Source: Levilactobacillus mulengensis (lineage in GTDB: Bacteria; Bacillota; Bacilli; Lactobacillales; Lactobacillaceae). From it: 64,000 nt of DNA. The notes below the pieces were generated by a model. The model worked only from the letters and a program-made list of their open reading frames with translations. It searched no databases and had not been told where the DNA came from. Location: positions 124,001 to 188,000 of the forward strand of contig NZ_RHNW01000003.1 in the NCBI RefSeq assembly GCF_003946045.1, given 5' to 3'. Positions 1 to 64,000 of the stretch are shown here, in pieces (within the stretch, counting starts at the first letter, position 1; each line of letters begins with the position of its first letter). The position numbers and the translations under genes were made by a program.

Positions 1-27
1 TTGCGGCTGACATTGGTTCAATCCGCA
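1..27 (+). repeat. Family A repeat, 3' end only (copy A0)
   Basis: The first bases read TGCGGCTGACATTGGTT, which matches the conserved 3' end of the family A repeat (CTGCGGCTGACA then GGTTTAA in other copies). The rest of the copy lies left of the window. Bases 28-279 after it hold no gene; I see only a small hairpin near 148-162 (CGACAATGATTGTCG) and an AT-rich stretch that may carry the promoter of the next gene. Confidence 0.55.
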
Positions 28-279
28 GTTACGGGGGGGTGATTGTTGGTGTGTTCCGTTATTTTAGTCCAGTCTAAATTGAGTTGAAGGGATAGTTGCT
101 GTCCATCGTATGCATAGGACATTATTAGCATATTTAAGACAGTGATCTGCGACAATGATTGTCGTTTATCTTAATTATTAATCAGACAATTACTATTTAG
201 TGTTAGCCATTGTAGTTGTTGATGGGTTGGCCTAAAATTGACAGTAAGATCTACATAAATCAATTGCGGAGGCAGAAAA

Positions 280-1053
280 ATGGCACATAAAAAGCACTGG
301 CTAACGGTCGCTGTTGCATTGTTGGCAGCGGGGAGTTTGGCGGGATGTACGTCTAATATGAGTAGTCGGCAGGCCAAGAATGCGTTTAAGCAAGCCCAAT
401 CTAGCAGTAAACAGGCGTCGGGGAAGACGGCCAAAGATGAGTCGATCATCGCGGCTGCCCAATCCTTGAATGCCGATGGCAAATACAAGCAGTCGAACAA
501 AAAGCTGAGCAGTATTAATCTGACGGATCTAAACAAGAAGGGCTTTGGCGCCCTGAAGACGGAATTTTTCAGTCTGCAAAAGAGCAACGATAAATTCCTG
601 TTGAAGAAGACCCAGTCCAAGGGCAATAGCGCGGCTACGAGTCAGACTAGTGGGGGCAACACGGCCACGACGACCACTACCAACAATAGTTTTGACGGTT
701 ACAGCAAGTACGTTGGCGACTATTATTTCTATAATGACGACGATGGCGACCGGCAACAGGAAACGCTAACGATCCACGATAACGGGTCGGTCGTGCAGAA
801 CAACAACGACGGTTCCGCCTTCCACGGGACTGCCACCATCAAGGATTCCGGCGCACACGGTGTCTTGTCCTATGACGTGACGACCGGTACCAACGACACC
901 AAGACCATCGATGCCAACGTGGAGATCGACGTGGTTTGGAGCAACGGCGAGCACGAAACGTACTACGGCTACACGTCCTACGACGATGATATCGTGTTGA
1001 CGGACGGCAACTCGTACGATGGTGATTTAGTGAACGAAGTCTGGATGCAGTAA
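280..1053 (+). CDS. Putative lipoprotein of unknown function
   Basis: A 257-residue protein with a type II signal peptide: basic start MAHKKH, hydrophobic stretch and lipobox LAGC with the lipidated Cys near residue 23. It is therefore probably anchored outside the membrane. Residues about 30-110 are Lys/Ser/Gln-rich and probably helical, followed by a Ser/Thr/Asn linker (about 115-137). A C-terminal domain of about 120 residues is rich in Asp, Tyr and Gly (YYFYNDDDGDR, SYDDD) and looks beta-rich. No family was recognised. A GGAGG ribosome site precedes the ATG and a terminator follows at once, so it is probably monocistronic. The function is unknown; a ligand-binding or cell-envelope role is only a guess. 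Confidence 0.8.
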   Translation: MAHKKHWLTVAVALLAAGSLAGCTSNMSSRQAKNAFKQAQSSSKQASGKTAKDESIIAAAQSLNADGKYKQSNKKLSSINLTDLNKKGFGALKTEFFSLQKSNDKFLLKKTQSKGNSAATSQTSGGNTATTTTTNNSFDGYSKYVGDYYFYNDDDGDRQQETLTIHDNGSVVQNNNDGSAFHGTATIKDSGAHGVLSYDVTTGTNDTKTIDANVEIDVVWSNGEHETYYGYTSYDDDIVLTDGNSYDGDLVNEVWMQ

Positions 1054-1068
1054 ATTTAACGCAGAAAA

Positions 1069-1107
1069 CACACGGCAGCCCGCACATGACGGCCGCCGTG
1101 TTTTTTT
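1069..1107 (+). terminator. Rho-independent terminator after the lipoprotein gene
   Basis: The stem ACACGGC / GCCGTGT is followed by seven T residues and sits 15 bases after the stop codon. The next gene's ribosome site begins directly after it. Confidence 0.8.
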
Positions 1108-1123
1108 GGTCAGGAGGATTTTG

Positions 1124-2098
1124 ATGAAGAAATGGGGATTGTGGTTGCTGGTCGGTGTCGTGAGTCTGGGATTGGTCGGCTGTCAGTCGCGTGGTCAAGC
1201 GAATCAGGCGGCGAAAAAGATGACATCTAGTCGCTCGGCGTCGGCCAGTTCTAGCGTAATCAAGCGAAAAACACCTAAAGCAAAAACAGCTAACGCCAAG
1301 GCCAAGAAGCCGGTTCCAGCCGCGCCATTCAAACAAATTGCGCAGAGCACGATGGGCCACTTGAAGGGGCAAAACGCCGTGTTCATTCAAACAACAACGG
1401 GGCAGACGCTGAGTTGGCACAATCGGTCACAAAAGGCCGCGAGTGATATTAAGTTGTTTATTTTGGCGACGGTCTATCGGCAGGTTGCGGCTGGTAAGTT
1501 TGATTTGGCGGCGACCTATACGCTCCGAGAGGCGGATAAGGTAGGCGGCACCGGAAACCTTCAGGCGCAAGCCGCCGGAACGCGGGTCACCAATCGCGAC
1601 TTGCTAAAGGACATGATGACCGTGAGCGATAACACCGCCACCAACATCATCATCCGCGAGGTCGGGGGCTTGGCGGCCGTCAATCAGGAAATCAAACGCC
1701 TGGGGGCCACCCAAACGGTGCTCCGGCGAAAGATGATGGATCAAAAGGCCCTCGCGGCGGGGCGAGACAACGAAACCTCTGCCCGTGATTTGGGGAACCT
1801 GTTAATGAAAATCTGGCGACACCAGCTGATTTCGCGCGCCGCCGATACGGCGATCTTAAAGTTGATGGCGGCCAATACCAATCACGCCAAGCTGCCAAAA
1901 TTAGTGCCCGCTAGCCGTCAAATCTACAACAAGACCGGTGAATTTGATACCTACGGCGTAGAAAATGACGCGGCCATCTTTGCTCAGGGTAAGCAGGCCG
2001 TGGTGGTCGTGGCCCTGTCCCAAAATGGCGAGCTCTCCCAGCAGGTTCCGGCGATGAATCAACTGGGAAAGCAGATTGATGCCGCCGTGTTTAGTTAG
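1124..2098 (+). CDS. Serine hydrolase lipoprotein, class A beta-lactamase fold
   Basis: The ATG at 1124 was chosen because CAGGAGG lies 8 bases upstream; an in-frame GTG at 1106 lies inside the terminator tail. The 324-residue product starts with a lipoprotein signal peptide (lipobox LVGC, Cys20) and a basic Ser/Ala/Lys linker to about residue 70. The catalytic domain keeps three active-site motifs of penicillin-recognising enzymes: SDIK (Ser107-Lys110), SDN (168-170) and KTG (270-272). The family includes class A beta-lactamases and DD-peptidase-like proteins. In lactobacilli such lipoproteins more often act on peptidoglycan or have unknown substrates than confer resistance. I did not identify a full omega-loop ExxxN motif, so beta-lactamase activity is not claimed. 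Confidence 0.85.
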   Translation: MKKWGLWLLVGVVSLGLVGCQSRGQANQAAKKMTSSRSASASSSVIKRKTPKAKTANAKAKKPVPAAPFKQIAQSTMGHLKGQNAVFIQTTTGQTLSWHNRSQKAASDIKLFILATVYRQVAAGKFDLAATYTLREADKVGGTGNLQAQAAGTRVTNRDLLKDMMTVSDNTATNIIIREVGGLAAVNQEIKRLGATQTVLRRKMMDQKALAAGRDNETSARDLGNLLMKIWRHQLISRAADTAILKLMAANTNHAKLPKLVPASRQIYNKTGEFDTYGVENDAAIFAQGKQAVVVVALSQNGELSQQVPAMNQLGKQIDAAVFS

Positions 2099-2195
2099 GG
2101 ATCGTGACTTAGTTAACGCTGAAATTCACTGATCACGCAGCGGTTAAACGACTTATAATGGAGCTAACTAAGCGGATAAGAGGGATTGATTGTGT

Positions 2196-3173
2196 ATGAA
2201 AGAATTAGACGAGCATCGGCAACAGGAACAGGCCGAATGGCGGGCCCGGCAACAGGCCGAGCTGGCCAAGTTACGTGGCGCTCAACGGCATCTGTATTTG
2301 AATGTGGGGGCCTACTTGAGCATCTCCGTGATTGAGTTTTACTTAGCCATTGTCGGGCACTCCCAAACGTTGCGGGCCGATGCGTTTAACAATTTGTCCG
2401 GGATTATTTCAACCATTTTGTTATTGATCGGCATCTACATCGCCCGTGACATTCACGACGATGATTTGATGGGCCAACCGTTACCGGAGGACTACAGCCA
2501 CAACGGCCAACGCCTCCAGTTGACGCGGTTTCACTACGAAACGGTCTTCACCATGCTGACTGGGATCGTGATGATTGCCATCGCTGCCAGTGTTATTTAC
2601 AGCGGCATCAAGAGTCTCATGAACCCCGCCGACCAGGAGGTGCCCCAACCGATTACGATTCTGGGGGCCGGCATCGCCACGGTCGTCATGCTGGGGGTGT
2701 GGTGGCTGAACCGGCGGGCTGGTCGAAAATTAAAAAATGCCGCATTGACGGCTGCCGCGCTGGATAGTTTGAGCGACGCCATGACCAGTATCGCGACTAT
2801 GATTGCGATTGGTGGTGCGCTGGCGTTCAAGCTGACCTGGCTAGATGGGGTGGCCAGCATGCTGGTCGGTATTTACATTCTGACGGCGGGCATCAAGATT
2901 TTCCGCGAGAGCAGTTTGAACCTGGCCGACTACTTTGACCCGGAAGTTGAAGAACAATTTCGGCAAATGGCTGCGGGCTTTGCGGGGGTCAAACGGGTGG
3001 AAGACCTCAAGGCCCACTACAACGGCAACGTGGTCACGGTTGATTTGGTGATTGCGGTCGATGCCCACATGGAAGTGCAGGATAGCTACCGGTTGGGCGA
3101 GGAGATTGAGGCAGCGATGCGCCACGAATTCGGCGTCGTCGACACCAACGTGATGGCCGTTCCAGCGGGTTAA
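2196..3173 (+). CDS. Cation diffusion facilitator (CDF) family transporter
   Basis: This is a proton-coupled divalent metal exporter of the inner membrane. The N-terminus (about 1-35) is a charged Gln/Glu/Arg-rich tail. It is followed by about six membrane segments, with CDF metal-site regions around RADAFNNLSG (segment 2) and AALDSLSDAMTS (segment 5). The C-terminal cytosolic domain ends in DTNVMAVPAG. The spacing of these motifs is that of manganese/iron-type CDFs (MntE/YdbO-like), but the substrate cannot be settled from sequence alone. The ATG at 2196 is preceded by AGAGGG at 11 bases; an in-frame TTG at 2190 is a possible alternative. A family A repeat begins just after the stop. A relic of the 3' end of a second copy of this gene lies at 7050-7097. 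Confidence 0.88.
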   Translation: MKELDEHRQQEQAEWRARQQAELAKLRGAQRHLYLNVGAYLSISVIEFYLAIVGHSQTLRADAFNNLSGIISTILLLIGIYIARDIHDDDLMGQPLPEDYSHNGQRLQLTRFHYETVFTMLTGIVMIAIAASVIYSGIKSLMNPADQEVPQPITILGAGIATVVMLGVWWLNRRAGRKLKNAALTAAALDSLSDAMTSIATMIAIGGALAFKLTWLDGVASMLVGIYILTAGIKIFRESSLNLADYFDPEVEEQFRQMAAGFAGVKRVEDLKAHYNGNVVTVDLVIAVDAHMEVQDSYRLGEEIEAAMRHEFGVVDTNVMAVPAG

Positions 3174-3188
3174 AATGATGTTGGCCTC

Positions 3189-3457
3189 GCCTCCGGGCTG
3201 GTGAAAGCTGAGCCTGGTCGCGGTGGTTTTCGTTCCCGGCGGCAGATTCAAAGTGCCCGGCTATGGGGCCGGTTCCAGACTGAGGGGCGGTCTTCCACCT
3301 CAACTTTGAGCCTGAGGTGCGGTCTCAAAGGTTGTCCCGTAGGCTAGGCTGGGGAAATGCGTCCCAGCCAAGACCACCGACACAGCTGGGCATCTTGGCT
3401 CGCCTCTGGTCACTTCTACGACTGGCTCAGTTTTCCCAGCCCTGCGACTGACATGGG
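3189..3457 (+). repeat. Family A structured repeat, copy A1
   Basis: This is a full-length copy directly downstream of the CDF gene. The ends pair: 3195-3214 (GGGCTGG...CTGAGCC) with 3424-3442 (GGCTCAG...CCAGCCC). An inner hairpin pairs GGCTGGG (3347-3353) with CCCAGCC (3363-3369). Conserved blocks between them include CGTTCCCGGCGGC, CTTTGAGCC, GGTCTCAAAGGTTGTCCC, GACACAGCTGG and GCCTCTGGTCAC. The same blocks recur in eight other copies with different but still complementary stems. Confidence 0.9.
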
Positions 3458-3459
3458 TT

Positions 3460-3490
3460 AACCCCGTTGGGAGCCATCACGGGGTTTCTT
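3460..3490 (+). terminator. Terminator hairpin following repeat A1
   Basis: AACCCCGT pairs with ACGGGGTT across a short loop and is followed by TTCTT. It would end a transcript running from the CDF gene through repeat A1. Confidence 0.65.
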
Positions 3491-3544
3491 AGGCCTTTCA
3501 GGTAATATGAGTTTTTAAAACTAGAAAACAGATTATTTGAACAA

Positions 3545-3577
3545 AAAAGGAGTCGCTAACATGGCGGCTCCTTTTAT
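3545..3577. terminator. Bidirectional hairpin, left duplicate
   Basis: AAAAGGAGTCGC pairs with GCGGCTCCTTTT, with A and T tracts on either side. A related hairpin occurs at 7343-7376, next to the S66 peptidase gene. This makes the hairpin part of the duplicated junction flanking the island. Confidence 0.65.
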
Positions 3578-3599
3578 TATTAATAATTGCTATTCTTGA

Positions 3600-3646
3600 T
3601 TATTAATTAATAATTCGGTGGCTCTTTGCCGTAAGTTTCCATTCCG
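3600..3646 (-). pseudogene. Relic of the 3' end of an S66 peptidase gene
   Basis: Read on the minus strand, this piece encodes ATELLIN, next to sequence that aligns with the true end of the S66 peptidase gene near 7404 (STKLIIN then stop). The AT-rich tail TGATTATTAATTAAT beyond it is identical in both places. Similarity fades left of the CATTCCGG motif. I read it as the truncated partner produced when the junction was duplicated around the island. Confidence 0.55.
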
Positions 3647-3717
3647 GTTGGCGTTATGGCCGGGCCGAACCCACACGACGTTCCGTGGGTTTCATGGCAC
3701 AATATACATGACAAATC

Positions 3718-3762
3718 AAAGAGGCCAAGCCCCGTCGAAAAACGGTTGCTTGGTCTCTCTGC
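3718..3762 (-). terminator. Terminator of the island operon
   Basis: On the minus strand GAGACCAAGC pairs with GCTTGGCCTC, with CGT/ACG pairing toward the loop. It lies 40-80 bases downstream of the minus-strand gene ending at 3800. Confidence 0.6.
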
Positions 3763-3799
3763 AGTGCTATTACGTTCGCGATAGAATCAATTCTAGCAA

Positions 3800-4228
3800 T
3801 TACAACTTATTCTCGTCCATTTCCAGTAAACTTTTACGATGGATAATGGCTTCGATTAAGCGTTTACGCTTTTGATCCATGCTCTCTTTTTTTGCAACAT
3901 TTCTGAGCTTTCTAGAGTAGCTGAAATTTAGTGCTTGAAAAATTTTATACAAATCTTGCAAATCTTTGGATTCTAGCATGTAATTAAGATTAGGTGTTTT
4001 TAAAAGCTGCTGAACTGATTTTTGATATAAGCAAATCGAAATCAGTCTTAAAAGGACTACGCTACTAACCAATGAGGCTAGCCAAACCCAAGCCAGCAAT
4101 AAGATTGCAACTGCAAACTCTAAGGGTGTTTCATTCATTGATAAGTTAATATACCATTCTGCACCGATGATTGCTGTAGGCACGACTGCCATGCAACTAG
4201 CTAGAATTCGAAATTTAAGATCATACAA
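3800..4228 (-). CDS. Small membrane protein of unknown function
   Basis: This 142-residue protein has two hydrophobic segments (about residues 6-25 and 37-65), then a charged, probably cytosolic helical tail rich in Lys, Leu and Gln (SYSRKLRNVAKKESMDQKRKR). No family was recognised. It begins 23 bases after the stop of the 814-residue gene and is likely cotranscribed with it. The GAGAGG ribosome-like site is about 17 bases from the ATG, longer than normal, and no better in-frame start was seen, so the start is uncertain. Its base composition is AT-rich like its partner. It may work with the large neighbouring protein, but that rests on context alone. Confidence 0.65.
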   Translation of the reverse strand: MYDLKFRILASCMAVVPTAIIGAEWYINLSMNETPLEFAVAILLLAWVWLASLVSSVVLLRLISICLYQKSVQQLLKTPNLNYMLESKDLQDLYKIFQALNFSYSRKLRNVAKKESMDQKRKRLIEAIIHRKSLLEMDENKL

Positions 4229-4251
4229 TTACAAACACTTACCTCTCTATT

Positions 4252-6696
4252 TTAAAATGTAGCTATAAATTTACAGAAGACACCTAATCCACTGAAAGTA
4301 CCTTCAGCAAGCGTTCCAATTCCAGGAACAAGCACGATTCCCAACACAAGTAGAACGACAACACCAGCAGCAACCCAGTTAAAATTCGTGACTGGTTCAA
4401 CTTCAGTGTTATAGTTCGAAATAGCTTCAGTTGGTGTTGTGACTACAATTTTGTGGAACTTAATAGTAATGGCAATCTCAAAGTCTTCAGCTACTTGAAC
4501 CTTATTGACTTCAGTGTGCTCACGTTCAATATGCAACGTGAATCCAGAACCACCGGCAGTATCAATCCAGATAGATCCATTCTTAACCTTTACAGCAATC
4601 TTACCTAATATTTGGTCTAATCCATCAAATGAGAAGACCTTATTTTCTGTCAAAAGTTTTTTAATTCCATCCAAATTATTGCTTACCTTACCATCCTTAA
4701 CTGTATACACTACAATCTTATCACTTGAAGGTACAGAAATCGAGGTACCAACTTCTAATCTCCAGGTGACATCAACAGCAGGTGATTCAAAGGTATACGT
4801 AGCAGCAGTTGTTGAAACTTGAAATTTCGGAATTGCTTTCAAAAACGCTAAATTATCATGGTAGTATTCTAAATCAGCATTAGCGGCTTCAATCGTATTT
4901 TCCTGCAAGTCATTGGTAAATGAAATTTGAGGAAATACTGCTTCAACATCATTTAGGGTTAGATATAACCAGGAACTTGAGACGACACTTTCCCAGGTAT
5001 GGAATTCCCAGGGTAATGAGGCATATGTTTCTGTGGCATAGATGATACCGCCAGTAGAATTTGCTAGGTTTTGGAGGCCTTCCAGCCCAGATAGATACTT
5101 GTCGGCTTCTGCGGTGTTTCCAAGCTTTTTGCAAAGCGCAATATAACCTAGCGTTCCTTCAGTCCAGACAATTTCAGGGGAACCAGAGTAGCCACCGTCA
5201 CGATCACTGTATGGTTTAAAGCCGGCGATTGGTGATGTTGAAGAATACGTTTCGTTAAAGTGATCCTGTTCAGAACGTTCAGTAACGAGAGCATCGTTAA
5301 CTGAGAAGATGGATTGTGCTGTTTTGAGAAGCTTCGTACTGTCAATGCTGAATACTTTGTCGTTGATTACGGTCATACCAGCCCAAGTAACACAATCAAG
5401 TGCCCAAGACTTATCAACCCCATCTGATGATACACCTTGATAGAAACGCTGGTTGTCAGAGTCAAACAGTGTATTAATTAAGTTTCTGTGGATTTTATCC
5501 AATGCACGTTGATACTTTTGGTTGCCGGTAACTTTCAGTAGCCCATAGAGGCCTTGCATACTAGACAATTGATGCTCAGTAGAACACCATTCAATTTTAG
5601 TGTCAGTGAAGGCATAATTGTCGCCATATGCACCGTTACCGCCCTTCAAGAGACCGTAACGTTTGTCAGTCGGGTCAGTAACCATTTGCGTTAACAACCA
5701 ATCGCCAGCTTTTTCCGCCATTGCTAGTTGAGCTTTATCGTTGGTCTTCAGCATGTAATGCGTCATCCCCCAAACTACCCAACCAACAGCACCAGTTCGA
5801 ACGTAATTTTCAAATAAAGCGCCAATGTAATTATCATAACTGAAATCAAATGAACCATCTGAATTTTGTTCAACTGATAGTCGTTTTAAAATTTCTTGAC
5901 ACAAATCATAATCGCCACTTGCTGTAAACGTTAATAGTGATAAGCCAATGTCATATAACCAACTGCGAGAGTTTAACATATATCCGTATTTTCTTAGTGC
6001 TTTAGTTCCGTCTTTATCATACGAAGGATCATTAGCCGGAATTAAGAATGAACTTGGTAAACGTCCATTATGGATATTTGTTTCGGCCCCAGTTAAACCT
6101 ACAACGTCATATTCAAAGGCACCTGCCCGCCATACACGTTGTAATAATTTTGCGATTTTTAAGCCAGGATAGACTTTGTTCGTGTAAAAAATATATTGAC
6201 CATTACCAACATCAAAAATTGGCACTTCGGCGTTCAGATATTCGGCATCGGTCAATGAAAAGAATCGAGCTGTATAATTGACGAAGCGTGAGTAAGGGTA
6301 CTCTACAAAACTCGTCGTCTTATCAGCGTTAAGTTGAACCAGTCGGATTTCTTTAAGCCCGCTACCAATTGCTTTAGAGGTAGACCAACGACCATTACTT
6401 GAAAGATCACAGGTATCTTGAAGATAGAAATCATCTGTGACAAGGTATACTTCAACCTTATAATTATCTGGGGTGGCTAAATTAAACCAAGTTCCAGAAA
6501 TAATACCAGAATAATTTGGTGAATAGTATTGGTCTACGTTAACATGCTGTGGAAAGACTTTTTCATCTTCACCGGGTAGCCCGGGGGCGCAACCCTGTAA
6601 AGTATTACCATCGGAACTTAGAGTAATGTCATACTTGAATTTAGCAGTATCCATTTGTGACTTGATGAAAGAAATTAACTTACTACTTGTATTCAA
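4252..6696 (-). CDS. Large alpha-toroid-like protein with C-terminal membrane segment
   Basis: The gene starts with TTG at 6696, chosen because AGGAGGAA lies about 8 bases upstream. The product is 814 residues. Residues about 1-180 look beta-rich. Residues about 230-600 contain repeated helical hairpins with aromatic motifs (SWLYDIG, GAVGWVVWGMTHY, EWCSTEHQ at 369-376, PEIVWTEGTLGY, PWEFHTWESV), which resemble the (alpha/alpha)6 barrel of glycoside hydrolases and epimerases. A beta-rich region follows to about 765, then one hydrophobic segment (about 768-788). There is no N-terminal signal peptide, so export would need another route, or the protein faces the cytosol. A carbohydrate-active enzyme is the best guess; I could not name a family. 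It is AT-rich and island-borne. Confidence 0.75.
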   Translation of the reverse strand: MNTSSKLISFIKSQMDTAKFKYDITLSSDGNTLQGCAPGLPGEDEKVFPQHVNVDQYYSPNYSGIISGTWFNLATPDNYKVEVYLVTDDFYLQDTCDLSSNGRWSTSKAIGSGLKEIRLVQLNADKTTSFVEYPYSRFVNYTARFFSLTDAEYLNAEVPIFDVGNGQYIFYTNKVYPGLKIAKLLQRVWRAGAFEYDVVGLTGAETNIHNGRLPSSFLIPANDPSYDKDGTKALRKYGYMLNSRSWLYDIGLSLLTFTASGDYDLCQEILKRLSVEQNSDGSFDFSYDNYIGALFENYVRTGAVGWVVWGMTHYMLKTNDKAQLAMAEKAGDWLLTQMVTDPTDKRYGLLKGGNGAYGDNYAFTDTKIEWCSTEHQLSSMQGLYGLLKVTGNQKYQRALDKIHRNLINTLFDSDNQRFYQGVSSDGVDKSWALDCVTWAGMTVINDKVFSIDSTKLLKTAQSIFSVNDALVTERSEQDHFNETYSSTSPIAGFKPYSDRDGGYSGSPEIVWTEGTLGYIALCKKLGNTAEADKYLSGLEGLQNLANSTGGIIYATETYASLPWEFHTWESVVSSSWLYLTLNDVEAVFPQISFTNDLQENTIEAANADLEYYHDNLAFLKAIPKFQVSTTAATYTFESPAVDVTWRLEVGTSISVPSSDKIVVYTVKDGKVSNNLDGIKKLLTENKVFSFDGLDQILGKIAVKVKNGSIWIDTAGGSGFTLHIEREHTEVNKVQVAEDFEIAITIKFHKIVVTTPTEAISNYNTEVEPVTNFNWVAAGVVVLLVLGIVLVPGIGTLAEGTFSGLGVFCKFIATF

Positions 6697-7049
6697 AATA
6701 ATTCCTCCTAGATTTAAATGTTTTCGTATGGTACGTCTTAACTATACGAACATAAGTTCTCTTTGTTAATTTATAATGAACGCTTGTTCTCTTTTGGCTA
6801 ATACCAAAGTTGGTAAGGGACTGTTGCTCATAGGAAAGGCATAAGATAAATTTGATTAATTGTCTAAAAGGTACACAACCAGTCAGCACTTATAGAGTTG
6901 ATGTTTTGTTCGACTAACTATACTAGCAGACAACGCAATAGTTTAATATTTGAGCCACAGTATTTAGCAGTCTAAAAGAGCTTAATTAACATCAATTCGA
7001 AAGACTGGCGGCCTTGGTTAGTAGCACAATTTGCAAACTGCATCCCATG
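6697..7049. other. AT-rich intergenic region, upstream of the island operon
   Basis: No convincing gene is present on either strand. The part nearest 6697 must hold the minus-strand promoter and ribosome site of the 814-residue gene. The rest is AT-rich and unlike the flanking host sequence, and becomes host-like again at about 7050. Confidence 0.5.
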
Positions 7050-7097
7050 ATCTTGTGGAAAATCTGAAGGCACACTATAACGGCAACGTGGTCGCGT
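7050..7097 (+). pseudogene. Relic of the 3' part of a CDF transporter gene
   Basis: The frame reads LVENLKAHYNGNVV, matching RVEDLKAHYNGNVV of the intact CDF gene at about 2996-3040. It stops resembling CDF at GTGGTCGCG and continues directly as family A repeat (copy A2). The intact gene has GTGGTCACGG and repeat A1 has TGGTCGCGG, so the junction looks like a deletion at a shared TGGTC. Confidence 0.75.
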
Positions 7098-7292
7098 CCG
7101 TTTCCGGCGGCGAGCTCAAGACGCCCTGCTGTGGGGCCAGCTCCAGCCAAAGAGTGGGCTTCCACCTCAACTTTGAGCCTGGGGGGGTGGCAAAGGGCTA
7201 GGCTGTGCATCTTGGCTCGCCTCTGGTCACTTCCACAACTGGCACAGTTTTCCCAGTCCTGCGGCTAACGTGGGTTTTACCCAGGAACCATC
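7091..7292 (+). repeat. Family A structured repeat, truncated copy A2
   Basis: It keeps the conserved blocks CCGGCGGCGAG, CCACCTCAACTTTGAGCC, CATCTTGGCTCGCCTCTGGTCAC and CCTGCGGCTAACGTGGGTT. It has lost the 5' arm of the closing helix, fused to the CDF relic, and most of the inner hairpin, where a G-rich run follows CTTTGAGCC. It is closest to copy A1, as expected if both derive from one duplicated junction. Confidence 0.8.
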
Positions 7293-7342
7293 ACGGCGTT
7301 TTTTCTTGATTTTCTTAATGCTAAAAAATAAATATCTATAAC

Positions 7343-7376
7343 AAAAAGGAGATGCTATATTAGCGACTCCTTTTTG
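7343..7376. terminator. Bidirectional hairpin, right duplicate
   Basis: AAAAAGGAG pairs with CTCCTTTTT. It ends the minus-strand S66 peptidase gene and would also stop plus-strand readthrough. It is the counterpart of the hairpin at 3545-3577. Confidence 0.65.
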
Positions 7377-7403
7377 CTATTAATAATTAGATAGCTTTGA
7401 TTA

Positions 7404-8504
7404 TTAATTAATGATTAATTTGGTGCTCTCTCCAGCAAAGTAGGGTTCCGTGATTGTGAGGGCTTTGGCATCGAGGTCGAGCTTGGCGGTCAAACCGTAG
7501 GGAAGAGCGGTCCGCGGGTAGGCGTGGCCGAAGTTGATATTGGTCATAACGGGGACGTCGAGGTCCTGGGTCACCGTTAGCAGAGCCTGACAGTAGTCGC
7601 CATAGTAGACCTCATCTTGTGGTTTACCCGTGATGATGGCCTTCACGTTGCCTAGAATGCCAGCCTGTTTTAAGTTTTGGAGCATGGTTTGGTAGGCCGC
7701 CGGTGTCGGCTTTTCCTCACTAGTTTCGAGGAAGAGAATCTTATCGCGCCAGTCGGCGGGACTGGGGATGAGACCGTATTTTCTAGCGATGACGGGCTCC
7801 TCCGGGTAACGAGTGTCGGTCAATAGGCTGTTCAAGCTATCGAGACAGCCGCCCAGGAGTCGACCGGTGACGCTACCATGGCCCCGCAACACCTGATAGC
7901 CCCGGGTCTCGGAGTGACTGACCCGTGGGGTGTCCAGGGCCGCTGCTGAAAAGTCGGTCCGTTCTTCGTACCAAATGGGACTGCTGGTGATTGGCGTCGT
8001 GGCGGTATTTTCTAAGTAATGGGTCAGCGTGCGTTTAGTATACGGCAATAGGTCTGTGTCGAACTCGGCCAAATCGTTGAGCACGTTGGGCCCGTAGTAG
8101 GTGGTGAGGCCCAGGTGATACAGCATCAGGTGGTCCACGGTCGTGTCGGAAAAGCCGGTAAATAGCTTGGGATGGGTCTTAACGGTGGTCACAAATTCGG
8201 GGTCATCCAGGAGATAGGGGGCCAGACGAAAGGTGTCAATGCCACCGATGGCGCAGAAGATGCCGGTAATCGTGTCGTCGGTGAAAGCTGTTTTGAGGTC
8301 AGCAGCGCGCGCTTCGGGATGGGCGTCGAGGTAGTCGAGTCCCTTCAAGGCGTTGGACATGGTAACGGGAACTAGGCCAAGTTCGCGGAGGCGTTGTTGG
8401 CCGCGGTGATATTCGTGAGCGGCAAAGGCCTCGCCCATGACGCCGCTGGATAGGCTGACGAGCGCGACCTGGTCGCCGATATGTAAACGTGGTGGTTTGA
8501 TCAT
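7404..8504 (-). CDS. S66 family peptidase (LD-carboxypeptidase/MccF-like)
   Basis: A 366-residue cytosolic serine peptidase of family S66, which contains LD-carboxypeptidases that trim murein tetrapeptides and MccF enzymes that inactivate microcin C-type compounds. The N-terminal part has the family pattern GDQVALVSLSSG. The nucleophile elbow region reads FTGFSDTT (Ser near residue 120), and the C-terminal part contains GKPQDEVYYGDY and the His region FGHAYPRTALPYG. The ATG at 8504 has GGGAGG upstream; the longer frame from 8519 would begin inside the ribosome site. It is a single gene with a terminator immediately downstream. The 3' end of the same type of gene occurs as a relic at 3600-3646. 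The choice between murein recycling and immunity is open. Confidence 0.85.
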   Translation of the reverse strand: MIKPPRLHIGDQVALVSLSSGVMGEAFAAHEYHRGQQRLRELGLVPVTMSNALKGLDYLDAHPEARAADLKTAFTDDTITGIFCAIGGIDTFRLAPYLLDDPEFVTTVKTHPKLFTGFSDTTVDHLMLYHLGLTTYYGPNVLNDLAEFDTDLLPYTKRTLTHYLENTATTPITSSPIWYEERTDFSAAALDTPRVSHSETRGYQVLRGHGSVTGRLLGGCLDSLNSLLTDTRYPEEPVIARKYGLIPSPADWRDKILFLETSEEKPTPAAYQTMLQNLKQAGILGNVKAIITGKPQDEVYYGDYCQALLTVTQDLDVPVMTNINFGHAYPRTALPYGLTAKLDLDAKALTITEPYFAGESTKLIIN

Positions 8505-8650
8505 TGAAATCCCTCCCAAAATTAAATTAATCTCATTTTACGCTTTTGATGATGGATTGGGGAATTAATTCCATGGTTACTAAAAGGTGCCTACTCCCCA
8601 AAAGGTCACTTAGGCGCTATAATGAATAAAACTATTGAGGAGGTCATCAC

Positions 8651-9022
8651 GTGAAGAAGTCGTATAACAATGGAGTCGAGGCAACGCTGGGCATTATTAG
8701 TGGGAAATGGAAGCCACAGCTACTGTGCCATCTGGGCAATCGGCCCCAAAGAACGTGTGACCTCCGCCGCGAGTTGCCAGCCATTTCGCAAAAGGTGCTG
8801 ACGCAACAACTGCGGGAGCTCGAACAAGACGGCATCATCGTCCGCCACATTTCTGGGGAACGGGCACCGTTTAAAGTGACCTACGCGTTGACCGACCTGG
8901 GGCGTTCTCTGGGACAGATTCTGGTCCAGATGTCCGTGTGGGGCGAACGCCGGGCCAGTGAAGTGCCCGACATGGAAATCGCCAACGACCACGGGGGCTT
9001 CAGTCATATTTTAGAAAATTAA
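8651..9022 (+). CDS. HxlR family transcriptional regulator
   Basis: A 123-residue winged-helix DNA-binding protein. The HxlR signature spans nearly the whole length: LGIISGKWKPQLLCHL, then LRRELPAISQKVLTQQLRELEQDGII, then YALTDLGRSL. These regulators often respond to electrophiles, aldehydes or quinones and control a neighbouring oxidoreductase, which fits the downstream old yellow enzyme. Translation starts at GTG 8651, with TGAGGAGGT 7 bases upstream. No Cys lies before the helix-turn-helix as in HypR/YodB types, but a Cys is present in LLCHL and another in RTCDL. A terminator and then a second, shorter HxlR-like gene follow. Confidence 0.88.
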   Translation: MKKSYNNGVEATLGIISGKWKPQLLCHLGNRPQRTCDLRRELPAISQKVLTQQLRELEQDGIIVRHISGERAPFKVTYALTDLGRSLGQILVQMSVWGERRASEVPDMEIANDHGGFSHILEN

Positions 9023-9054
9023 GGAGGAGGTACTTTTAAGTGCCTTCTTTTTTT
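9021..9054 (+). terminator. Terminator after the HxlR gene
   Basis: AGGTACTT pairs with AAGTGCCT, followed by TCTTTTTTT. The stem overlaps the stop codon region. Confidence 0.6.
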
Positions 9055-9100
9055 CTACCCGGTAAGCGGTTATGCTGGGTTTCGTTAAGGAGGTGGCGCG

Positions 9101-9409
9101 ATGGCGCAGTCGATTCGCGGGCTACAGACGACCCAAGCGGTGGTCACACAACCCGTGCAGTGGCAAATACTGCTGCTGTTGGCAGCGGGTCCCCAATCCG
9201 TGGGGATGCTCTGGCAACAACTGTGTGGCAAGCAACGGTGGACCTGTTGGGGTGGCTTATGGCGGTTGCAGCGCCGCCAACTCGTGATGTTTCACGTGAA
9301 ACAACGGCGCTGGGCGCTGACGCCAGCCGGCGAGACCCTCCGACCGATTTTAACGGCAATTCAAAAATGTACCGCAACTCAGAAAGGTGGAAAATCAGAT
9401 GACTTATAA
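9101..9409 (+). CDS. Short, divergent HxlR-like winged-helix protein
   Basis: A 102-residue protein that follows the HxlR pattern but is shorter and unusually rich in Trp, Gln and Arg: QPVQWQILLLLAAGPQSVGMLWQQL aligned by eye with the first helix and recognition region, then RRWALTPAGETLRPIL like the HxlR wing and C-terminal helix. AAGGAGGTGG lies 5 bases before the ATG. The stop codon overlaps the start of the next gene by 11 bases, so translation of the old yellow enzyme is probably coupled to it. It may be a degenerate paralogue of the regulator at 8651 or an accessory sensor for the enzyme. Recognition is by pattern only. Confidence 0.65.
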   Translation: MAQSIRGLQTTQAVVTQPVQWQILLLLAAGPQSVGMLWQQLCGKQRWTCWGGLWRLQRRQLVMFHVKQRRWALTPAGETLRPILTAIQKCTATQKGGKSDDL

Positions 9410-10586
9410 TTTTCAACAGGGCTTTAGCTTTAAGAACGGGGTTACGTTAAAGAACCGGGTAATCATGTCCCCAACCACGACCATGTCGAGTTTCTACGAC
9501 GGCCACGTGACCAACGATGAAATCGACTTTTACGGCGCTCGGGCCGGTGGTGTGGGGATGATTATTGGCGAAGTAGCCAACGTGATTGCTGGCGGCAAAG
9601 GCTTTGAAGGTGAACTGTCAATTGCCGATGATACCGACATCGAGGGATTGAGTCGCTTGGCTAACGCCATGAAGCGCAATGGCACCAAGGCCGTCCTACA
9701 GATTTTCCACGCTGGCCGGAAGTCTAACGACAGCATTCTCCGCGGCACCCAACCAGTCAGTGCTAGTGCCGTCAAGGCCGCCTTTCCAGCCGATTCGCAG
9801 ACGCCGCGAGAAATGACGGCGGCGGAAATTGATGAGTTGATCGTTGCTTTTGGCGAAGCCACGCGGCGGGCCATCGCCGCTGGTTTTGACGGGGTCGAAC
9901 TGCACGGGGCCAACACCTACCTGTTGCAACAGTTCTTCTCCCCTAACTCAAATCGTCGGACCGACAAGTGGGGTGGCGACCGCGATGACCGAATGGCCTT
10001 TGCCAAGGCCGTGATTGCCAGTGCCCACGAGGCGATTGACCAGTATGCCGACCGCCCCTTCCTGTTGGGGTACCGAATCTCCCCTGAGGAAATCGAAACG
10101 CCAGGGATTCGTTTAGCTGATAGCTTAGCCTTTCTGGACATGTTGGGTGATTCCGCCGTGGATTACGTGCACATGTCCATGGGTTCGGCGCAACGGACGT
10201 CTTTAAACGACAAGAGTGACCACGAACCCCTGATCAAGAAGTTTGTTGCCCAATTAGCTGGCCGCAAGCCGCTGATTGGTGTCGGTTCCGTGGAAACGCC
10301 AGCTGACGCCGATGCCGTTCTCGCCATGGGGGCTGATTTGGTGGCCATGGGCCGCGAAATGATCCGCGAACCCCAATGGATGGAAAAAGTATTGGACGGG
10401 GATGAAGCCAGCATCCGTTACCAACTCTCACCATCTGAAATGACCGAACTGAAGATTCCGGTGGCCATGCAGTACTACCTGAAGGGCGCCTTCTACTCCG
10501 TGATGCATTTCACCACGGATCCCGCCGTTGCGGCCGATTACCAAAACGAAGCGGCGCCAATGGAAGGCTTTGAAAAGAAGATGTAG
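9399..10586 (+). CDS. NADH:flavin oxidoreductase, old yellow enzyme family
   Basis: A 395-residue FMN-dependent ene-reductase-type enzyme with a TIM barrel. The N-terminus has LKNRVIMSPTTTMSS, the usual FMN-contacting segment. VLQIFHAGR, FDGVELHGANTYLLQQFFSPNSNRRTDKWGG and the C-terminal GADLVAMGREMIREP are the standard substrate-, FMN- and phosphate-binding motifs. The family reduces activated double bonds or quinones using NAD(P)H. The ATG at 9399 is preceded by AGAAAGGTGG at 8 bases; a GTG at 9387 lies within that ribosome site. The two upstream HxlR-like genes suggest electrophile-responsive control. The gene ends at a family C element that supplies a terminator. Confidence 0.9.
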   Translation: MTYNFQQGFSFKNGVTLKNRVIMSPTTTMSSFYDGHVTNDEIDFYGARAGGVGMIIGEVANVIAGGKGFEGELSIADDTDIEGLSRLANAMKRNGTKAVLQIFHAGRKSNDSILRGTQPVSASAVKAAFPADSQTPREMTAAEIDELIVAFGEATRRAIAAGFDGVELHGANTYLLQQFFSPNSNRRTDKWGGDRDDRMAFAKAVIASAHEAIDQYADRPFLLGYRISPEEIETPGIRLADSLAFLDMLGDSAVDYVHMSMGSAQRTSLNDKSDHEPLIKKFVAQLAGRKPLIGVGSVETPADADAVLAMGADLVAMGREMIREPQWMEKVLDGDEASIRYQLSPSEMTELKIPVAMQYYLKGAFYSVMHFTTDPAVAADYQNEAAPMEGFEKKM

Positions 10587-10640
10587 TCGCACCAATTATT
10601 AATTTCGCGAATAGAAAATACTTGTTTTCGCAAGCAAAAA

Positions 10641-10812
10641 CGAGTCTGGGACAAACCCAAGACTCGTTTTTGTGTCCCCATTTATATGGTCAAAACGTGC
10701 GACAAAAGGCACCCGGTTCCGCTTAAAACTGCTAACCAAACAATCCAAGACCAGGATTATTCGGTTAGCAGCCTTAATGCTCGCCGGCTAAACGCCCTTT
10801 GTCCCACTCTCG
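10641..10812. repeat. Family C intergenic repeat, copy C1
   Basis: The left end is a terminator hairpin, CGAGTCT / AGACTCG plus a T tract (10641-10671). The body includes a long stem GCTAACC (10731-10737) / GGTTAGC (10763-10769) enclosing CAATCC / GGATTA. The outer ends pair as TGGGACA / TGTCCCA. From about 10680 onward it is nearly identical to copy C2 at 40749-40919. It lies between convergent genes and probably ends transcription from both sides. Confidence 0.85.
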
Positions 10813-10817
10813 TCATT

Positions 10818-11510
10818 TTAGTTTGTGACGCGGACCTGGCCCGACCCGCTGGTGATGGTCAGGGGATGTTGGCCCGCTTGGGTGTAGTGGTGACTGTTGT
10901 GGGCGACCTTTTTGCCATTCAGGTGGAATTGACCGGTCTTGAAGGCGACTTGGAGGCCGTCACTGGACAGCTGGTTGAGGGTCGTACTGCCGTTATCCTT
11001 GACCAGAGTGCCACCGGTCGTAACGATTAGACGGTGGGCGAGGGTCGTGCCATTGTGATGGTGGATCTTGAGGTGCTGGGTGGTCAGACCGTTTAACTTG
11101 AGCGTGCCATTGAACTGATTGATCGTTAAATTCCGCAATGCGTGGGGATCAGTTAGCGTAAGTGTTAAGACGGGTGTGTGGCCAATTTCAAAAGGGTGGC
11201 TGGACAAGTTAGACTCTTTAACGTCTAGACGATTGTTAGTCGTTGAGATGACGTACTGGTTGGTGGCGACGTTATTGAGGGTCAGCCGATTCTGTTGTCC
11301 GGGTTTAATAATTAGCTTGGCGGTCCGGAGCTTGAGCGTCAGGTTCTGGGGGACCGTGTCTAGGTCAACGGATTTAGTCGTGAGCGGTGTGGTGGTCAAT
11401 GAGTTGACGGTGAAACGGCGGTTAGTACTGGTGGTCCAGAAGACTAAACCGCCTAGGACTAGGGCAAGGACAACGATGATGAGCAGTAGACTAAGTAGAA
11501 TTTTTTTCAT
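10818..11510 (-). CDS. Membrane-anchored beta-helical protein (DUF4097-like adhesin fold)
   Basis: A 230-residue protein with an N-terminal uncleaved membrane segment (residues about 4-26, MKKILLSLLLIIVVLALVLGG when read in parts) and an external domain of short repeating beta strands rich in Thr, Asn, Leu and His (TLTLTDPHALRNL, LKLNGLTTQHLKI). It ends in TSGSGQVRVTN. This resembles the right-handed beta-helix DUF4097 group sometimes called putative adhesins and often found beside envelope-stress regulators. The gene lies downstream of a TetR gene on the same strand and has its own copy of that regulator's likely operator at 11525-11551. A role in cell-envelope response is inferred. Confidence 0.75.
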   Translation of the reverse strand: MKKILLSLLLIIVVLALVLGGLVFWTTSTNRRFTVNSLTTTPLTTKSVDLDTVPQNLTLKLRTAKLIIKPGQQNRLTLNNVATNQYVISTTNNRLDVKESNLSSHPFEIGHTPVLTLTLTDPHALRNLTINQFNGTLKLNGLTTQHLKIHHHNGTTLAHRLIVTTGGTLVKDNGSTTLNQLSSDGLQVAFKTGQFHLNGKKVAHNSHHYTQAGQHPLTITSGSGQVRVTN

Positions 11511-11524
11511 GAGAGGCTCCTTTT

Positions 11525-11551
11525 TGAATGAATATAATTTTTATTCATTCA
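11525..11551. promoter_or_regulatory. Likely TetR operator before the adhesin-like gene
   Basis: A 27-bp inverted repeat, TGAATGAAT-N9-ATTCATTCA, lies immediately upstream of the minus-strand gene starting at 11510. The same arms with the same spacing occur at 12172-12198 before the TetR gene itself. Confidence 0.75.
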
Positions 11552-11579
11552 TTCTGATTTAAAAAAATAACCGGGACGG

Positions 11580-12146
11580 CTATTTTAAGATGACGCGGAG
11601 AATACCGGTGATCAGGTCGCTGACCAGCTGGAAATAGTCGGCCGTTTGGACCTCACTCTGGTGAAAATCGACCACGGTGAGGGCGTTGAACAGGCTGAGA
11701 ATGCGTTCCTGAGTCATACCGGGCGCGAGCAATTTTCGCTGTTGCCAATCGGTGATCAGCACCATGAGGGTCGCGTAGACCACGCTATCGGCGACAATGT
11801 CCTGGTTGGTCTTAGCGATAATCGCGTTGAGCTTGGGATTACTAAACCACTCCTGGAGAATCCGATTGTTAGTGGATTGGGTGAAAATTTGTTGGAGAAC
11901 GGTTTGAACGACCGTTACGGGAGCCCCCGTCAGGTCAATTTGGTTAATGATAGCTAGCTTGACCCGCTCATTTTCTTCGTTGTAGACGGCGATAAAGATG
12001 GCCGTCTTAGATTGATAGAAATTGTAAAAGGTCCCGACCGCGACATCCGCTTTGGCCGCGATATCCGCGATACTAGTGGCTTTGAAGCCCTGTGCTAGGA
12101 ACAAGTCCCGAGCGGCAGTGAATAGACGTTGCTGTTTGTCGTTCAT
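11580..12146 (-). CDS. TetR family transcriptional regulator
   Basis: A 188-residue repressor with the TetR N-terminal helix-turn-helix: RLFTAARDLFLAQGFKATSIADIAAKADVAVGTFYNFYQSK read across residues 6-46. The remaining two thirds are a divergent helical ligand-binding domain. The palindrome TGAATGAAT-N9-ATTCATTCA is found before both this gene and the adhesin-like gene, so self-repression and control of that gene are likely. The inducing ligand is unknown. The start codon has AAGGAGGT upstream on the minus strand. Confidence 0.9.
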   Translation of the reverse strand: MNDKQQRLFTAARDLFLAQGFKATSIADIAAKADVAVGTFYNFYQSKTAIFIAVYNEENERVKLAIINQIDLTGAPVTVVQTVLQQIFTQSTNNRILQEWFSNPKLNAIIAKTNQDIVADSVVYATLMVLITDWQQRKLLAPGMTQERILSLFNALTVVDFHQSEVQTADYFQLVSDLITGILRVILK

Positions 12147-12171
12147 AATTTAAGCGACCTCCTTACCTTAC

Positions 12172-12198
12172 TGAATGAATATTAATTTAATTCATTCA
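12172..12198. promoter_or_regulatory. Likely TetR operator before the tetR gene
   Basis: Its arms are identical to those of the site at 11525-11551 (TGAATGAAT-N9-ATTCATTCA). It sits about 26 bases upstream of the TetR start codon, overlapping the expected promoter. Confidence 0.75.
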
Positions 12199-12209
12199 TT
12201 TTGTCAAGT

Positions 12210-12238
12210 AAAAAAGGACCTGTCCGGAAACAGGCCCT
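12210..12238 (-). terminator. Terminator of the MFS transporter gene
   Basis: On the minus strand GGGCCTGT pairs with ACAGGTCC and is followed by six T residues, directly after the stop at 12244. Confidence 0.8.
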
Positions 12239-12243
12239 TAGGA

Positions 12244-13521
12244 TTAATCATCTAAATTGGGTTGGGCTAACGTCTCAGTTGCTAGGCGTTCCTGTAACTG
12301 TTGGTCGTAAGCGCGGGCGCTTGGCAACAGCCACATGGCAAGACCGCAGATCAGGGAGCCGAGGCCGCCGATGATGAACAGCTTTTCGACGCCAATGCTA
12401 TCGGCTAGCGGACCCGCAAATATCAAACCAACCGGCCCAGCAACACTGGTCAGTGAGTTGAGCACGCCCAGTACGCGGCCGAGTTGGTCGGCGGGGAAAC
12501 TCTGTTGAATCATCGCCATCAACAGGGTGCTGTAGAACGGCGTCATGGTACCGGCTAAGGCATTTAGCACCACAAACCAGACGAAGCCGGTTTGATTTCC
12601 CGGCAGGAAGCCGCTGCCGCCAAAGGTCACGCCCATGGCGACAGTCGCCCAGAAGATGGGTTTCATCCGGTCACGCCAGTTACCAAAGAGACCAATGATG
12701 GCGCCACCGGCAAGCATGCCGACGGAGTAAATGACTTCGATCAGGCCAGCCTGCCCCACGGTGCCGTGGAAGTAGCCCATGGTCATCAGGGGGTAGAGGC
12801 TGGCGGCGGGCATGAACATCAACGTGAAGGTTGCACCAATCATGGTGATGGCCCAGAGACCCCGCGTGTTGCGGAGCTTCATCAACCCAAATTTGGCATC
12901 GGCCAGGACGTGGACCTTCTCATCAATCACGGGATGCTCTGGGATCTGGACGAACGTCAACAGGCTGATGCCAATGATGGCGCCCAGCACGTCGATCAGA
13001 ATTAAAAAATTCATGGGCACGATGGCAAAGAGAAACGCGCCCAATGCCGGGGAAATAATCATGTTGGCCGATTGGACCATTCCCAGTTGTCCGTTGATGC
13101 GCGTGAGCTCGTCGGTCGGCACCATGGTGGGCAGAATCGACTGAATCGTTGGCATCTGGAAGGTCTGGGCAATCGACCGAACCAGCAGGGAAATGAAAAT
13201 CAGCCACAGCGGGAAGGTCGATTGGAGCGTTCCGGCAATGGACAGAATGATGGCGAAGACGGCGGCCACGATGTCCGGGACAATCAGTAGGGCCTTTTTG
13301 TTCAGTCGGTCAACGAATGGCCCCACGAAGGGACTGAGGAGCACCATCGGGAGCATTCCCAACAGCGTCGCCAGGCTGAGAACCGTTGCCGAGCCCGTTT
13401 GCTTGGTCAAATACCAGATGATGGCGTACTGGACCACCATACTGGTGATTCCCGACAGGAACTGACTGGTTAAGAAGAGATAGATGTTGCGCCGCCAGTG
13501 CGGCAAGTGTGTGGTTTCCAA
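12244..13521 (-). CDS. MFS family efflux transporter
   Basis: About 425 residues with about 12 membrane segments. The pattern is that of Bacillus/lactococcal-type drug efflux MFS proteins: FLTSQFLSG in segment 1, then LSPFVGPFVDRLNKK as the loop 2-3 motif, and a second half opening with GLWAITMIGATFTLMF. I chose TTG at 13521 because AAGGGGG lies 8 bases upstream. Longer in-frame extensions have no ribosome site and would run through the terminator of the upstream regulator. A MerR-type gene lies upstream on the same strand and may control it. The substrate is unknown. Confidence 0.82.
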   Translation of the reverse strand: METTHLPHWRRNIYLFLTSQFLSGITSMVVQYAIIWYLTKQTGSATVLSLATLLGMLPMVLLSPFVGPFVDRLNKKALLIVPDIVAAVFAIILSIAGTLQSTFPLWLIFISLLVRSIAQTFQMPTIQSILPTMVPTDELTRINGQLGMVQSANMIISPALGAFLFAIVPMNFLILIDVLGAIIGISLLTFVQIPEHPVIDEKVHVLADAKFGLMKLRNTRGLWAITMIGATFTLMFMPAASLYPLMTMGYFHGTVGQAGLIEVIYSVGMLAGGAIIGLFGNWRDRMKPIFWATVAMGVTFGGSGFLPGNQTGFVWFVVLNALAGTMTPFYSTLLMAMIQQSFPADQLGRVLGVLNSLTSVAGPVGLIFAGPLADSIGVEKLFIIGGLGSLICGLAMWLLPSARAYDQQLQERLATETLAQPNLDD

Positions 13522-13613
13522 GGAGCGGACCCCCTTCATAAAATAAGTTATAAATGCTTCACAGGTGGTTAAGCGTAGCATATTGGTTAAGGGGGTGCAA
13601 GAAAGTTGACTCA

Positions 13614-13650
13614 ACAAAAAACCACCTCGCACACAACGGTGAGAGATGGC
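13614..13650 (-). terminator. Terminator after the MerR gene
   Basis: On the minus strand CCATCTC pairs with GAGGTGG and is followed by TTTTTTG. It separates the MerR gene from the MFS gene. Confidence 0.6.
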
Positions 13651-13699
13651 TGATTTGGTTGCTGAAACTGTGGTTAATGCTAGTGGGAGCCGGTCAAGT

Positions 13700-14122
13700 T
13701 TAAGCCGTTTGGTTGGTGGCCGTGCCGCGCATACTTGCGGGCACAAAACTATCGGGCTGGTGAGTCTTTATAATTTCTGCGTAATGATCAACCTTGAAGT
13801 TGATGGTCGACAGATGGTTCTTAAGGCCAGCGATTTCGTGGAGCGTCCGTTCCTGTTGCGCTTGCATCATTTCGTAGCGTTCAGGCACGGTGCTTTCCCC
13901 TTGTTGGACGAGATCGAGGTAGTGCTGAATCCGTTCGACGGGCATCCCCGTCCCCCGTAGGCACAGGATGATATGTAACCCTTCCAAGTCGACGTCGTTA
14001 AACACGCGGTTGTTGTTAGCGTCCCGTTTGACGTTGGGCAACATGCCGTGATCGTGGTAATAGCGAATGCTATAGGTTGAAATGCCCAGCTTCTGAGCAA
14101 CTTCGTGGATGGTATAAGACAT
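13700..14122 (-). CDS. MerR family transcriptional regulator
   Basis: A 140-residue protein opening with the MerR DNA-binding region MSYTIHEVAQKLGISTYSIR, then YYHDHGMLP and a winged helix. A coiled-coil dimer helix follows (about residues 75-115, EMMQAQQERTLHEIAGLKNHL). There is no Cys cluster for metal binding in the C-terminal part, so it belongs with the stress or small-molecule MerR types common next to lactobacillar reductases and transporters. AGGAGG lies 9 bases before the ATG. The neighbouring downstream MFS gene is the likely partner. Confidence 0.88.
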   Translation of the reverse strand: MSYTIHEVAQKLGISTYSIRYYHDHGMLPNVKRDANNNRVFNDVDLEGLHIILCLRGTGMPVERIQHYLDLVQQGESTVPERYEMMQAQQERTLHEIAGLKNHLSTINFKVDHYAEIIKTHQPDSFVPASMRGTATNQTA

Positions 14123-14298
14123 CTGGGTCCCTCCTCAAAAGGTTCGCGTTCGACTAACTCTAAGCAATGTGGTTAATCATACACGTTTACTTGCATTTGC
14201 GCAAGCGTTTGCCCTTTTTTTAAAATTGAGGCACAAATGGGTTGCCTTCAAGTGGGTCGAAGGGGGTACACTGCGGATAGGTGAAGAGGGGTGAGGGT

Positions 14299-14979
14299 GT
14301 GAGACAATTTAATGTGCAAGCCGCGGGTGAAGACTTTGTGCCACGCCTGCCGTGGTCGACCGACCCCAGCGCTAGCGTGGCTGCTTTATTGGGCCCGGAG
14401 CCGCGCGACCTGTTACTTCAGGATACGGCGACCGACGAGCTCACCATTGTTCCGCAGGTGGCGTTGGAAGAGTTGATTGAACAACTGGGGCACTCCGTCT
14501 ACGGCCGCCTCGGCGATCAACTGGTCGCGGCACTACCAGGTTCAACGCCAACGTGGCAACCGACCGTCGCCAACTATCTATTGCTGGACCTGGCGCAGGT
14601 GAGTCATGCTACGGTGTTGGCGACGATGGGGGCATTGGTCGGGCTGGTCGTGGTCCAACAGGCAGGGGTTCCGGCAACGGCAGCCAGGTTGGCGGGAATC
14701 GCCGGTCAGGCGCAGTGCTGGCTGCAAGAGATTGGCGTGACGGCGCACCAACTACTTCTACCGGCGGGGGTCACGATTTTACGAAAACTGTTGACCCAAC
14801 TGCGCACACAGAACCGCCAGTACGATGCCTACGCGCCGGTTGGTTGTGACACGCATGCGGGGCAACTCGTTCAGGAGGCAGTGGCATTGGCTCATGGCCA
14901 GCTGGAGACGTTGCAGTTACCGGATTCATGGCGGCTGTTACGAGTCGCGGTGGAGGAACGACAATTGAAAAATTCTTAA
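14299..14979 (+). CDS. Conserved-looking protein of unknown function
   Basis: A 226-residue Ala/Leu/Gln-rich protein that I do not recognise. It is mostly helical by composition, with no signal peptide and no clear membrane segment. A hydrophobic stretch LATMGALVGLVVVQQAG near the middle is the only candidate. GTG at 14299 (VRQFNVQAAG) was preferred because GAAGAGGGGTGAGGG precedes it; an earlier in-frame GTG at 14281 lies inside that purine run. It stands alone between a MerR gene on the other strand and its own terminator. Confidence 0.65.
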   Translation: MRQFNVQAAGEDFVPRLPWSTDPSASVAALLGPEPRDLLLQDTATDELTIVPQVALEELIEQLGHSVYGRLGDQLVAALPGSTPTWQPTVANYLLLDLAQVSHATVLATMGALVGLVVVQQAGVPATAARLAGIAGQAQCWLQEIGVTAHQLLLPAGVTILRKLLTQLRTQNRQYDAYAPVGCDTHAGQLVQEAVALAHGQLETLQLPDSWRLLRVAVEERQLKNS

Positions 14980-14993
14980 CGCGATAATGGTTG

Positions 14994-15026
14994 TGCGACT
15001 CAACGAATAGTGGGTCGCATTTTTTT
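14994..15026 (+). terminator. Terminator after the unknown gene at 14299
   Basis: TGCGACTCA pairs with TGGGTCGCA and is followed by seven T residues. Confidence 0.85.
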
Positions 15027-15183
15027 ATGGCCTGAAACATATCCGAAAATAATAACACTATTTATATCAAATGTTCGTATAACCAGAAAAATCAATGGAC
15101 AATTTCAGCTGATTAACGTATTCTGTAGAAAGAAAACGAATGATGGAGAACGAATAAATGAAACTGTGAAGGGTGGACAACTG

Positions 15184-16257
15184 ATGCATTGGTTAGCGGA
15201 TCTGTTGGCAGCAATTGGCGTCGTGTTAAATGGAATTCCCCAGGGAATCATGGCGATGTCGCTAGGATTTGCGATATTTCCGACGATGTTTTCGTTTCTA
15301 TTTGCCTCAGCGGTCAACGGGGCATTTGGCGCCGTGGCCCCCTTATCCTTTCAGGCGGAATCTTTAGCGCTGACGGGCAAGTTAGGCAGGGACTTACGGG
15401 AGCGAACGTCGATCATCTTAGGGGGTTCCCTGGTCATGCTCCTGATTGGGGTGACCGGGACCCTTACTAAGATTGTCGCGCTGCTAGGCAACGGCATCAT
15501 GGCGGGGATGATGGCCGGTGTGGGGATCATGTTGGCAAAGATTGCGTTGGGTATGGCGAAGCAGGAGCGGCTGACGGGGTGGACCTCGGTCGGGCTGGCC
15601 GCCGTGACCTATTTAGTGACTAAGGACTTAGTTTGGACCATTGTCTTATCCGTGGTCGGGTCGAGTTTAGCAGCCGTTTTCGTGACCCATTATCGCGCCG
15701 AACTCCCGGAACACGTGACGGCGCGCCGATTTGTCTTTACGAAACCAACGATTAATCCCCGTGTGATCCGTGGGGCGTTGAGCCTGGCCTGTCTGAACAT
15801 TGGGGCCAATATTTCCTATGGACTGATTACGGGAGAGATGACCGGGCTTAAGCCCAATCCGGTCAATCTGAACCTGCTGACGATCACTCAGTCGTTGGCC
15901 GATATGGGGACCAGCCTGCTGGGTGGCGCCCCGGTCGAAACGATTATTTCCGCAACGGCTAGTGCGCCAGAACCGGTAATTGCCGGGATTCTGATGATGC
16001 TGATCATGGCGGCGATTCTAGCGATGGGTTGGTTGCCTAGGCTGGGAAAATACGTGCCGAGCGCCTCGATTGCCGGTTTTCTGTTTATTCTGGGAGCCGT
16101 CGTGATCTTTCCGGCAGATGCGGCGACGGCCTTGCAGGGGAAGGACGCGACCGTGGCGGCGATTACCTTGGTGGTGACGGCCGTGGCCGATCCGTTTGCT
16201 GGCCTCTTAACCGGGGGCCTGTTGAAAGCTTTGCTGCTAGTTGGACTGGGGGTCTAA
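15184..16257 (+). CDS. NCS2-type nucleobase permease
   Basis: About 357 residues and about 10-12 membrane segments. Motifs resemble the AzgA-like purine permease branch: FQAESLALTGKLGRDLRERT near the N-terminus, the central GANISYGLITGEMTGLKPNPVN, then the short Thr/Ser/Gly region LGGAPVETIISATASAPEP. The protein is shorter than most AzgA proteins (about 430). The ATG at 15184 was chosen for the GTGAAGGGTGG site before it; the longer frame from 15010 overlaps the upstream terminator. A purine-type phosphoribosyltransferase gene starts 3 bases after its stop, so the two form a purine salvage operon. Proton-coupled uptake of a purine base is likely; which base is not clear. Confidence 0.85.
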   Translation: MHWLADLLAAIGVVLNGIPQGIMAMSLGFAIFPTMFSFLFASAVNGAFGAVAPLSFQAESLALTGKLGRDLRERTSIILGGSLVMLLIGVTGTLTKIVALLGNGIMAGMMAGVGIMLAKIALGMAKQERLTGWTSVGLAAVTYLVTKDLVWTIVLSVVGSSLAAVFVTHYRAELPEHVTARRFVFTKPTINPRVIRGALSLACLNIGANISYGLITGEMTGLKPNPVNLNLLTITQSLADMGTSLLGGAPVETIISATASAPEPVIAGILMMLIMAAILAMGWLPRLGKYVPSASIAGFLFILGAVVIFPADAATALQGKDATVAAITLVVTAVADPFAGLLTGGLLKALLLVGLGV

Positions 16258-16260
16258 ACG

Positions 16261-16809
16261 ATGTTAAAAACGTACGAATTAAAAGTGGGACCGATTACGC
16301 GGCAATTGCCGGTGGTGCCCATCAGTCAAGATTTGGCGATTGCGTCATTTGTGCTATTGGGGGATGCAGAGTTAACCGATTATGCTGCGGAACAATTGGC
16401 CCAGTTAGTGCCTAAGAAGTTCGATTATTTTGTCACATTAGAGAGTAAGGGCATTCCGTTGGCCCAAGAGCTTAGTCGGTTGACCGATCACCCGCAATTC
16501 GTGGTTCTGCGAAAGGCCACCAAGGATTACATGCGCGCGCCTCTCAAGGTCCCTGTAACGGCCATCACGACCAGTGCACCGCAGGAGTTGGTGCTGGATG
16601 GTACCGATGCCGACCGGCTGGTTGCGAAGAAGGTCGTCATTGTTGATGATGTCATTAGCAGCGGGGGCTCATTGAACGCCGCCCAGGAACTGTTGAAGCG
16701 GGCGGGCGCCACCATTGTGGGCCAGATGGCCATCTTGGCTGAGGGCGCCGCGGCGGACCGGCCGGACATTCAATACCTGGCCAAGCTTCCCTTGTTTCCC
16801 ATCGATTAA
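16261..16809 (+). CDS. Purine phosphoribosyltransferase
   Basis: A 182-residue type I phosphoribosyltransferase that joins a purine base to PRPP. The PRPP-binding loop reads VVIVDDVISSGGSL (about residues 122-135), and the flexible region contains LRKATKDYMRAP. The layout, with FVTLESKGIPLAQELSR early in the protein, is like adenine and xanthine phosphoribosyltransferases. Partnership with the permease that precedes it by 3 bases suggests uptake and capture of the same base. It is followed by a family A repeat instead of an ordinary terminator. Base specificity is not determined. Confidence 0.85.
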   Translation: MLKTYELKVGPITRQLPVVPISQDLAIASFVLLGDAELTDYAAEQLAQLVPKKFDYFVTLESKGIPLAQELSRLTDHPQFVVLRKATKDYMRAPLKVPVTAITTSAPQELVLDGTDADRLVAKKVVIVDDVISSGGSLNAAQELLKRAGATIVGQMAILAEGAAADRPDIQYLAKLPLFPID

Positions 16810-16825
16810 ACGGGTTAAACTTATG

Positions 16826-17030
16826 TTGTCAGCGCCTCCGGGAAGGTGAAAATGAGGCCGGTCCGCTGTGGGCGAACGTCCGGAGCCAAAGAGCGGTCTC
16901 CAGACTTACTTTGAGCCTCTGAAAAGCGAGTCTCAAAGATATCAATTGCCTAAGCGGCTTACGCCACTAAGGCAATTCCCACGGCTGGGCTCATTTTCAC
17001 CTTCCCTGCGGCTGATATGGGTTTAACCCA
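16826..17030 (+). repeat. Family A structured repeat, divergent copy A3
   Basis: This shorter subtype keeps the outer frame. GGGAAGGTGAAAATGAG (16840-16856) is a perfect 17-bp complement of 16990-17006, and the ends GCGCCTCC and CCCTGCGGCTGATA are conserved. Inside, AGAGCGGTCTCC, CTTTGAGCC and GTCTCAAAG remain. An inner hairpin ATTGCC...GCGGC / GCCAC...GGCAAT takes the position of the variable stem. The conserved CGTTCCCGGCGG block is largely replaced. Confidence 0.85.
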
Positions 17031-17094
17031 TTTATCAGATGTCATCCAAACTATCCGTGAATAAACTTAATCAGCATTAAATCTCAATACACAT

Positions 17095-17149
17095 AAAACC
17101 ACCTAGGTTCAACGACGCTCGCAGTCGTCATTGGAACTAGGTGGTTTTT
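17095..17149 (-). terminator. Terminator of the alpha-glucosidase operon
   Basis: A long stem, AAAACCACCTAG paired with CTAGGTGGTTTT plus inner AACGAC / GTCGTC pairing, with T tracts on both strands. It is positioned to end the minus-strand glucosidase gene. Confidence 0.85.
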
Positions 17150-17176
17150 AATTTCCCTTGATGTCAGTCAGAGGTG

Positions 17177-18850
17177 TTATTTGAATAAGTAAACTTTAGA
17201 TTCGTAAGGCCGTAACGTGGTACCTTGGTCGTCGGTGTAGTTACCGATGAGCTTTTCACTGGCGTTGGCTTGGTCGTAATCGCGGATGACGGTCTGGTCG
17301 GTGAAATTGCTGATGACCAGCAGCGTTTGCCCTTGATAGTGACGCTTGTAGGCAAAGACTTGGTCGTCGTCGGCATCTAATTCTTCATAGGTGCCGTGAA
17401 CGATCAGGTCACTGTTGTGGCGTAAGGCAATCAACTGCCGGTAGTAGTTGAAGACGGATTGGTCATCGTCGACTTCGGCGGCCGCGTTGATCTTAGTGTA
17501 GTTCGGGTTTAAAGCGAACCATGGTTGACCCTTGGAGAAACCGGCGTTCTTGGAATCATCCCACTGCATGGGTGTCCGGGCATTGTCCCGGGACATGTGT
17601 GACAGGTATTTCAGCATCGTTGGCTGGTCGATGATCTTTTCTTCCTCGACGTTTTGCCGGTAGGCGTTCAAGCTTTCCAGGTCTTCATACTGGTCGAGGG
17701 AGGTGTAGTGCACGTTGGTTTCACCTAACTCTTCGCCCTCGTAAACGTAGGGGGTTCCTTGGAGCATGTGAAGCGTGGTGCCCAGCATCTTCGCGGAGAG
17801 TTCCCGGTAGGCCGGCGTATCATTACCGAAACGTGAAACGGCACGGGGTTGGTCGTGATTGTTCCAGTAAAGGCTGTTCCAGCCCTTGCCATCCAAGGCC
17901 TTTTGCCAACGGGAGAGGGCGCTCTTTAATTCGGTCAATTTGACCGGAGCATCGTTCCACTTACCCAGCCGAGGGTCAGCGTTTGGGGATAGGCTGACGT
18001 GCTGGAACTGGAAGACCATGTTCAATTCGTTAGCTTCAAGTCCCGTATAGGTAATGGCGTCTTCTGGCGTGGAACCAGGCATTTCACCCACCGTCATGAC
18101 GTCGTAGTGGGATAAGACCTCGTCGTTCATCTCCCGCAGGTAATCGTTGAGCTTAGGGCCATCGGAGACCAGGGGCTCCACGTTACCGTAAGGCGCACCC
18201 GGTGCTTGGGGCGCATCCGGCAATCCGGCTGGCTTGGAAATTAAGTTGATAACGTCCATCCGGAAGCCATCGACCCCCTTGTCCAGCCAGAACTTCATGA
18301 GGCTCCAGATTTCTTGGCGAACCTTTGGATTTTCCCAGTTCAAATCGGGTTGACCAGGCGCAAAGAGGTGCAGGTAGTACTGACCACGCTTGGGTTCAAA
18401 CGTCCAAGCAGATCCACTGAAGTAGGAGCCCCAGTTGTTTGGTTCGTGGCCATCAACCGGGTCACGCCAAATGTAGTAATCAGAGTAAGGATTGTCCTTT
18501 GACTGCCGACTTTGTTGGAACCAGTCGTGTTGATCGGACGTGTGGTTGACCACTAAGTCCATTAAAATCTTCAGGTCTTGGTGGTGCGCACTGGCTAATA
18601 ATTTATCGAAGTCGGTCATGGTGCCGTAAGCATCCTGGATGTTGCGGTAATCGCTGATGTCGTAACCGTTATCCTTGTCGGGGGACTTGTAAATGGGGTT
18701 CAACCAGATGACGTCGGCCCCTAATTTTTTAATGTAAGGTAGGCGTTGGGTCAGACCGGGGAGATCCCCAATCCCATCGTTGTTACTGTCTTGGTAACTG
18801 CGCGGGTAAACTTGATAGACGACGGCGTTTTTCCACCATTGCTTAGACAT
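17177..18850 (-). CDS. malL: GH13 alpha-glucosidase, oligo-1,6-glucosidase type
   Basis: A 557-residue cytosolic enzyme of GH13 subfamily 31. Conserved regions in order: WWKNAVVYQVYPRSYQDSN at the start, DLVVNHTSDQH (region I), DGFRMDVIN with the nucleophile Asp (region II), VGEMPG with the acid Glu (region III), and NNHDQPRAVSRFG with the transition-state Asp (region IV). The Val after the nucleophile Asp is the residue associated with alpha-1,6 specificity in this subfamily, while alpha-1,4 enzymes usually have Ala or Thr. That points to isomalto-oligosaccharides or similar. AGGAGG precedes the ATG. It is cotranscribed with the transporter ending 30 bases upstream, under the divergent LacI regulator. 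Confidence 0.9.
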   Translation of the reverse strand: MSKQWWKNAVVYQVYPRSYQDSNNDGIGDLPGLTQRLPYIKKLGADVIWLNPIYKSPDKDNGYDISDYRNIQDAYGTMTDFDKLLASAHHQDLKILMDLVVNHTSDQHDWFQQSRQSKDNPYSDYYIWRDPVDGHEPNNWGSYFSGSAWTFEPKRGQYYLHLFAPGQPDLNWENPKVRQEIWSLMKFWLDKGVDGFRMDVINLISKPAGLPDAPQAPGAPYGNVEPLVSDGPKLNDYLREMNDEVLSHYDVMTVGEMPGSTPEDAITYTGLEANELNMVFQFQHVSLSPNADPRLGKWNDAPVKLTELKSALSRWQKALDGKGWNSLYWNNHDQPRAVSRFGNDTPAYRELSAKMLGTTLHMLQGTPYVYEGEELGETNVHYTSLDQYEDLESLNAYRQNVEEEKIIDQPTMLKYLSHMSRDNARTPMQWDDSKNAGFSKGQPWFALNPNYTKINAAAEVDDDQSVFNYYRQLIALRHNSDLIVHGTYEELDADDDQVFAYKRHYQGQTLLVISNFTDQTVIRDYDQANASEKLIGNYTDDQGTTLRPYESKVYLFK

Positions 18851-18880
18851 AGATAAAACCTCCTATAGAAATTGCTAACA

Positions 18881-20278
18881 CTAGTTTACAGAATTTTCAG
18901 ATAATTTAGGGTGAATAACACTCACAGCGACGGCCCCTAAGAGAAAGGCGATGCCGGCGATGACTAACATGCCGGGCATGGATTGGCCGATGGCTGGGAA
19001 AATGGCGAAGCTGGCCAGAGAAGCGATAATTTGTGGCAAGCAGATCCCACAGTTGAAGAGTCCCAGGTAGGCCCCTTCATTTTTCCCGTTGAGTGATTCA
19101 GTGAAGAGTGACATGGCTTGCGTTTGCATGGTCAGGTAGCAGATACCAATCAGGCAGAATGGCAAGATTAACAGCCATTGTGAGTGGATGAAGTAAATCC
19201 AGATCATGCCCAGGCCACCCATGATCAGGCTAACCCGGAACCAGAATTTCCGTTGGTTCGGTTTCGTGTGGGACAGAACAGCGAAGCCCCAGACCACGGC
19301 GGCTAGTGACTGGATGCAGGAAAGAATCCCGAACCAGTTCCCAGCGGCTTGGTAACCGGCGGAAGCGGCGTTGGCCGTGTGCCAAACGTTGTCGGCAATG
19401 GCACCAGTTCCGTAAGTCCATAAGTATTGAATGGCAAACCAGTCAAACAGCTGGACGAAGGAAATTTCCCAGAAGGCCCGTGGTGCGGTCTTCACTAAGT
19501 GCCACAGGCTGGCCGTTTTTTGCTTGGTCTCAGCCTTGACATGGTGGAACCGGTTGTAAGTTTCGGGGTCGTATTCTTTAACGGAAACAATTGTGTAGAT
19601 CGAGGTTAATAGGAGAATTGCAGCGCCAATGTAGAAGGCCATCCGCACGGACAGGGGCACGGTGCCCTTAGAAGCCACGTTGGACACCCCAAACCAAGTT
19701 AACAGGAATGGGAAAATCGTTGCCAGCACCCCACCCAGGTTGGAGTAGGACTGTTGCCAAGACCAGGCCAAATCCTTTTGGTCTTCGTTGACCATATCCC
19801 CAATGATCATCTTGAACGGTTGCATGCAGACGTTAGAGGACAAGTCCATGAAGAGAATGGCGATGGCACCAAACAACAAGGCGGCAAGTGAGGCGTAACC
19901 AAAGCCAAACGACCCGGCATTCGGTAATAGAATCATGACCAATGCGGCGATGGGTGCCCCAATCATGAGGTAGGGCATCCGCCGGCCAAACCGGTTCCAA
20001 GTGATATCGGAGTATTTCCCAATCAAAGGTTGGACGACCATGCCGGCCAACGGGGGCAACAGGAAGAAGAAGCCCAGCTTGGTTGGGTCAGCCCCAATCG
20101 TTTGAAAGATCCGGCCCATTTGTGAGGACTGTAAGGAAAAGGCCATGTTGACCCCGAAGAAACCAAACGTCATCGCGAAGATGGTCTTCAAGGGTAGTTT
20201 CGGTAGTGAGTTTTCACTGGCGGTCGTGGTTGCGGTCGTCGCGGCTTGCTCACTTTCTAAGGCTGTATTTTGAGCCAT
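18881..20278 (-). CDS. MFS sugar transporter, SLC45/sucrose-maltose type
   Basis: A 465-residue transporter with about 12 membrane segments. Motifs near the start, FFGVNMAFSLQSSQMGRIFQ and LIGKYSDITWNRFGRRMPY, are those of the GPH-like disaccharide transporters of the SLC45 type. AAGGAGGAATC lies before the ATG. It is the first gene of the minus-strand operon with the GH13 glucosidase. Its promoter region carries two LacI-type operators and a cre-like box (20339-20415). It probably brings in an alpha-glucoside by proton symport for hydrolysis by the downstream enzyme; the exact sugar is inferred. Confidence 0.88.
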   Translation of the reverse strand: MAQNTALESEQAATTATTTASENSLPKLPLKTIFAMTFGFFGVNMAFSLQSSQMGRIFQTIGADPTKLGFFFLLPPLAGMVVQPLIGKYSDITWNRFGRRMPYLMIGAPIAALVMILLPNAGSFGFGYASLAALLFGAIAILFMDLSSNVCMQPFKMIIGDMVNEDQKDLAWSWQQSYSNLGGVLATIFPFLLTWFGVSNVASKGTVPLSVRMAFYIGAAILLLTSIYTIVSVKEYDPETYNRFHHVKAETKQKTASLWHLVKTAPRAFWEISFVQLFDWFAIQYLWTYGTGAIADNVWHTANAASAGYQAAGNWFGILSCIQSLAAVVWGFAVLSHTKPNQRKFWFRVSLIMGGLGMIWIYFIHSQWLLILPFCLIGICYLTMQTQAMSLFTESLNGKNEGAYLGLFNCGICLPQIIASLASFAIFPAIGQSMPGMLVIAGIAFLLGAVAVSVIHPKLSENSVN

Positions 20279-20338
20279 AGTGATTCCTCCTTAAAAAATG
20301 AAAGTTGAATAATTGCTATCATCGGTTGAATTAATTAA

Positions 20339-20415
20339 GTAACCGCTTACAAGATGAATTCTAGCACTTTGCACAAACGTTTACAATGGCTTTAAATAAG
20401 AAAAGCAAACGTTTG
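20339..20415. promoter_or_regulatory. LacI-type operators and a cre-like box between transporter and lacI genes
   Basis: Two sites share the core CAAACGTTT (CACAAACGTTTACA near 20372-20385 and GCAAACGTTTGTG near 20405-20417). Their centres are 32 bp apart, about three helical turns. GTAACCGCTTACA at 20339-20351 fits a cre box read on the minus strand. Together they would give specific repression plus CcpA control of the transporter/glucosidase operon. Confidence 0.75.
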
Positions 20416-20578
20416 TGTAAAAATACGGAATTTGCGGCAAATGACTTTGTTATTTCAGACTATTAACGGTAGAATAGGACGTAGACGTGAAAATGACAAG
20501 GCCAGGTATAGAGAAACGACTGGCCGGTGAAACGTGGTTAACCGACAATGAAAAAATAGAAGAAAGTAGGTGGTCGTG

Positions 20579-21577
20579 ATGGCCGCAACGATTAAGGATA
20601 TTGCGAAACTAGCGGGGGTCTCCACGGCCACCGTGTCGCGAGTTTTGGCCAACAAGTCGGCCTTCTTTAGTGAAGCGACGGCCACCAAGGTGCACGCGGC
20701 GGCAACTGAGCTGGGCTACCAGAAGAATACGGCGGCGGCCGAGTTGGTGACGCGCCACAGCAACGTGATTGCGGTCGTGGTCAATTCGACCAAAACCAAT
20801 TTTGCCAGTCAAATCATTGAAGGCATTCAGGCAGAAGCCCACCAACATGATTTGAACGTGATTATTTTATACGCGGGGGATGCCGATCCCGTCCAGCAGC
20901 GGCGGGCATTGATGACGGTAATCGAGCGACCGGTGATGGGCATTCTCCTCTTATCCGTCGACTTGGCGCCGGAAAATTTGACGCTACTTCAAGGCTCACA
21001 GGTACCGTATTGTTTCCTATCCATCTCGTTTGACGGGGAGCGCTTGCCGTACATCACCTCGGATGACTGGCAGGTCGGCTACCAAGCGACTCAAGCGTTG
21101 ATCAAACAAGGGCATCGGCGAATTGGCTTGGCTGGCGTCGATAGTGACTTTCATACTGGCCGGCAACGGGTGCTCGGGTATACGCAAGCCTTGAAGGATG
21201 CCGGCATTACACCCGAGGACGAGTGGGTCCAGCTGGGAAATTACAGCTATGATGCCGGGCAAACAGCGATGCGGGCGTACGGTGCGCAGACTGAGCTGAC
21301 CGCCATTGTGGGTGCCAGTGACATGGCGGCCATTGGCGTGATGAATCAGGCGCGTGATTTGGGCCTATTAGTGCCCGCGGATCTCTCCATCGTGGCGATT
21401 GATGGCACGGAACTCTGTAGCCTGGTCCAACCACAACTGACGAGCGTGTCACAAAACTTCTATGAAATGGGGATTGCCGGCGTTCAACAGTTGCGGTCAA
21501 CTGAGACGCTGCCGCAGAAGATTACGCCAATCAAGTTAGTCAATCGCCAGAGTGTCCGAATGTTGAAGGCAGAATAA
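20579..21577 (+). CDS. LacI family transcriptional regulator
   Basis: A 332-residue repressor. The N-terminal helix-turn-helix reads TIKDIAKLAGVSTATVSRVL, followed by the hinge. The rest is a periplasmic-binding-protein-like sugar-sensing domain, ending with the usual DLSIVAIDGTELCSLVQPQLTSV. The ATG at 20579 is preceded by AAGTAGGTGG. It is divergent from the sugar transporter/glucosidase operon, whose promoter has two CAAACGTTT palindromes, and is the likely regulator of that operon (MalR-like). A terminator follows. Confidence 0.92.
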   Translation: MAATIKDIAKLAGVSTATVSRVLANKSAFFSEATATKVHAAATELGYQKNTAAAELVTRHSNVIAVVVNSTKTNFASQIIEGIQAEAHQHDLNVIILYAGDADPVQQRRALMTVIERPVMGILLLSVDLAPENLTLLQGSQVPYCFLSISFDGERLPYITSDDWQVGYQATQALIKQGHRRIGLAGVDSDFHTGRQRVLGYTQALKDAGITPEDEWVQLGNYSYDAGQTAMRAYGAQTELTAIVGASDMAAIGVMNQARDLGLLVPADLSIVAIDGTELCSLVQPQLTSVSQNFYEMGIAGVQQLRSTETLPQKITPIKLVNRQSVRMLKAE

Positions 21578-21593
21578 ATATGTTGAATTGCGG

Positions 21594-21625
21594 CGCCGGA
21601 AAGGTAAATTTCTGGCGTTTTTTTT
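21594..21625 (+). terminator. Terminator after the lacI-type gene
   Basis: CGCCGGAAA pairs with TTTCTGGCG and is followed by eight T residues. Confidence 0.85.
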
Positions 21626-21810
21626 CATCCATCTTAGCAAAGCCTGTTACAAGAGTTAAAAATCGTGAGTCCAGATAGATTGGCTCAATATCAGTGTGTA
21701 TCGTTAATATTTATGTCAGAACAAAAACATCTTGTATTATTAACCCGGTTGGACTATCTTTAAGATAGTTAGTTGGAATAACTATTTTGAGGAGAAAGTA
21801 GGGGATTCAG

Positions 21811-22293
21811 ATGAGTCGAAAACTTATTCAAGGCATCATCGCTGGGTTGGCCGTTGTGGCGTTTGGGGCAGTGGCTAGTCAGAGTACCACGGCACACGCT
21901 GCGACGTTGCCAGATAACCTGCAGGGAAATTGGTATGGGTACCTGGGTAATGCGCGTCATCATCACACGAAGTACTACTACGTGGAGCAGATTGCGTTAA
22001 CGGATTCTGGCATCGATAGCGACATTAGTTCGACTAAGAATGCTGATTTATCAGATTTGACGTCATTTATAACCTCCGAGGCCAAGGTGACATTCAGTGT
22101 CAAAACGAAGCACAACCAAACCTTCTATCAGGCACGGGCTTTAGGCGACCAGAGTAATTTAGGCAAATTTCGGCTGACATCGGTCAAGGTTAAGGGTGTA
22201 AAGACACCAGCGTTGGCTTGGGACCAGGATGGCGACACGAACTATGCCTTTAGTAAGATCACGAAGGCCCGTTCCTGGGATATGATGGACTAG
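21811..22293 (+). CDS. Small secreted protein, P-x3-[RQ]G-x-W/Y family
   Basis: A 160-residue protein with a Sec signal peptide ending at AHA-A near residue 30. The mature part opens with LPDNLQGNWYGYLG. That is the start motif (Pro, three residues, Arg/Gln-Gly, then an aromatic residue) shared by four other secreted proteins in this window (22312, 52226, 52697, 55121). The rest is a beta-rich domain of about 115 residues with no known catalytic motif. AGGAGAAAG lies upstream at a somewhat long distance. It is followed 18 bases later by a paralogue in the same direction. The function is unknown. Confidence 0.8.
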   Translation: MSRKLIQGIIAGLAVVAFGAVASQSTTAHAATLPDNLQGNWYGYLGNARHHHTKYYYVEQIALTDSGIDSDISSTKNADLSDLTSFITSEAKVTFSVKTKHNQTFYQARALGDQSNLGKFRLTSVKVKGVKTPALAWDQDGDTNYAFSKITKARSWDMMD

Positions 22294-22311
22294 CGGAGAG
22301 GATGTTTTCTG

Positions 22312-22824
22312 ATGAACAAATGGGTTAAAGGGTTAATTGTCAGTTTAGCCAGCGTCAGCTTCTTTGGCGTGGCCAGCACCATCCCCGTTCACGCTGCCAG
22401 CAAGGCGGTCGCCTTACCAAAGAGCTACCGCGGTAGCTGGTACCTTTATGGTGGCGCAGAAACTGTCGGCAAAAAGAAGGCCCCCGTCTTTACGTATGCG
22501 CGTGTGAAGTTGGCGCCTAAGAAAGTGACGTATAGCATCTGTACCTCGACTGCACCGACTCTGAAGAAACCAGTCTGGCAAGTGAGCTTTGTCGCACCCC
22601 TGATCTACACGAAAAAGGTTGCCAAGAAGACCCACAAGGTTAGTTATCGGATGGTTCTGCGCATGACGTCCGGCACGCCAGCAATCACGTTAAGCAAGGC
22701 TAAGGTTAAGGTCAAGATTCTGGGCAAAAAGGTGCCGGCTTTGCGGGTCAAAGTATCTGGAACAAAATTTTATGCCTTCCGCCAGCCGCTACCTAGTCAT
22801 TCCGTTGGTGACTTGTTGGAGTAG
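22312..22824 (+). CDS. Small secreted protein, P-x3-[RQ]G-x-W/Y family
   Basis: A 170-residue protein with a signal peptide (cleavage near VHA-A at about residue 27) and a basic mature part opening with LPKSYRGSWYLYGG, the family motif. The body is rich in Lys and Val with beta-strand character (KVKVKILGKKVPALRVKV). It is 18 bases downstream of a paralogue and probably cotranscribed with it; a strong terminator follows. A cationic, secreted protein of this type may bind the cell wall, but no domain was recognised. Confidence 0.8.
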   Translation: MNKWVKGLIVSLASVSFFGVASTIPVHAASKAVALPKSYRGSWYLYGGAETVGKKKAPVFTYARVKLAPKKVTYSICTSTAPTLKKPVWQVSFVAPLIYTKKVAKKTHKVSYRMVLRMTSGTPAITLSKAKVKVKILGKKVPALRVKVSGTKFYAFRQPLPSHSVGDLLE

Positions 22825-22915
22825 ACTGGTCACGTTTAACGATGGAAAAATGATCACGGGGATGGTGACATTTGCCAGCCATCCAATAGATTTTTACAGA
22901 TTACAATAAACGCAA

Positions 22916-22966
22916 AAACAGGTTCCAACCGGGGCGCACTTCAAACGCCGGTTGGAACCTGTTTCA
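22916..22966 (+). terminator. Strong terminator after the secreted-protein pair
   Basis: A 17-bp perfect stem, AAACAGGTTCCAACCGG with its complement, lies around a 15-base loop and is followed by TTT. Confidence 0.8.
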
Positions 22967-23077
22967 ACTATATAAAGGAGACATAGATAAGTCTGACAGG
23001 TGGTGCTGGCTGATGAGGCCTGCCACCCGGGCCACGAGGGGGGTCGTGGTTCAGCTGGACTAGGAGTTAATCAATTG

Positions 23078-24727
23078 TTACTTCGCAATGTAGGTCGTCT
23101 TGAAGTCGTAAGGCACACCGGCTGGATTGTAGTTGATGTTCTTCACGTTCTTGCGCAACAGTTGGGACTTCGCAGCTTGGTACAGGGGGATTGTCCCTTG
23201 GTCGTTCATCAAGACCTTTTCGGCTTCGACCAGTTTGCTCCAACGCTTGGATGCTTGGTTCCCATCCTTGTTTTCGGATTCGTCGAGCAGTTGGTCGTAT
23301 TGCTTGTTGGACCAGCTGGACGTGTTGTAACTGGAGTTGGATTCGTAAACGTCGAGGAAGTTGATGGGGTCGGCGAAGACGGATTGCCAGCCGCTCAGGG
23401 TCAGGTCGTAGTTCTGGTTGTGTTGACGCGTAATCAGTTGAACGTAAGGAATCGTGTTGATGGAGACCTTCACGTTTGGTAACTTCTGCAGCGAACTCTG
23501 GAGGAATTCGGCCGTTTGCTTGCTGGCGTCGGTGTCGGAAACTAACAGGGAAACGTCGAGTGACTTCTTGCCGGTCTGTTTGAAGCCCTTAGCCAGTAGC
23601 GCCTTAGCTTCCTTCAGATTGTAGGAAACGGCGGATTTCACTTCGGCTTCTTTGTCGAAACCTTCGCCAGTCTTAGGGTTGTTGCCCATGCCGGCAGGGA
23701 CGAAGCCCTTAGAAGCGGTCGAGCCGTCTTGGAGCACGTCGTTGACCAGTTGCTTCCGGTCGATGGCCAGGGAGAAGGCCTTGCGGATGTTCACGTTCTT
23801 AAAGGCGGGAACCGTCTTTTGATTCAGGCTCAGGCGTTGCGTCCCGGTTGGGAGGCGGTTAACAAAGTTTTCGTTGTTCTTGTTGTTCTTCACTTGTTGG
23901 CCGTCGAGTAAAGTCTCGTCGGTCTTTTTGGCGTTAAATAAATTGTAGCTGGTCGTGGTGCTCTTGGTCACGACTTCGTTGATCTTGTCGAGGTGCACGG
24001 CTTGCTTGTCCCAGTACGTCTGGTTTTTGGCCAACGTCCAGGTAGTGCTGGTCCCGTTCCACTTGGTCAGACGGAATGGCCCGTTGTAAACGGTCGTGTC
24101 GGACGTGGTGCCGTACTTTTTGCCGTATTTTTGGACGGCCTTTTGGTTGACCGGGTAGAAGAGGGGCCAGGCGAGGAGCTTCTTGAAGTAAGAAACGGGC
24201 TTGGTGAGGTGCACCGTCAGCTTGTATTTGCCATCGGCCTTGATCCCCAGGGAACTGAGCGGCTTCTTGCCACTGTTGACGGCCTCGGCGTTCTTCACCT
24301 GGAAGAAGTAAAAGGCGTCTTGCGAAGCGGTCTTGGGAGCGAGCGTCCGTTGCCAGGAATAAACGAAGTCCTTCGCCGTGACTTCGTCGCCGTTGGACCA
24401 CTTGGCCCCCTTGCGGAGGTTAAACGTGTAGGTCTTGCCGCCGTTGGTCAGCTCGGTCTTGGTGGCCAGTGCGTTGGCTGGCGTACCCTTGCTATTTAGA
24501 CGGTAGAGGCCTTCCTGCGTGTTCTGTAGAACCGTGAAACTCAGGGTATCCGTGGCCTTGGCTAAATCGTTGGTCGCCAGTTCGGAGGCTTCCGTCCAGT
24601 TCAATTCCTGCTTGTCCGCATACTTGTTGCTGCCGTTACTGTTGCTGGAGCTGGACTGGCTGCCGCACCCTGCTAATGTTAAGAGGCTCAAAGCCGCCAC
24701 CGTTAAGATCGTTCCCTTTTTCTTCAT
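23078..24727 (-). CDS. oppA: Oligopeptide ABC transporter substrate-binding lipoprotein
   Basis: A 549-residue extracellular lipoprotein (lipobox LAGC, Cys near residue 21) of the OppA/DppA type (SBP family 5). Visible family signatures are NTQEGLYRLN, LRKGAKWSNGDEVTAKDFVYSWQR, VYNGPFRLTKW and, near the C-terminus, SGWQSVFADPINFLDVYES. The ATG at 24727 was chosen because GAGGAG lies 8 bases upstream; the ATG at 24736 overlaps that site. No permease or ATPase genes are adjacent, so it must use a transporter encoded elsewhere. A T-box leader with terminator stands directly upstream. Uptake of peptides is therefore linked to shortage of one amino acid. Confidence 0.92.
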   Translation of the reverse strand: MKKKGTILTVAALSLLTLAGCGSQSSSSNSNGSNKYADKQELNWTEASELATNDLAKATDTLSFTVLQNTQEGLYRLNSKGTPANALATKTELTNGGKTYTFNLRKGAKWSNGDEVTAKDFVYSWQRTLAPKTASQDAFYFFQVKNAEAVNSGKKPLSSLGIKADGKYKLTVHLTKPVSYFKKLLAWPLFYPVNQKAVQKYGKKYGTTSDTTVYNGPFRLTKWNGTSTTWTLAKNQTYWDKQAVHLDKINEVVTKSTTTSYNLFNAKKTDETLLDGQQVKNNKNNENFVNRLPTGTQRLSLNQKTVPAFKNVNIRKAFSLAIDRKQLVNDVLQDGSTASKGFVPAGMGNNPKTGEGFDKEAEVKSAVSYNLKEAKALLAKGFKQTGKKSLDVSLLVSDTDASKQTAEFLQSSLQKLPNVKVSINTIPYVQLITRQHNQNYDLTLSGWQSVFADPINFLDVYESNSSYNTSSWSNKQYDQLLDESENKDGNQASKRWSKLVEAEKVLMNDQGTIPLYQAAKSQLLRKNVKNINYNPAGVPYDFKTTYIAK

Positions 24728-24744
24728 TCCAAACATCTCCTCAA

Positions 24745-25015
24745 AATAAAAATCGTCCTTATGTAATTGCTACATAAGGACGATTTTACTCGCGGTACCA
24801 CCTTGTTTTATGGGGGACTCACATCCACCATCTCCGTAACTTCTGTTGCCAAAAGTCGGAAGCGGTAACGGGCTTCAACTCGGACAATCAGCTTTCACCA
24901 ATTGTCAGCTACCAGGCTCATCTTCGCTGCTCCGTTGTAAGCCACCTTTTCAGCTACCGGTGGTCTCTGAACTTAGCGGGAACGGCTACTCTTCCTGGTG
25001 ATGCGTTCGTGTATT
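24745..25015 (-). promoter_or_regulatory. T-box riboswitch leader of the oppA-type gene
   Basis: On the minus strand the T-box sequence AAGGTGGTACCGCG is at 24792-24805. It is followed by a terminator hairpin, AATCGTCCTTATGTA with its complement and a T tract (24746-24788). Stem I starts with CACCAGGAAGAGTAG and closes with CCTGGT. The specifier side of the internal loop reads GCGAAGATGAG. By the usual GAA-codon-purine arrangement the specifier would be GAT (Asp); with one base shift it is ATG (Met). Uncharged tRNA would favour the antiterminator and let oppA be transcribed. Confidence 0.92.
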
Positions 25016-25030
25016 TCTAATATGGCTCTA

Positions 25031-25059
25031 ATAATAACGAGCTAGGGAAAGTTTGTCAA
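25031..25059 (-). promoter_or_regulatory. Sigma-A promoter of the T-box/oppA transcript
   Basis: On the minus strand TTGACA (25054-25059) and TATTAT (25031-25036) are separated by exactly 17 bases. Transcription would start at about 25025, just before the T-box stem I. Confidence 0.8.
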
Positions 25060-25429
25060 CAGGGAAAATTCAATTAATTTAAAGGCGTGGTTACGGGGAT
25101 TGTGGGGGTATATAGAAGAAACAGGGTATGGTGGTTGGTAAATATAATTATTTTTATCATGGATTTCACATTTTGATTTTTGGGTATTTATGCGGGGTAA
25201 AACGTGGTACTTGAATAGACTTTTTGAGAACGTCATCTGATAAATTTTGAGCTTTTTTGAGCCATTATCCCATGATAGTTTTGGCGGGTTTAAGCGTAAA
25301 AATGGTGATGTTTGATTTTTAATGGTTCTTGAATAAATGGCTTTAACGTAGGGAAACTGATTGATTTCGCTTCACTCGCGGTTGACTTATTGGGACCATT
25401 TCTCATGGAGATGAAATAGTATTTTACGC
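25060..25429. other. Intergenic stretch without a recognisable gene
   Basis: AT-rich sequence between the oppA promoter and the terminator of the EAL gene. Short open frames here lack ribosome sites and family resemblance. No repeat of families A, B or C was seen. Confidence 0.5.
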
Positions 25430-25468
25430 AAAAAACGACACGCAGCCAACCGGCCAGCGTGTCGTTTC
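25430..25468 (-). terminator. Terminator of the EAL-domain gene
   Basis: AAACGACACGC pairs with GCGTGTCGTTT, with an A tract on the plus strand that is a T tract on the minus strand. Confidence 0.8.
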
Positions 25469-25487
25469 ATTTCGAATAAGTATGCAA

Positions 25488-26144
25488 TTAACCAGCGTAG
25501 GGCACGGGTTTACTGTAATAGTAGCCCTGGGTCGTCCCAGCGTTGTATTTCTTAGCCAACGCCACGTCGCTGGGATCCTCGATGCCTTCTAGCGTGAAGC
25601 CAAGCTGGTACATGTCAGCAATCTTACGCCAGGAGCTGAGACTCGGCAGTAATTCTTTTTGCCGATGTTGGAGCCGGAAATTTTGCATGGCGAACTTGAT
25701 ATTGTCCATGAAGGGCAGGATATCTTGTACAGCCGGGCACCACGGATTGTCCGTGCCGACGTCATCCAAGCTCAACTTGATGTCAAACGCCCGGTACAGC
25801 GCCACGTAACGGTGGAGTTCCTCCAACAGAGGGGCTTCCGTTAATTCGACGACTAATTTTAAATTTTTAATGGATTTCTTCAAGTGGATCAAGTGGCCAA
25901 TTGTCCGACGGTCCGTGAATTGTTCACGGTTTAGATTTAGCGAAATCTCGGGATTATCTTTGTGATCCTTTAAAATGTTCGTGATTTCTTGATAGGACAG
26001 TGACACCTGTTGGTCCATTGGAAGCGCTGTGAAATCGGTTGGTGTCACCCAGTAATCGTGACAGTAAGAGCGTAATAGTAGTTCATAACCAGCTAACTTC
26101 TGCGTTGCCGCGTTCACTTGCGGCTGGACGAAAAATCGATACAT
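25488..26144 (-). CDS. EAL domain protein (cyclic di-GMP phosphodiesterase-like)
   Basis: A 218-residue single-domain EAL protein with no sensor or membrane region. Motifs in order: YELLLR in place of EALLR, SLNLNREQF for the Asn metal-ligand region, LVVELTE, LSLDDVG in place of DDFG, IKF, TLEGIE and TQGYYYSKP. The main acidic positions (E of ELLLR, E of ELTE, DD of LDDVG, E of LEGIE) are present, so activity is possible. The start at MYRFFVQPQVN (26144) follows AAAGGGG at 13 bases; a longer frame begins at ATG 26198. Lactobacilli often carry one or two such small EAL proteins without a matching GGDEF protein, in which case another role is possible. Confidence 0.85.
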   Translation of the reverse strand: MYRFFVQPQVNAATQKLAGYELLLRSYCHDYWVTPTDFTALPMDQQVSLSYQEITNILKDHKDNPEISLNLNREQFTDRRTIGHLIHLKKSIKNLKLVVELTEAPLLEELHRYVALYRAFDIKLSLDDVGTDNPWCPAVQDILPFMDNIKFAMQNFRLQHRQKELLPSLSSWRKIADMYQLGFTLEGIEDPSDVALAKKYNAGTTQGYYYSKPVPYAG

Positions 26145-26321
26145 TTTAAAAGAAAATCCCCTTTCTACTAAACCAGTCTGATAAACAATGGTCACCATTA
26201 TACATCATTGCGCAATTAATTTACAGCCATAATGGTGCACGACTTTAGCAATTTGGCACCCCAAATTCAGTGGGTCGTCCGCTAAGTGAGCGCTGACAGC
26301 CCGTAAAATGGTGACACTTGG

Positions 26322-26849
26322 CTAATCTGCTAAATTCAGCTCGTAGGCGTGGCGGAGGTTATCGCCGGGTTCGTCCACACGAATCTCGCCGCGGTATTGG
26401 TAGCCTAGGCTCCCAGCAATCGCCTGCATCCGCTTGTTCATGGCATGCGTGTCGATGCGGAAGTTACGGACGCCCTCTTGGTAGGCCTGGCTGATCAGGT
26501 TGGAGAAGAAGTAGTGGCTCAGGTGTTGCCCGGCAAAGCCAGCGCTCAGGGCAATCCGGTGAATCGTGGCGTAGGGAGCCGTCGTGTTGTGCCAGCCCTC
26601 GCCATCGATTTCGTGGTAGTTCGGGTCGTCACCGACCACCTGCGCGGCGGTTCCGGCCACCTGACCATCAACCATCAACAACCAGCTCTGTTGGGCCATA
26701 ATGTCGCGTCTGATGGCCGCTTCGTCCGGGTAGCCATCTTGCCACTGTGGACTGCCATCGGCCTTCAGTAGAGCCTTAGCGTTAGCAATAATGGGCATGA
26801 TAGCTGGCACGTCGGCCGCCGTTGCCCGTTTCAAATAAATTAAACTCAT
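26322..26849 (-). CDS. GNAT family N-acetyltransferase
   Basis: A 175-residue acetyl-CoA-dependent transferase of the GNAT fold. It opens with IYLKRATAADVPAIMPII. The acetyl-CoA-binding region is read as IHRIALSAGFAGQHLSHYFFS (motif A, with Q/GxxG partly altered to FAGQHL), followed by FRIDTHAMNKRMQAIAGSLGYQYRGEI (motif B). This form, with HAMNKRMQ, is common in Firmicutes GNATs of unknown substrate. TGGAGGAC precedes the ATG. It lies alone between an EAL gene and the terminator of the zinc-ribbon operon. Confidence 0.87.
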   Translation of the reverse strand: MSLIYLKRATAADVPAIMPIIANAKALLKADGSPQWQDGYPDEAAIRRDIMAQQSWLLMVDGQVAGTAAQVVGDDPNYHEIDGEGWHNTTAPYATIHRIALSAGFAGQHLSHYFFSNLISQAYQEGVRNFRIDTHAMNKRMQAIAGSLGYQYRGEIRVDEPGDNLRHAYELNLAD

Positions 26850-26909
26850 TGTTCGTCCTCCATTTGGTTTGGTTATAAATCTTAGAATACCACTTTAAAA
26901 GTTGGAATT

Positions 26910-26940
26910 AAAAACGCCGGGAAAATTTCCTGGCGTTTTG
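26910..26940 (-). terminator. Terminator of the zinc-ribbon operon
   Basis: AAAACGCCGGGAAA pairs with TTTCCTGGCGTTTT, located directly after the stop codon at 26943 on the minus strand. Confidence 0.85.
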
Positions 26941-26942
26941 GT

Positions 26943-27818
26943 TTAATAATAGAATTTTTCTAGTAAGTGACTGAGGTATTTGAAGAAATCAATTCCTGAG
27001 TGGTAAGCATACTTGCCAATAAAAACGAGGCCAATGACGGTGACGGTCGTCGCAATGATCAGCAGGTAAATCTTATCTAGTCGCGGAGCCACAATGTCGA
27101 TTGTTGTCGTGAAATATTGCAGCGACAACATAAGTACCGTGATAACGACGAGGGCAACCATAAAAAGTATAATTCGCTCAAATTTCTTATCGGTAACCGT
27201 GTAGCTATCACTGGATTTTATGGTGGTGGTGAAGTTGACAAATACAGCAATAATCAGTAAAGCAATATTGGCAATCACGAGACTGCTTGCGCTGGTGGCG
27301 AAGTGGTTTGTAAACTCCAAGAAGTTTCGGGGAGCCTGGGTGTCGCCAAGTTGTCTAACGACGTAGGCCACAATCAGGAAGAGCGCGTAGATGAAGAGGG
27401 CAATTAAGAATAAGCCGAAAGCAAGTTTACGGTGAATCTCGCCGGCCGGTATCATGGCGCGGACCTTCGTCGAGTATTGGGCAATTGACATGAAGATAAA
27501 ATGATTGGCGATTAAGTAGGCAATCATCGTGGTCAGTACCAGGTTGATCAGTAGGAATCCAATGCCGAAAAAATGATTGGCATTGATTGGGGCTAGCGTT
27601 GGTTGACGAAGGGCGTCTCGCCACCAAGAGAAAAAGTTTCCAGTAAAGTTCTCTTGGGGAGTGTCCTGAGTAGGAACCGGGTCGGGAGTTACTGGTTCTT
27701 GGGGCGCTTCGTTACGTGCAGAAGCAACGCTACCAAGTTGATAGCCGCACTTGGGACAGAATTGGGCAGAGCCGGAGAGCGGGTTGCCACAATTGGGACA
27801 AAACTTAGGGTTATCCAT
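26943..27818 (-). CDS. Zinc-ribbon multi-pass membrane protein (operon gene 5)
   Basis: A 291-residue protein. Residues 7-25 form a zinc ribbon, CPNCG...CPKCG. A Pro/Glu-rich linker follows, then FFSWWRDALRQP and about six membrane segments. The paralogue upstream (27843-28655) has the same plan: zinc ribbon, linker with Pro/Glu, F-W segment then membrane domain with FLEFTNHFA against FWEFTNHFA. It is the last gene of a five-gene operon in which every product begins with a zinc ribbon. AAGGAGGT precedes the ATG. The function is unknown; such proteins in Firmicutes are often annotated as zinc-ribbon domain membrane proteins. Confidence 0.85.
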   Translation of the reverse strand: MDNPKFCPNCGNPLSGSAQFCPKCGYQLGSVASARNEAPQEPVTPDPVPTQDTPQENFTGNFFSWWRDALRQPTLAPINANHFFGIGFLLINLVLTTMIAYLIANHFIFMSIAQYSTKVRAMIPAGEIHRKLAFGLFLIALFIYALFLIVAYVVRQLGDTQAPRNFLEFTNHFATSASSLVIANIALLIIAVFVNFTTTIKSSDSYTVTDKKFERIILFMVALVVITVLMLSLQYFTTTIDIVAPRLDKIYLLIIATTVTVIGLVFIGKYAYHSGIDFFKYLSHLLEKFYY

Positions 27819-27842
27819 TAGGGGACCTCCTTTGACTAATTT

Positions 27843-28655
27843 TTATAGAACTGGCATGGCGTGTTGCTTGACGAGGAAGTAAATGATTCCGGCGCAAATA
27901 ACAATTAATAAAACTTCAGAGGCTAGAATCACGTAAAGCTTCTCCCAACGGGGCTTCTCCGTCTCACGAATCGTGCTGTAAACGTAGCTGAGATTAAACA
28001 TTAATGTCAAAGGCGTTAGCAGTTGTGGCACCCAATAGTTGGCTGAATGGGTAGCGTTAACTTTGATAAAAATGGTCGTCATGAAAGCTACGATACTGAT
28101 AATTAAGGCAAAACTGGAAATGCCAGCAAAATGATTTGTGAATTCCCAAAAGTTTAATTCTGCGTGAGTGTCGTTTAAGCGCCGGATGCCGTAGCTTAAT
28201 CCCAAGTGAATGAGGATGAAGAGAAAAATAATCATTCCCAGACCAAACGCTGCTAGAAAACTCTTACTGCCAATTTTATTGACGTAGTCGTCATAGAAAT
28301 CAAAGTCGCTGGACACGAAGGCTCTGGACTCGCTGTCGATGAGATAGATTACTGTGATGTTTATTAGCAACTCAATTACTAATAGCCAGGGACCAAACCA
28401 TGGATTAGCGCCGACAATGGGTTCGGCTGGATGTTTTAAAGATTCTATGAACCAAGTAAATGGATTAGCCGTTGGGTCGGTGGTTCTCTGTGGAGTTGCT
28501 TGGACGGGTTCAACTGGCGTTGGTGCTGGTTCCGGTTGGGGCTGACTAACCGAGTCACTGACGTTAGCCATTGCGAAGCCGCAGCGGGGGCAGAACTTAG
28601 CGTCCGCACTGAGTTGGTTCCCGCAGTGGGGACAGAATTTAGTACCGTTTTCCAT
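27843..28655 (-). CDS. Zinc-ribbon multi-pass membrane protein (operon gene 4)
   Basis: A 270-residue paralogue of the next gene. The N-terminal zinc ribbon is CPHCG...CPRCG (residues 8-26), followed by a linker of Pro, Gln and Thr, the segment NPFTWFIESLKHP, then about six membrane segments with the shared NFWEFTNHFAG motif. It begins 11 bases after the TcaA-like gene with an AAGGAGG site. The pair probably forms a membrane complex, judged only from homology and tight linkage. Confidence 0.85.
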   Translation of the reverse strand: MENGTKFCPHCGNQLSADAKFCPRCGFAMANVSDSVSQPQPEPAPTPVEPVQATPQRTTDPTANPFTWFIESLKHPAEPIVGANPWFGPWLLVIELLINITVIYLIDSESRAFVSSDFDFYDDYVNKIGSKSFLAAFGLGMIIFLFILIHLGLSYGIRRLNDTHAELNFWEFTNHFAGISSFALIISIVAFMTTIFIKVNATHSANYWVPQLLTPLTLMFNLSYVYSTIRETEKPRWEKLYVILASEVLLIVICAGIIYFLVKQHAMPVL

Positions 28656-28666
28656 TGGGAGCCTCC

Positions 28667-30145
28667 TTATTCGTCTTCGTGACGGTCAGACGTTTTCACA
28701 GCGTGACCGTACTTCACGATTTCGTAGCTTTGCGATGAATCGTCACTAGCAGGTTGAACCGTGGCGGTGTACTGGAAGTCCTGCACGTGGTCGTAGTCGT
28801 AATCGCTCAGGCCAAACGTGTATTCAACCGTGAAGACCACTTCACTAGTGCCATTGGGGCCAGGCTTAACGTCCGTCACGTCGGTATCCATATTAATGGC
28901 GTCGAGGTCGTCGTTGTCGTTGTACCCCTTGGCCATCTTTCTAAGATCAGCGTAGTAGTTATTGCTGGTCCCGTTGACAAAGAAGTCGGACATATCGTCA
29001 CCATCGTCATCGGTACTATCGTCATGGTCCGAGAGATTTTGCGCGGCTTCGAATAGGCTTGAAATGAAGTCGTCGGCGTCACTCTGGTCTATCATATCCT
29101 TATAATCCAAGTCGACGTAACTGCCGTCATCATCCTTTTTCAACTTGGTGGTTGGCGTTGTGGCCTTACCAGCACTGGACGTGTAGGCGGCGTAAACGCT
29201 CATATCGGACGTCCACGGTTCGTTCTTGATTTGGTAAGTCCCTGTGCTATCGGCGGTCCCAATCTTCTTGCCGTTTAAGTACACGTTAGAACCCGCAACG
29301 GTGTCTAGTTCCACTGAAATAGTGGTCAGTTCCAAATCATATGTCTTGTTACTGGTGATGTGATAATCGCTACTGTTGGTCAGGTTGTGGCCACCAATTT
29401 TTCCTTTGGATTGCAGGTGATATTCACCGGGCACCATGGCGGACAGTTTCTTGGTGAAGCTGTCAGACGTGGCGGTCGCAATCTTGTGGTTATCCAGCGT
29501 GATCACGTTGCCGGTATGGTTGGTCGTGACGGTCGGGTAGACCGGGCTCACGCTAATCTGGTACTTCGGGAAGAACAATAGGTGATGGCCGTTTTGTTCG
29601 TAAACGAAATCGCCGTCCGCACTGCGACCGCTGTTATCGAGATCGGCCTTCAGCTTGCTCAAATCCCGGGAATGGTCGCTGTAGTAGCGGTTGATGGGCA
29701 ATAGTTTAGACTTGCTCAACGTCAAATCAGAACTTGCGCTGGTGAAGTCGTCCGTCAGGTGCTTGCCACTCTTGATATCGTTGATGGTCCGGTCCAGCGT
29801 TGCCGCGCGGGAGTAGTGATTGCTGCCCCACACGAAGAAGCCGATGACGGCTACCGCGGCGACACCAATGCCCCACCAGAGGCGCTTCTTTTTCTTGGAC
29901 CACGGTTGCCGTGGCTTGCGGGCTGGCCGAGTGGGGGCTGTCCGTTGTTGTGTTGGCGTGGTTGCTTGCGGTTGTTGAGGCGCTTGAAATTGGTTCGTGT
30001 CGCCGGTAGCGACCTGTAAGTTGGCGCCACAGTTGGGACAGAATGTGTCCGTGGCTGAGACCGGTTGGCCACAGTTGGGGCAGAAGTTAGCGGCCCCGCC
30101 GCCAGGTTGATCATTGGCGGGGGCTGCGTAATGGGTTAAATGCAT
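28667..30145 (-). CDS. TcaA-like zinc-ribbon membrane protein (operon gene 3)
   Basis: A 492-residue protein with TcaA/YvbJ-type architecture. The zinc ribbon is CPNCG...CPNCG (residues about 22-40), followed by a Gln/Thr/Pro linker, a basic stop PWSKKKKRLWW, one membrane segment (about 92-108) and a large external part with successive beta domains. The external part includes the GEYHLQ / NVYLNGKKIGT type found in TcaA proteins, an Asp-rich linker (SDHDDSTDDDGDDM) and a C-terminal NTF2-like-looking domain. In staphylococci TcaA affects glycopeptide susceptibility and cell-envelope behaviour. It is a paralogue of operon gene 1. GGAGGAATCC precedes the ATG. Confidence 0.85.
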   Translation of the reverse strand: MHLTHYAAPANDQPGGGAANFCPNCGQPVSATDTFCPNCGANLQVATGDTNQFQAPQQPQATTPTQQRTAPTRPARKPRQPWSKKKKRLWWGIGVAAVAVIGFFVWGSNHYSRAATLDRTINDIKSGKHLTDDFTSASSDLTLSKSKLLPINRYYSDHSRDLSKLKADLDNSGRSADGDFVYEQNGHHLLFFPKYQISVSPVYPTVTTNHTGNVITLDNHKIATATSDSFTKKLSAMVPGEYHLQSKGKIGGHNLTNSSDYHITSNKTYDLELTTISVELDTVAGSNVYLNGKKIGTADSTGTYQIKNEPWTSDMSVYAAYTSSAGKATTPTTKLKKDDDGSYVDLDYKDMIDQSDADDFISSLFEAAQNLSDHDDSTDDDGDDMSDFFVNGTSNNYYADLRKMAKGYNDNDDLDAINMDTDVTDVKPGPNGTSEVVFTVEYTFGLSDYDYDHVQDFQYTATVQPASDDSSQSYEIVKYGHAVKTSDRHEDE

Positions 30146-30162
30146 AAGGATTCCTCCAGTTA

Positions 30163-30603
30163 TTAGTGCTGAGTATCGACAATTAAAGCTTCACCATACA
30201 GGCAGAGCTGACTCGGTTGCATCGGTTCCGGTTGGATGGAGACCCGGGCCACGCCGTCATACCCCTTGGCGAGCAAAAGGGCGTAAACGTGTTTCATCAG
30301 GTCTTCCCAGGCGGCCTTAGCGCCCGCGCGTGGGGCCACGGCGCTTTCGGCAAACATTAAGCCGGCGGAACGGTAACCGGCGGGGATGTCGCGGTCCTCG
30401 GTGATTCGGAAATTCTTGGTCTGAGCGACCTCATCTGGCGTTAGTTCCAGGTCGAACAGCGGAAACGTTTGGTCGGCAGCGTGGGGAATCAGGGCGTATT
30501 CGTCCGCGGCTGACAGGGTCGTACCACATTTTAAACAGAAATTAGCGTCGGCGGCGTTCTGGTTGCCGCAGTTGGAACAGATACGGTAGTAGGTTTGTTT
30601 CAT
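30163..30603 (-). CDS. Small zinc-ribbon protein, possibly YbjQ-like (operon gene 2)
   Basis: A 146-residue soluble protein. The zinc ribbon CSNCG...CLKCG occupies residues 9-27. The C-terminal domain, about 90 residues, reads AGLMFAESAVAPRAGAKAAW...LLLAKGYDGVARVSI...LCLYGEALIV. That spacing reminds me of the YbjQ-like heavy-metal-binding domain, but the match is loose. It lies between the two TcaA-like genes, 17 bases from each, and is the only operon member without a membrane segment. A cytosolic adaptor or sensor for the membrane partners is an inference. Confidence 0.75.
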   Translation of the reverse strand: MKQTYYRICSNCGNQNAADANFCLKCGTTLSAADEYALIPHAADQTFPLFDLELTPDEVAQTKNFRITEDRDIPAGYRSAGLMFAESAVAPRAGAKAAWEDLMKHVYALLLAKGYDGVARVSIQPEPMQPSQLCLYGEALIVDTQH

Positions 30604-30620
30604 GGGGAACAGTCCTTTCG

Positions 30621-31751
30621 TTAGTCGTCGTCAGTGTCAACGGTCTCAAATTTACCGGTCGACGAATTGTATTCAGCTAAAATATCGTGGATATCATCAT
30701 AACGGTACGTGCTGTCGTGATCACCGGAATCGGCATCGTACAGCTTGACCTCGGTGACGTGTGGTTGCGGCTTAGACTCCGTGTAGGTGTAATCGTCTTC
30801 GTCATCGATGTAGTCGGCAGCATACAATTCATCCACAGCCGTTGTCGCCTCGGTGGAAAGGTCATCGTAGCTGTCGTTAGAATCTGTGTCATCCGTGTCA
30901 TCATTGTCGTCGCTGGTAGTGTCGTCCTCAACTTTTCCGCCAGTCGCATCAGAAACGGTGGTTTCATCTTCATTGTTGTTCGTCACGTCATGGCCTTTCT
31001 TGGCCGCCTGGGCAATCAGGTCAACGTGCTTGCTGACGGCGTTGCTGGCGACCAAATCGGCGGTTACACTGGCCTTGGATTGGCTTCCGGACAGCTTGAA
31101 CGTGTAGCGACCGGGGAACAGGGGACCCGCCTTGTAGGTGTAATGGTTATTCTTCGAGGTGACCAGGGCCTGGTTGTTGGCCATCAAGGTGGCGTTGGCA
31201 ACGTTGGTCGTCAGCACGGGATGCATGGTGGTGACCCGCAGCTTATAAATCGGGAAAACCAGGAAGCTGTGGCCAGTGGTTTCTAGCGTAAATGTGTGGT
31301 CGCGCGTCTCGCCGTTCTTTTGCAGGTCAGCCTTCATGTTGGCCACGTAGTTCGGGTGTTTCCGAGCGTAGGTGAACAGCGGCTGGACCGTGTCACCGTC
31401 GATTTTTAAATTGGGATTGTCGCTAACCAATTTTTTGGCGAAATCGTCACTCTGGTTGTCGGTGATGTAATCGGTGATGGTGGCAATCTGCTTTTCCTTG
31501 CCGGCCTGCTTATTGTAAAAGGAGCCAGCCAGGACGATTACGACGATGACCGCGACGGCGAGAACGGCCCACACACCGCGGCTGAGCCATTTGGACTTCT
31601 TCTTACCGGGCTTAGAGGCCTTGTTGCGCCGGCGTGACCGGTGGGCTTTGGTTGGGGTCGTTGCGGCTGCGGTCCGCAGATCAAAGCCACAGTGTTCACA
31701 GAAAATACTATCGGGCGCCACCTGTTGGTGACAGTTGGGACAAGTTTTCAT
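30621..31751 (-). CDS. TcaA-like zinc-ribbon membrane protein (operon gene 1)
   Basis: A 376-residue protein. The zinc ribbon is CPNCH...CEHCG near the start, followed by a very basic stretch (HRSRRRNKASKPGKKKSKW), one membrane segment (about 59-78) and an external TcaA-like domain (LKIDGDTVQPL, LFPGRYTFKLSG). A long Asp/Thr-rich low-complexity region follows (about 265-305), then a short C-terminal domain. ATG 31751 was chosen because TGAGGAG lies 8 bases upstream; a GTG at 31760 overlaps that site. It is the first gene of the zinc-ribbon operon. The upstream region contains a family A repeat (A4) pointing the other way. Confidence 0.85.
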   Translation of the reverse strand: MKTCPNCHQQVAPDSIFCEHCGFDLRTAAATTPTKAHRSRRRNKASKPGKKKSKWLSRGVWAVLAVAVIVVIVLAGSFYNKQAGKEKQIATITDYITDNQSDDFAKKLVSDNPNLKIDGDTVQPLFTYARKHPNYVANMKADLQKNGETRDHTFTLETTGHSFLVFPIYKLRVTTMHPVLTTNVANATLMANNQALVTSKNNHYTYKAGPLFPGRYTFKLSGSQSKASVTADLVASNAVSKHVDLIAQAAKKGHDVTNNNEDETTVSDATGGKVEDDTTSDDNDDTDDTDSNDSYDDLSTEATTAVDELYAADYIDDEDDYTYTESKPQPHVTEVKLYDADSGDHDSTYRYDDIHDILAEYNSSTGKFETVDTDDD

Positions 31752-31885
31752 AGGGTTCACTCCTCAGTTTTTTGGGATGTTAGGGACGAAAAAAGGCTGT
31801 CGCCCGCGTACAGTGAAAGCTTGCGCGTTGGCTCAGCCGTTGAGATCAATAGACGTTTGTTACCGCTTGGTGTGGGTAGTCAGCC

Positions 31886-32125
31886 TTGACGGGAATACAG
31901 ATTGGTCGTGCTGTTCGTTCCCGGCGGCGAATTCAAGGTTCCCTGCTATGGGGGACGGCTCCAGCCTGGGAAGCGGGCTTCCGCCTCGACTTGAAGCCTG
32001 GAAATTCACCAGTCTCCAAGGTCGCCCCATGCTCTAAACTGAGAAAAGCACTCAGTTTAGACCATCGACACAGCCGGGAACCTTGATTCGCCTCTGGTCA
32101 CTGCCAACTGGTCGGTATTCTCGCG
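31886..32125 (+). repeat. Family A structured repeat, copy A4
   Basis: The ends pair, GGGAATAC (31891-31898) with GTATTCTC (32115-32122), and pairing continues through G-U pairs. The inner hairpin is an 11-bp perfect stem, TCTAAACTGAG (32033-32043) with CTCAGTTTAGA (32051-32061). All core blocks are present (CGTTCCCGGCGGCGA, CTGCTATGGGG, GCGGGCTTCC, GACACAGC, GCCTCTGGTCACTG). This copy lies between divergent genes and so does not follow a stop codon. Confidence 0.88.
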
Positions 32126-32309
32126 AGTTCTAGCAACACACTAATGGAATCCGTACTGGCATTGGCGAAACTGACTAGCACATGTGTGGGTTCTATTTTG
32201 TCGTTTATTGACTAACGACACTGGTTTTTGCAGCAACGAACACTAAGCGGATGAGATTATGTATGACCTGAACAGGCAGTTGCTTAAATATTGACTACCC
32301 AACACCGGA

Positions 32310-32415
32310 CTAATTTGTTAAGTTTTTGCTACGTTTATTATTATACGCCAATCCTTGTTTAGTGAAAGGATAGTTTTAACAAATTAGTTGACACAAAGGG
32401 ATTCGACAGTATATG
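32310..32415 (+). promoter_or_regulatory. Promoter and possible operator of the tetR-lepA operon
   Basis: TTGACA (32388-32393) and TATATG (32410-32415) are 16 bases apart. A perfect 12-bp inverted repeat, CTAATTTGTTAA (32310-32321) / TTAACAAATTAG (32376-32387), ends exactly at the -35 box. It could be bound by the TetR regulator encoded downstream, though a 54-base gap is wide for one dimer. Confidence 0.5.
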
Positions 32416-32467
32416 GTTAGAGGATTGTAAAAATGACTGATGGTCAATTTTGAAAGGAGGGCGCTAA

Positions 32468-33142
32468 ATGAGCAACACCTTATCCCCAACTGCCAAGCAG
32501 GCCAAGGCTCAGCGGATTGCGCAGGTGGCCTGGCAACTGTTTGAGCGGGAGGCATTCACCGACATCTCGATGGCCCAGATTGCCCGTCAGGCCAGCGTGG
32601 CCAAGGGGACGCTGTTCAACTACTATCCGACTAAAGAAAGTCTTTTCATGACACTCCTGCTGACCGGGTACCAGCGCTACTTCACGACCCTTAACGCCGA
32701 CCTGGCGAAGGGCCCTGCCTTGACGCCCCCGGAGTTAAAGGCTCGTTTGCTGGCGGAGACGCGGACGTTGATCACCGACCACGCGACCCTAGTCCGGCTG
32801 AATGCCTTGCGGGGGCCAGTCCTGGAAGGCCATGCCGACCGCGAACAGACGCGGCAAGGGCGCCAAGACCTGTACGCCGCCAACCTAGCGTTAGGCCAGA
32901 CAGTGGCGGCCAAGGTGTCCGGCCTCAGTGTGGCGACCGCGAGTCATCTCTTTGTGAGTCAGAGCGCCATTATTAGTGGTTTAATGAACCTGGCCGGACT
33001 GGAACGCTTCAACCACACCAGTTTGGCGACCGATTTTCCCATTTTTCAGATTGATTTAGAAACCGAGGCTTGCCAAACGTTTGGCTATTACCTCGACGGC
33101 ATCCTTGAGGAGGAACTGCATGCAAATTCAAAACGTTCGTAA
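32468..33142 (+). CDS. TetR family transcriptional regulator
   Basis: A 224-residue regulator. The N-terminal DNA-binding domain reads RIAQVAWQLFEREAFTDISM then AQIARQASVAKGTLFNYYPTKESLF (residues about 17-60). The helical ligand domain is of the type used by regulators of transporters and stress proteins. AAAGGAGGG lies before the ATG. The last 23 bases overlap the start of the lepA-like gene in another frame, so the two are cotranscribed and probably translationally coupled. A single TetR-LepA operon suggests that this LepA copy is made on demand, unlike housekeeping lepA. Confidence 0.92.
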   Translation: MSNTLSPTAKQAKAQRIAQVAWQLFEREAFTDISMAQIARQASVAKGTLFNYYPTKESLFMTLLLTGYQRYFTTLNADLAKGPALTPPELKARLLAETRTLITDHATLVRLNALRGPVLEGHADREQTRQGRQDLYAANLALGQTVAAKVSGLSVATASHLFVSQSAIISGLMNLAGLERFNHTSLATDFPIFQIDLETEACQTFGYYLDGILEEELHANSKRS

Positions 33143-34916
33143 TTTTGCGATTATCGCCCATATCGACCACGGAAAATCCACGCTGGCCGACCGCATCATG
33201 GAACAGACCCAAACCGTTTCCGACCGCGAAAGCCAAGCCCAGCTATTGGATGATTTGGCCGTGGAACAAGCCCACGGTGTCACCGTAAAATCCCGGACGG
33301 TCCGTAATTATTACACGGCCGATGATGGCCAGGAATACGAATATAACTTTATCGATACTCCGGGTCACGTCGACTTCACCTATGAGGTGTCCAAGAGCCT
33401 TGCCGCTAGTGATGGCGCGCTTTTACTGGTCGATGCCACCCAGGGGGTGCAGGCTCAAACGGTTGCCAACTTGCGTTTGGCCCAGGACAACCACCTAACC
33501 GTGATTCCGGTTATCAATAAGATTGACGCTGCTGCGGCGGACGTTGAGCGGACCGCCGAGCAGATTCGGTCGTTGTCCCCAGATTTTGTCGACGTCACCA
33601 TGCTTAAGATTTCTGCCAAGACCGGCCTGAATGTCCACGATGTATTGGAAGCCATTCACACCACGATTCCGGCGCCCACGGGATCGGTGAAACAACCACT
33701 CAAGGCGCTGGTTTTCGACTCCCAATACGATGCCTTCAAGGGCATCATCGCCTACGTCTGGTTGATGGATGGGCAGCTGAAGCCGAACGATAAGCTGAAA
33801 TTAATGGCCACCGACCAACCGGTGACGGCCAACGAAATTGGCATTTTCACGCCACAACGGGTCGCTGCCAAGCAGTTGGTGGCCGGCGATGTGGGCTACG
33901 TAGTGACTGGGTTGAAGGACCCACAAGCCTTATGGGTCGGGGATACGCTGACCAGTGTGGCCAACCCCACGGCCACGGCGCTCCCGGGGTATCAACCCTC
34001 GCAGTCGATGGTCTTCGCCGGGTTCTATCCCCAGGGTGATCACTACCACGATTTACAATTGGCCGTGGAAAAGCTGGCACTCAATGATGCGTCGTTCCAC
34101 TACCGGCCAGAAAGTTCCGACGCCCTAGGAGCCGGCTTCCGGTGTGGCTTCCTGGGTATCTTTCATTTACAAATCATCCGCGAACGCCTGCATGACGAGT
34201 ACGGTCTGGACGTGCTGACTACGGCGCCCAACGTGACCTATCGTGTGCACGTGAAAAACGTGGACGAACCAGTGATTGTCGACAATCCCATCAAGTTCCC
34301 CGACTACAGTCAAATCGATTATGTCGAGGAACCCTTAGCCACGGCGACCATCACCACGACCAGCGAGAGCCTGAGTGACGTGATGAAGCTGGCGACTCAG
34401 CACAAGGGGGAGCTCCAAGATATGCGTAACCAAGGGGATTTAGTCGTCCTCGAATACCAATTACCATTCGCTGAAATTGCTTACGACTTTTTCAACGCGC
34501 TGAAGTCCGTTTCTCACGGGTACGCCACACTGACGACCGAACTGGCGGGCTACGATATCGCCGACGTGGTCAAGGTGGAGGTCCATGTGAACTACGCCCG
34601 GGTCGACGCGCTATCCTTTGTGGTTCACCGCGAGGACGCACCACAGATGGCCCAAGAGCTGGTTCACAAATTAAAGTTCGTGATTCCGCGTAAACTGAAC
34701 CCGATGCCAGTTCAATCCGTGGTTGAGGGCAAGGCCCTGGCCCGCGTTGACGTGCCACCGTTGCGGAAGAACGCCGCGGTCAATGGCGAGAAGCGTAGCA
34801 CGTCTAAGAAGCAGGCGTTGTTGCGGCGACAGAGCGTGAACAAGCGGCAGTCGGCACACAGCGATATCGAGCTACCCCAGGAAGTCTTCAACGCCGTCCT
34901 CGACTTAGAAAAGTAG
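33120..34916 (+). CDS. lepA: LepA (elongation factor 4) paralogue
   Basis: A 598-residue translational GTPase with the LepA domain plan. The P-loop reads AHIDHGKST, then DTPGHVDF (G3) and NKIDA (G4). EF-G-like domains II, III and V are present, and the LepA-specific C-terminal domain reads KFVIPRKLNPMPVQSVVEGK...LRKN...LPQEVFNAVL. The switch I region is DDLAVEQAHGVTVKSRTVRNYY, where housekeeping LepA has ERERGITIK, so this is a divergent copy. The C-terminal CYGGDI-type stretch is also replaced. ATG 33120 has GAGGAGG upstream. It is overlapped by the preceding tetR gene. The stop codon lies in the closing helix of repeat A5. I expect a separate housekeeping lepA elsewhere. Confidence 0.88.
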   Translation: MQIQNVRNFAIIAHIDHGKSTLADRIMEQTQTVSDRESQAQLLDDLAVEQAHGVTVKSRTVRNYYTADDGQEYEYNFIDTPGHVDFTYEVSKSLAASDGALLLVDATQGVQAQTVANLRLAQDNHLTVIPVINKIDAAAADVERTAEQIRSLSPDFVDVTMLKISAKTGLNVHDVLEAIHTTIPAPTGSVKQPLKALVFDSQYDAFKGIIAYVWLMDGQLKPNDKLKLMATDQPVTANEIGIFTPQRVAAKQLVAGDVGYVVTGLKDPQALWVGDTLTSVANPTATALPGYQPSQSMVFAGFYPQGDHYHDLQLAVEKLALNDASFHYRPESSDALGAGFRCGFLGIFHLQIIRERLHDEYGLDVLTTAPNVTYRVHVKNVDEPVIVDNPIKFPDYSQIDYVEEPLATATITTTSESLSDVMKLATQHKGELQDMRNQGDLVVLEYQLPFAEIAYDFFNALKSVSHGYATLTTELAGYDIADVVKVEVHVNYARVDALSFVVHREDAPQMAQELVHKLKFVIPRKLNPMPVQSVVEGKALARVDVPPLRKNAAVNGEKRSTSKKQALLRRQSVNKRQSAHSDIELPQEVFNAVLDLEK

Positions 34917-35236
34917 GGTTCCGATTGCCGTTCCCGGCGGCGGATTCAAGGTGCCCTGCTGTGGGGCCGGTTCCAGCCTAAGGGGCGGGCTTCCACCTCA
35001 ACTTTGAGCCGAAGAACGGTCTCAAAGGTTGTCCCATGCTCTAAGCAGAGAAAAATCGCTCTGCTAAGACCATCGACACAGCTGGTCATCTTGATCCGCC
35101 TCTGGTCACTGACACGGGCAACTTTTCTAAGTTGTAGGCAGTGGTGTCTAACCGGTTTGTTCAGCGGTACCTTGGATTTTAAGTTACACAGCGTGGCCCA
35201 TTTTCACCGGTCCTGCGGCTGACACTGGTTTAACTT
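34903..35236 (+). repeat. Family A structured repeat, copy A5
   Basis: The body (34921-35115) has all core blocks. The inner hairpin AAGCAGAG / CTCTGCT is at 35043-35050 and 35059-35065. ACTTAGAAAAGT at 34903-34914, which is the last four codons of lepA plus the first base of its stop, is a perfect complement of ACTTTTCTAAGT at 35121-35132. A second 3' tail with CCCATTTTCACCGGTCCTGCGGCTGAC in separated form continues to 35236. The copy thus begins inside the coding sequence. Confidence 0.88.
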
Positions 35237-35336
35237 ATTCTGTTTGCTACTTCTGTGGCCGGTGTGAAGTCTTTTCTGGCACTGAATTTGCTTAACTTTT
35301 CTATTATTCTGTAATCAAATAAGCGAATATTCATCC

Positions 35337-35370
35337 AAAACCAGTCATTTAGTCGATGGCTGGTTTTTGC
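35337..35370 (+). terminator. Terminator hairpin downstream of repeat A5
   Basis: AAAACCAG pairs with CTGGTTTT and is followed by TGC. It would close the tetR-lepA-A5 transcript. Bases 35371-35547 contain no gene and presumably the promoter of the oxalate decarboxylase gene. Confidence 0.6.
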
Positions 35371-35547
35371 TTAGTAAAAACGTTACATAAAACGTTATAC
35401 GTGGCACAATAACGATTACTTTCTTTATTTACAACACGTTTACGGTTTCTTAATGTAATCTGTAATATATAAAGTTGCCTATATGATTGATTAACGGTAA
35501 CAAGTGACTTATACTAAAATTATCTTATAGGTAAAGGGGATTTTCGA

Positions 35548-36207
35548 ATGACTGACAAGCAAGAACCAATTCGTAATGAAGACCACACTGGCTGGATCGA
35601 CCAGGGCCCCCGGAACTATCAACGCGATTTACAAAACCCGGACTTATTGGTGCCACCAACCACTGACCACGGGACGGTTGCGAACCTCCGTTTTAGTTTT
35701 TCCGACGTGCATATGCGGTTGGAATCTGGCGGCTGGACGCGTGAGGTCACCAACCGTGAACTGCCCGCTTCTCACGATTTAGCGGGTGTCGACATGTGCT
35801 TGAAGCCTGGTTCTTACCGGGAAATGCACTGGCACAAGGAGGCCGAATGGGCGATGATGCTACGCGGGAACGCTCGGGTCACGGCCTTGAACGAAAAGGG
35901 TGAAAGCTTCATTGACGACATCGAAGCTGGTGACCTGTGGGACTTCGAAGCGGGGATTCCCCACTCCATTCAAGCGCTGGACCAAGGCTGTGAGTTTCTG
36001 TTAGTCTTCAGTGAACCCGACTTTTCTGAAAACAACACCTTCCTCCTGACCGATTGGCTGGCGCACACGCCTAAAGACGTGATTGCGGCTAACTTTAAGG
36101 TCGACGAAGACACGTTGAAGCCACTCCCAAGTCATGAAAAATACATCTTTAATGGCAACGTTCCCGGCCCCATCGACACGGTGAAAAAACCCGGGACACC
36201 AATGTAG
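35548..36207 (+). pseudogene. oxdC: Oxalate decarboxylase, N-terminal cupin half (gene split by TAG)
   Basis: Oxalate decarboxylase is a manganese bicupin that converts oxalate to formate and CO2. This 219-residue half contains cupin 1 with metal-binding motif MHWHKEAEW, later His in GIPHSI, and the lid sequence SENNT, matching the SENS-type lid of decarboxylases, not the oxidase variant. A single in-frame TAG at 36205-36207 ends it after GTPM. Without this codon the frame would continue as TPLTLHMKD into the second cupin. AAAGGGGAT precedes the ATG. An intact enzyme needs both cupins, so decarboxylation is doubtful unless the halves associate or the stop is read through. Confidence 0.85.
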
Positions 36208-36225
36208 ACGCCACTGACGCTGCAC

Positions 36226-36762
36226 ATGAAGGATGTTCCCGCCAAGGAATTTGAAGCCGGCAAGGTCTGGATTATTGATCAATCTGTGTTCCCAGCCGCC
36301 AAGACGATTTCTGCGGCCATTGTTGAAGTGCAACCCGGTGGGATGCGGGAAATGCACTGGCACCCAAAGTCTGAGGAATGGGATTACTACATTCAAGGTC
36401 AAGCCAAGGTGGGTGTCTTCAATTCCAACACGTTAGCCCGGACGTTTAACTTTAATGCCGGTGACGTGGGCGTTATTCCTAAGGAAGCCGGTCACTACAT
36501 TCAAAACATTGGGACGGAACCGCTGATCTTTATCGAATTGTTCAAGAACCCGGTTTACTCCGACGTTTCCCTGAACAAGTGGTTAGCAACGTCCCCATCG
36601 CAAATGGTTTCCGATCACCTGAACCTGCCCGTTTCAACGGTTGAAGGTTTCCCAAGTGAAGAGGCTGCAGTCGTTTGGTACAAGGATGCCGCCGGTCGTG
36701 AAGTGCAACACCCAAAGAGCGCACCAGATACCAGTAGTGCTGCCGACGTTTTCAGCGAATAG
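36226..36762 (+). pseudogene. oxdC: Oxalate decarboxylase, C-terminal cupin half (gene split by TAG)
   Basis: This is the continuation, in the same frame, of the gene starting at 35548. The second cupin has MHWHPKSEEW and, later, EAGHYIQN, both complete metal-ligand sets. The ATG at 36226 is an internal Met codon with no ribosome site in front, so efficient separate translation is unlikely. There is no frameshift or deletion: changing one codon would restore a protein of about 404 residues, close to the usual 385. Either the lineage recently lost the gene or the stop is a sequencing error. Confidence 0.85.
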
Positions 36763-36772
36763 AAGTGATTTC

Positions 36773-38107
36773 ATGACGCAAACATTTGAGACCATCGTCA
36801 TCGGTGGGGGTGTCGGCGGTGCCGGTGCCGGTGCAGCTATGCGGGCCGTTGCCCACGGTCAATCCGTTGCGGTTATTGAGCAGCGTGATTGGGGTGGCAC
36901 CACCGTGACGCGGGGCAGTACCCCGAAGAAAGTCTTACTAGCGGGCGTTGAAGCCCACCGTGCGTTTGCCCAACAGAATGGCCCGGTGCCACCAGTGGAC
37001 TGGTCACGACTAGCCGCTCATCGGGATACCGTCGTGGGGCAGACGCAGGAACGGTTTAAACAACGTTTCCAAACCAATGGCGTCACCACCTTTGAGGGCC
37101 ATGCCGAATTTGTGAATGGCCAGCAGGTACGCGTCAATGGCGAACGGCTAACAGCGAAAAATTTTGTGATTGCGACCGGGGCTCGTCCCCGTGAAGTCGC
37201 GATTCCTGGCGGCCAGTTGATTCAACACTCCGGCAGTTTTTTCCGAAGTCATCAACTCCCACAACGGATCACTATCCTCGGTGCCGGCGTGATTGCCTTT
37301 GCGATTGCCGGTATCGCGAGTGAGGCGGGCGCCGCCGTGACGCTGGTTCAACACAACCACGTGGCGCTTCGCGGTTTTGATGGCCAACTCGTCCAAACAC
37401 TGTTAGCTAGCCTGGCCAAACACAACGTGCACATGATTTTTGACGATGAAATTTCCCGGTTGGCCCAGACGTCGACGGGACTTGAGGTGACGACGCAGCA
37501 GGGTGCTCACTGGTCCACCGACGTGGTTTACGCGGCTTTAGGCCGACTGGCTAACGTCGAGGACTTGAATTTGAAAGCTGCTGGGGTGGCCGTAACCCCC
37601 CACGGCATTCGCGTCAATGAGTACCTGCAGACTAGCAATCCCCAGATTTATGCGGTCGGGGATTGTGCCGTCACCGGAACGCCTAATTTGGCAAACTATG
37701 CCATCTATCAAGGCAAATATGTGGGCGATGCGCTGAGTGCGCCCCAAGCTTTTCCGATTGTCTATCCGCTTCAGGCCAGCGCCGTCTTCAGTCTCCCCCG
37801 GTTAGCGCAGGTGGGCGCCAGTGTTGCGGCTGCGCGTCAAGATCCCGCGCACTATACCCTGAAGACCGTTGACCTGAGTCAGTGGTTAACGTATCAACGA
37901 AACTATGATACCGATGCAAAATTACTGTTGGTGATTAATCGTCAAAGTGGTGAAGTAATTGGTGCCGAAGCCATTAGCTACCAGGCCGACACGGTGATTA
38001 ACCAGTTGGCCCTCTTGATCCAGCAACATGTGACACCAGAAGCGCTACATGACACGTTCTTCGCTTACCCGTCCTCTGCCGCCGATTTGTACGGCATCTG
38101 GACCTAA
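36773..38107 (+). CDS. FAD-dependent oxidoreductase, disulfide-reductase fold without redox cysteines
   Basis: A 444-residue flavoprotein with the pyridine nucleotide-disulfide reductase plan. The FAD-binding GGGVGGAGAG is at residues 11-20 and ATGAR follows. A second dinucleotide site reads ILGAGVIAFAIAG, the FAD-contact motif is YAVGDC, and a C-terminal dimer domain is present. The redox motif, normally GGTCVNxGCxPKK, reads GGTTVTRGSTPKK, so both Cys positions are Thr44 and Ser49. The enzyme cannot use the usual disulfide relay and may act as an NAD(P)H oxidase or reductase of another acceptor. It starts 10 bases after the broken oxdC with a weak ribosome site. Repeat A6 follows the stop. 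Confidence 0.85.
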   Translation: MTQTFETIVIGGGVGGAGAGAAMRAVAHGQSVAVIEQRDWGGTTVTRGSTPKKVLLAGVEAHRAFAQQNGPVPPVDWSRLAAHRDTVVGQTQERFKQRFQTNGVTTFEGHAEFVNGQQVRVNGERLTAKNFVIATGARPREVAIPGGQLIQHSGSFFRSHQLPQRITILGAGVIAFAIAGIASEAGAAVTLVQHNHVALRGFDGQLVQTLLASLAKHNVHMIFDDEISRLAQTSTGLEVTTQQGAHWSTDVVYAALGRLANVEDLNLKAAGVAVTPHGIRVNEYLQTSNPQIYAVGDCAVTGTPNLANYAIYQGKYVGDALSAPQAFPIVYPLQASAVFSLPRLAQVGASVAAARQDPAHYTLKTVDLSQWLTYQRNYDTDAKLLLVINRQSGEVIGAEAISYQADTVINQLALLIQQHVTPEALHDTFFAYPSSAADLYGIWT

Positions 38108-38395
38108 CGCGGGTCTCCGGACTGGTGAAAACCGTGCCGGACGTGGGGCTGTCCGTTCCCGGCGGCGGGCTCAAAGCGCCCTGCTGTGGGGCCGGTTCCA
38201 GCCAAAGGGCGGGCTTCCACCTCAACTTTGAGCCAAAGACCGGTCTCAAAGGTTGTCCCATGGGCTAAGTAGCGAAAACCACGCTACTAAGGCCATCGAC
38301 ACAGCTGGTCACTTTGGCCCGCCTCTGGTCACTAACATCCACCAGCGTGTCCTGTTTCAGCAGTCCGGAGGCAGACGCTGGTCTTGTCCAGTGCC
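38108..38395 (+). repeat. Family A structured repeat, copy A6
   Basis: It begins directly at the stop codon of the flavoprotein gene. Closing helix: CTCCGGACTG (38115-38124) with CAGTCCGGAG (38361-38370), 10 bp perfect. Inner hairpin: AGTAGCG (38268-38274) with CGCTACT (38282-38288). Core blocks are all present (CGTTCCCGGCGGCGGGCTCAA read in parts, CTGCTGTGGGGCCGG, CGACACAGCTGG). Confidence 0.9.
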
Positions 38396-38441
38396 ACAAG
38401 TAAATAGCGGTCGGTTTTAAGTGAATATGAGAATGATAGTC

Positions 38442-38476
38442 AAAATGCCCGAGACGGTGTTGTCTCGGGCATTTTG
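38442..38476 (+). terminator. Terminator after repeat A6
   Basis: AAAATGCCCGAGAC pairs with GTCTCGGGCATTTT across a 6-base loop. The flavoprotein transcript therefore probably includes all of A6. Confidence 0.85.
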
Positions 38477-38604
38477 GTGTTGTTAGAGGTTATAATGGTC
38501 ACCAAACAAATTGGGGTGAATCTACTTATCCTTGCCCAGCGTTGGCGTATTCTAAGCCCACTTAAATTGGCTTTAGAATTTGTGAAGCACGAGGGGATGG
38601 ACAC

Positions 38605-38784
38605 ATGAAAACGCAATTTAACCGGCATTTTTATCGAACGTTAGTGTTTTGGTTAGGCCTCATTTGCCTGGGCGTTGAGCTCTATCTGTGGCCAATCGAT
38701 GATTCATTTTCGCGCGCGGTTGGGCTAGGGACCGGTGGCTTCTTAGTGGTTCTAAGTTTCTGGCGTGAGGTTGAGGAGGACTAG
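38605..38784 (+). CDS. Small two-helix membrane protein (59 residues)
   Basis: A short gene with a good ribosome site (GAGGGG 8 bases before the ATG). The product starts MKTQFNRHFYRTL and has two hydrophobic segments, LVFWLGLICLGVELYLW and AVGLGTGGFLVVLSFW, joined by a short polar turn. It ends WREVEED. No family was recognised. It is isolated between two family A repeats in opposite orientations (A6 and A7). Confidence 0.7.
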   Translation: MKTQFNRHFYRTLVFWLGLICLGVELYLWPIDDSFSRAVGLGTGGFLVVLSFWREVEED

Positions 38785-38869
38785 GTTTAAATAGTTTGAG
38801 GCTATTGTGAAAAAGTGCCTGTTACGAGATTGATTGGTGCGGTGGTCGTCTTTAAGAGTCTTTAAGACA

Positions 38870-39118
38870 GTAAAATGGGCGATCCAATGTCAGTGACCAG
38901 AGGCGGATCAAAGCGACCAGCTGTGTCGATGGCCTTAGCTGAGGTTTCTCACTCAGCTTAGACCATGGGACGACCTTTGAGACCGAACTTTGGCTCAAAG
39001 TCGAGGTGGAAGCCCGTTTCACAGGCTGGAACCGACCCCACAGCAGGGCGCTTTGAATCCGCCGCCGGGAACGAATGCCACAGCGTTCCGGCCTATTTTC
39101 ACCGTCCGGTAAGGCGAA
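38870..39118 (-). repeat. Family A structured repeat, copy A7 (minus orientation)
   Basis: It begins immediately after the stop codon of the Nudix gene on the minus strand, so its position relative to the gene equals A1, A5 and A6. The inner hairpin is CTTAGCTGAG (38934-38943) with CTCAGCTTAG (38952-38961). The closing helix pairs the complement of GCCTATTTTCAC (39091-39102) with that of GTAAAATGGGC (38870-38880), partly through G-U. All core blocks are present on the minus strand. Confidence 0.88.
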
Positions 39119-39583
39119 TCAGTGCGCCAATCCGTCAAAGTAAGTTTTGGTGGCGGCGAGCATGTCGGCCGTCTGTTGATTCAACAGCGGCGGCAACTGG
39201 TCCAACGGGAAATATTTCAAATCCAGCGTCTCGTCCGTCGCCGTTTCCAGAGTATGCCCACCCACGGGTTTCACCAGGTACAGCCGGGAAATAACCTGAG
39301 TCACGTCGCCGTTGGGATATTTGGTAAAGCCTTGATCGAAGAGTCCTAGTGGCTTGACGATTTCAACGTCGAGGCCGGCGTCTTCCTTGTACTCGCGAAT
39401 CATGGCGTCGTCGTAAGTTTCACCGTATTCCAGGTAACCGCCAGGCAGGCTCCAGTTGTGGGTGTCGGTCCGCAGGTTAAGCAGCACTTCATGCTGGTCG
39501 TTGGCCACGATGCCCGCCGCTGCGTTTAAAATTAAGGGCTTGTGTCCCACTAGATCCCGCACTTCTTTGATATAGTTTGCCAT
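39119..39583 (-). CDS. Nudix hydrolase
   Basis: A 154-residue cytosolic hydrolase of nucleoside diphosphate-linked compounds. The Nudix box reads GYLEYGETYDDAMIREYKED then AGL, with one conservative change (Glu to Asp in the REXXEE core). It has the usual N-terminal strand ILNAAAGIVANDQHEVLL. The short leader YIKEVRDLVGHKPLILNAAAG is typical of lactobacillar Nudix proteins of unknown substrate. The ATG follows AAAGTAGG on the minus strand. Repeat A7 follows directly. Confidence 0.9.
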   Translation of the reverse strand: MANYIKEVRDLVGHKPLILNAAAGIVANDQHEVLLNLRTDTHNWSLPGGYLEYGETYDDAMIREYKEDAGLDVEIVKPLGLFDQGFTKYPNGDVTQVISRLYLVKPVGGHTLETATDETLDLKYFPLDQLPPLLNQQTADMLAATKTYFDGLAH

Positions 39584-39667
39584 TAGTTGTTGACCTACTT
39601 TCTCTAAGTTTTGCTCTCAGTATACCGCAAAAGTTGGGGATGCAGCAGGCACTTTGAACGTAATAAC

Positions 39668-39686
39668 TACCCTTGAAGGGTATAAT
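39668..39686 (+). promoter_or_regulatory. Palindromic operator and -10 box of the HTH-antitoxin/Fic operon
   Basis: TACCCTTGAAGGGTA (39668-39682) is a near-perfect palindrome that runs into the -10 box TATAAT (39681-39686). A helix-turn-helix protein is encoded 19 bases downstream, so self-repression as in toxin-antitoxin operons is likely. Confidence 0.65.
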
Positions 39687-39704
39687 ACGTTTGAGGTGAT
39701 TGCG

Positions 39705-40154
39705 ATGAGTCGAACCGCACAGAACATTAAATTCATCCGCCAACATTATGGTATCAGTCAACGGCGGTTGGCGTCGTTGCTCAGCGTCTCCGTCAGAACT
39801 GTCCAGCACTGGGAACAGGCAGATTATGCGCCCAGTGGTCCCGCAGTTAAATTAATTCAACTTTTGGCGAACAATGACGCAGTTTTTACGGAGTTAATTA
39901 GTATAGAGGAGGATGAGGCAATTATGTACTTGGAACACGATGATCAAGCTTTCACCATTATGGGCGTCCCGTTTCGAAATGAAGCGGAATATCGGGCAAC
40001 ACTGGATGCAACTATCAGTAATATGTACGAGGGTTTTGAACCAACGGTCGCGGATATTGAGCTAGCCAGAGAGGCTGATGACTTAGGCCGACCACTGACC
40101 GGGGCAGAGATTTTGGCAAAAATTAATGCGCGAAACTCGGTGCCAAATAAGTGA
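39705..40154 (+). CDS. HTH-domain fused to a Fic antitoxin
   Basis: A 149-residue protein made of two parts. Residues about 5-60 are an XRE-type helix-turn-helix (IKFIRQHYGISQRRLASLLS then VSVRTVQHWEQADYAPSGPA). Residues about 74-149 resemble the small class I Fic antitoxins: MGVPFRNEAEY, then SNMYEG at 105-110, which fits the inhibitory motif [S/T]xxxE[G/N], then PTVADIELA. An internal ATG at 39924 with AGAGGAGG upstream could give the antitoxin domain alone. The ATG at 39705 follows GAGGTGATTGCG. Its last codon overlaps the fic start by 4 bases. It probably neutralises Fic and represses the operon. Confidence 0.82.
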   Translation: MSRTAQNIKFIRQHYGISQRRLASLLSVSVRTVQHWEQADYAPSGPAVKLIQLLANNDAVFTELISIEEDEAIMYLEHDDQAFTIMGVPFRNEAEYRATLDATISNMYEGFEPTVADIELAREADDLGRPLTGAEILAKINARNSVPNK

Positions 40155-40744
40155 AAATTTGGGCGGACTATCTTCAAGAAAATGGCACGCTGAAGAATAA
40201 ATTGGGCATCACTGAAGACGAAAAATTGCATGCAGTTGAATACAACACTAGTGCCATTCAACAAAAGTTTATCCGGCAAAATAATTATGTTTTGCCGGAC
40301 GGGTACCACCTAACCGGTAAGGATGTCACCGAGCTAAAGCGCATCAATGCGGCACTGCTAGGTGACATCTACGACTGGGCGGGTCACTACCGCGAAGTAG
40401 ATTTCAACAAAACATCTGATGGGGTCGTCACCCACTTTCACCCCGTCATGTTGTTTGGCAATGCCGAGTGGGATATTCAGCGGCAGCTTACGGATTTCGC
40501 GACGTTACCGGCGGACCAGCAGGTGGTGGCCACGGCCCTGGGCAATCTGGTGACCGAAATCAACCTGTTTCACCCGTTTCGCGAGGGAAATGGTCGGACG
40601 TTGCGGGTCTTCACGGAAGTGTTGGCTTGGCAAAAGGGCTTTCGTCTTGACTTTACCCAGGAACAGCAGTCCGCCTATATGACTGCCAGCATTCAGGATG
40701 AACCGGCGTTGATGGCGGCGGTTTTTCTAAAAATTTTGAAGTAG
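40151..40744 (+). CDS. Fic domain AMP-transferase (toxin)
   Basis: A 197-residue Fic protein with the complete catalytic motif HPFREGNGRTLR (catalytic His141) and the upstream flap region around VDFNKTSDGVVTHFHP. Fic enzymes transfer AMP from ATP to target proteins such as gyrase/topoisomerase IV when released from inhibition. No inhibitory helix is seen inside the protein, consistent with class I, where the partner carries it. It starts at GTG 40151, overlapping the antitoxin stop (GTGA). A family C repeat with a terminator follows. Confidence 0.9.
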   Translation: MKIWADYLQENGTLKNKLGITEDEKLHAVEYNTSAIQQKFIRQNNYVLPDGYHLTGKDVTELKRINAALLGDIYDWAGHYREVDFNKTSDGVVTHFHPVMLFGNAEWDIQRQLTDFATLPADQQVVATALGNLVTEINLFHPFREGNGRTLRVFTEVLAWQKGFRLDFTQEQQSAYMTASIQDEPALMAAVFLKILK

Positions 40745-40748
40745 AAAA

Positions 40749-40919
40749 TGAGTCTGGGACAGAACCCCAGACTCATTTTTGCGTACCCATTTATCTAGTC
40801 GAAACGTGTGACAAAAGGCACCCGGTTCCGCTTAAAACTGCTAACCAAACAATCCAAGACCAGGATTATTCGGTTAGCAGCCTTAATGCTCGCCGGCTAA
40901 CCGCCTTTTGTCCCACTCT
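40749..40919. repeat. Family C intergenic repeat, copy C2
   Basis: The left terminator stem TGAGTCT / AGACTCA differs from C1 (CGAGTCT / AGACTCG) by a compensating change at the first pair. From about 40790 to 40915 it is nearly identical to C1, including GCTAACC / GGTTAGC and the outer TGGGACA / TGTCCCA pairing. It lies between the convergent fic and padA genes. Confidence 0.85.
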
Positions 40920-40923
40920 GCGT

Positions 40924-41460
40924 TTACTTATTTACCCGTTGGTAGTTGGCATCAAAGTACTTGCCGGCACGGATGTCGTCAGGCAGGCCTTGGTAAGGGG
41001 CTTCACTGATGACGTCTTCATTATTTTGACCAGCGTCGCCGATGTAAGTGATCGTCGCAAATTCTGGGACGACCATCTTAGGGTAGGTGGCGTACTTTTC
41101 GCGGGCGGCTTCCATTACGTCAATGTGTTCGTTTTGGTAAGTGACCGTGATTTCAGGATGTTCTTGAACCCACTTAGGGAAGAAGATGGTCCCGTTGACC
41201 TTGTTTTCGTTAGGCAGGAAGTCCAGCGCCACGTCGGTCCCAGTTGGTTCCGTCCAGGCAACCTTGTAGATGCCCTCCGTCAGCATGACGATGTTGGCCT
41301 CTTGGTCGGTGACCCAACGGCCGGCGACCATACCGCCGTGGATTCGGTAGTCGACGGTATGATCGTTCTTCGCGTACCATTCGTATTCCCAGCCGTTGTC
41401 ATAGGTGTAGATGAAATGGGTTCCCTGGAAGTCATCCAGGGTTTTGAAAGTTTTAGTCAT
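40924..41460 (-). CDS. padA: Phenolic acid decarboxylase
   Basis: A 178-residue cytosolic, cofactor-free enzyme that decarboxylates p-coumaric, ferulic and caffeic acids to vinyl phenols. The sequence matches the family throughout: [22 protein letters not shown], then [14 protein letters not shown], then [11 protein letters not shown] and the C-terminal [18 protein letters not shown]. The family's usual length is about 178. GGAGATTTTTAAA precedes the ATG. It is divergent from padR with a PadR palindrome between them, the standard arrangement in lactobacilli, in which phenolic acids relieve repression. Confidence 0.97.
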
Positions 41461-41490
41461 TTTAAAAATCTCCTTCTATTCTGCAGGAAA

Positions 41491-41510
41491 ACATGTAATT
41501 AATTACATGT
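41491..41510. promoter_or_regulatory. PadR operator
   Basis: ACATGTAATTAATTACATGT is a perfect 20-bp palindrome containing the known PadR pattern ATGT-N8-ACAT. It lies just downstream of the expected padA transcription start. Confidence 0.92.
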
Positions 41511-41526
41511 TTTTATTTACTTGATT

Positions 41527-41555
41527 ATCATAGTCACTTCCGCGGGACTTGTCAA
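41527..41555 (-). promoter_or_regulatory. padA promoter
   Basis: On the minus strand TTGACA (41550-41555) and TATGAT (41527-41532) are separated by 17 bases. The start point would fall at about 41520, so the PadR site lies at the beginning of the transcript. Confidence 0.85.
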
Positions 41556-41650
41556 CGATTTTCCTTGATGTTTTTCCGGGGAACTGGTTCAATTGAGACA
41601 GCGCAACGCGTTTGTGACGAGAAAAATTCTCGTAAAATGGAAGGAGGCTG

Positions 41651-42190
41651 ATGATTATCGGTCAGCGAAATCGGCTACAATACATCATCTTAGGCCTACT
41701 GAATCAGCGTCCCCAGACCGGCTACGACCTGGCGAAGGCGTTTGAAAATGAAATCGGGGAGTTCTGGCAGGCCCAACACAGCCAGATCTACCCCATGCTC
41801 AAGCGAATGGAAACAAGCGGCGACATCACCCATGAGGATACGGTGACGGGCGAGAAGCTGGCGAAGAAGCAGTACTCGTTGACGCCGGCCGGCCATGCGA
41901 AATTGGTGGCCTGGGTGAGCGAACCCTCGCCAGAGTTGTCGGCGACCAAGGACGAATTTATTTTAAAACTCTACTTTATTAAAACGGCGGCCGACCCGCG
42001 GCTTCAGCCTATGCTGCAGGAACAGGCGGTTCTCCACCGCGCTCAGTTGGCCCACCTCAAGCAACGCCGCGAGACGGTCTTCCCGGACCAGGCGGCAATT
42101 GATCAGGCCTATGGGCATTATCTGATTCTGGACCACGCGATTGGTCGGGAGCAGTACTACGTGGACTGGCTGGAGAAGTTTTTGCGTTAA
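41651..42190 (+). CDS. padR: PadR transcriptional repressor
   Basis: A 179-residue winged-helix regulator. The N-terminal domain reads LQYIILGLLNQRPQTGYDLAKAFE, then SQIYPMLKRMETSGDI and YSLTPAGHAKL. The C-terminal half is a coiled dimerisation region of the longer PadR class (PF10400-like, ending HAIGREQYYVDWLEKFL). It represses padA until phenolic acids are present. GAAGGAGG is directly upstream of the ATG. The neighbouring gene and operator confirm the assignment. Confidence 0.95.
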   Translation: MIIGQRNRLQYIILGLLNQRPQTGYDLAKAFENEIGEFWQAQHSQIYPMLKRMETSGDITHEDTVTGEKLAKKQYSLTPAGHAKLVAWVSEPSPELSATKDEFILKLYFIKTAADPRLQPMLQEQAVLHRAQLAHLKQRRETVFPDQAAIDQAYGHYLILDHAIGREQYYVDWLEKFLR

Positions 42191-42202
42191 GACTTTGGTA
42201 CG

Positions 42203-42303
42203 CGAAGCTTCCAAAAACTAAAAAAATAGGTAAAAATGGAAGCATACTTCCAAAAATGACAAAAACCAGCAAAAATGGAAGTATACTTCCTTTTCTGCTG
42301 GTT
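42203..42303 (+). promoter_or_regulatory. Palindrome cluster upstream of the DUF4143 ATPase gene
   Basis: Two 14-bp palindromes, GGAAGCATACTTCC (42238-42251) and GGAAGTATACTTCC (42277-42290), lie 39 bp apart, with a half-related CGAAGCTTCC at 42203-42212. The second is nested in a larger hairpin, AACCAGCA (42264-42271) / TGCTGGTT (42296-42303). The flanking AAAAATGGAAG text repeats as well. It could be an operator or terminator. Confidence 0.6.
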
Positions 42304-42352
42304 TCTTGGTAAGATGGCTCTAACTGAGACGTTGACAAAGGAGTTGACCATT

Positions 42353-43546
42353 GTGATTGCGCGACCTGTGTATTTGAATCGACTAATTGCTCTCAAGGAT
42401 ACGGATGCCATCAAAATCATCACGGGTGTTCGTCGCTCAGGTAAGTCCGTTTTACTACAATTGTATCGAAATTACTTAGAGTCCCAGGGAATTGCCAGTG
42501 AAAATATTATCTATTTTAATTTTGAAGAGCTAGACTTACTGACTATTCGGGATGAACAGCAGTTAGTGGCATTATTAAAACCGTTATTAAATAAGCAAGC
42601 GCACCAATATTTGATGTTGGATGAGATTCAAATGGTTAATGGGTGGCAACGGGTAATCAATGGTATTCGGGTCAGCTATGATTGTGATATCGTGGTGACG
42701 GGATCCAACGCTAAAATGTTGTCTGGTGAGTTAGCAACCTTATTAAGCGGACGTTACGTTGAAATACCAATCTATCCCTTTTCATTTAAGGAATTTTTAG
42801 CCGCCAAAGACATTGCGCCTGACTCTCGAATGGTTGATCAAGCATTTAATGAGTTTGAACGTTATGGTGGTTTCCCAGCAGTTGTGTTAGCTGCGCCGGA
42901 AATCAAGGAATCCATTTTGGATGGTATTTTTGATACAATCGTGTTGAATGACGTTTCAATGCGGGCCAATGTTCGGGATACAGAGACGTTGCGTGCGTTA
43001 GTCAGCTTCTTGGCTGATAACGTTGGCCAACTGGCACGGCCAACCAAAATTGCTAATACCTTGAAGAGTGAAGGCATCACCACTAGTAATCATACAGTGG
43101 AGCGGTATTTAAGTCTGTTGGAAGATGCTTTCCTTTTTTATCGGTCTAGACAGTATGATCTTCGTGGCCGAGGCTACTTGCGAACTGCTGGTAAATATTT
43201 CGTCGTTGATGCTGGTTTGCGGCGGAATGCTGTGGGCCGCCGACCTGGAAATTATGGTGGTCAGTTAGAAAACATTGTTTACCTAGAGCTATTACGGCGT
43301 GGCTACACGATTGATGTTGGTAAGCTCGACGCGGCTGAAATTGATTTCGTTGCGCGTAAGGTTGATCAGGTGCTTTATGTACAAGTGACCTATGAGATCC
43401 CACAGAATACGCATGAAACTGATAACTTACTAAATATTCGGGACAATTATCAAAAACTCCTAATCACGCAACGTTATAGTGATGTTCAAGAAATTGCCGG
43501 AATTCCAGTTGTTAATATTGTTGATTGGTTGTTAGCAGATGAATAA
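42353..43546 (+). CDS. AAA ATPase with DUF4143 C-terminal domain
   Basis: About 397 residues. The N-terminal ATPase domain has Walker A GVRRSGKS and Walker B YLMLDEIQ, then sensor-type VVTGSNAKML. The C-terminal DUF4143 region carries a PD-(D/E)xK-like nuclease pattern (IDVGKLDAAEIDFVARKVDQVLYVQV). I chose GTG 42353 because AAAGGAG lies 9 bases upstream and the family begins close to the RxxYLxxL stretch (here IARPVYLNRLIAL). Earlier in-frame starts fall in the palindrome region. These proteins are widespread in bacteria, often variable between strains and of unclear biological role. The gene is more AT-rich than its neighbours, suggesting transfer. Confidence 0.88.
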   Translation: MIARPVYLNRLIALKDTDAIKIITGVRRSGKSVLLQLYRNYLESQGIASENIIYFNFEELDLLTIRDEQQLVALLKPLLNKQAHQYLMLDEIQMVNGWQRVINGIRVSYDCDIVVTGSNAKMLSGELATLLSGRYVEIPIYPFSFKEFLAAKDIAPDSRMVDQAFNEFERYGGFPAVVLAAPEIKESILDGIFDTIVLNDVSMRANVRDTETLRALVSFLADNVGQLARPTKIANTLKSEGITTSNHTVERYLSLLEDAFLFYRSRQYDLRGRGYLRTAGKYFVVDAGLRRNAVGRRPGNYGGQLENIVYLELLRRGYTIDVGKLDAAEIDFVARKVDQVLYVQVTYEIPQNTHETDNLLNIRDNYQKLLITQRYSDVQEIAGIPVVNIVDWLLADE

Positions 43547-43552
43547 GGTTAT

Positions 43553-43584
43553 GGCACAGTGGTAGCTCGCTGTGCCTTTATTTT
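43553..43584 (+). terminator. Terminator after the DUF4143 gene
   Basis: GGCACAG pairs with CTGTGCC and is followed by TTTATTTT. Confidence 0.75.
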
Positions 43585-43762
43585 GGTCTGAAGTTTGCTC
43601 AGGACCAATGACCTTTTCAGACCTAATCCTGCAAGCAGACTAGCAAGTCGCGAGAAATTTTATCGGCCACGGGGGATGGCTATACTTAGTAGTGGATTGT
43701 TTACAAACGGACAGTTCAAATCAATTGAAAGGCCAAAGTTAGCCTTTCACGGGAGGATACAT

Positions 43763-44482
43763 ATGAAGTTCAGAACAGTTTTGGTAGCGGTATTAGCCGT
43801 GGCAACGTTAGGTGTGACGGCTGAAGTCACGACCCCGGCACAAGCCGCAACCAAGGTTTTACAGACCAAGAAAATGAAGAAGGCGGCCTACAAGATTAGC
43901 AACGGCTATTTCTATCGGAACACGAAGCTGACCAAGCGGACGCATAAAGCCAGCAAGTACGCCAAAGTTAACTTTTACACGTACAAGTCAGCGAAGATTC
44001 GCAAGAGCAATGGTAAAAAGGTGACTTACTACTACGTTAAAAATAAGTCTGGCAAGGTTAAGGGCTGGGTCTGGCACGGTAATCTGCGTAAGCAACCAAC
44101 CTATACACGGCAGAAGAAAGATATCGTGGCCATGAAACGCATCATTCAAGGGATGTCCCCGGATGTACAGAATCGGGCTTTGGGCCTGTTTGCACATATG
44201 AACTATAAGGTAGCCTACCATGATGGAGCGAGTGATCGAGACCTATATGACGTGATTTCACAGGAACTAGGAGCAGACTATGATAATCCAACCGACATTC
44301 AGGGGATTATTAAAACCTATAAGCTTTTTAAGGGCCGCTATGGGAGTGATAAGGCGCGGATTCTGAATGATTACAATGATTTAGATGATGTGCTTAAAGG
44401 CCGTAGTGATGCGCAATTATATGATGTAGCTGAAACTTTGATTGATGATGTTTCAACCGCCGTTTACCACATGGATAATTAA
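43763..44482 (+). CDS. Secreted protein with lactobacillar surface (SH3-like) domain
   Basis: A 239-residue protein with a signal peptide (MKFRTVLVAVLAVATLGVTA; cleavage near AQA-A at about 29). The next 80 residues (GYFYRNTKLTKRTHKASKY...YYYVKNKSGKVKGWVWHGNL) look like the SH3-type wall-binding repeat of many Lactobacillus surface proteins. The C-terminal part (about 110-239) is a helical, acidic domain of unknown type. The ATG at 43763 was chosen for the CACGGGAGG site upstream. It is probably non-covalently attached to the cell wall. It stands alone with terminators on both sides. Confidence 0.82.
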   Translation: MKFRTVLVAVLAVATLGVTAEVTTPAQAATKVLQTKKMKKAAYKISNGYFYRNTKLTKRTHKASKYAKVNFYTYKSAKIRKSNGKKVTYYYVKNKSGKVKGWVWHGNLRKQPTYTRQKKDIVAMKRIIQGMSPDVQNRALGLFAHMNYKVAYHDGASDRDLYDVISQELGADYDNPTDIQGIIKTYKLFKGRYGSDKARILNDYNDLDDVLKGRSDAQLYDVAETLIDDVSTAVYHMDN

Positions 44483-44522
44483 GGATGCAAGTGACAGAAT
44501 GTGTCTAATTCTAAATAGGTTC

Positions 44523-44559
44523 AAATACAGCATGACCATAGTTGGCGTGCTGTATTTTT
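44523..44559 (+). terminator. Terminator after the surface-protein gene
   Basis: AAATACAGCA pairs with TGCTGTATTT and is followed by TTG. Confidence 0.7.
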
Positions 44560-44860
44560 GTGGGGTTAGACGAGCGTACGTGTAGGCTGATTCTGAAGGA
44601 GTCGGTCGAAATCAGTTAGCATCCGCAATTAAAATTTGAGACGTTGGCGTGTTGACACGATAGGGCTAATCAATCGGTGAGTGGTTAACGCCTTAAGGGT
44701 TCCGGTTACTACGGTTAGGTGTGATTGTCGCCTCAATTAGTTATGAATTTACAAATAAAGTATAATTAATAATTAAATAACAGTCAGAATAATTAATACG
44801 CAAAATTTACATAAACCTTGCGAAAAATTTACTTGGTCTTGGTAAAGTTAACTTATTCAG
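44560..44860. other. Intergenic stretch without a recognisable gene
   Basis: About 300 bases before the phosphatase gene. I see no repeat and no supported open frame. The AT-rich final 100 bases (around TATAATTAATAATTAAAT at 44760-44777) probably contain the promoter of the next gene. Confidence 0.5.
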
Positions 44861-44878
44861 AAAGGGGATTACACTTAC

Positions 44879-45661
44879 ATGAAAATTCGTGCCGTTTTAG
44901 CTTCAATCAGTTGTGCATTGGTCTTACTCGGGGCTACCGCCGCGCCTGCTCAAGCAGCGACAACCAAGAAGGATGCAGACCTGCAACCAGCTATTTCCAA
45001 GAAGGTCAACGCACCTATCAAGTTGGCCGGTGCCGAGAACATGCGCGACATGGGTGGTTACAAGACCAAGACTGGTCAACACGTTAAAAAGGACCGTTTA
45101 CTGCGGAGTGATTCACTGGAAAAACTGACGAAGGCGGATACGAAGAAGTTAGTGAAAAAGTATCACGTCAAGGAAATCTTTGATCTGCGGACCAAGGCTC
45201 AAATTGCTGAAAAGCCAGACGTGAAGATTGCCGGTGTTAAATACTTAGGTTCCTCCATCTTAGGAACCAAGTCCAACTACGATAACGATGATGAAGGTAT
45301 GTACCGCGACATGGCCAACAAGCCATCTGCCAAGAAGAGCTACCACAAATTTTTGGTCGCTGCTGCCAACAACAAGAAGGGTGCCCTGTTATTCCACTGC
45401 TCACACGGGATGGACCGGACGGGAACGTCTGCCGCAATCCTCTACACGATTTTAGGGGTAAGCAAGAAGGACATCCAACGCGACTACTTATTATCTAACA
45501 CCCAACTGAACGTAACGTGGGCTAAGCCAGCGTTACTGAACCTGTTCTACAGCCAAGTTAAGGAACACTACGGCTCAATGAACAACTACATCAAGAAGGG
45601 CTTAAAGATTACCCCAGCCCAAATCAAGCAAATCAAAGCCAACTACCTGACGAAGGCCTAA
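44879..45661 (+). CDS. Secreted tyrosine-protein phosphatase
   Basis: A 260-residue exported enzyme. The signal peptide ends near AQA-A (about residue 26). The catalytic loop HCSHGMDRTG contains the Cys-x5-Arg motif of the lipid/protein tyrosine phosphatase group found in Gram-positives (LpdA/LipA/PTP-like family PF13350). The family's N-terminal NMRDMGGY and DLRTKAQ segments are intact. AAAGGGG precedes the ATG. Substrates outside the cell are unknown; related proteins act on phosphotyrosine, phosphoinositides or inositol phosphates. It is followed by a terminator. Confidence 0.9.
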   Translation: MKIRAVLASISCALVLLGATAAPAQAATTKKDADLQPAISKKVNAPIKLAGAENMRDMGGYKTKTGQHVKKDRLLRSDSLEKLTKADTKKLVKKYHVKEIFDLRTKAQIAEKPDVKIAGVKYLGSSILGTKSNYDNDDEGMYRDMANKPSAKKSYHKFLVAAANNKKGALLFHCSHGMDRTGTSAAILYTILGVSKKDIQRDYLLSNTQLNVTWAKPALLNLFYSQVKEHYGSMNNYIKKGLKITPAQIKQIKANYLTKA

Positions 45662-45698
45662 GCCCGGCGTCACAAAATTAAACCGAAATGACTGATCC

Positions 45699-45738
45699 AA
45701 CAGCCGTGTCCGCTATTAATTAGGGAGACGGCTGTTTT
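45699..45738 (+). terminator. Terminator after the phosphatase gene
   Basis: AACAGCCGT pairs with ACGGCTGTT and is followed by TT. Confidence 0.7.
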
Positions 45739-45905
45739 GGTATTCACAATAGCGGCGGATAAGAGAATAGGCTAAACTATTTTCTGAGATAGAAGTAAAA
45801 TAAACGGGAACGTCATTCTCAGCCGAGAGGGCGTCGAAAATAAACTCAGCTGTATTGGTGATTACTATGGCATATGAGATTAATAGTTGGCAGAACAAGA
45901 AGAGC

Positions 45906-46202
45906 AACCAGTGCTCCAGAACTAGGGGGCCACTCCGTCATGGGTAAAAACCAATCTTAGCCGCAGGAAGCCAGGGATGGAGGCGGCTGTGTCGATGGTG
46001 TTGAGCAGGGTTCTTTCCTGCTCTACAGCATGGGCCGACTTTGGAGACGGGTGGGTTTCGCGGCTTCAAAGCGAGGTGGAAGCCCGCCCTTTGGCTGGAA
46101 CCGGGCCCCACAGCAGACGGAATCCCTGGAAGCCGGAGGCGGTCAGTTTGACACTAATTTTCAGTCAGAAAACCAAGCGCCCTAGTTCTGGAGCAATTGG
46201 TT
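45906..46202 (-). repeat. Family A structured repeat, copy A8 (minus orientation)
   Basis: The best closing helix of the family: TGCTCCAGAACTAGGG (45912-45927) is a perfect 16-bp complement of 46180-46195, and AACCA / TGGTT extends it. The inner hairpin is GAGCAGG (46003-46009) with CCTGCTC (46017-46023). The core blocks are recognisable on the minus strand (CTGCTGTGGGGCCCGG, GCGGGCTTCCACCTC, CGACACAGCCGCC), but the closing helix has a sequence found in no other copy. Confidence 0.88.
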
Positions 46203-46393
46203 AAAACTGATAACTAATAAAGCCCCCCAACTACTGATTTTGTCACATATCGCGTATGATAGGGTCGACGGTAGCAGTTAGTAAGTCAATTCTGGCTAAC
46301 TAAGCTGAGTGAACGGCTGAGGAGGTTAGAAAAGGTAAGTTGCCAGTCAGAATTTAGGATTACAGCTGAGGCCCTTAACCGTTATGCTATATA

Positions 46394-46407
46394 TGTAAGC
46401 GGTTACG
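46394..46407 (+). promoter_or_regulatory. cre-like site before the GPH transporter operon
   Basis: TGTAAGCGGTTACG matches the catabolite-response consensus TGNAANCGNTNNCA except for the final base. It lies 44 bases upstream of the transporter start. A LacI-type regulator site is equally possible from sequence alone. Confidence 0.65.
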
Positions 46408-46450
46408 GATTGTTGGAAACGTGCAAGAAATTTTGGGGGAGGTAAGTATC

Positions 46451-47827
46451 ATGAGTAAAGCTCAGTTATGGAAGCAACGGTTCTTCTACGGGTCGACCGA
46501 CCTGGCTGGGAACCTGATTTGGCAAATTGTTGGTTTGTATTTACTGTTCTACTACACCACGGTTATGGGCATCTCACCAGCCTTTGTGGGAACCCTGTTC
46601 TTCGTGGTTCGGATCATTGATGCCTTTGATGGTGTGGTCTATGGATTTTTGATTGACCACACGCATTCGAAATACGGGAAGGCGCGGCCATACTTCCTAT
46701 GGTTTGGGATTCCACTGGGGATTCTGACAATGCTGCTGTTCTTCAACCCATCATTTGGCGGCAACAAGGTCTTCCAGCTCGCTTGGATCTCCATTGTCTA
46801 CACATTATTTAGCTTAGTTTATTCTGGGGCGAACACACCGATTACTGCTATTCTGCCTAGCCTGACTAAGGACCCTGACGAACGGACCAACCTGGCGAGT
46901 GCCCGGATGGTTATGACGAACATTGGGACCGCTGTGATTGGGGCCATTTCCTTACCGATGGTTGCCAAATTAGGGGGCAAGAACGCTGAAAAAGGTTGGA
47001 TGATTTGGGGAATCTTTATCGGGATTGCCATCATCGTGCTGTTCTTAGGCGCCTTTGCCAACCTGCGTGAAAAGGATGATATCGTCGATGACTCAGCCGA
47101 TGCGCCAGAAATCAAAGGCCACCTCTCCGTGGGCGAATCTTTGAAAGGGGCAATCAAGAACAAGCCGTGGGTCGTCTTGAGCTTGAGTTTCATTCTGTTA
47201 CAAACGTTCTGGGTTATCCGGATGCAGACGGCCGTTTACTACCTGACCTACGTTTACCGCCGGGCCGACCTGGTGGGGGCCTTCAATGGTCTGGTCATCG
47301 TCGCCGTCATCGGGAACATTTCCATTCCGTTCCTGAGTAAATTTATGAAACACCGGAACGTGATGATTCTGGCCATGGCTACCTTTGCCATCGGTGAAAT
47401 CATCATGAGCTTCAAGAGCATTCCACTCCTGTTTGCCGGTAACGTGATTGCTTTAGTTGCCATGGGGGCGGCGTTCTCCATTGCCTTCGTTATGATTGCG
47501 GACACCGTGGAATACGCGCGTTCCGAAATGCACATTGACGAACCCGGCATCCTGTCCTCCGTGCCAATGGTGGGGGCTAAGCTGGGCATGGGCTTCGGTG
47601 GTTTAGTTTCTGGTTGGCTCTTAACCTGGGGTGGTTTCCAAGCCACGGCCAAGATTCAAGGCGCCAAGGCGTTGACCGCCATCAGCACCAGCTTCGTCTG
47701 GTTACCAATTATTTTAGCCTTACTGATTCTGGTCATCCTGTTCTTCGGCTACAAGCTGGACGAAGATGAGATTGCGTCCGCCAAGGCCATGAAGGATGAC
47801 GCTGGCAAATTAAATGAAGACGCTTAA
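46451..47827 (+). CDS. GPH family sugar:cation symporter
   Basis: A 458-residue transporter of the glycoside-pentoside-hexuronide family, with about 12 membrane segments. Typical regions: KQRFFYGSTDLAGNLIWQ at the start, FFVVRIIDAFDGVVYGFLIDHTHSKYGKARPYFLWFG around segments 2-3, and the second-half LGMGFGGLVSGWLLTWGGF. Translation starts at ATG 46451, with GGGGGAGG 8 bases before; the longer frame starts inside the ribosome site region. It is the first gene of an operon with an esterase and an esterase-GH65 fusion. It therefore probably imports an acylated or plain glycoside handled by those enzymes. Confidence 0.9.
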   Translation: MSKAQLWKQRFFYGSTDLAGNLIWQIVGLYLLFYYTTVMGISPAFVGTLFFVVRIIDAFDGVVYGFLIDHTHSKYGKARPYFLWFGIPLGILTMLLFFNPSFGGNKVFQLAWISIVYTLFSLVYSGANTPITAILPSLTKDPDERTNLASARMVMTNIGTAVIGAISLPMVAKLGGKNAEKGWMIWGIFIGIAIIVLFLGAFANLREKDDIVDDSADAPEIKGHLSVGESLKGAIKNKPWVVLSLSFILLQTFWVIRMQTAVYYLTYVYRRADLVGAFNGLVIVAVIGNISIPFLSKFMKHRNVMILAMATFAIGEIIMSFKSIPLLFAGNVIALVAMGAAFSIAFVMIADTVEYARSEMHIDEPGILSSVPMVGAKLGMGFGGLVSGWLLTWGGFQATAKIQGAKALTAISTSFVWLPIILALLILVILFFGYKLDEDEIASAKAMKDDAGKLNEDA

Positions 47828-48641
47828 CTTAACGTTCGGGCCGCCGGCAAATCCGGTAGCCGTGACGTTGTACCAACCGGCCGCCATCGCTGACTTTGAC
47901 CAGCCACCGCGGCGGCCGTTGGCCATTCTCTTGCCGGGTGGCGGCTACCGGTTCTACAGCGACCGGGAAAATGAAATTGTCGCGTTCCAGTACCTGGCAC
48001 AGGGATATGCGGTAGCGGTCGTGGCCTATCGGTTACTAGACCAGCCGCCGGTTTACCCGGCCGTGCTGGAACAGGTGGCCCACGTCGTTGCGGGGTTTCA
48101 CCAGCGGGCTGCCGACTACGCGGTGGATGCCGACCATCTCTTACTGGTCGGCTTCTCCGCGGGTGGTCACGTGGCGGCACTCTACGCCGACTTGTGGCCG
48201 CAGTTAGCGCCGCGTTGCCAATTGCCGCGTCAGGATTGTTCCGTGTGGGCGGTGACCCTGGCTTACCCGGTGATTGGCCTGCGATTAGGCTGGCCGGTCG
48301 ATGCGGCGGCCCGGCAAGCCATTGCGGGAAAATGGGCGCTGACGGAGGCCGACCACCTGGTGACGGCGCAGAACCCGCCGACGTTCATTTGGACGACGGC
48401 GACGGATGAACTCGTGCCACCAATCAACGCGCAGTGCTACGTGAAGGCGTTGCGGCGCGAAGGGGTGCCCGTGCGGTTTCACCTGTATCCGCGGGGGCCG
48501 CACGCGTTGAGCTTGGCCCGACCGGTCACGGCCTTTGCGGCTGGCACGCGTCACGATGCCACGTTTGGCCAACGCTACGTGCAAGCAGAGGTGGCGGGCT
48601 GGTTTACTGAACAGATTCGCTGGCTGCAGCGCTTGTGGTGA
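47814..48641 (+). CDS. Alpha/beta-hydrolase, acetylesterase type
   Basis: A 275-residue intracellular esterase. The oxyanion region reads LLPGGGYRFYSDRE. The nucleophile elbow GFSAGGHVAA, the acid ATDELVPP and the His in PRGPHALS complete the catalytic triad. This is the pattern of bacterial acetylxylan/carbohydrate esterases annotated as endo-xylanase-like esterases (BD-FAE group). It overlaps the transporter gene by 14 bases. It may deacylate an imported oligosaccharide before the GH65 enzyme acts, which is an inference from the operon. Confidence 0.88.
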   Translation: MKTLNLTFGPPANPVAVTLYQPAAIADFDQPPRRPLAILLPGGGYRFYSDRENEIVAFQYLAQGYAVAVVAYRLLDQPPVYPAVLEQVAHVVAGFHQRAADYAVDADHLLLVGFSAGGHVAALYADLWPQLAPRCQLPRQDCSVWAVTLAYPVIGLRLGWPVDAAARQAIAGKWALTEADHLVTAQNPPTFIWTTATDELVPPINAQCYVKALRREGVPVRFHLYPRGPHALSLARPVTAFAAGTRHDATFGQRYVQAEVAGWFTEQIRWLQRLW

Positions 48642-48854
48642 TGGTCACTTTGAAAAAATGTCAAAAGTCGCTGATAACCCGTTTACACCGTGCCATTTTG
48701 GTGTTAAAACATAGCCGAACGTGAAATGCGTTGCCGCCATTTTTCTGGAAGCGCCGGCGATGGATGGGGATCCATCTGCTAGTTGGGCTGAGGTTACGGG
48801 TTTTCAGCATGAAAGATTCGTCGGAACGACTATTTCACGAGAGGGGTAATCAAA

Positions 48855-51800
48855 ATGTTGAATGATACGACAACCAAGCAGTCTTTGGGGTACAACGATG
48901 AGTTGCGACGGCTGCAGAAAATGCGGGTCAGCAGTGTTGAGGATGGCGTGACCAGCTGGATCAAGGAACGCGACCCGATTCACACCTTCGAGCCATTGGT
49001 TTGGGAGACCGTGGCCGAAATTGAAGAGAACCCACAATTGCCGACAGACTTGTTTAGCCTGCGGCAAGGGACAGAAACCTCCGGCCAACGGGATTTAACC
49101 AACGTGGAAATGAAGGTCGAGATGCAGCAAATCGTATCCATGAATCGGCGGGTCCGGGTCATTCGGATCGCCCGGATGGACCATCTGACCGCGGATAAGG
49201 CGCTGATCTATTTCCACGGCGGCGCCTACTATGGGGGCACGCCGGAAGATGTTTTGCTGGCGCTGAAGTTCGTGGCGGAACAGGCGAACTGCGTGGTCTA
49301 CAACGTGGATTACGCGCTGGCACCGGAACAGGCCTATCCGGCGGGCATCTTGGACGGGTTAGCCGTGGTGGCGGCCATGACCAAGAGCTATCAGCAGATT
49401 TCGCTGGGCGGCGACTCGGCCGGGGGCTCGATTGCCTTAGCCGTCAGCCAGCTCTGCAAGTCAATGGGCATCTGCACGATTGCCAGTCACATGCTGTTCT
49501 ACCCAACGTTGATTCAGGGCTCCGATTTAAACGGCCCACTGTGGGATGACCGCAGCATTCCGGTCGTTGACGAGCAACGCGACGCCTTACACCGGAGCTA
49601 TCAGTTGTTTGAACAGCTGGATACGATTATGAGCGGGTACTACGTGGCGGATCAGCCAGTTGATCTGACGGCGCCACTCCTGTCGCCATTACTAGCCGAC
49701 CCAGAGATTTTCCACCGGGTCACCGTGTTGGTCGGGGAATACGATCCGTTCCGTCTGCACGACGTGGCCGACCACCAGCCGGAGTACTTGGAAACCATTT
49801 TTTCGCTGGCTAACGGGCACTTCGGTGTGCGGGCCAATGATCCAATTACGGGCAATCCCATCACGGGAACGCTGATCAATGGCTTTTATGAAACTGCCCC
49901 CATCACCTATGGGGAGGCGGGTATCGGTTACGCGACAAAGCACCAAACGATTTTAAATCTGCCAGACTTTCGGCACATCCACGTGGCAACTGCCACCGGC
50001 CATGACTTCACCAACAGTGAGCGAACGGCGGCCGATTTGGATTTGACGACCGGAGCCCTGGTGGAGCATTACACCCTGCAAACGTTACAGGGCGAGACAA
50101 TTACGATGATTATGAAATCTACGATTGGGCAGACGCAGACGGAATTTTGGGCGGCCAGCTATAGCTTCATGGCGGCCAACTATGCGGGTGGTTTGGTCAT
50201 CAGTAAGTCCATTGCGGTGCCGGCTGAGGCCGAGGCCATTGCGTCCGCCGATCCCCGGAAGACGCGGATGGCGGGGCTCCCCATTTGTGAGACGGAATTC
50301 ATGGGCCGTAACCTACAGCGGTACCATGTGAAGACGCGGCAGACCAAGCAGGCGGTCACGATTTATTTGGGGATGTTGACGCCCGGCGATGGCCTGTTGC
50401 GGCAAACGGTCGATTTGAGCGACCGCGTGGCCCACGACTTGACCTATGAGGTGTACGTGGGGGCCATTGGCCAACAGAATACGATTGATCCCGCGGCGCC
50501 GTTCATGGCGAACTCGCTGTCAGTGTTACTAGCGGACAGCCGGGATTTCTGGCAGGACGTTTGGAACCGCAGTGAAGTGACGGTCAGCGGCAACGACGAA
50601 CTGGATTTGGCGATCCATTACAACCTGTTCCAGCTGAATCAAGCGGCTGGGCGGGATGGTCGGACGAACATTGCGGCCAAAGGCCTGAGCGGGTCCGGCT
50701 ACGAGGGCCACTACTTCTGGGATACCGAGATGTATATGCTGCCCTACTTCATTTACACCAACCAGCAGATGGCGCGGCAGCTCCTGTTGTACCGTTACCA
50801 AACGCTTCCCAAGGCGCGGCAACGGGCACGGGCCTTGGGCGTGGCTCAGGGGGCACTCTTTGCCTGGCGGACCATCAACGGTGAGGAGGCCTCGGCCTAC
50901 TTCCCAGCCGGAACGGCGCAGTACCACATTGATGCGGACGTGGCCTACGCGGTCGGCAAGTATTACGAAATCACCCGGGACATCGACTTCATCGAGCAGT
51001 GTGGCTTTGAAATGGTGCTGGAAACGGCGCACTTCTGGGAAGCGTTCGGCTCCTGGCATCAAGTGGGGACCGATAGCCGCTTTGAATTCCACACGGTGAC
51101 GGGGCCGGATGAGTATACGGCGTTAGTCAACAACAATTACTACACCAACCGATTGGCCAAGCATAACTTTGAACTGGTGGCCTATTTAGCTAAGGAAATT
51201 TTAAAGGATGATCCGCAGGGGTTAGATAAGTTTGGTATCGGTCGAGCGGACTTAGACGTCTTCGAAAATTTGGCTGAACACGTTTATCTGCCATACAGTG
51301 CGGACCTGCACATTAACGAGCAAGACGACAGCTTCTTGAGCAAGCCGCGCTGGCCGGTCGACCGGTCGACACCGGAAAACTTCCCGCTGTTGTTGCACTA
51401 CCATCCGTTAACGATTTACCGCTACCAGGTGGCGAAGCAGGCCGATACTTTGCTGGCGGATTACCTGTTCCCGGAGGACTTGACGGATGACCAATTGAAG
51501 CGCGAATATCACTACTATGAAGGGGTCACGACGCACGATTCCTCGCTGTCACGCTCAATTTTTAGCATTTTGGCGGCGCGGATGGGCGATCCAGAAAAGG
51601 CCTACCACTACTTCATGGATACGGCGCAAATGGATCTGGTCAACCTGCAAAAGAACACGGCGGATGGCTTGCACCTGGCAAATCTGGGGGGCAGCTGGCT
51701 GGCGTTAGTTGCCGGTTTCTCGGGCTTCTACGTCCAAGATGAGGTCGTCCACTTTACCAATCATTTACCAAAGGAGATTCACCGGCTGACTTACCGGATG

Positions 51801-51932
51801 AAGATTGCGGCTAGTGTCTTAGAGATTGATCTGACGGCAACCGCAACCAATGTCACGGTCATTAGTGGCCCAATCCCAACCTATGGGGTTAGCGTGAATG
51901 GGCATTTGATTTCTTTGGAGAAGGTCGGGTAG
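48855..51932 (+). CDS. Fusion of a truncated esterase with a GH65 glycoside phosphorylase
   Basis: A 1025-residue protein in one frame. Residues 1-300 are an HSL-type alpha/beta hydrolase: HGGAYYGG (121-128), GDSAGGS with Ser188, and the acid region VGEYDPF (293-299). At residue 301 the sequence switches to the start of a GH65 enzyme, DVADHQPEYLETIFSLANGHFGVR. The GH65 part has the catalytic-domain motifs HYFWDTE (619-625) and TGPDEY with the general acid Glu753, and a complete C-terminal region. GH65 enzymes phosphorolyse alpha-linked disaccharides such as maltose, kojibiose or nigerose. The esterase part lacks the final helix with the catalytic His. GAGAGGGG precedes the ATG. Confidence 0.9.
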   Translation: MLNDTTTKQSLGYNDELRRLQKMRVSSVEDGVTSWIKERDPIHTFEPLVWETVAEIEENPQLPTDLFSLRQGTETSGQRDLTNVEMKVEMQQIVSMNRRVRVIRIARMDHLTADKALIYFHGGAYYGGTPEDVLLALKFVAEQANCVVYNVDYALAPEQAYPAGILDGLAVVAAMTKSYQQISLGGDSAGGSIALAVSQLCKSMGICTIASHMLFYPTLIQGSDLNGPLWDDRSIPVVDEQRDALHRSYQLFEQLDTIMSGYYVADQPVDLTAPLLSPLLADPEIFHRVTVLVGEYDPFRLHDVADHQPEYLETIFSLANGHFGVRANDPITGNPITGTLINGFYETAPITYGEAGIGYATKHQTILNLPDFRHIHVATATGHDFTNSERTAADLDLTTGALVEHYTLQTLQGETITMIMKSTIGQTQTEFWAASYSFMAANYAGGLVISKSIAVPAEAEAIASADPRKTRMAGLPICETEFMGRNLQRYHVKTRQTKQAVTIYLGMLTPGDGLLRQTVDLSDRVAHDLTYEVYVGAIGQQNTIDPAAPFMANSLSVLLADSRDFWQDVWNRSEVTVSGNDELDLAIHYNLFQLNQAAGRDGRTNIAAKGLSGSGYEGHYFWDTEMYMLPYFIYTNQQMARQLLLYRYQTLPKARQRARALGVAQGALFAWRTINGEEASAYFPAGTAQYHIDADVAYAVGKYYEITRDIDFIEQCGFEMVLETAHFWEAFGSWHQVGTDSRFEFHTVTGPDEYTALVNNNYYTNRLAKHNFELVAYLAKEILKDDPQGLDKFGIGRADLDVFENLAEHVYLPYSADLHINEQDDSFLSKPRWPVDRSTPENFPLLLHYHPLTIYRYQVAKQADTLLADYLFPEDLTDDQLKREYHYYEGVTTHDSSLSRSIFSILAARMGDPEKAYHYFMDTAQMDLVNLQKNTADGLHLANLGGSWLALVAGFSGFYVQDEVVHFTNHLPKEIHRLTYRMKIAASVLEIDLTATATNVTVISGPIPTYGVSVNGHLISLEKVG

Positions 51933-52120
51933 AGTGCGGAGCGAGCCGATTAGGTCCTGAGCATTAGGGAGTCAAAGAGCTTCTGTCCGACAGCGTCGGT
52001 CAGGAGTTCTTTGACTTTCTAAGCGCAGGGACCTGGCTCGCGTAGCACGTTTCGGAGGCCGCCAGGACCAGGATTGTTCCACGAAGAACCAGACAAGCGA
52101 CCTAAGGCAGATTGAAATGA
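51930..52120 (+). repeat. Family B structured repeat, copy B1
   Basis: It starts at the stop codon of the GH65 fusion gene (TAGAGTGCGGA). Outer stem GCGAGCC (51941-51947) / GGCTCGC (52035-52041), with AGGTCC / GGACCT stacked inside. Long inner stem 51971-51991 / 51995-52015 (GTCAAAGA...CCGAC with GTCGG...TCTTTGAC). Conserved loops include TGAGCATTAGGGA and CTAAGCGCAGGG. A downstream block CGTAGCACGTTTCGGAGGCCGCCAG is also shared. Confidence 0.9.
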
Positions 52121-52176
52121 ATGGCCAGTCCAGACACAAACTATTTTTCAAGTCAGACAAAAGTAAACAGCAAATC

Positions 52177-52221
52177 AAAAAAGTGGTTCACAACAAAATT
52201 AATTGTTGCGGACCACTTTTG
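52177..52221 (-). terminator. Terminator of the two secreted-protein genes
   Basis: AAAAGTGGT pairs with ACCACTTTT, with CAACAA / TTGTTG toward the loop, directly after the minus-strand stop at 52226. Confidence 0.8.
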
Positions 52222-52225
52222 CATA

Positions 52226-52684
52226 CTAGTTATTTAAGCGATAGTAATAGCGAATCTTGTGTTCTTTGGGATGTTTAGGGTTAAAGGTACAGTAGTAGTT
52301 ACGTAGAGCCGCTTTACCATTGTGTTTAACCTTTTTAATCATGTAGCTGTCATTACTTTGATTTAAGCCGACAATCCAATAACCCTTGGGACTTTTGTGG
52401 CTTGAGACACTTAGACCGATAAGACCGCGGACCTTTTTGTTGCCGTAAGCCGTGTAGGAACTGGCTTTATCAATGTGACCATTCTTCTTATATTTAGTCA
52501 CGGTCAGCGTGTGTTTAGTCATCTTTAACCGCAATTTAAAATGCTTAGACTTAGCCACCCAAGTACCGCGAACGGACTTAGGCGTGGTGACGTGTTTGGC
52601 AGCCGAGGCGGTTGTCGTTGGCAGGGTTGCGCCAATGGTGAGGGCGGCCAATAGCACAGTGAGTAGCGTACTAATTTTTTTCAT
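52226..52684 (-). CDS. Small secreted protein, P-x3-[RQ]G-x-W/Y family
   Basis: A 152-residue secreted protein with a signal peptide (cleavage near ASA-A, about residue 28) and very basic mature sequence. The family motif is TPKSVRGTWVAKSK. The rest is rich in Lys, Tyr and His (HFKLRLKMTKHTLTVTKYKK). It lies 12 bases after a paralogue on the same strand, probably one transcript. The ribosome site is GAGGAC. The function is unknown; its charge suggests wall or polymer binding. Confidence 0.82.
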   Translation of the reverse strand: MKKISTLLTVLLAALTIGATLPTTTASAAKHVTTPKSVRGTWVAKSKHFKLRLKMTKHTLTVTKYKKNGHIDKASSYTAYGNKKVRGLIGLSVSSHKSPKGYWIVGLNQSNDSYMIKKVKHNGKAALRNYYCTFNPKHPKEHKIRYYYRLNN

Positions 52685-52696
52685 CGATAAAGTCCT

Positions 52697-53146
52697 CTAT
52701 TTCTTGTGGGTGTAGTAAACGGTGTGGGCGGAAGTTTTCACGTCATCATCAATGACGGAAATCTGCCGGGCAATCGCAGCGTGGTGCTTGTGAGTGGTCC
52801 GTTTCAGATACAGATTGGCCCCACCGGAGTTTTGGCCGAGATACCAGAAGCCGTGCTTACTGCTAGGTGCGGAAAATGTTAAGTAGCTAGTTGATTTCGA
52901 GAGCCACTTATGACCGTTGACCGCTACGACCGTTTTGTATTTCCCATGGCGGTAGGTGGACAATCGAAAGCTGTGGCGATTGATCTTCAGTCGCTGATGA
53001 TTTTTCTTATTCCAAAGATACCAGGTTCCCCGCAGTGCGCTGGGAATTGTTGGCGCTTGGCGAGCTGCACTGGCCGTCGTGGGTGCCAGAACGGTTAGCG
53101 TTAGCGTTGCTAGTAGTAGCAGTAAAGCTAGCTTGAATTTTTTCAT
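52697..53146 (-). CDS. Small secreted protein, P-x3-[RQ]G-x-W/Y family
   Basis: A 149-residue secreted protein. ATG 53146 (MKKFKLALLLLLATLT) was chosen because AGGAGGAAC lies upstream; the longer frame has no ribosome site. Signal peptide cleavage is expected near ASA-A (about residue 29). The mature part carries IPSALRGTWYLWNK, the family motif, then SRLSTYRHGKYK-like basic beta-rich sequence and YWYLGQ-type aromatic turns. It is the first gene of a two-gene operon with its paralogue. The function is unknown. Confidence 0.82.
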   Translation of the reverse strand: MKKFKLALLLLLATLTLTVLAPTTASAARQAPTIPSALRGTWYLWNKKNHQRLKINRHSFRLSTYRHGKYKTVVAVNGHKWLSKSTSYLTFSAPSSKHGFWYLGQNSGGANLYLKRTTHKHHAAIARQISVIDDDVKTSAHTVYYTHKK

Positions 53147-53320
53147 ATGTAGTTCCTCCTCGCAATAATCAAAGTATACCACTGGCAACGAGGGGAAGTG
53201 ATTATCGTTAGAATATTCAAATTGTGTATAACGTCTAACGAACCAATTAGTCGTTTGATATAAAATAATAAATAAAAAATATTCGTTGTCTTAATCATTG
53301 GTTTATGCTAAAATGAGACA

Positions 53321-53334
53321 TGTAAGCGCTTGCC
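53321..53334 (+). promoter_or_regulatory. cre-like site before the histidine-phosphatase-like gene
   Basis: TGTAAGCGCTTGCC matches TGNAANCGNTNNCA except for the last base. It follows the likely -10 sequence TAAAAT at about 53309-53314, a position suited to repression by CcpA. Confidence 0.6.
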
Positions 53335-53413
53335 AAAATGGCTAATTAGCATTAGCTAAGCCGGCTGTTTCGGGGATGGCGTTTAACAATCTTTACATAT
53401 ACGGAGGAGATTT

Positions 53414-54244
53414 ATGATGAAGTTCGGTAAGCAAGTTCTCGGCGTCTTAGCAGTTACGGTAGGGGCCGTTGCTATGGTTGGTGGCACCACAACCGCCCAA
53501 GCTAAGAAGAAGACGACCACGAAGCCCGTTACCATCTACTTGACCCGTCATGGGGAAACAACTGGGAACGTCATGGGCCGGGTTCAAGGTTGGAGCGACT
53601 TTCCACTGACCAAGAACGGGACCAAGGTGGCTAACGACCTCGGCCGTGGCTTGAAGGGCAAGACTTTCAAGGCTGCCTACGCTGGGAACCTGACGCGGCA
53701 ACAAGTTACCGCTAAGCACGTTCTGAATTACTCCGGCAACAAGAAGGTCAAAGTCAACGTTTCTAAGTACCTGCGTGAAGGTGGCTACGGTAGCTTTGAA
53801 GGCGACAGTATCGCGACTGACAACGCCTTGATTGCCGGCGTTTACGGCTTCAAGAACGGTGACGAAATGATGGCTAAGCAAGGTAAGAACTACTGGACGA
53901 AACTCCAAGACGCTTACTTCAAACTGGACAAAAAGAACAGTCAGAAGACTAAATTGGTTAAGTCTGACCGTGCCGAAAGTTCCAAGCAAGTTGAAAAGCG
54001 GATGGCCAAGGAAATGTTAACGATCGCCAAGAACACCAAGAAGCGTGGCGGTGGAAACGTGCTGGTCGTTAGTTCTGGGATGTCCATCAACGAATACCTC
54101 TCAACCATGACCAAGAAGTACAAGGGAACGCCATTGAAGAACGTTTCCGTTACCAAGTTAGTTTACAAGAACGGTAAGCTCAGCGTGTCTGGGAATATCG
54201 GTTCCATGTACTACGCTAACAAGGGCGCTAAGCTCGCTAAATAG
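53414..54244 (+). CDS. Secreted histidine phosphatase-superfamily protein
   Basis: A 276-residue exported protein (signal peptide to about AQA-K, residue 30) of the phosphoglycerate mutase-like fold. The first catalytic motif LTRHGET is intact and GRVQGWSDFPLT follows as usual. The second His, normally in V-S-H-G, is replaced: VVSSGMSINEY. The loss of that residue makes normal phosphohistidine catalysis doubtful. GGAGGAGAT precedes two adjacent ATG codons. A cre-like site lies upstream and a terminator downstream. A binding or regulatory role outside the cell is possible. Confidence 0.85.
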   Translation: MMKFGKQVLGVLAVTVGAVAMVGGTTTAQAKKKTTTKPVTIYLTRHGETTGNVMGRVQGWSDFPLTKNGTKVANDLGRGLKGKTFKAAYAGNLTRQQVTAKHVLNYSGNKKVKVNVSKYLREGGYGSFEGDSIATDNALIAGVYGFKNGDEMMAKQGKNYWTKLQDAYFKLDKKNSQKTKLVKSDRAESSKQVEKRMAKEMLTIAKNTKKRGGGNVLVVSSGMSINEYLSTMTKKYKGTPLKNVSVTKLVYKNGKLSVSGNIGSMYYANKGAKLAK

Positions 54245-54254
54245 TTTTTTGAAG

Positions 54255-54284
54255 GCAGGTGCGGAGAAATCCGACCTGTTTTTT
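54255..54284 (+). terminator. Terminator after the phosphatase-like gene
   Basis: CAGGTGCGGA pairs with TCCGACCTG (one base bulged) and is followed by six T residues. Confidence 0.8.
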
Positions 54285-54380
54285 GTTTGCCAAGTGTTGG
54301 AAATAACGGGGAGTTGCGGGGAGGTGTTGGCCGCCGAAACGGGTATAATCAAGGTATTCTAACCACGGAGGTGAGCCAGC

Positions 54381-54935
54381 ATGTCAGTCTTTTACCATTT
54401 AGTCACACGTCAAGCTGTCCATGAACGCCAAGTCTTTGATTTTTCGCAGGGCCAGACCAATTGGCAGGCTAAATTTTTCCTGGACCATGGCGAACAGCTG
54501 CCTTTGGACCAACTCTTGAAGACGCCGCGGCTGGCGCTAACATCGGCTCAGACCACCCAGTTACGGCGGGACCGTGATCGGCAGGCTCACGCGCTACGGG
54601 AAAGCCTGTTGGAACTGGTCCGCTTGCGTGATCACCCGGCGTATCCGTCACGACTCCGCTGTTTATTTGTCGCTAGTAGCTACAAGCAGGCGTTGACCTG
54701 GCGCGACCTCTTTGAAAAGGAGGGGCGCCAGGTGCTGCAGCTGGTGCAGGTCACGACCGACGGACCAACCTTCGCGGGGGATGCGACGCTGTTGCCAGCC
54801 ACGGATGGTACGGCCATCACCACGAAACTAGCGGCTGCGGCAAGGTATTGGAGCACGCCAGCCACGGGAGAACGGTTGGGTGAGGTTTTACTGGGGGGCC
54901 GAATCGTGGTGACCCGGATTGTTCGGACATTTTGA
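54381..54935 (+). CDS. DUF2441-like protein of unknown function
   Basis: A 184-residue cytosolic protein. Its start, MSVFYHLVTRQAVHERQVFDFSQGQTN read in parts, and the central LFVASSYKQALTW follow the plan of DUF2441 proteins, which are small and scattered in Firmicutes. There is no signal peptide or membrane segment. CCACGGAGGTGAG lies before the ATG. A terminator follows. No function is known to me for this family, and the assignment is moderate. Confidence 0.75.
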   Translation: MSVFYHLVTRQAVHERQVFDFSQGQTNWQAKFFLDHGEQLPLDQLLKTPRLALTSAQTTQLRRDRDRQAHALRESLLELVRLRDHPAYPSRLRCLFVASSYKQALTWRDLFEKEGRQVLQLVQVTTDGPTFAGDATLLPATDGTAITTKLAAAARYWSTPATGERLGEVLLGGRIVVTRIVRTF

Positions 54936-54945
54936 GTGTTATTAG

Positions 54946-54985
54946 AAAGTCAGCAGAAGTTAAAGCTGACTTTTATTTTATTTTA
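54946..54985 (+). terminator. Terminator after the DUF2441-like gene
   Basis: AAAGTCAGC pairs with GCTGACTTT, followed by TATTTTATTTTA. Confidence 0.8.
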
Positions 54986-55120
54986 TAACCAATTCATTGC
55001 GGATTTATTGTAAACATTATTGAGGGTAATGCTTTGCAAACGCCTTTTCAGTTCTTTAGAATGGGAGGAGTTAAGAGCCAACAGCTTCGCCAAAAACTAG
55101 CAGACAGGGGAATTGAAGAA

Positions 55121-55576
55121 ATGAAAAAAAGATGGCAACAAGTTAGACGATTGATTTTAGTGGGCCTCGTCGCCCTTTTTGTCGGGAACGTCGGGATGGC
55201 TACCACCGTACAGGCAGCAACCTGGCATAAGGGGACGCCGAAAGCGCTCCGGGGACTGTACCAATCAACGGCGCCCAGACAAAATTCAGCCTCCGGGTTT
55301 CCACCAGTCATTGAGCTGGATGGCAAGACATTTTCACTGGGGGAGTCGAATAATCCTATCCAGCTGGTAAAAAAGGTGAAGTACCATAAAGCCCATGGCG
55401 TTTACTATTTCAAAGGCCATATGGAACATCAAGGATGGGTCAAAGCCCGAAATGTCCGGTTTGCCCTGAAGAAAACGGGGAAGCAAATTCACTTTGTCTC
55501 GGGAAAACACTTCTTCTACCAGTATTCCGGTGAGAAGTTCAAGCAGACCACGCACGTGACGGGGTACCGTAATTAA
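55121..55576 (+). CDS. Small secreted protein, P-x3-[RQ]G-x-W/Y family
   Basis: A 151-residue secreted protein. ATG 55121 (MKKRWQQVRRLILVGLVALF) was chosen because it creates a proper signal peptide and CAGGGGAA lies 10 bases upstream; the longer frame would put 29 polar residues before it. Cleavage is expected near VQA-A. The family motif appears as TPKALRGLYQSTA, with Leu-Tyr replacing x-Trp. The C-terminal half is basic and beta-rich. It is the fifth member of the family in this window. The function is unknown. Confidence 0.8.
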   Translation: MKKRWQQVRRLILVGLVALFVGNVGMATTVQAATWHKGTPKALRGLYQSTAPRQNSASGFPPVIELDGKTFSLGESNNPIQLVKKVKYHKAHGVYYFKGHMEHQGWVKARNVRFALKKTGKQIHFVSGKHFFYQYSGEKFKQTTHVTGYRN

Positions 55577-55629
55577 TTGGGAGAAGAGCGGTATACTGGG
55601 AGTAATTAAACTTCTGGAGGAAAATACCC

Positions 55630-56124
55630 ATGACACTGACCATCACCCCTGCACAACCGCAAGACCTATCGCAAATTATGCCCATTGAAAACGCCGGCTT
55701 TTCACCGGCCGAGGCAGCGACCGAAGCCAGCATGGCCGAACGCATTCGGCTGATTGCTGACACTTTTTTGGTTGCCAGAGAGGGCCCAGAAGTCCTCGGC
55801 TACGTGGTTGGTCCGGCCTTTGATCAGCGCTATTTGACCGATGAACTCTTTGACAAATCAACGCCTAACAATACCACTGATGCTTACCAGACGGTCCTGA
55901 GTCTAGCCGTTAGTCCAGCGCATCAAAAAGAGGGCCTCGGCAGTCAGTTGCTGACGGCCTTAGCCCAAGTGGCCCGTCACCAGAACCGGCAAGCGATTAC
56001 GCTGACCTGTTTGGCGCGGTTGGTTCCTTTCTATGAACGCAACGGCTACGTGAATGAGGGCGTGTCGGCCTCAGCCCACGCCGGAGAGACCTGGTATAAC
56101 CTGGTGTTGCCGTTAGCTGATTAA
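55630..56124 (+). CDS. GNAT family N-acetyltransferase
   Basis: A 164-residue acetyltransferase. The acetyl-CoA site is well preserved: VLSLAVSPAHQKEGLGSQLL fits motif A (V-x3-Q/R-x-x-G-x-G/A), and FYERNGYVNEGVS is motif B. The N-terminus is ITPAQPQDLSQIMPIENAGFSPAEAATE, reminiscent of the arylalkylamine N-acetyltransferase-like subgroup. GGAGGAAAAT precedes the ATG. Its 3' end overlaps the convergent ykkD gene by 12 bases. The substrate is unknown. Confidence 0.9.
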   Translation: MTLTITPAQPQDLSQIMPIENAGFSPAEAATEASMAERIRLIADTFLVAREGPEVLGYVVGPAFDQRYLTDELFDKSTPNNTTDAYQTVLSLAVSPAHQKEGLGSQLLTALAQVARHQNRQAITLTCLARLVPFYERNGYVNEGVSASAHAGETWYNLVLPLAD

Positions 56125-56427
56125 TTTCAAGCCCATGGTGGCGGCCAAAATAACCGTCACCCAAAGAAGCTTGCGCCAGTCCTTGGATTCGTGGAAGAAT
56201 AGCATCCCGGTGATCACGCCACCGGCCGCCCCGATACCGGTCCACACGGCATAGGCGGTGCCCATCGGCAGGGTCTTTAGGGCCAATTCGAGGCCACCAA
56301 AACTGAGGGTGAACGCTAGAATCATGAGCGCCCACAGCCCCCATCTTTTGGCATGTAAGGCCCAGTTCATGAAGGTGACACCTAGCATTTCACTGAGTCC
56401 CGCGCAGATTAAATAGAGCCAAGCCAT
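56113..56427 (-). CDS. ykkD: SMR family guanidinium exporter subunit
   Basis: A 104-residue, four-helix membrane protein of the small multidrug resistance family. It matches YkkD closely: LYLICAGLSEMLGVTFMN with the essential Glu in helix 1, then MGTAYAVWTGIGAAGG in helix 3. It begins 2 bases after the ykkC stop. YkkCD-type pairs form a heterodimer that exports guanidinium in exchange for protons, fitting the guanidine-I riboswitch upstream. Its stop overlaps the end of the convergent GNAT gene. Confidence 0.92.
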   Translation of the reverse strand: MAWLYLICAGLSEMLGVTFMNWALHAKRWGLWALMILAFTLSFGGLELALKTLPMGTAYAVWTGIGAAGGVITGMLFFHESKDWRKLLWVTVILAATMGLKLIS

Positions 56428-56429
56428 AA

Positions 56430-56753
56430 TTATTTCGCTCCTTTCGTCGTGACTTGTAAGCCACCGATACCGATTAACAAAAGAATAATCAGGCCAACTT
56501 TGGCCAGGCTAACGGGTTCACCAAACGCCAAGATGCCGACGCTGGTGGTCCCCAGCGTGCCCAGACCGACAAAGACCGCGTAGGCGGTACCAGCAGGGAT
56601 GTGCCGGCTGGCCCGAATCAAGAAATAAAAACTCAGATAGACGGCAATGCCGGTAACTAGCCATTCCCAGGGGGTCGTGGCGTGTTTGAACCCGACGACC
56701 CAACTGACCTCAAAAATTGCGCCTAAAACGACGGTTAACCAATGTTTCCACAT
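56430..56753 (-). CDS. ykkC: SMR family guanidinium exporter subunit
   Basis: A 107-residue SMR protein like YkkC: VVLGAIFEVSWVVGFKHA with the conserved Glu in helix 1, then GTAYAVFVGLGTLGT in helix 3 and a short C-terminal tail TTKGAK. GAAGGAGG precedes the ATG. It is the first gene after the guanidine-I riboswitch and is translated next to ykkD. The pair would remove guanidine from the cytosol. Confidence 0.92.
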   Translation of the reverse strand: MWKHWLTVVLGAIFEVSWVVGFKHATTPWEWLVTGIAVYLSFYFLIRASRHIPAGTAYAVFVGLGTLGTTSVGILAFGEPVSLAKVGLIILLLIGIGGLQVTTKGAK

Positions 56754-56774
56754 AAATAAGTCCTCCTTCTACAG

Positions 56775-56906
56775 AAAAAGCCTGAGAAACCTTGTCAGTT
56801 TTGACAAGATCTCCCAGGCTTTTTCCCTTCCGTGTCTGCGGTAGTCACCACAGGTTCTCTCTCGGACCAGACCCAACGGATTGGCGGAACCCTAGAGAAC
56901 AAAAGT
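56775..56906 (-). promoter_or_regulatory. Guanidine-I (ykkC) riboswitch with terminator
   Basis: Minus-strand signatures in order: CTAGGGTTCCG, GGTCTGGTCCGAGAG, ACACGGAAGGGAAAAAGCC and TGGGAGA, the conserved core of the ykkC class. The final segment AAAGCCTGGGAGA also pairs with TTTCTCAGGCTTT in a terminator, with CTTGTC / GACAAG toward the loop. Ligand binding would keep the terminator open. It directly precedes ykkCD. Confidence 0.96.
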
Positions 56907-56947
56907 ATTCAGTTTTGCTTGGCGTGGTTAAACAGATTGTTGTCCGC

Positions 56948-57235
56948 GCCTCCGGGTCGGCAAAAAAATGCGGCACAACGCGGTGACGTTCGTTCCCGGC
57001 GGCGGGCTCAAGGTGCCCTGCTATGGGGTCGGTTCCAGCCTGTGAAGCGGGCTTCCACCTCGACTTTGAGCCAAAGAGCGGTCTCAAAGGTCGTCCCGTG
57101 ATCTAAGCAGAGAAAATCACTCAGCTAAGATCACCGACACAGCTGGGCACCTTGGCCCGCCTCTGGTCACTGAGACTGACCGTGTTAACGCATTTTCACC
57201 AACCCTGCGGCTGACACGGGTTTAACTCGCGAGCA
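56948..57235 (+). repeat. Family A structured repeat, copy A9
   Basis: Closing helix: GGGTCGG...ATGCG (56954-56972) with CGCATTTTCACCAACCC (57189-57205). Inner hairpin: GATCTAAGCAGAG (57100-57112) with CTCAGCTAAGATC (57120-57132). GATC/GATC at its base is a pairing not used by other copies. All core blocks are present. It lies between the divergent ykkC leader and gldA, not after a stop codon. Confidence 0.9.
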
Positions 57236-57412
57236 ACATTGCATCTTTGGTTTATATCACCAGCAGATTGTTGCGGACACCAAGCTGATTCGATAGCGCC
57301 AGTTTAGCACGGATGGCTGACGGGGGTCAACTACTTAGAGACTGTGACGTGTTAAAAGAAAAATTGAACGTTTCTTACGAAATATAAAACTATTTCTAAC
57401 GAAACTATTGCA

Positions 57413-57427
57413 ATGAAGCGTTTCCAT
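57413..57427 (+). promoter_or_regulatory. Weak cre-like palindrome upstream of glycerol dehydrogenase
   Basis: ATGAAGCGTTTCCAT is a near-palindrome like a cre site with one base missing in the left arm. It is followed by TATACTATAG, a possible -10 region. Low certainty. Confidence 0.35.
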
Positions 57428-57539
57428 TTGTATACTATAGGTGTTGTGAAGATAATCACACATAGTTGGTCACGATTCCGTTTTTTTATTTGGGATAGTG
57501 ACTTGGCATTAGAATGAATACAGTTAGGAGCGATTTTTG

Positions 57540-58652
57540 ATGACACAAATGTTTGGGAGTCCCGCTTCGTACGTTCAGGGCAAGGATGTTTTGTTCGACA
57601 GTGTTCAGTACTTAGAAAAATTAGGCCGCAAGCCAATCTTGATGGCCGATACCGCAGTTTACAAAATTGTGGGTGACCAGTTCAAAGACTACTTAAGTGA
57701 TAATAAATTTGACGTTCACAAGGTTATTTTCCATGGTGAAGCTTCACCGGAAGAAATCGACCGGATTACCGGAATCGCATCTGAATTCGGCGCCGATGTT
57801 ATCATTGGTTTAGGTGGCGGGAAGACCTTGGATTCAGCCAAGGCCATCGCTGACAACCTCAAAGTGCCAGTGGCTATCTTACCTTCACTGGCCTCAACCG
57901 ATGCACCTTGCTCACGGTTGTCCGTTATTTACAACGAAGATGGTTCCTTCAAGGCTTACCGGTTCTATGACAAGAACCCCGACCTGGTCTTGATCGATAC
58001 GCGTTTGGTTGCCGGCGCACCTGCCCGCCTGTTAGCTTCTGGGATCGCTGATGCGTTAGCGACTAACGTTGAAGCCCAGGCGGTTGCCAAGGGTGACAAC
58101 GACACCATGTTGGGTGCTAAGCAGACCTTGGTCGGTAACGCGATTGCCCAAAAATGTGAAGACACGCTGTTCAAGTACGGCCGTTTGGCATTAGCTGCTG
58201 TGAAGCAACATGCCGTCACCAGCGCTCTGAACAAGATTGTAGAAGCCAACACCTTGATGAGTGGGGTCGGTTTTGAAAGCGGTGGGTTGTCCGCTGCGCA
58301 CGCCATTCATGACGGATTGACCGCCTTAGATGGCCCCATCCACGACCTGACCCACGGGGAAAAGGTTGCGTACGGCACCTTGACCCAGCTCTTCTTGGAA
58401 GGCCGGAGTGAAGAAGAATTCGACCGTTACCTGGACTTTGATCTGTCCTTGGGTCTCCCAACGACCTTAGCAGACCTCAAAATTCCAGACGCCACCGATG
58501 CAGATTTACTTAAGGTCGGCGAACAAGCAACGGCTCCAGCAGACACCATGAGCCGCATGCCGTTTGAAGTAACGCCAGACGACGTCGCCCAAGCGATGCG
58601 TGGGGTGGATGCTTATAGTCGGGCTTACCAGGAAAGAAAGAGTGCGGAGTAA
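57540..58652 (+). CDS. gldA: Glycerol dehydrogenase
   Basis: A 370-residue iron/zinc-type alcohol dehydrogenase that oxidises glycerol to dihydroxyacetone with NAD+ (or the reverse). Family motifs: VIIGLGGGKTLDSAKAIAD for NAD binding, LPSLASTDAPCSRLSVIY, GIADALATNVEA (metal Asp), SAAHAIHDGLTAL and DLTHGEKVAYGTL (metal His residues). ATG 57540 has AGGAG 10 bases upstream. The last residues SAE and the TAA stop are encoded by the first bases of a family B repeat (AGTGCGGAGTAA), so the repeat has become part of the gene's end. In heterofermenters the reverse reaction can dispose of reducing power. Confidence 0.95.
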   Translation: MTQMFGSPASYVQGKDVLFDSVQYLEKLGRKPILMADTAVYKIVGDQFKDYLSDNKFDVHKVIFHGEASPEEIDRITGIASEFGADVIIGLGGGKTLDSAKAIADNLKVPVAILPSLASTDAPCSRLSVIYNEDGSFKAYRFYDKNPDLVLIDTRLVAGAPARLLASGIADALATNVEAQAVAKGDNDTMLGAKQTLVGNAIAQKCEDTLFKYGRLALAAVKQHAVTSALNKIVEANTLMSGVGFESGGLSAAHAIHDGLTALDGPIHDLTHGEKVAYGTLTQLFLEGRSEEEFDRYLDFDLSLGLPTTLADLKIPDATDADLLKVGEQATAPADTMSRMPFEVTPDDVAQAMRGVDAYSRAYQERKSAE

Positions 58653-58840
58653 GCCGTTTAGGTTCTGAGCATTAGGGAGGAAAGGGCTTCTGTTTGGCAA
58701 AGCCAAGCAGGAGTCCTTTCCTGTCTAAGCGCAGGGGCCTGGCTTACGGAGCACGTTTCGGCGGTCGCCAGGACCGGGATATGTCCGCGAAGAACCAGGC
58801 CAACGGGTTTAACCAAAGTCGATTCAAGGTAAACCCCGGT
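58641..58840 (+). repeat. Family B structured repeat, copy B2
   Basis: It begins inside gldA. Outer stem GTAAGCC (58649-58655) / GGCTTAC (58741-58747). Inner stem AGGAAAGG (58678-58685) / CCTTTCCT (58715-58722) plus TTTGGC / GCCAAG around the loop. The same conserved TGAGCATTAGGGA and CTAAGCGCAGGG loops as B1 and B3. The downstream block GAGCACGTTTCGGCGG...CGCCAGGACC is present. Confidence 0.9.
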
Positions 58841-58932
58841 CTTGGGTTATTTGCTTAGGGTTGTTAAGCAGAACTAGCTACGTGGCAGTCTCTATAGAAG
58901 AAAAGCAAATCAGTCTAACCGAAGCGTCCCCC

Positions 58933-58962
58933 AGTCCCTGACCCTAAAAGTCAGGGACTTTT
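58933..58962 (+). terminator. Terminator downstream of gldA and repeat B2
   Basis: AGTCCCTGAC pairs with GTCAGGGACT and is followed by TTT. The gldA transcript would therefore carry repeat B2 in full. Confidence 0.8.
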
Positions 58963-58977
58963 AGGCATGAAATAAAA

Positions 58978-59158
58978 TGTAAGCGCCTCCAGAAAACGAG
59001 CAATTCACCGATATTTTGTGCATAAGTGACAAATTTCACGAAAAATGAAATCGATTGTATTTCCGTCAGACCGTGATTTCTTCGGATTTTCTGAAAATTT
59101 TAGTTGTGAAAAAGCCTTAAAATTGGTCGATGTGGTTGCTATACTGAAAACGATTTAA
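58978..59158 (+). promoter_or_regulatory. Cluster of cre-like sites before the fructose/mannitol operon
   Basis: Three near matches to TGNAANCGNTNNCA: TGTAAGCGCCTCCA (58978-58991), TGAAATCGATTGTA (59046-59059) and TGAAAACGATTTAA (59145-59158), each with one or two mismatches. They suggest CcpA or another LacI-type regulator acting on the operon that starts at 59241. Confidence 0.6.
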
Positions 59159-59240
59159 AAATGACTGTATCAGTCATCATAACTTAGTTAATACGGTGCC
59201 GCGGGTCACGGCCCCCGGCGATAATATGGAGGTAGCAAAT

Positions 59241-60116
59241 ATGCAACTCGGAAGTATTGAAGCAGGGGGAACCAAGTTTGTTTGTGCAATCGGTAACGAG
59301 GATTACCAAACGAAAGACAAGGTGCGGATCCCAACCACCACCCCGGAAGAAACCTTAAGCAAAACCATCGCTTACTTTAAGCAGTTTCCTGATTTGAAGG
59401 CCATTGCCATTTCATCATTTGGCCCGATTGAACTGCGTCACAATTCACCTAAGTATGGTTACATCACCAACACGCCCAAGCCTGGCTGGGCCAACACCGA
59501 TTTTATCGGCCGGCTCAAGCGGGACTTGGATGTGCCCATGTACTGGACGACCGACGTCAACGGCTCCGCTTACGGCGAATACGTGATGTCCACGCTCTTC
59601 AATGAGAACGTGAACTCGTTGGTTTACTTCACGATTGGGACTGGTGTGGGTGCCGGCGCCATTATCAATGGGAACTTTGTGGGGAGCTTAGGCCACCCAG
59701 AAATGGGTCACGTTCGGCTGAAGCGCCACCCCGACGATTTGAATTTCACCGGTATCTGCCCATTCCATGGCGATTGCTTGGAAGGCTTGGTCAGCGGGCC
59801 AACGTTCGACGCGCGGCTGGGGAAACCCGGTAAGGACGTGCCGTTGACTGACCACGTTTGGGACATCATGGCTTACTACGTTGCGCAAGCAGCTTTGCAG
59901 GTCACGTTGATGATGCGTCCTGACAAGATTGTCTTTGGTGGCGGGGTTGTCAGTGAAGCCTTCCTGGATAAGGTTCGCAACGAATTTGCTAAGTTATTGA
60001 ATGACTACGTTGAAGTCGGCAAGCTCACGGATTACATCGTGATGCCCGTCGTCAAAGACAATGGTTCAGCCACGCTCGGCGATTTTGCGTTAGCACTCAA
60101 CGAGTACAACAAGTAA
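59241..60116 (+). CDS. ROK family sugar kinase, probable fructokinase
   Basis: A 291-residue kinase. The ATP-binding start LGSIEAGGTKFVCAIG, ISSFGPIEL, the catalytic-region Asp in TTDVNGSAYGEY, IGTGVGAGAIING, and the zinc site GHPEMGHVRLKRH...ICPFHGDCLEG are those of ScrK/GmuE-type bacterial fructokinases. ATG 59241 has ATGGAGGTAG upstream; the longer frame from 59196 lacks one. It is the first gene of an operon with a mannitol 2-dehydrogenase. Both use fructose, one for energy and one as electron acceptor, as is typical of heterofermentative lactobacilli. Confidence 0.9.
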   Translation: MQLGSIEAGGTKFVCAIGNEDYQTKDKVRIPTTTPEETLSKTIAYFKQFPDLKAIAISSFGPIELRHNSPKYGYITNTPKPGWANTDFIGRLKRDLDVPMYWTTDVNGSAYGEYVMSTLFNENVNSLVYFTIGTGVGAGAIINGNFVGSLGHPEMGHVRLKRHPDDLNFTGICPFHGDCLEGLVSGPTFDARLGKPGKDVPLTDHVWDIMAYYVAQAALQVTLMMRPDKIVFGGGVVSEAFLDKVRNEFAKLLNDYVEVGKLTDYIVMPVVKDNGSATLGDFALALNEYNK

Positions 60117-60143
60117 TACACATAAGAGAGGGAGAAATTATTT

Positions 60144-61145
60144 ATGAAAGCCTTAGTTTTAACTGGAACCAAAAAGATGGAGATCCAAGATTTACCAAAG
60201 CCAGAAGTTAAGCCCAACGAAGTCTTAGTTAACACTGCCTACGCAGGTATCTGTGGGACCGACCGCGCACTGTACGCTGGCCTTCCAGGTTCAGCCGACG
60301 CCGTTCCCCCAATCGTGTTAGGTCACGAAAACTCCGGGATCGTTGCCGCTATCGGTAGTGACGTCACCAACGTTAAGGTTGGCGACCGCGTCACTGTTGA
60401 CCCTAACATCTACTGTGGCCAATGTGAATACTGCCGGACTGACCGTCCAGAACTCTGTGACAACTTGTCCGCCGTTGGGGTTACCCGCGATGGTGGTTTG
60501 GAAGAATCCTTCACGGCACCTTCATCCGTCGTTTACCCAATTCCTGACAACGTGTCCTTAAAGGCCGCTGCCACGACTGAACCCATTTCATGTGCCGTTC
60601 ACGGGATGACTTTATTAGACGTTAAGCCATACCAAAAGGCATTGGTTATCGGCGATGGTTTCATGGGGCAATTATTCGTGCAATTATTACAAGCTTACGG
60701 CGTTCACCAAGTCGACTTTGCTGGGATCGTTGACGAAAAGTTAGCCTTCAACAAGGAAAAATTTGGCGTGACCAACACCTTCAACACGACGCGTGACAGC
60801 ATTCCCGCTGACTACGACGTGGTTATCGAAGCCGTTGGGTTACCACAAACGCAGGAACAAGCTGTTGAAGCAACTAAAAAGGGTGCGCAAGTCCTGATGT
60901 TTGGTGTGGGTAAGCCTAACCAAACCTTCTCGATGAACACTTACGAAGTTTACCAAAAGCAACTGAAGATCCAAGGGGCCTTCATCAACCCATACGCCTT
61001 CGAAGACGGGATCGCACTGTTATCCAGCGGCCAATTGGACGTTGAATCATTGATCAGCCACGAAGTTAGCTTGGAACAAGTTGAAGACGTCTTGAACGGT
61101 AAGGTTGCTGGTGTCAGCAAGGCTGTCGTTAAAGTTAGTGACTAG
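60144..61145 (+). CDS. Mannitol 2-dehydrogenase, zinc-dependent MDR type
   Basis: A 333-residue medium-chain zinc dehydrogenase. Catalytic zinc site: ICGTDRALYAGLPGSADAVPP, then LGHENSG. Structural zinc site: CGQCEYCRTDRPELC. NAD(P)-binding part: ALVIGDGFMGQLFVQLLQAYG. Many segments (VTVDPNIYCGQC, LSAVGVTRDGG, VVYPIPDNVSLK) are those I recall from Leuconostoc and Limosilactobacillus mannitol 2-dehydrogenases, which reduce fructose to mannitol and so regenerate NAD(P)+. GAGAGGGAG precedes the ATG. It is the second gene of the fructose operon. Confidence 0.87.
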   Translation: MKALVLTGTKKMEIQDLPKPEVKPNEVLVNTAYAGICGTDRALYAGLPGSADAVPPIVLGHENSGIVAAIGSDVTNVKVGDRVTVDPNIYCGQCEYCRTDRPELCDNLSAVGVTRDGGLEESFTAPSSVVYPIPDNVSLKAAATTEPISCAVHGMTLLDVKPYQKALVIGDGFMGQLFVQLLQAYGVHQVDFAGIVDEKLAFNKEKFGVTNTFNTTRDSIPADYDVVIEAVGLPQTQEQAVEATKKGAQVLMFGVGKPNQTFSMNTYEVYQKQLKIQGAFINPYAFEDGIALLSSGQLDVESLISHEVSLEQVEDVLNGKVAGVSKAVVKVSD

Positions 61146-61163
61146 TAAAGGTAAGGGATTATT

Positions 61164-61943
61164 GTGAAAGTAGAAGAAGCAAGCGATTTGAATACGGGTG
61201 CCGACGTGACGGTAAGTAGCCAGCGGACGATTTCCATGTCCAAGGCCATCGCCTTCTTTGCACTGTCGCTGGTCATCAACTCGGCTGGTAACGTGTTAAC
61301 GTTGGTCACGAGCGCCAAGATTCACCCGTCCTTCTTGGGGGCGGCCTATTGGTCCGCAGCCGAAGCCAACTTGGGAACGGCTTTTCACTGGAATCTATTC
61401 TGGGCATTTCTCATCATGGGCTTCTTAACGGCTGTGTTGAATGCCATCCTAATTCATCATTGGGATTGGAAACGGATTGCCGGGAACATGATCTTCATGG
61501 TGCCATTCTCAGCGTTGATTCAAGTGTTTGAGGACTTCTTTGACGGCAAATATCCAGCGCTGTTCGCGGGGCTTCCTGATGCCCGGAGCACGGGGATGAT
61601 TGTGTTGTACATCGCCCTGAACTTCTTAGGGGTGGCGTTTATTGCCGTTGCGATTTCCATTTACCAACGGGTCAATTTAGTGTTACATCCCGCCGATGAT
61701 TTGATGCAGATTTTGCGGTTCCGCTACTTCAAGGGGAATGCTGCAAAGGCGATGTGGGCTTCCTACATTCCGCCTACCTTGATGGCCATCGTGGCATTGA
61801 TCATCACGCGGCAGTTTACCAACTTTGGTCTGGGAACCATCTTTGCCTTCTTGGCACAGGGTGGGATTACCGGGGTCGCTGATAAGGTGATCTTCCCTAA
61901 GCTGAAACACCAGGCCGTTGACGTCGGACAAAAGATTGAATAG
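61164..61943 (+). CDS. Integral membrane protein, possible sugar permease
   Basis: A 259-residue protein with about six hydrophobic segments (e.g. SKAIAFFALSLVINSAGNVLTL, NLFWAFLIMGFLTAVLNAIL, MIVLYIALNFLGVAFIAVAI). The first and second halves look related, as in the YczE/YitT-type membrane proteins; that grouping is tentative. It starts at GTG 61164 with AAAGGTAAGGG upstream, 18 bases after the mannitol dehydrogenase stop. Because a kinase and a reductase for fructose come before it and no other transporter is in the operon, fructose uptake is a reasonable guess, but the sequence alone does not prove transport. Confidence 0.75.
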   Translation: MKVEEASDLNTGADVTVSSQRTISMSKAIAFFALSLVINSAGNVLTLVTSAKIHPSFLGAAYWSAAEANLGTAFHWNLFWAFLIMGFLTAVLNAILIHHWDWKRIAGNMIFMVPFSALIQVFEDFFDGKYPALFAGLPDARSTGMIVLYIALNFLGVAFIAVAISIYQRVNLVLHPADDLMQILRFRYFKGNAAKAMWASYIPPTLMAIVALIITRQFTNFGLGTIFAFLAQGGITGVADKVIFPKLKHQAVDVGQKIE

Positions 61944-61956
61944 GAGCTAATTAAAA

Positions 61957-62349
61957 ATGGCAGTTCAAGATTTTATTACTGGAATTCAACACGTGGGGAT
62001 TCCCACGGCAGATTTAGACAAGACGATGGCTTTCTACGAATCATTAGGCTTCGAACGGGCCGGGTTATTTCCAAATGGGGAAAACCGGTGTGCTTTCATG
62101 CGGTTCGGCAACCTGACGATTGAAACGTGGGAAGGCGACCCAACCAACCCAGAAGCTGGCGCCATCAACCATATTTCCCTGAACACCACCGACGTCGACA
62201 AGGCTTTTGCCGCCGCCAAGGAACAGGGCTTAGACATGGTCAACGACGAAGTCCAATCCATCCCATCCTTCTGGGACAAGGGGATTCGGTTCTTTAACAT
62301 TTTGGGACCTAACCACGAGACGATTGAATTTTGTGAGATCTTGAAGTAG
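61957..62349 (+). CDS. VOC (glyoxalase/bleomycin-resistance fold) protein
   Basis: A 130-residue protein of two babab modules: IQHVGIPTADLDKTMAFYESLGFE at the start and INHISLNTTDVDKAFAAAKEQGLD in the second half. Metal-ligand-type residues are His of IQHVG, Glu of TIETWEG, His of INHIS and Glu of TIEFCE. This set fits a metal-dependent VOC enzyme, such as a lactoylglutathione lyase relative, though the substrate in this sugar operon is unclear. It starts 13 bases after the membrane protein gene with AGGAGC. Its stop codon is the first element of repeat B3. Confidence 0.88.
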   Translation: MAVQDFITGIQHVGIPTADLDKTMAFYESLGFERAGLFPNGENRCAFMRFGNLTIETWEGDPTNPEAGAINHISLNTTDVDKAFAAAKEQGLDMVNDEVQSIPSFWDKGIRFFNILGPNHETIEFCEILK

Positions 62350-62520
62350 AGTGCGGAATAAGGCGATTAGGTCCTGAGCATTAGGGAGCTAAAGGGCTTC
62401 TGTTCGGCAGCGCCGGGCAGGAGGCCTTTAGCTTTCTAAGCGCAGGGACCTGCCTTATGTAGCACGTTTCAGAGGCCGCCAGTTTCCGGATAGGCAAGTG
62501 TAGAGCCAGTCAAGCGCACT
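62348..62520 (+). repeat. Family B structured repeat, copy B3
   Basis: It starts at the stop codon (TAGAGTGCGGA) of the VOC gene. Outer stem ATAAGGC (62358-62364) / GCCTTAT (62452-62458). Inner stem AGCTAAAGG (62387-62395) / CCTTTAGCT (62425-62433) with TTCGGC / GCCGGG near the loop. The loops TGAGCATTAGGGA and CTAAGCGCAGGG are unchanged. The downstream block GTAGCACGTTTCAGAGGCC is present. Confidence 0.9.
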
Positions 62521-62575
62521 AACGCAACATAGCTTAAAAAGGCTAATCCAAGCCCTAAACAAACTGGACTTCTTA

Positions 62576-62670
62576 GCTGGGTTAAGCGCAGGCGTCTGGC
62601 TCTCGTAGCACGTTTCAGAGGCCGCCAGTTTCCGGATAGACAAGTGCAGAGCCAGTCCAATGTACCGACG
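62576..62670 (+). repeat. Family B repeat, 3' half only (copy B4)
   Basis: It keeps TTAAGCGCAGG, CTGGCTCTCGTAGCACG, TTTCAGAGGCCGCCAG and TTTCCGGATAGACAAG, nearly the same as the end of B3. It has no 5' half, so the outer and inner stems are absent. It probably arose by local duplication of the B3 tail. Confidence 0.8.
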
Positions 62671-62739
62671 CCCCACCAAGTCACTTTCAAAATCAATCAG
62701 TCTAAGAAATAAATTAATGCAGAATTAGTTGGTAGTGGA

Positions 62740-63056
62740 ATCGGTTTAGCCGTCATGGCAAGGAGAAACAACTGGGAGACCGCCTTTGGCTCCCGGCAAG
62801 CCCCCTGTCTTGGTAAGACTGATTCGCCTGCCAGGTCTCAGATGGAACGGACCAGAGCAAGTCCCTAGCACCAGATCATCTCCTGGCAGAGTGCATCAAA
62901 CAGTTAGCAATGCTCGCTGAAACTATTCGTGGACCAACTCAGAGCACCTCATCAAACTTGCGAAAATTCCCGGCCCGGCGCGTCAGCAAAGGGCCGCTAA
63001 GGTTCACGAATAATCAGCAAAAGCGGATGACCCCAGTCAGGGTGATCCGCTTTTTT
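62740..63056 (+). ncRNA. Candidate structured non-coding RNA
   Basis: No supported open frame lies between repeat B4 and the next gene, yet several helices can be drawn. These are CTGGGAGACC (about 62778) with GGTCTCAG (about 62845), the hairpin GTCTTGGTAAGAC, and ATTCGTGGACC (62925-62935) with GGTTCACGAAT (63001-63011). The region ends in a strong terminator at 63019-63056. I could not match it to RNase P, tmRNA, 6S or SRP RNA. The 5' end is not defined. Confidence 0.35.
63019..63056 (+). terminator. Terminator before the pentapeptide-repeat gene
   Basis: AAAAGCGGATGACCC pairs with GGGTGATCCGCTTTT and is followed by TT. No protein gene directly upstream explains it, which is one reason to propose an RNA gene. 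Confidence 0.85.
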
Positions 63057-63123
63057 CATGGAAACTATTTTTGACACCCGGAATTCGGTATACTAGAGAA
63101 AAATCAACTAGGAGCTGACCAAC

Positions 63124-63753
63124 ATGACCAATCCTAAAATCCCAGCAACCCTCGGACCGCAGAGCTTCATGGCTGTGACTCGTGTGGAGGATAATTTACT
63201 CGCCCAGGTGAAGCTACAACAGGAGACCATTACCGACCAAAATTTTGAACGGGTGATGTTCGATCAGGCCACGTTGACGGGGATGACGCTAATGGCGGAT
63301 ACCATTAGTCGCCTAGAGCTGACCGATGTGGTCCTGAAAAATTGTACGCTGGTAAATTGTGATTTAGCGGGTGCTAGCTTCTTTCGGACTGCGTTTCAGA
63401 ACTGCAAGCTGGTGGGCACGACCCTTGACCGGAGCATGCTAAAAGAGGTCACCTTTACCGACTGTGACCTCTCTCTGACAAATTTTAATGAAGCAAAATT
63501 AACGGATGTCGTCTGCCAACACAGCAAGCTGACTGAGCTGAACTGTCTGGATAGCACCCTGAAAAAGGTCCAGCTGGTGGATTGTGACCTCAACGAAGCG
63601 GATTTCTCGGACACCAGTCTGAACAAGGTGGACCTGAGCACCTGTCAGTTCGACACGCTGCGGGCAACCGAATTTGACCTGCATGGCTGTCGGCTCAATG
63701 AGACCCAGGCCGCCTACTTTGCCAGCCAGTTTCTGGGGATTCACCTAGCGTGA
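63124..63753 (+). CDS. Pentapeptide-repeat protein
   Basis: A 209-residue protein made almost wholly of A(D/N)LXX-type repeats (e.g. FERVMFDQATLTGMTLM, LKNCTLVNCDLAGASFF, FTDCDLSLTNFNEAKLT) forming a right-handed quadrilateral beta-helix from about residue 40 to 195. Cys is frequent at the position after Asn/Asp, giving NCxLxxCDL patterns. Such cytosolic proteins include the Qnr/MfpA gyrase-protection group, but most lactobacillar members have no known role and I see nothing specific for gyrase binding. The ribosome site AGGAGC is 7 bases upstream. It is convergent with the regulator gene at the window end (9-base overlap). Confidence 0.9.
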   Translation: MTNPKIPATLGPQSFMAVTRVEDNLLAQVKLQQETITDQNFERVMFDQATLTGMTLMADTISRLELTDVVLKNCTLVNCDLAGASFFRTAFQNCKLVGTTLDRSMLKEVTFTDCDLSLTNFNEAKLTDVVCQHSKLTELNCLDSTLKKVQLVDCDLNEADFSDTSLNKVDLSTCQFDTLRATEFDLHGCRLNETQAAYFASQFLGIHLA

Positions 63754-64000
63754 AATGGTGGTTGCGGACAGTCGAATCTCTTTGGGTAAGAGGTCGGGGT
63801 CCTCAATCTTGGCGAGGAGCCGGTCGATAGCCGTCTGTCCCAGTTCGGCGATGGGTTGCTTGGCCGTGACGATGGGCTGTGGCAGAAAGTCGAACCAGTC
63901 CTGGTCATCGAACCCCCCCAATTGGAGGTGGGGCAGATTCAGGTCCGGAAGCTTACGGAGCACCTCTTCCATGATGGTGTTGTCGCCAACGAATAAGCCG
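63745..64000 (-). CDS. LacI-type transcriptional regulator, C-terminal part (cut by window end)
   Basis: The last about 85 residues of a sugar-sensing repressor. GLFVGDNTIMEEVLRKLPDL corresponds to the second ligand-binding lobe. LGGFDDQDWFDFLPQPIVTA then QPIAELGQTAIDRLLAKIEDP is the usual C-terminal part of LacI/GalR proteins (consensus GFDD...P.LTT...P...MG..A...L). The DNA-binding half lies beyond base 64000. It cannot be linked to a target operon from this fragment. Confidence 0.85.
   Translation of the reverse strand, partial: GLFVGDNTIMEEVLRKLPDLNLPHLQLGGFDDQDWFDFLPQPIVTAKQPIAELGQTAIDRLLAKIEDPDLLPKEIRLSATTISR

Follow-up and report, generated by a model that had tools for sequence, protein, structure and literature searches.

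The 64,000-nucleotide stretch of Levilactobacillus mulengensis DNA analysed here ('the window') carries nine dispersed copies of a repeat, and its first bases hold the tail of one more (Table 1). These sites had been proposed from the letters alone, and both the sequence and a covariance model (R1), which was built from 62 copies, uphold them. At E ≤ 0.001, R1 recovers the same nine copies in the window and no others, with the caveat that three of the nine (cores starting at 31942, 38180 and 57017) are themselves training rows of the model. The clipped piece also proved to be the end of a genuine copy, and the closing helices that were named in the original prediction are present in the sequence. 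Some details of the prediction need correction: A2 lacks one hairpin, A3 belongs to a shorter subtype, and A4 carries CTTGAAGCC where CTTTGAGCC had been stated.

Table 1. Repeat copies in the window (window positions unless stated otherwise), with the core matched by model R1
Copy	Extent	Strand	R1 core	Remarks
Clipped copy	1-69	+		3' tail; whole copy lies at contig C23 123758-124069, so the tail extends to about window base 69
A1	3168-3469	+	3257-3389 (+)	canonical ends; 5' end contains the stop of the upstream gene (3173)
A2	7091-7285	+	7125-7242 (+), 40.5 bits	degenerate, without P4 hairpin
A3	16812-17032	+	16862-16988 (+), 47.6 bits	shorter subtype, ends of the same kind; closing arms 16834-16859/16987-17012 are 88% complementary
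A4	31886-32130	+	31942-32077 (+)	closing arms non-canonical
A5	34903-35240	+	34955-35085 (+)	canonical 3' end remnant at 35187-35239; 3' arm contains an inverted copy of the end of the upstream gene
A6	38108-38435	+	38180-38308 (+)	stop codon of ORF 36641-38107 immediately precedes the start
A7	38869-39160	-	38917-39047 (-)	
A8	45860-46238	-	45983-46117 (-)	closing palindrome long, non-canonical
A9	56926-57231	+	57017-57146 (+)	canonical ends

Each unit consists of a branched core of ~130-140 nt that is closed by variable arms. The core comprises a stem (P1), an arm bearing two hairpins (P2 and P3), and a further hairpin (P4) with a conserved A·A mismatch that is kept in 139 of 147 aligned rows. 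The next loop is also closed in six of the eight rows without this mismatch, compared to 31 of the 139 rows that keep it. Compensating change in at least two helices, as originally proposed, is evident: 27 of the 33 pairs have changed on both sides, far above the numbers in shuffled and slid controls, and the covariation measure is 0.375 versus 0.133 after shuffling, with none of 500 shuffles equally high in a test that is not tree-aware. Paired cells amount to 96.4%, versus 83.0% when shuffled and 34-54% when slid, although this pairing figure is biased upward because the alignment was fitted to the model. Covariation extends to inner hairpins distant from the ends and is strong across genera. 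The closing arms score higher with their own partners than with the arms of different copies (means of 14.8 and 9.4). Given that canonical arms are common to many copies, however, only 27 of 120 arms have their highest score with their own partner, which ranks in the top five for 55.

The family is real and is found far outside the window, with carriers among 44 of the 201 Lactobacillaceae genomes sampled and in 10 of 40 genera. Within Levilactobacillus, 34 of 35 genomes carry it. The host family is thus the expected one. Many lactobacilli hold dozens to hundreds of copies per genome; 67 sites were counted in 440 kb of the source genome, where copies are dispersed over contigs. Tandem and partial copies also exist. 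The layout is unchanged in nine other genera, and between genera the core fold is kept while the ends differ.

The claim that no described family has this layout also held for the sources searched. Among 4227 Rfam families, none matches the repeats at the curated (gathering) score, and the sole Rfam hit in the window, Guanidine-I, lies outside them. All matches stayed below threshold when one copy was searched at E ≤ 10 and 12 loci from other genera at E ≤ 1. No earlier description of the repeat family was found in the open-licence papers searched. Stem-loop families have been counted in Lactobacillus johnsonii, according to parts of one report (PMC2267715), and the searched parts of a paper on REP/BIME elements and RAYT transposases (PMC12306157) make no mention of lactobacilli.

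Covarying helices around conserved loops are also characteristic of the structured RNA families in Rfam, and the original prediction accepted such covariation as the mark of a large RNA fold. This step is not sustained by the wobble balance. On the gene-sense strand, the covarying pairs include 27 G-T and 103 A-C combinations in 2651 cells (the A-C excess comes mostly from three columns, with 46, 15 and 14 cells), which is opposite to the tRNAs of the same genomes, where G-U outnumbers A-C by 37 to 0 in 392 cells. In other genera the counts are 12 G-T and 15 A-C in 737 cells, and nine of these 12 G-T fall at a single doubtful pair. Thus, G-U was not found to be clearly above A-C on the sense strand in either set. 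Orthologous resident copies show 35 two-sided Watson-Crick swaps, and their one-sided changes lead to or from G-U (18) and A-C (16) about equally. The G-T and A-C counts in covarying pairs refer to the sense strand and leave room for an RNA of the opposite strand.

The placement of the copies is strongly oriented. Among 338 copies, 131 abut a stop codon in sense and only two in antisense, where 53 are expected in each case, and none of 129 copies lies inside a predicted gene. A sense terminator occurs no more than 160 nt downstream of 30 of the 46 copies that stand behind a co-oriented gene, and these copies are therefore predicted to be within the transcript; this arrangement suggests that some copies are transcribed by read-through. 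A role in the sense 3' UTR for every copy was rejected, since 74 of 122 copies are not preceded by a co-oriented gene. A promoter for the opposite strand in the 3' flank was likewise set aside, as promoter-like sites number 39 in antisense and 34 in sense among 232. Nor do copies in other genera follow terminators by any clear rule, because a sense terminator lies upstream at nine and downstream at eight of 20 loci.

Given these data, the repeats could be a structured RNA, either as part of mRNA 3' ends or as an opposite-strand transcript, that acts for example in mRNA stability, in processing or as a scaffold, and that has been multiplied by some other route. We consider this rather doubtful. 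The covariation across genera, the sense-only adjacency to stop codons and the copies within transcripts all fit such an RNA, and if the opposite strand is the one that folds, the mismatch bias becomes RNA-like in sign (103 versus 27, and 15 versus 12). However, the sense-strand wobble differs from that of tRNAs, a co-oriented gene upstream is often missing, the gains of G-U and A-C in orthologous copies are about equal, the promoter-like sites barely favour the opposite strand, and a curated-score Rfam match is absent. Their hundreds of copies also set the repeats apart from the RNA families in Rfam.

Two-sided changes in stems can also arise by template switching, as described in parts of a published study (PMC8794818). 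The concerted perfecting of stems and the 35 two-sided swaps would fit passive palindromes, functionless as RNA or DNA, in which nothing but template switching and gene conversion between the hundreds of copies keeps the stems paired. This is unlikely, because neither the A·A mismatch nor one layout in nine other genera should outlast correction alone, and because placement is so strongly oriented. General copying of host flanks into the closing arm was rejected as well: the case in A5 is real, but beyond the element inverted repeats are hardly more frequent than expected by chance, with four of 120 scoring at least 10 (2.6 expected) and 11 scoring at least 9 (7.0 expected).

Several observations point to mobility. 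Three sites are occupied in one species and empty in a sister species, and the direct repeats there measure 5, about 6 and 11 bp, with two of them imperfect; some of these sites could represent deletions rather than insertions. Interiors have been swapped inside a shared outer helix at three sites, and genome G000 holds an extra tandem unit, with less in G012 and G033 (the latter judged by length only). Many copies in the source genome share their ends, which form terminal inverted repeats of ~45 nt. The argument that transposon copies would have shared their ends, by which simple transposition had been discounted, therefore fails on both the shared ends and the three sites. Carriage by phages or plasmids was not supported, as one 221-base query (L037, identical to a copy in L. 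brevis CD0817) had no match in a phage or plasmid collection.

Miniature inverted-repeat transposable elements (MITEs) are likewise non-coding, with terminal inverted repeats and presence/absence sites. The lactobacillar repeats could be ordinary remnants of this kind, derived from insertion sequences and moved via their ends, as the direct repeats and the tandem and partial copies would allow. We regard this as distinctly improbable: the direct repeats are unequal in length, the ends vary between genera around a constant multi-helix core, and covariation reaches hairpins far from the ends. Furthermore, a search of 2.78 Mb from three genomes for paired 5' and 3' ends with a spacing of over 120 bp, within 6 kb and without the core, found no larger autonomous unit or partner insertion sequence with the same ends.

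REP/BIME elements are high-copy, intergenic, palindromic, non-coding repeats that are associated with RAYT (Y1) transposases. The lactobacillar family shares these repeat features, but its branched, strongly covarying fold of ~130-300 nt differs from the short REP hairpin. Five copies of a Y1 transposase are present in the source genome, but an IS200-type Y1 protein was dismissed as the mobiliser, since it has no match in seven of 11 carrier-rich genomes. The double-hairpin elements of mitochondrial DNA are mobile palindromes that conserve their fold more than their sequence, as here, although these elements are organellar and much smaller. Integron attC sites function as a folded single DNA strand, and also combine variable letters with a kept fold and conserved imperfect pairs. 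Unlike attC sites, the lactobacillar copies are single and dispersed, with no cassette array.

On balance, we give about an even chance to the interpretation that the repeats are a family of non-coding, non-autonomous mobile elements of Lactobacillaceae that fold at the DNA level, assisted by template switching. Copies would spread as DNA, and the fold would matter in a single DNA strand during copying or insertion, such that strict Watson-Crick pairing would be kept in source copies. Hairpin-templated copying may help to restore stems and create new closing arms, and resident copies would later drift without RNA-like selection. This interpretation is supported by the high copy number and wide spread, covariation without wobble excess, the presence/absence sites, interior swaps, the extra tandem unit, the avoidance of genes and the stems perfected together. 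Against it, no mobiliser was found (the Y1 protein has no match in seven of 11 carrier-rich genomes, and 2.78 Mb yielded no longer unit), the presence/absence sites number only three and have unequal, partly imperfect direct repeats, and the A-C excess stems largely from three columns. The sense-only placement at gene ends is compatible with an RNA as well, and the retention of the A·A mismatch requires some factor beyond template switching. More tentatively, the element might be a single DNA strand that moves in folded form, via an undescribed recombinase, and enters the 3' ends of transcription units in one orientation only. Its stems would then be kept by DNA-level selection together with template switching, and strong covariation would therefore be no proof of RNA.

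If the repeats are RNA after all, they would be an unusually abundant one, located at the 3' ends of mRNAs in a number of genera. If instead the mobile, DNA-folding interpretation is true, they would present a natural case of strong covariation without RNA-like wobble, which bears on the calling of structured RNAs from covariation alone, and would offer many orthologous stems per genome pair for measuring template switching. The family would then be a high-copy, widely conserved component of food-fermenting lactobacilli that had previously been missed.

All nine dispersed copies of the repeat and the clipped tail of one more are present in the sequence as claimed, and common blocks and variable stems are visible both in the repeat comparison and in the first alignment. 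A covariance model of the repeat core (R1; 134 positions, 33 pairs) was trained on 62 cores picked from 67 dissimilar ones among 133, and its matches in the window at E ≤ 0.001 are these nine copies and no others; three of the nine belonged to the training set. The original observation is confirmed, and the extent of the family is far beyond that stated. At the same threshold, R1 has 232 matches in 944 kb searched. A one-copy query of the own genome gave at least 46 matches (40 of 314 first-look candidates scored), and profile searches located 67 sites (87 hits) in 440 kb of this genome and 83 sites (106 hits) in 400 kb of the genome of a sister species (G012). By extrapolation, several hundred copies are expected in the whole 3.11 Mb genome.

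Described on the strand that reads as sense in a copy sitting behind a gene, the element has a core stem, P1, which terminates in GCTGTG/CACAGC and contains an arm (GGGG/TCCC) bearing hairpins P2 and P3, plus a separate hairpin, P4, with an A·A mismatch conserved in 139 of 147 rows. The closing arms outside P1 vary by subtype; many copies in the own genome have the 5′ ends GGGTTAAAC...GCCTCCGGG and the 3′ ends CCCTGCGGC...GGTTTAACCC. The internal loop of P2 is usually TCCA/TTCC in Levilactobacillus (95 of 150 aligned rows), and its place in other genera often holds variable yet complementary letters. Within the window, copy A2 has lost P4 and copy A3 is a shorter subtype. Many L. fujinensis copies (L089, L090, L092, L096, L097 and L098) share approximately 30 extra upstream flanking bases, and these form a species-specific subfamily with longer ends.

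The proposed co-variation of the helices is borne out. In an alignment of 150 matches, 147 of them distinct, 96.4% of cells are paired, 27 of the 33 pairs show two-sided changes, the covariation score is 0.375 versus 0.133 in shuffled alignments, and sliding by one to three columns lowers pairing to 34–54%, although these figures are not probabilities because the matches were aligned by fitting them to R1, the rows overlap the training set and the scoring is tree-free. Rows from other genera, which lie outside the training set, are Watson-Crick in 90.9% of 737 cells.

The original reading as a large RNA fold is supported only in part: the helices covary, but the wobble pairs of the sense strand are unlike those of an RNA. 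For the 18 pairs that occur in two or more Watson-Crick types, 27 of 2651 cells are G-T versus 103 that are A-C (75 of them in three columns), whereas tRNAs of the same genomes exhibit 37 G-U and no A-C among 392 pairs (18 distinct tRNAs; 15 and 0 of 243 pairs in a first, smaller control). The other genera have 12 G-T cells, nine of these at one doubtful pair, versus 15 A-C cells of 737. Across 30 pairs of orthologous copies from the own genome and G012, 18 one-sided changes create or remove a G-U pair and 16 an A-C pair. Of the 39 two-sided changes, 35 exchange one Watson-Crick pair for a different one; in this set two copies from G012 serve twice, and 13 of the 39 fall in rows that have a shared partner. 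Given the G-T and A-C counts relative to the tRNA control, the element is not simply an RNA. Folding of the complementary strand would give the bias an RNA-like sign, and therefore the folded molecule could be an opposite-strand RNA or a single strand of DNA. Promoter asymmetry was looked for in the 3′ flanks and none was seen. With covariation in its favour and sense-strand wobble against it, a structured RNA is the foremost of the alternatives, if still an unlikely one.

None of 129 copies lies within a gene predicted by our custom script, and their gene contexts match those of intergenic gaps. Of 48 copies behind a co-oriented upstream gene, 42 begin −40 to +50 nt from its stop codon; of 68 copies with a stop codon facing their 3′ end, only 2 are equally close. 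Across 2.78 Mb from three species, with orthologous copies entered separately, 131 of 338 copies are adjacent to a stop codon in sense and 2 in antisense, versus 53 expected for each at random placement. Sense terminators occur within 160 nt downstream of 30, and upstream of 4, of the 46 copies that follow a gene in the same orientation. Gene-end copies are therefore sense-oriented. A co-oriented upstream gene is lacking for 74 of 122 copies, and among 20 loci from other genera, 9 have a sense terminator upstream and 8 have one downstream.

Template switching has been described in the literature as giving rise to compensatory double changes (PMC8794818). In copy A5, the arm of the own genome is an inverted copy of the last codons of the upstream gene, and the P3 stem of copy A6 is perfected in the G012 orthologue. 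The A·A mismatch has become a pair in 8 of the 147 rows, with the neighbouring loop closed too in 6 of these, and that loop is closed in 31 of the 139 rows retaining the mismatch. Correction does not by itself explain the family, given that most rows keep the mismatch. That the copies are passive palindromes, the alternative on which these changes bear, seems improbable to us.

Three sister species differ at three sites in the presence of a copy. The direct repeats there measure 5, about 6 and 11 bp, of which two are imperfect, and a single site does not allow an insertion to be distinguished from a deletion with certainty. Three further orthologous sites retain the outer helix and carry an interior from another subtype, and deletions within the interior, at short repeats, are common. 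Y1 transposases give five matches in the own genome and none in 7 of 11 carrier-rich genomes, and no larger unit sharing the element's ends was found in 2.78 Mb. Ordinary MITE remnants, to which the direct repeats and this search are both relevant, are the most doubtful reading.

Other features of the window are included in the table. The 157-nt repeat is perhaps a recently active terminator-bearing element, and the 65-nt repeat has a pattern (GCC..TG..CAG..TG) that looks like zinc-ribbon coding sequence.

Coordinates of presence/absence sites and of other features in and around the window (G000, own genome; G012 and G033, sister species; C12 and C23, contigs)
Feature	Location	Strand	Observation
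Presence/absence site 1	G012 contig 2, 187009-187352 of analysed stretch		Absent in G033
Presence/absence site 2	G000 C12, 166154-166428		G012 counterpart interior-deleted; absent in G033
Presence/absence site 3	G033 stretch, 328 bp		Absent in G000 and G012
Tandem units	C23, 193 kb		One more in G000 than in G012
157-nt repeat	Window 10654-10810, 40763-40919		Two copies, 94% identical; terminator-like hairpin at one end; different terminator-like hairpin in its place in G012 at the latter site
Stretches similar to 157-nt repeat	C23 206058; C12 42321		Also differ
Second dispersed family, about 180 nt	Window 51929-52109, 58639-58805, 62346-62662		68-85% alike; some 120 additional bases within G012's copy at ~58651
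65-nt direct repeat	Window 27744-27808, 28578-28642, 30026-30090		65-75% alike; within three neighbouring minus-strand ORFs
Guanidine-I riboswitch	Window 56809-56906	-	84.5 bits; just upstream of copy A9, opposite strand
Putative class A beta-lactamase-like ORF	Window 1106-2098	+	Under every curated cut-off shown

A pattern designed on the genus found 21 stretches, every one from Levilactobacillus species. R1 matches 34 of 35 genomes of the genus, own included, 22 of them with at least 57 matches, and 1 of 23 genomes from other families (a single hit, E 3.9e-6). In a sample of Lactobacillaceae, 44 of 201 genomes and 10 of 40 genera, own counted, are positive at E ≤ 1e-4; all 24 carriers searched again were positive, and in nine of these over 100 of the 140 candidates scored were matches. 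Twenty short loci from other genera have an identical fold layout in different letters. One search each of phage and plasmid collections with one 221-base copy (L037) gave no match. The likeliest account, which we rank before structured RNA, passive palindromes and ordinary MITE remnants and hold with about even confidence, is that the family would be a non-autonomous mobile DNA element whose foldability is kept at the DNA level.
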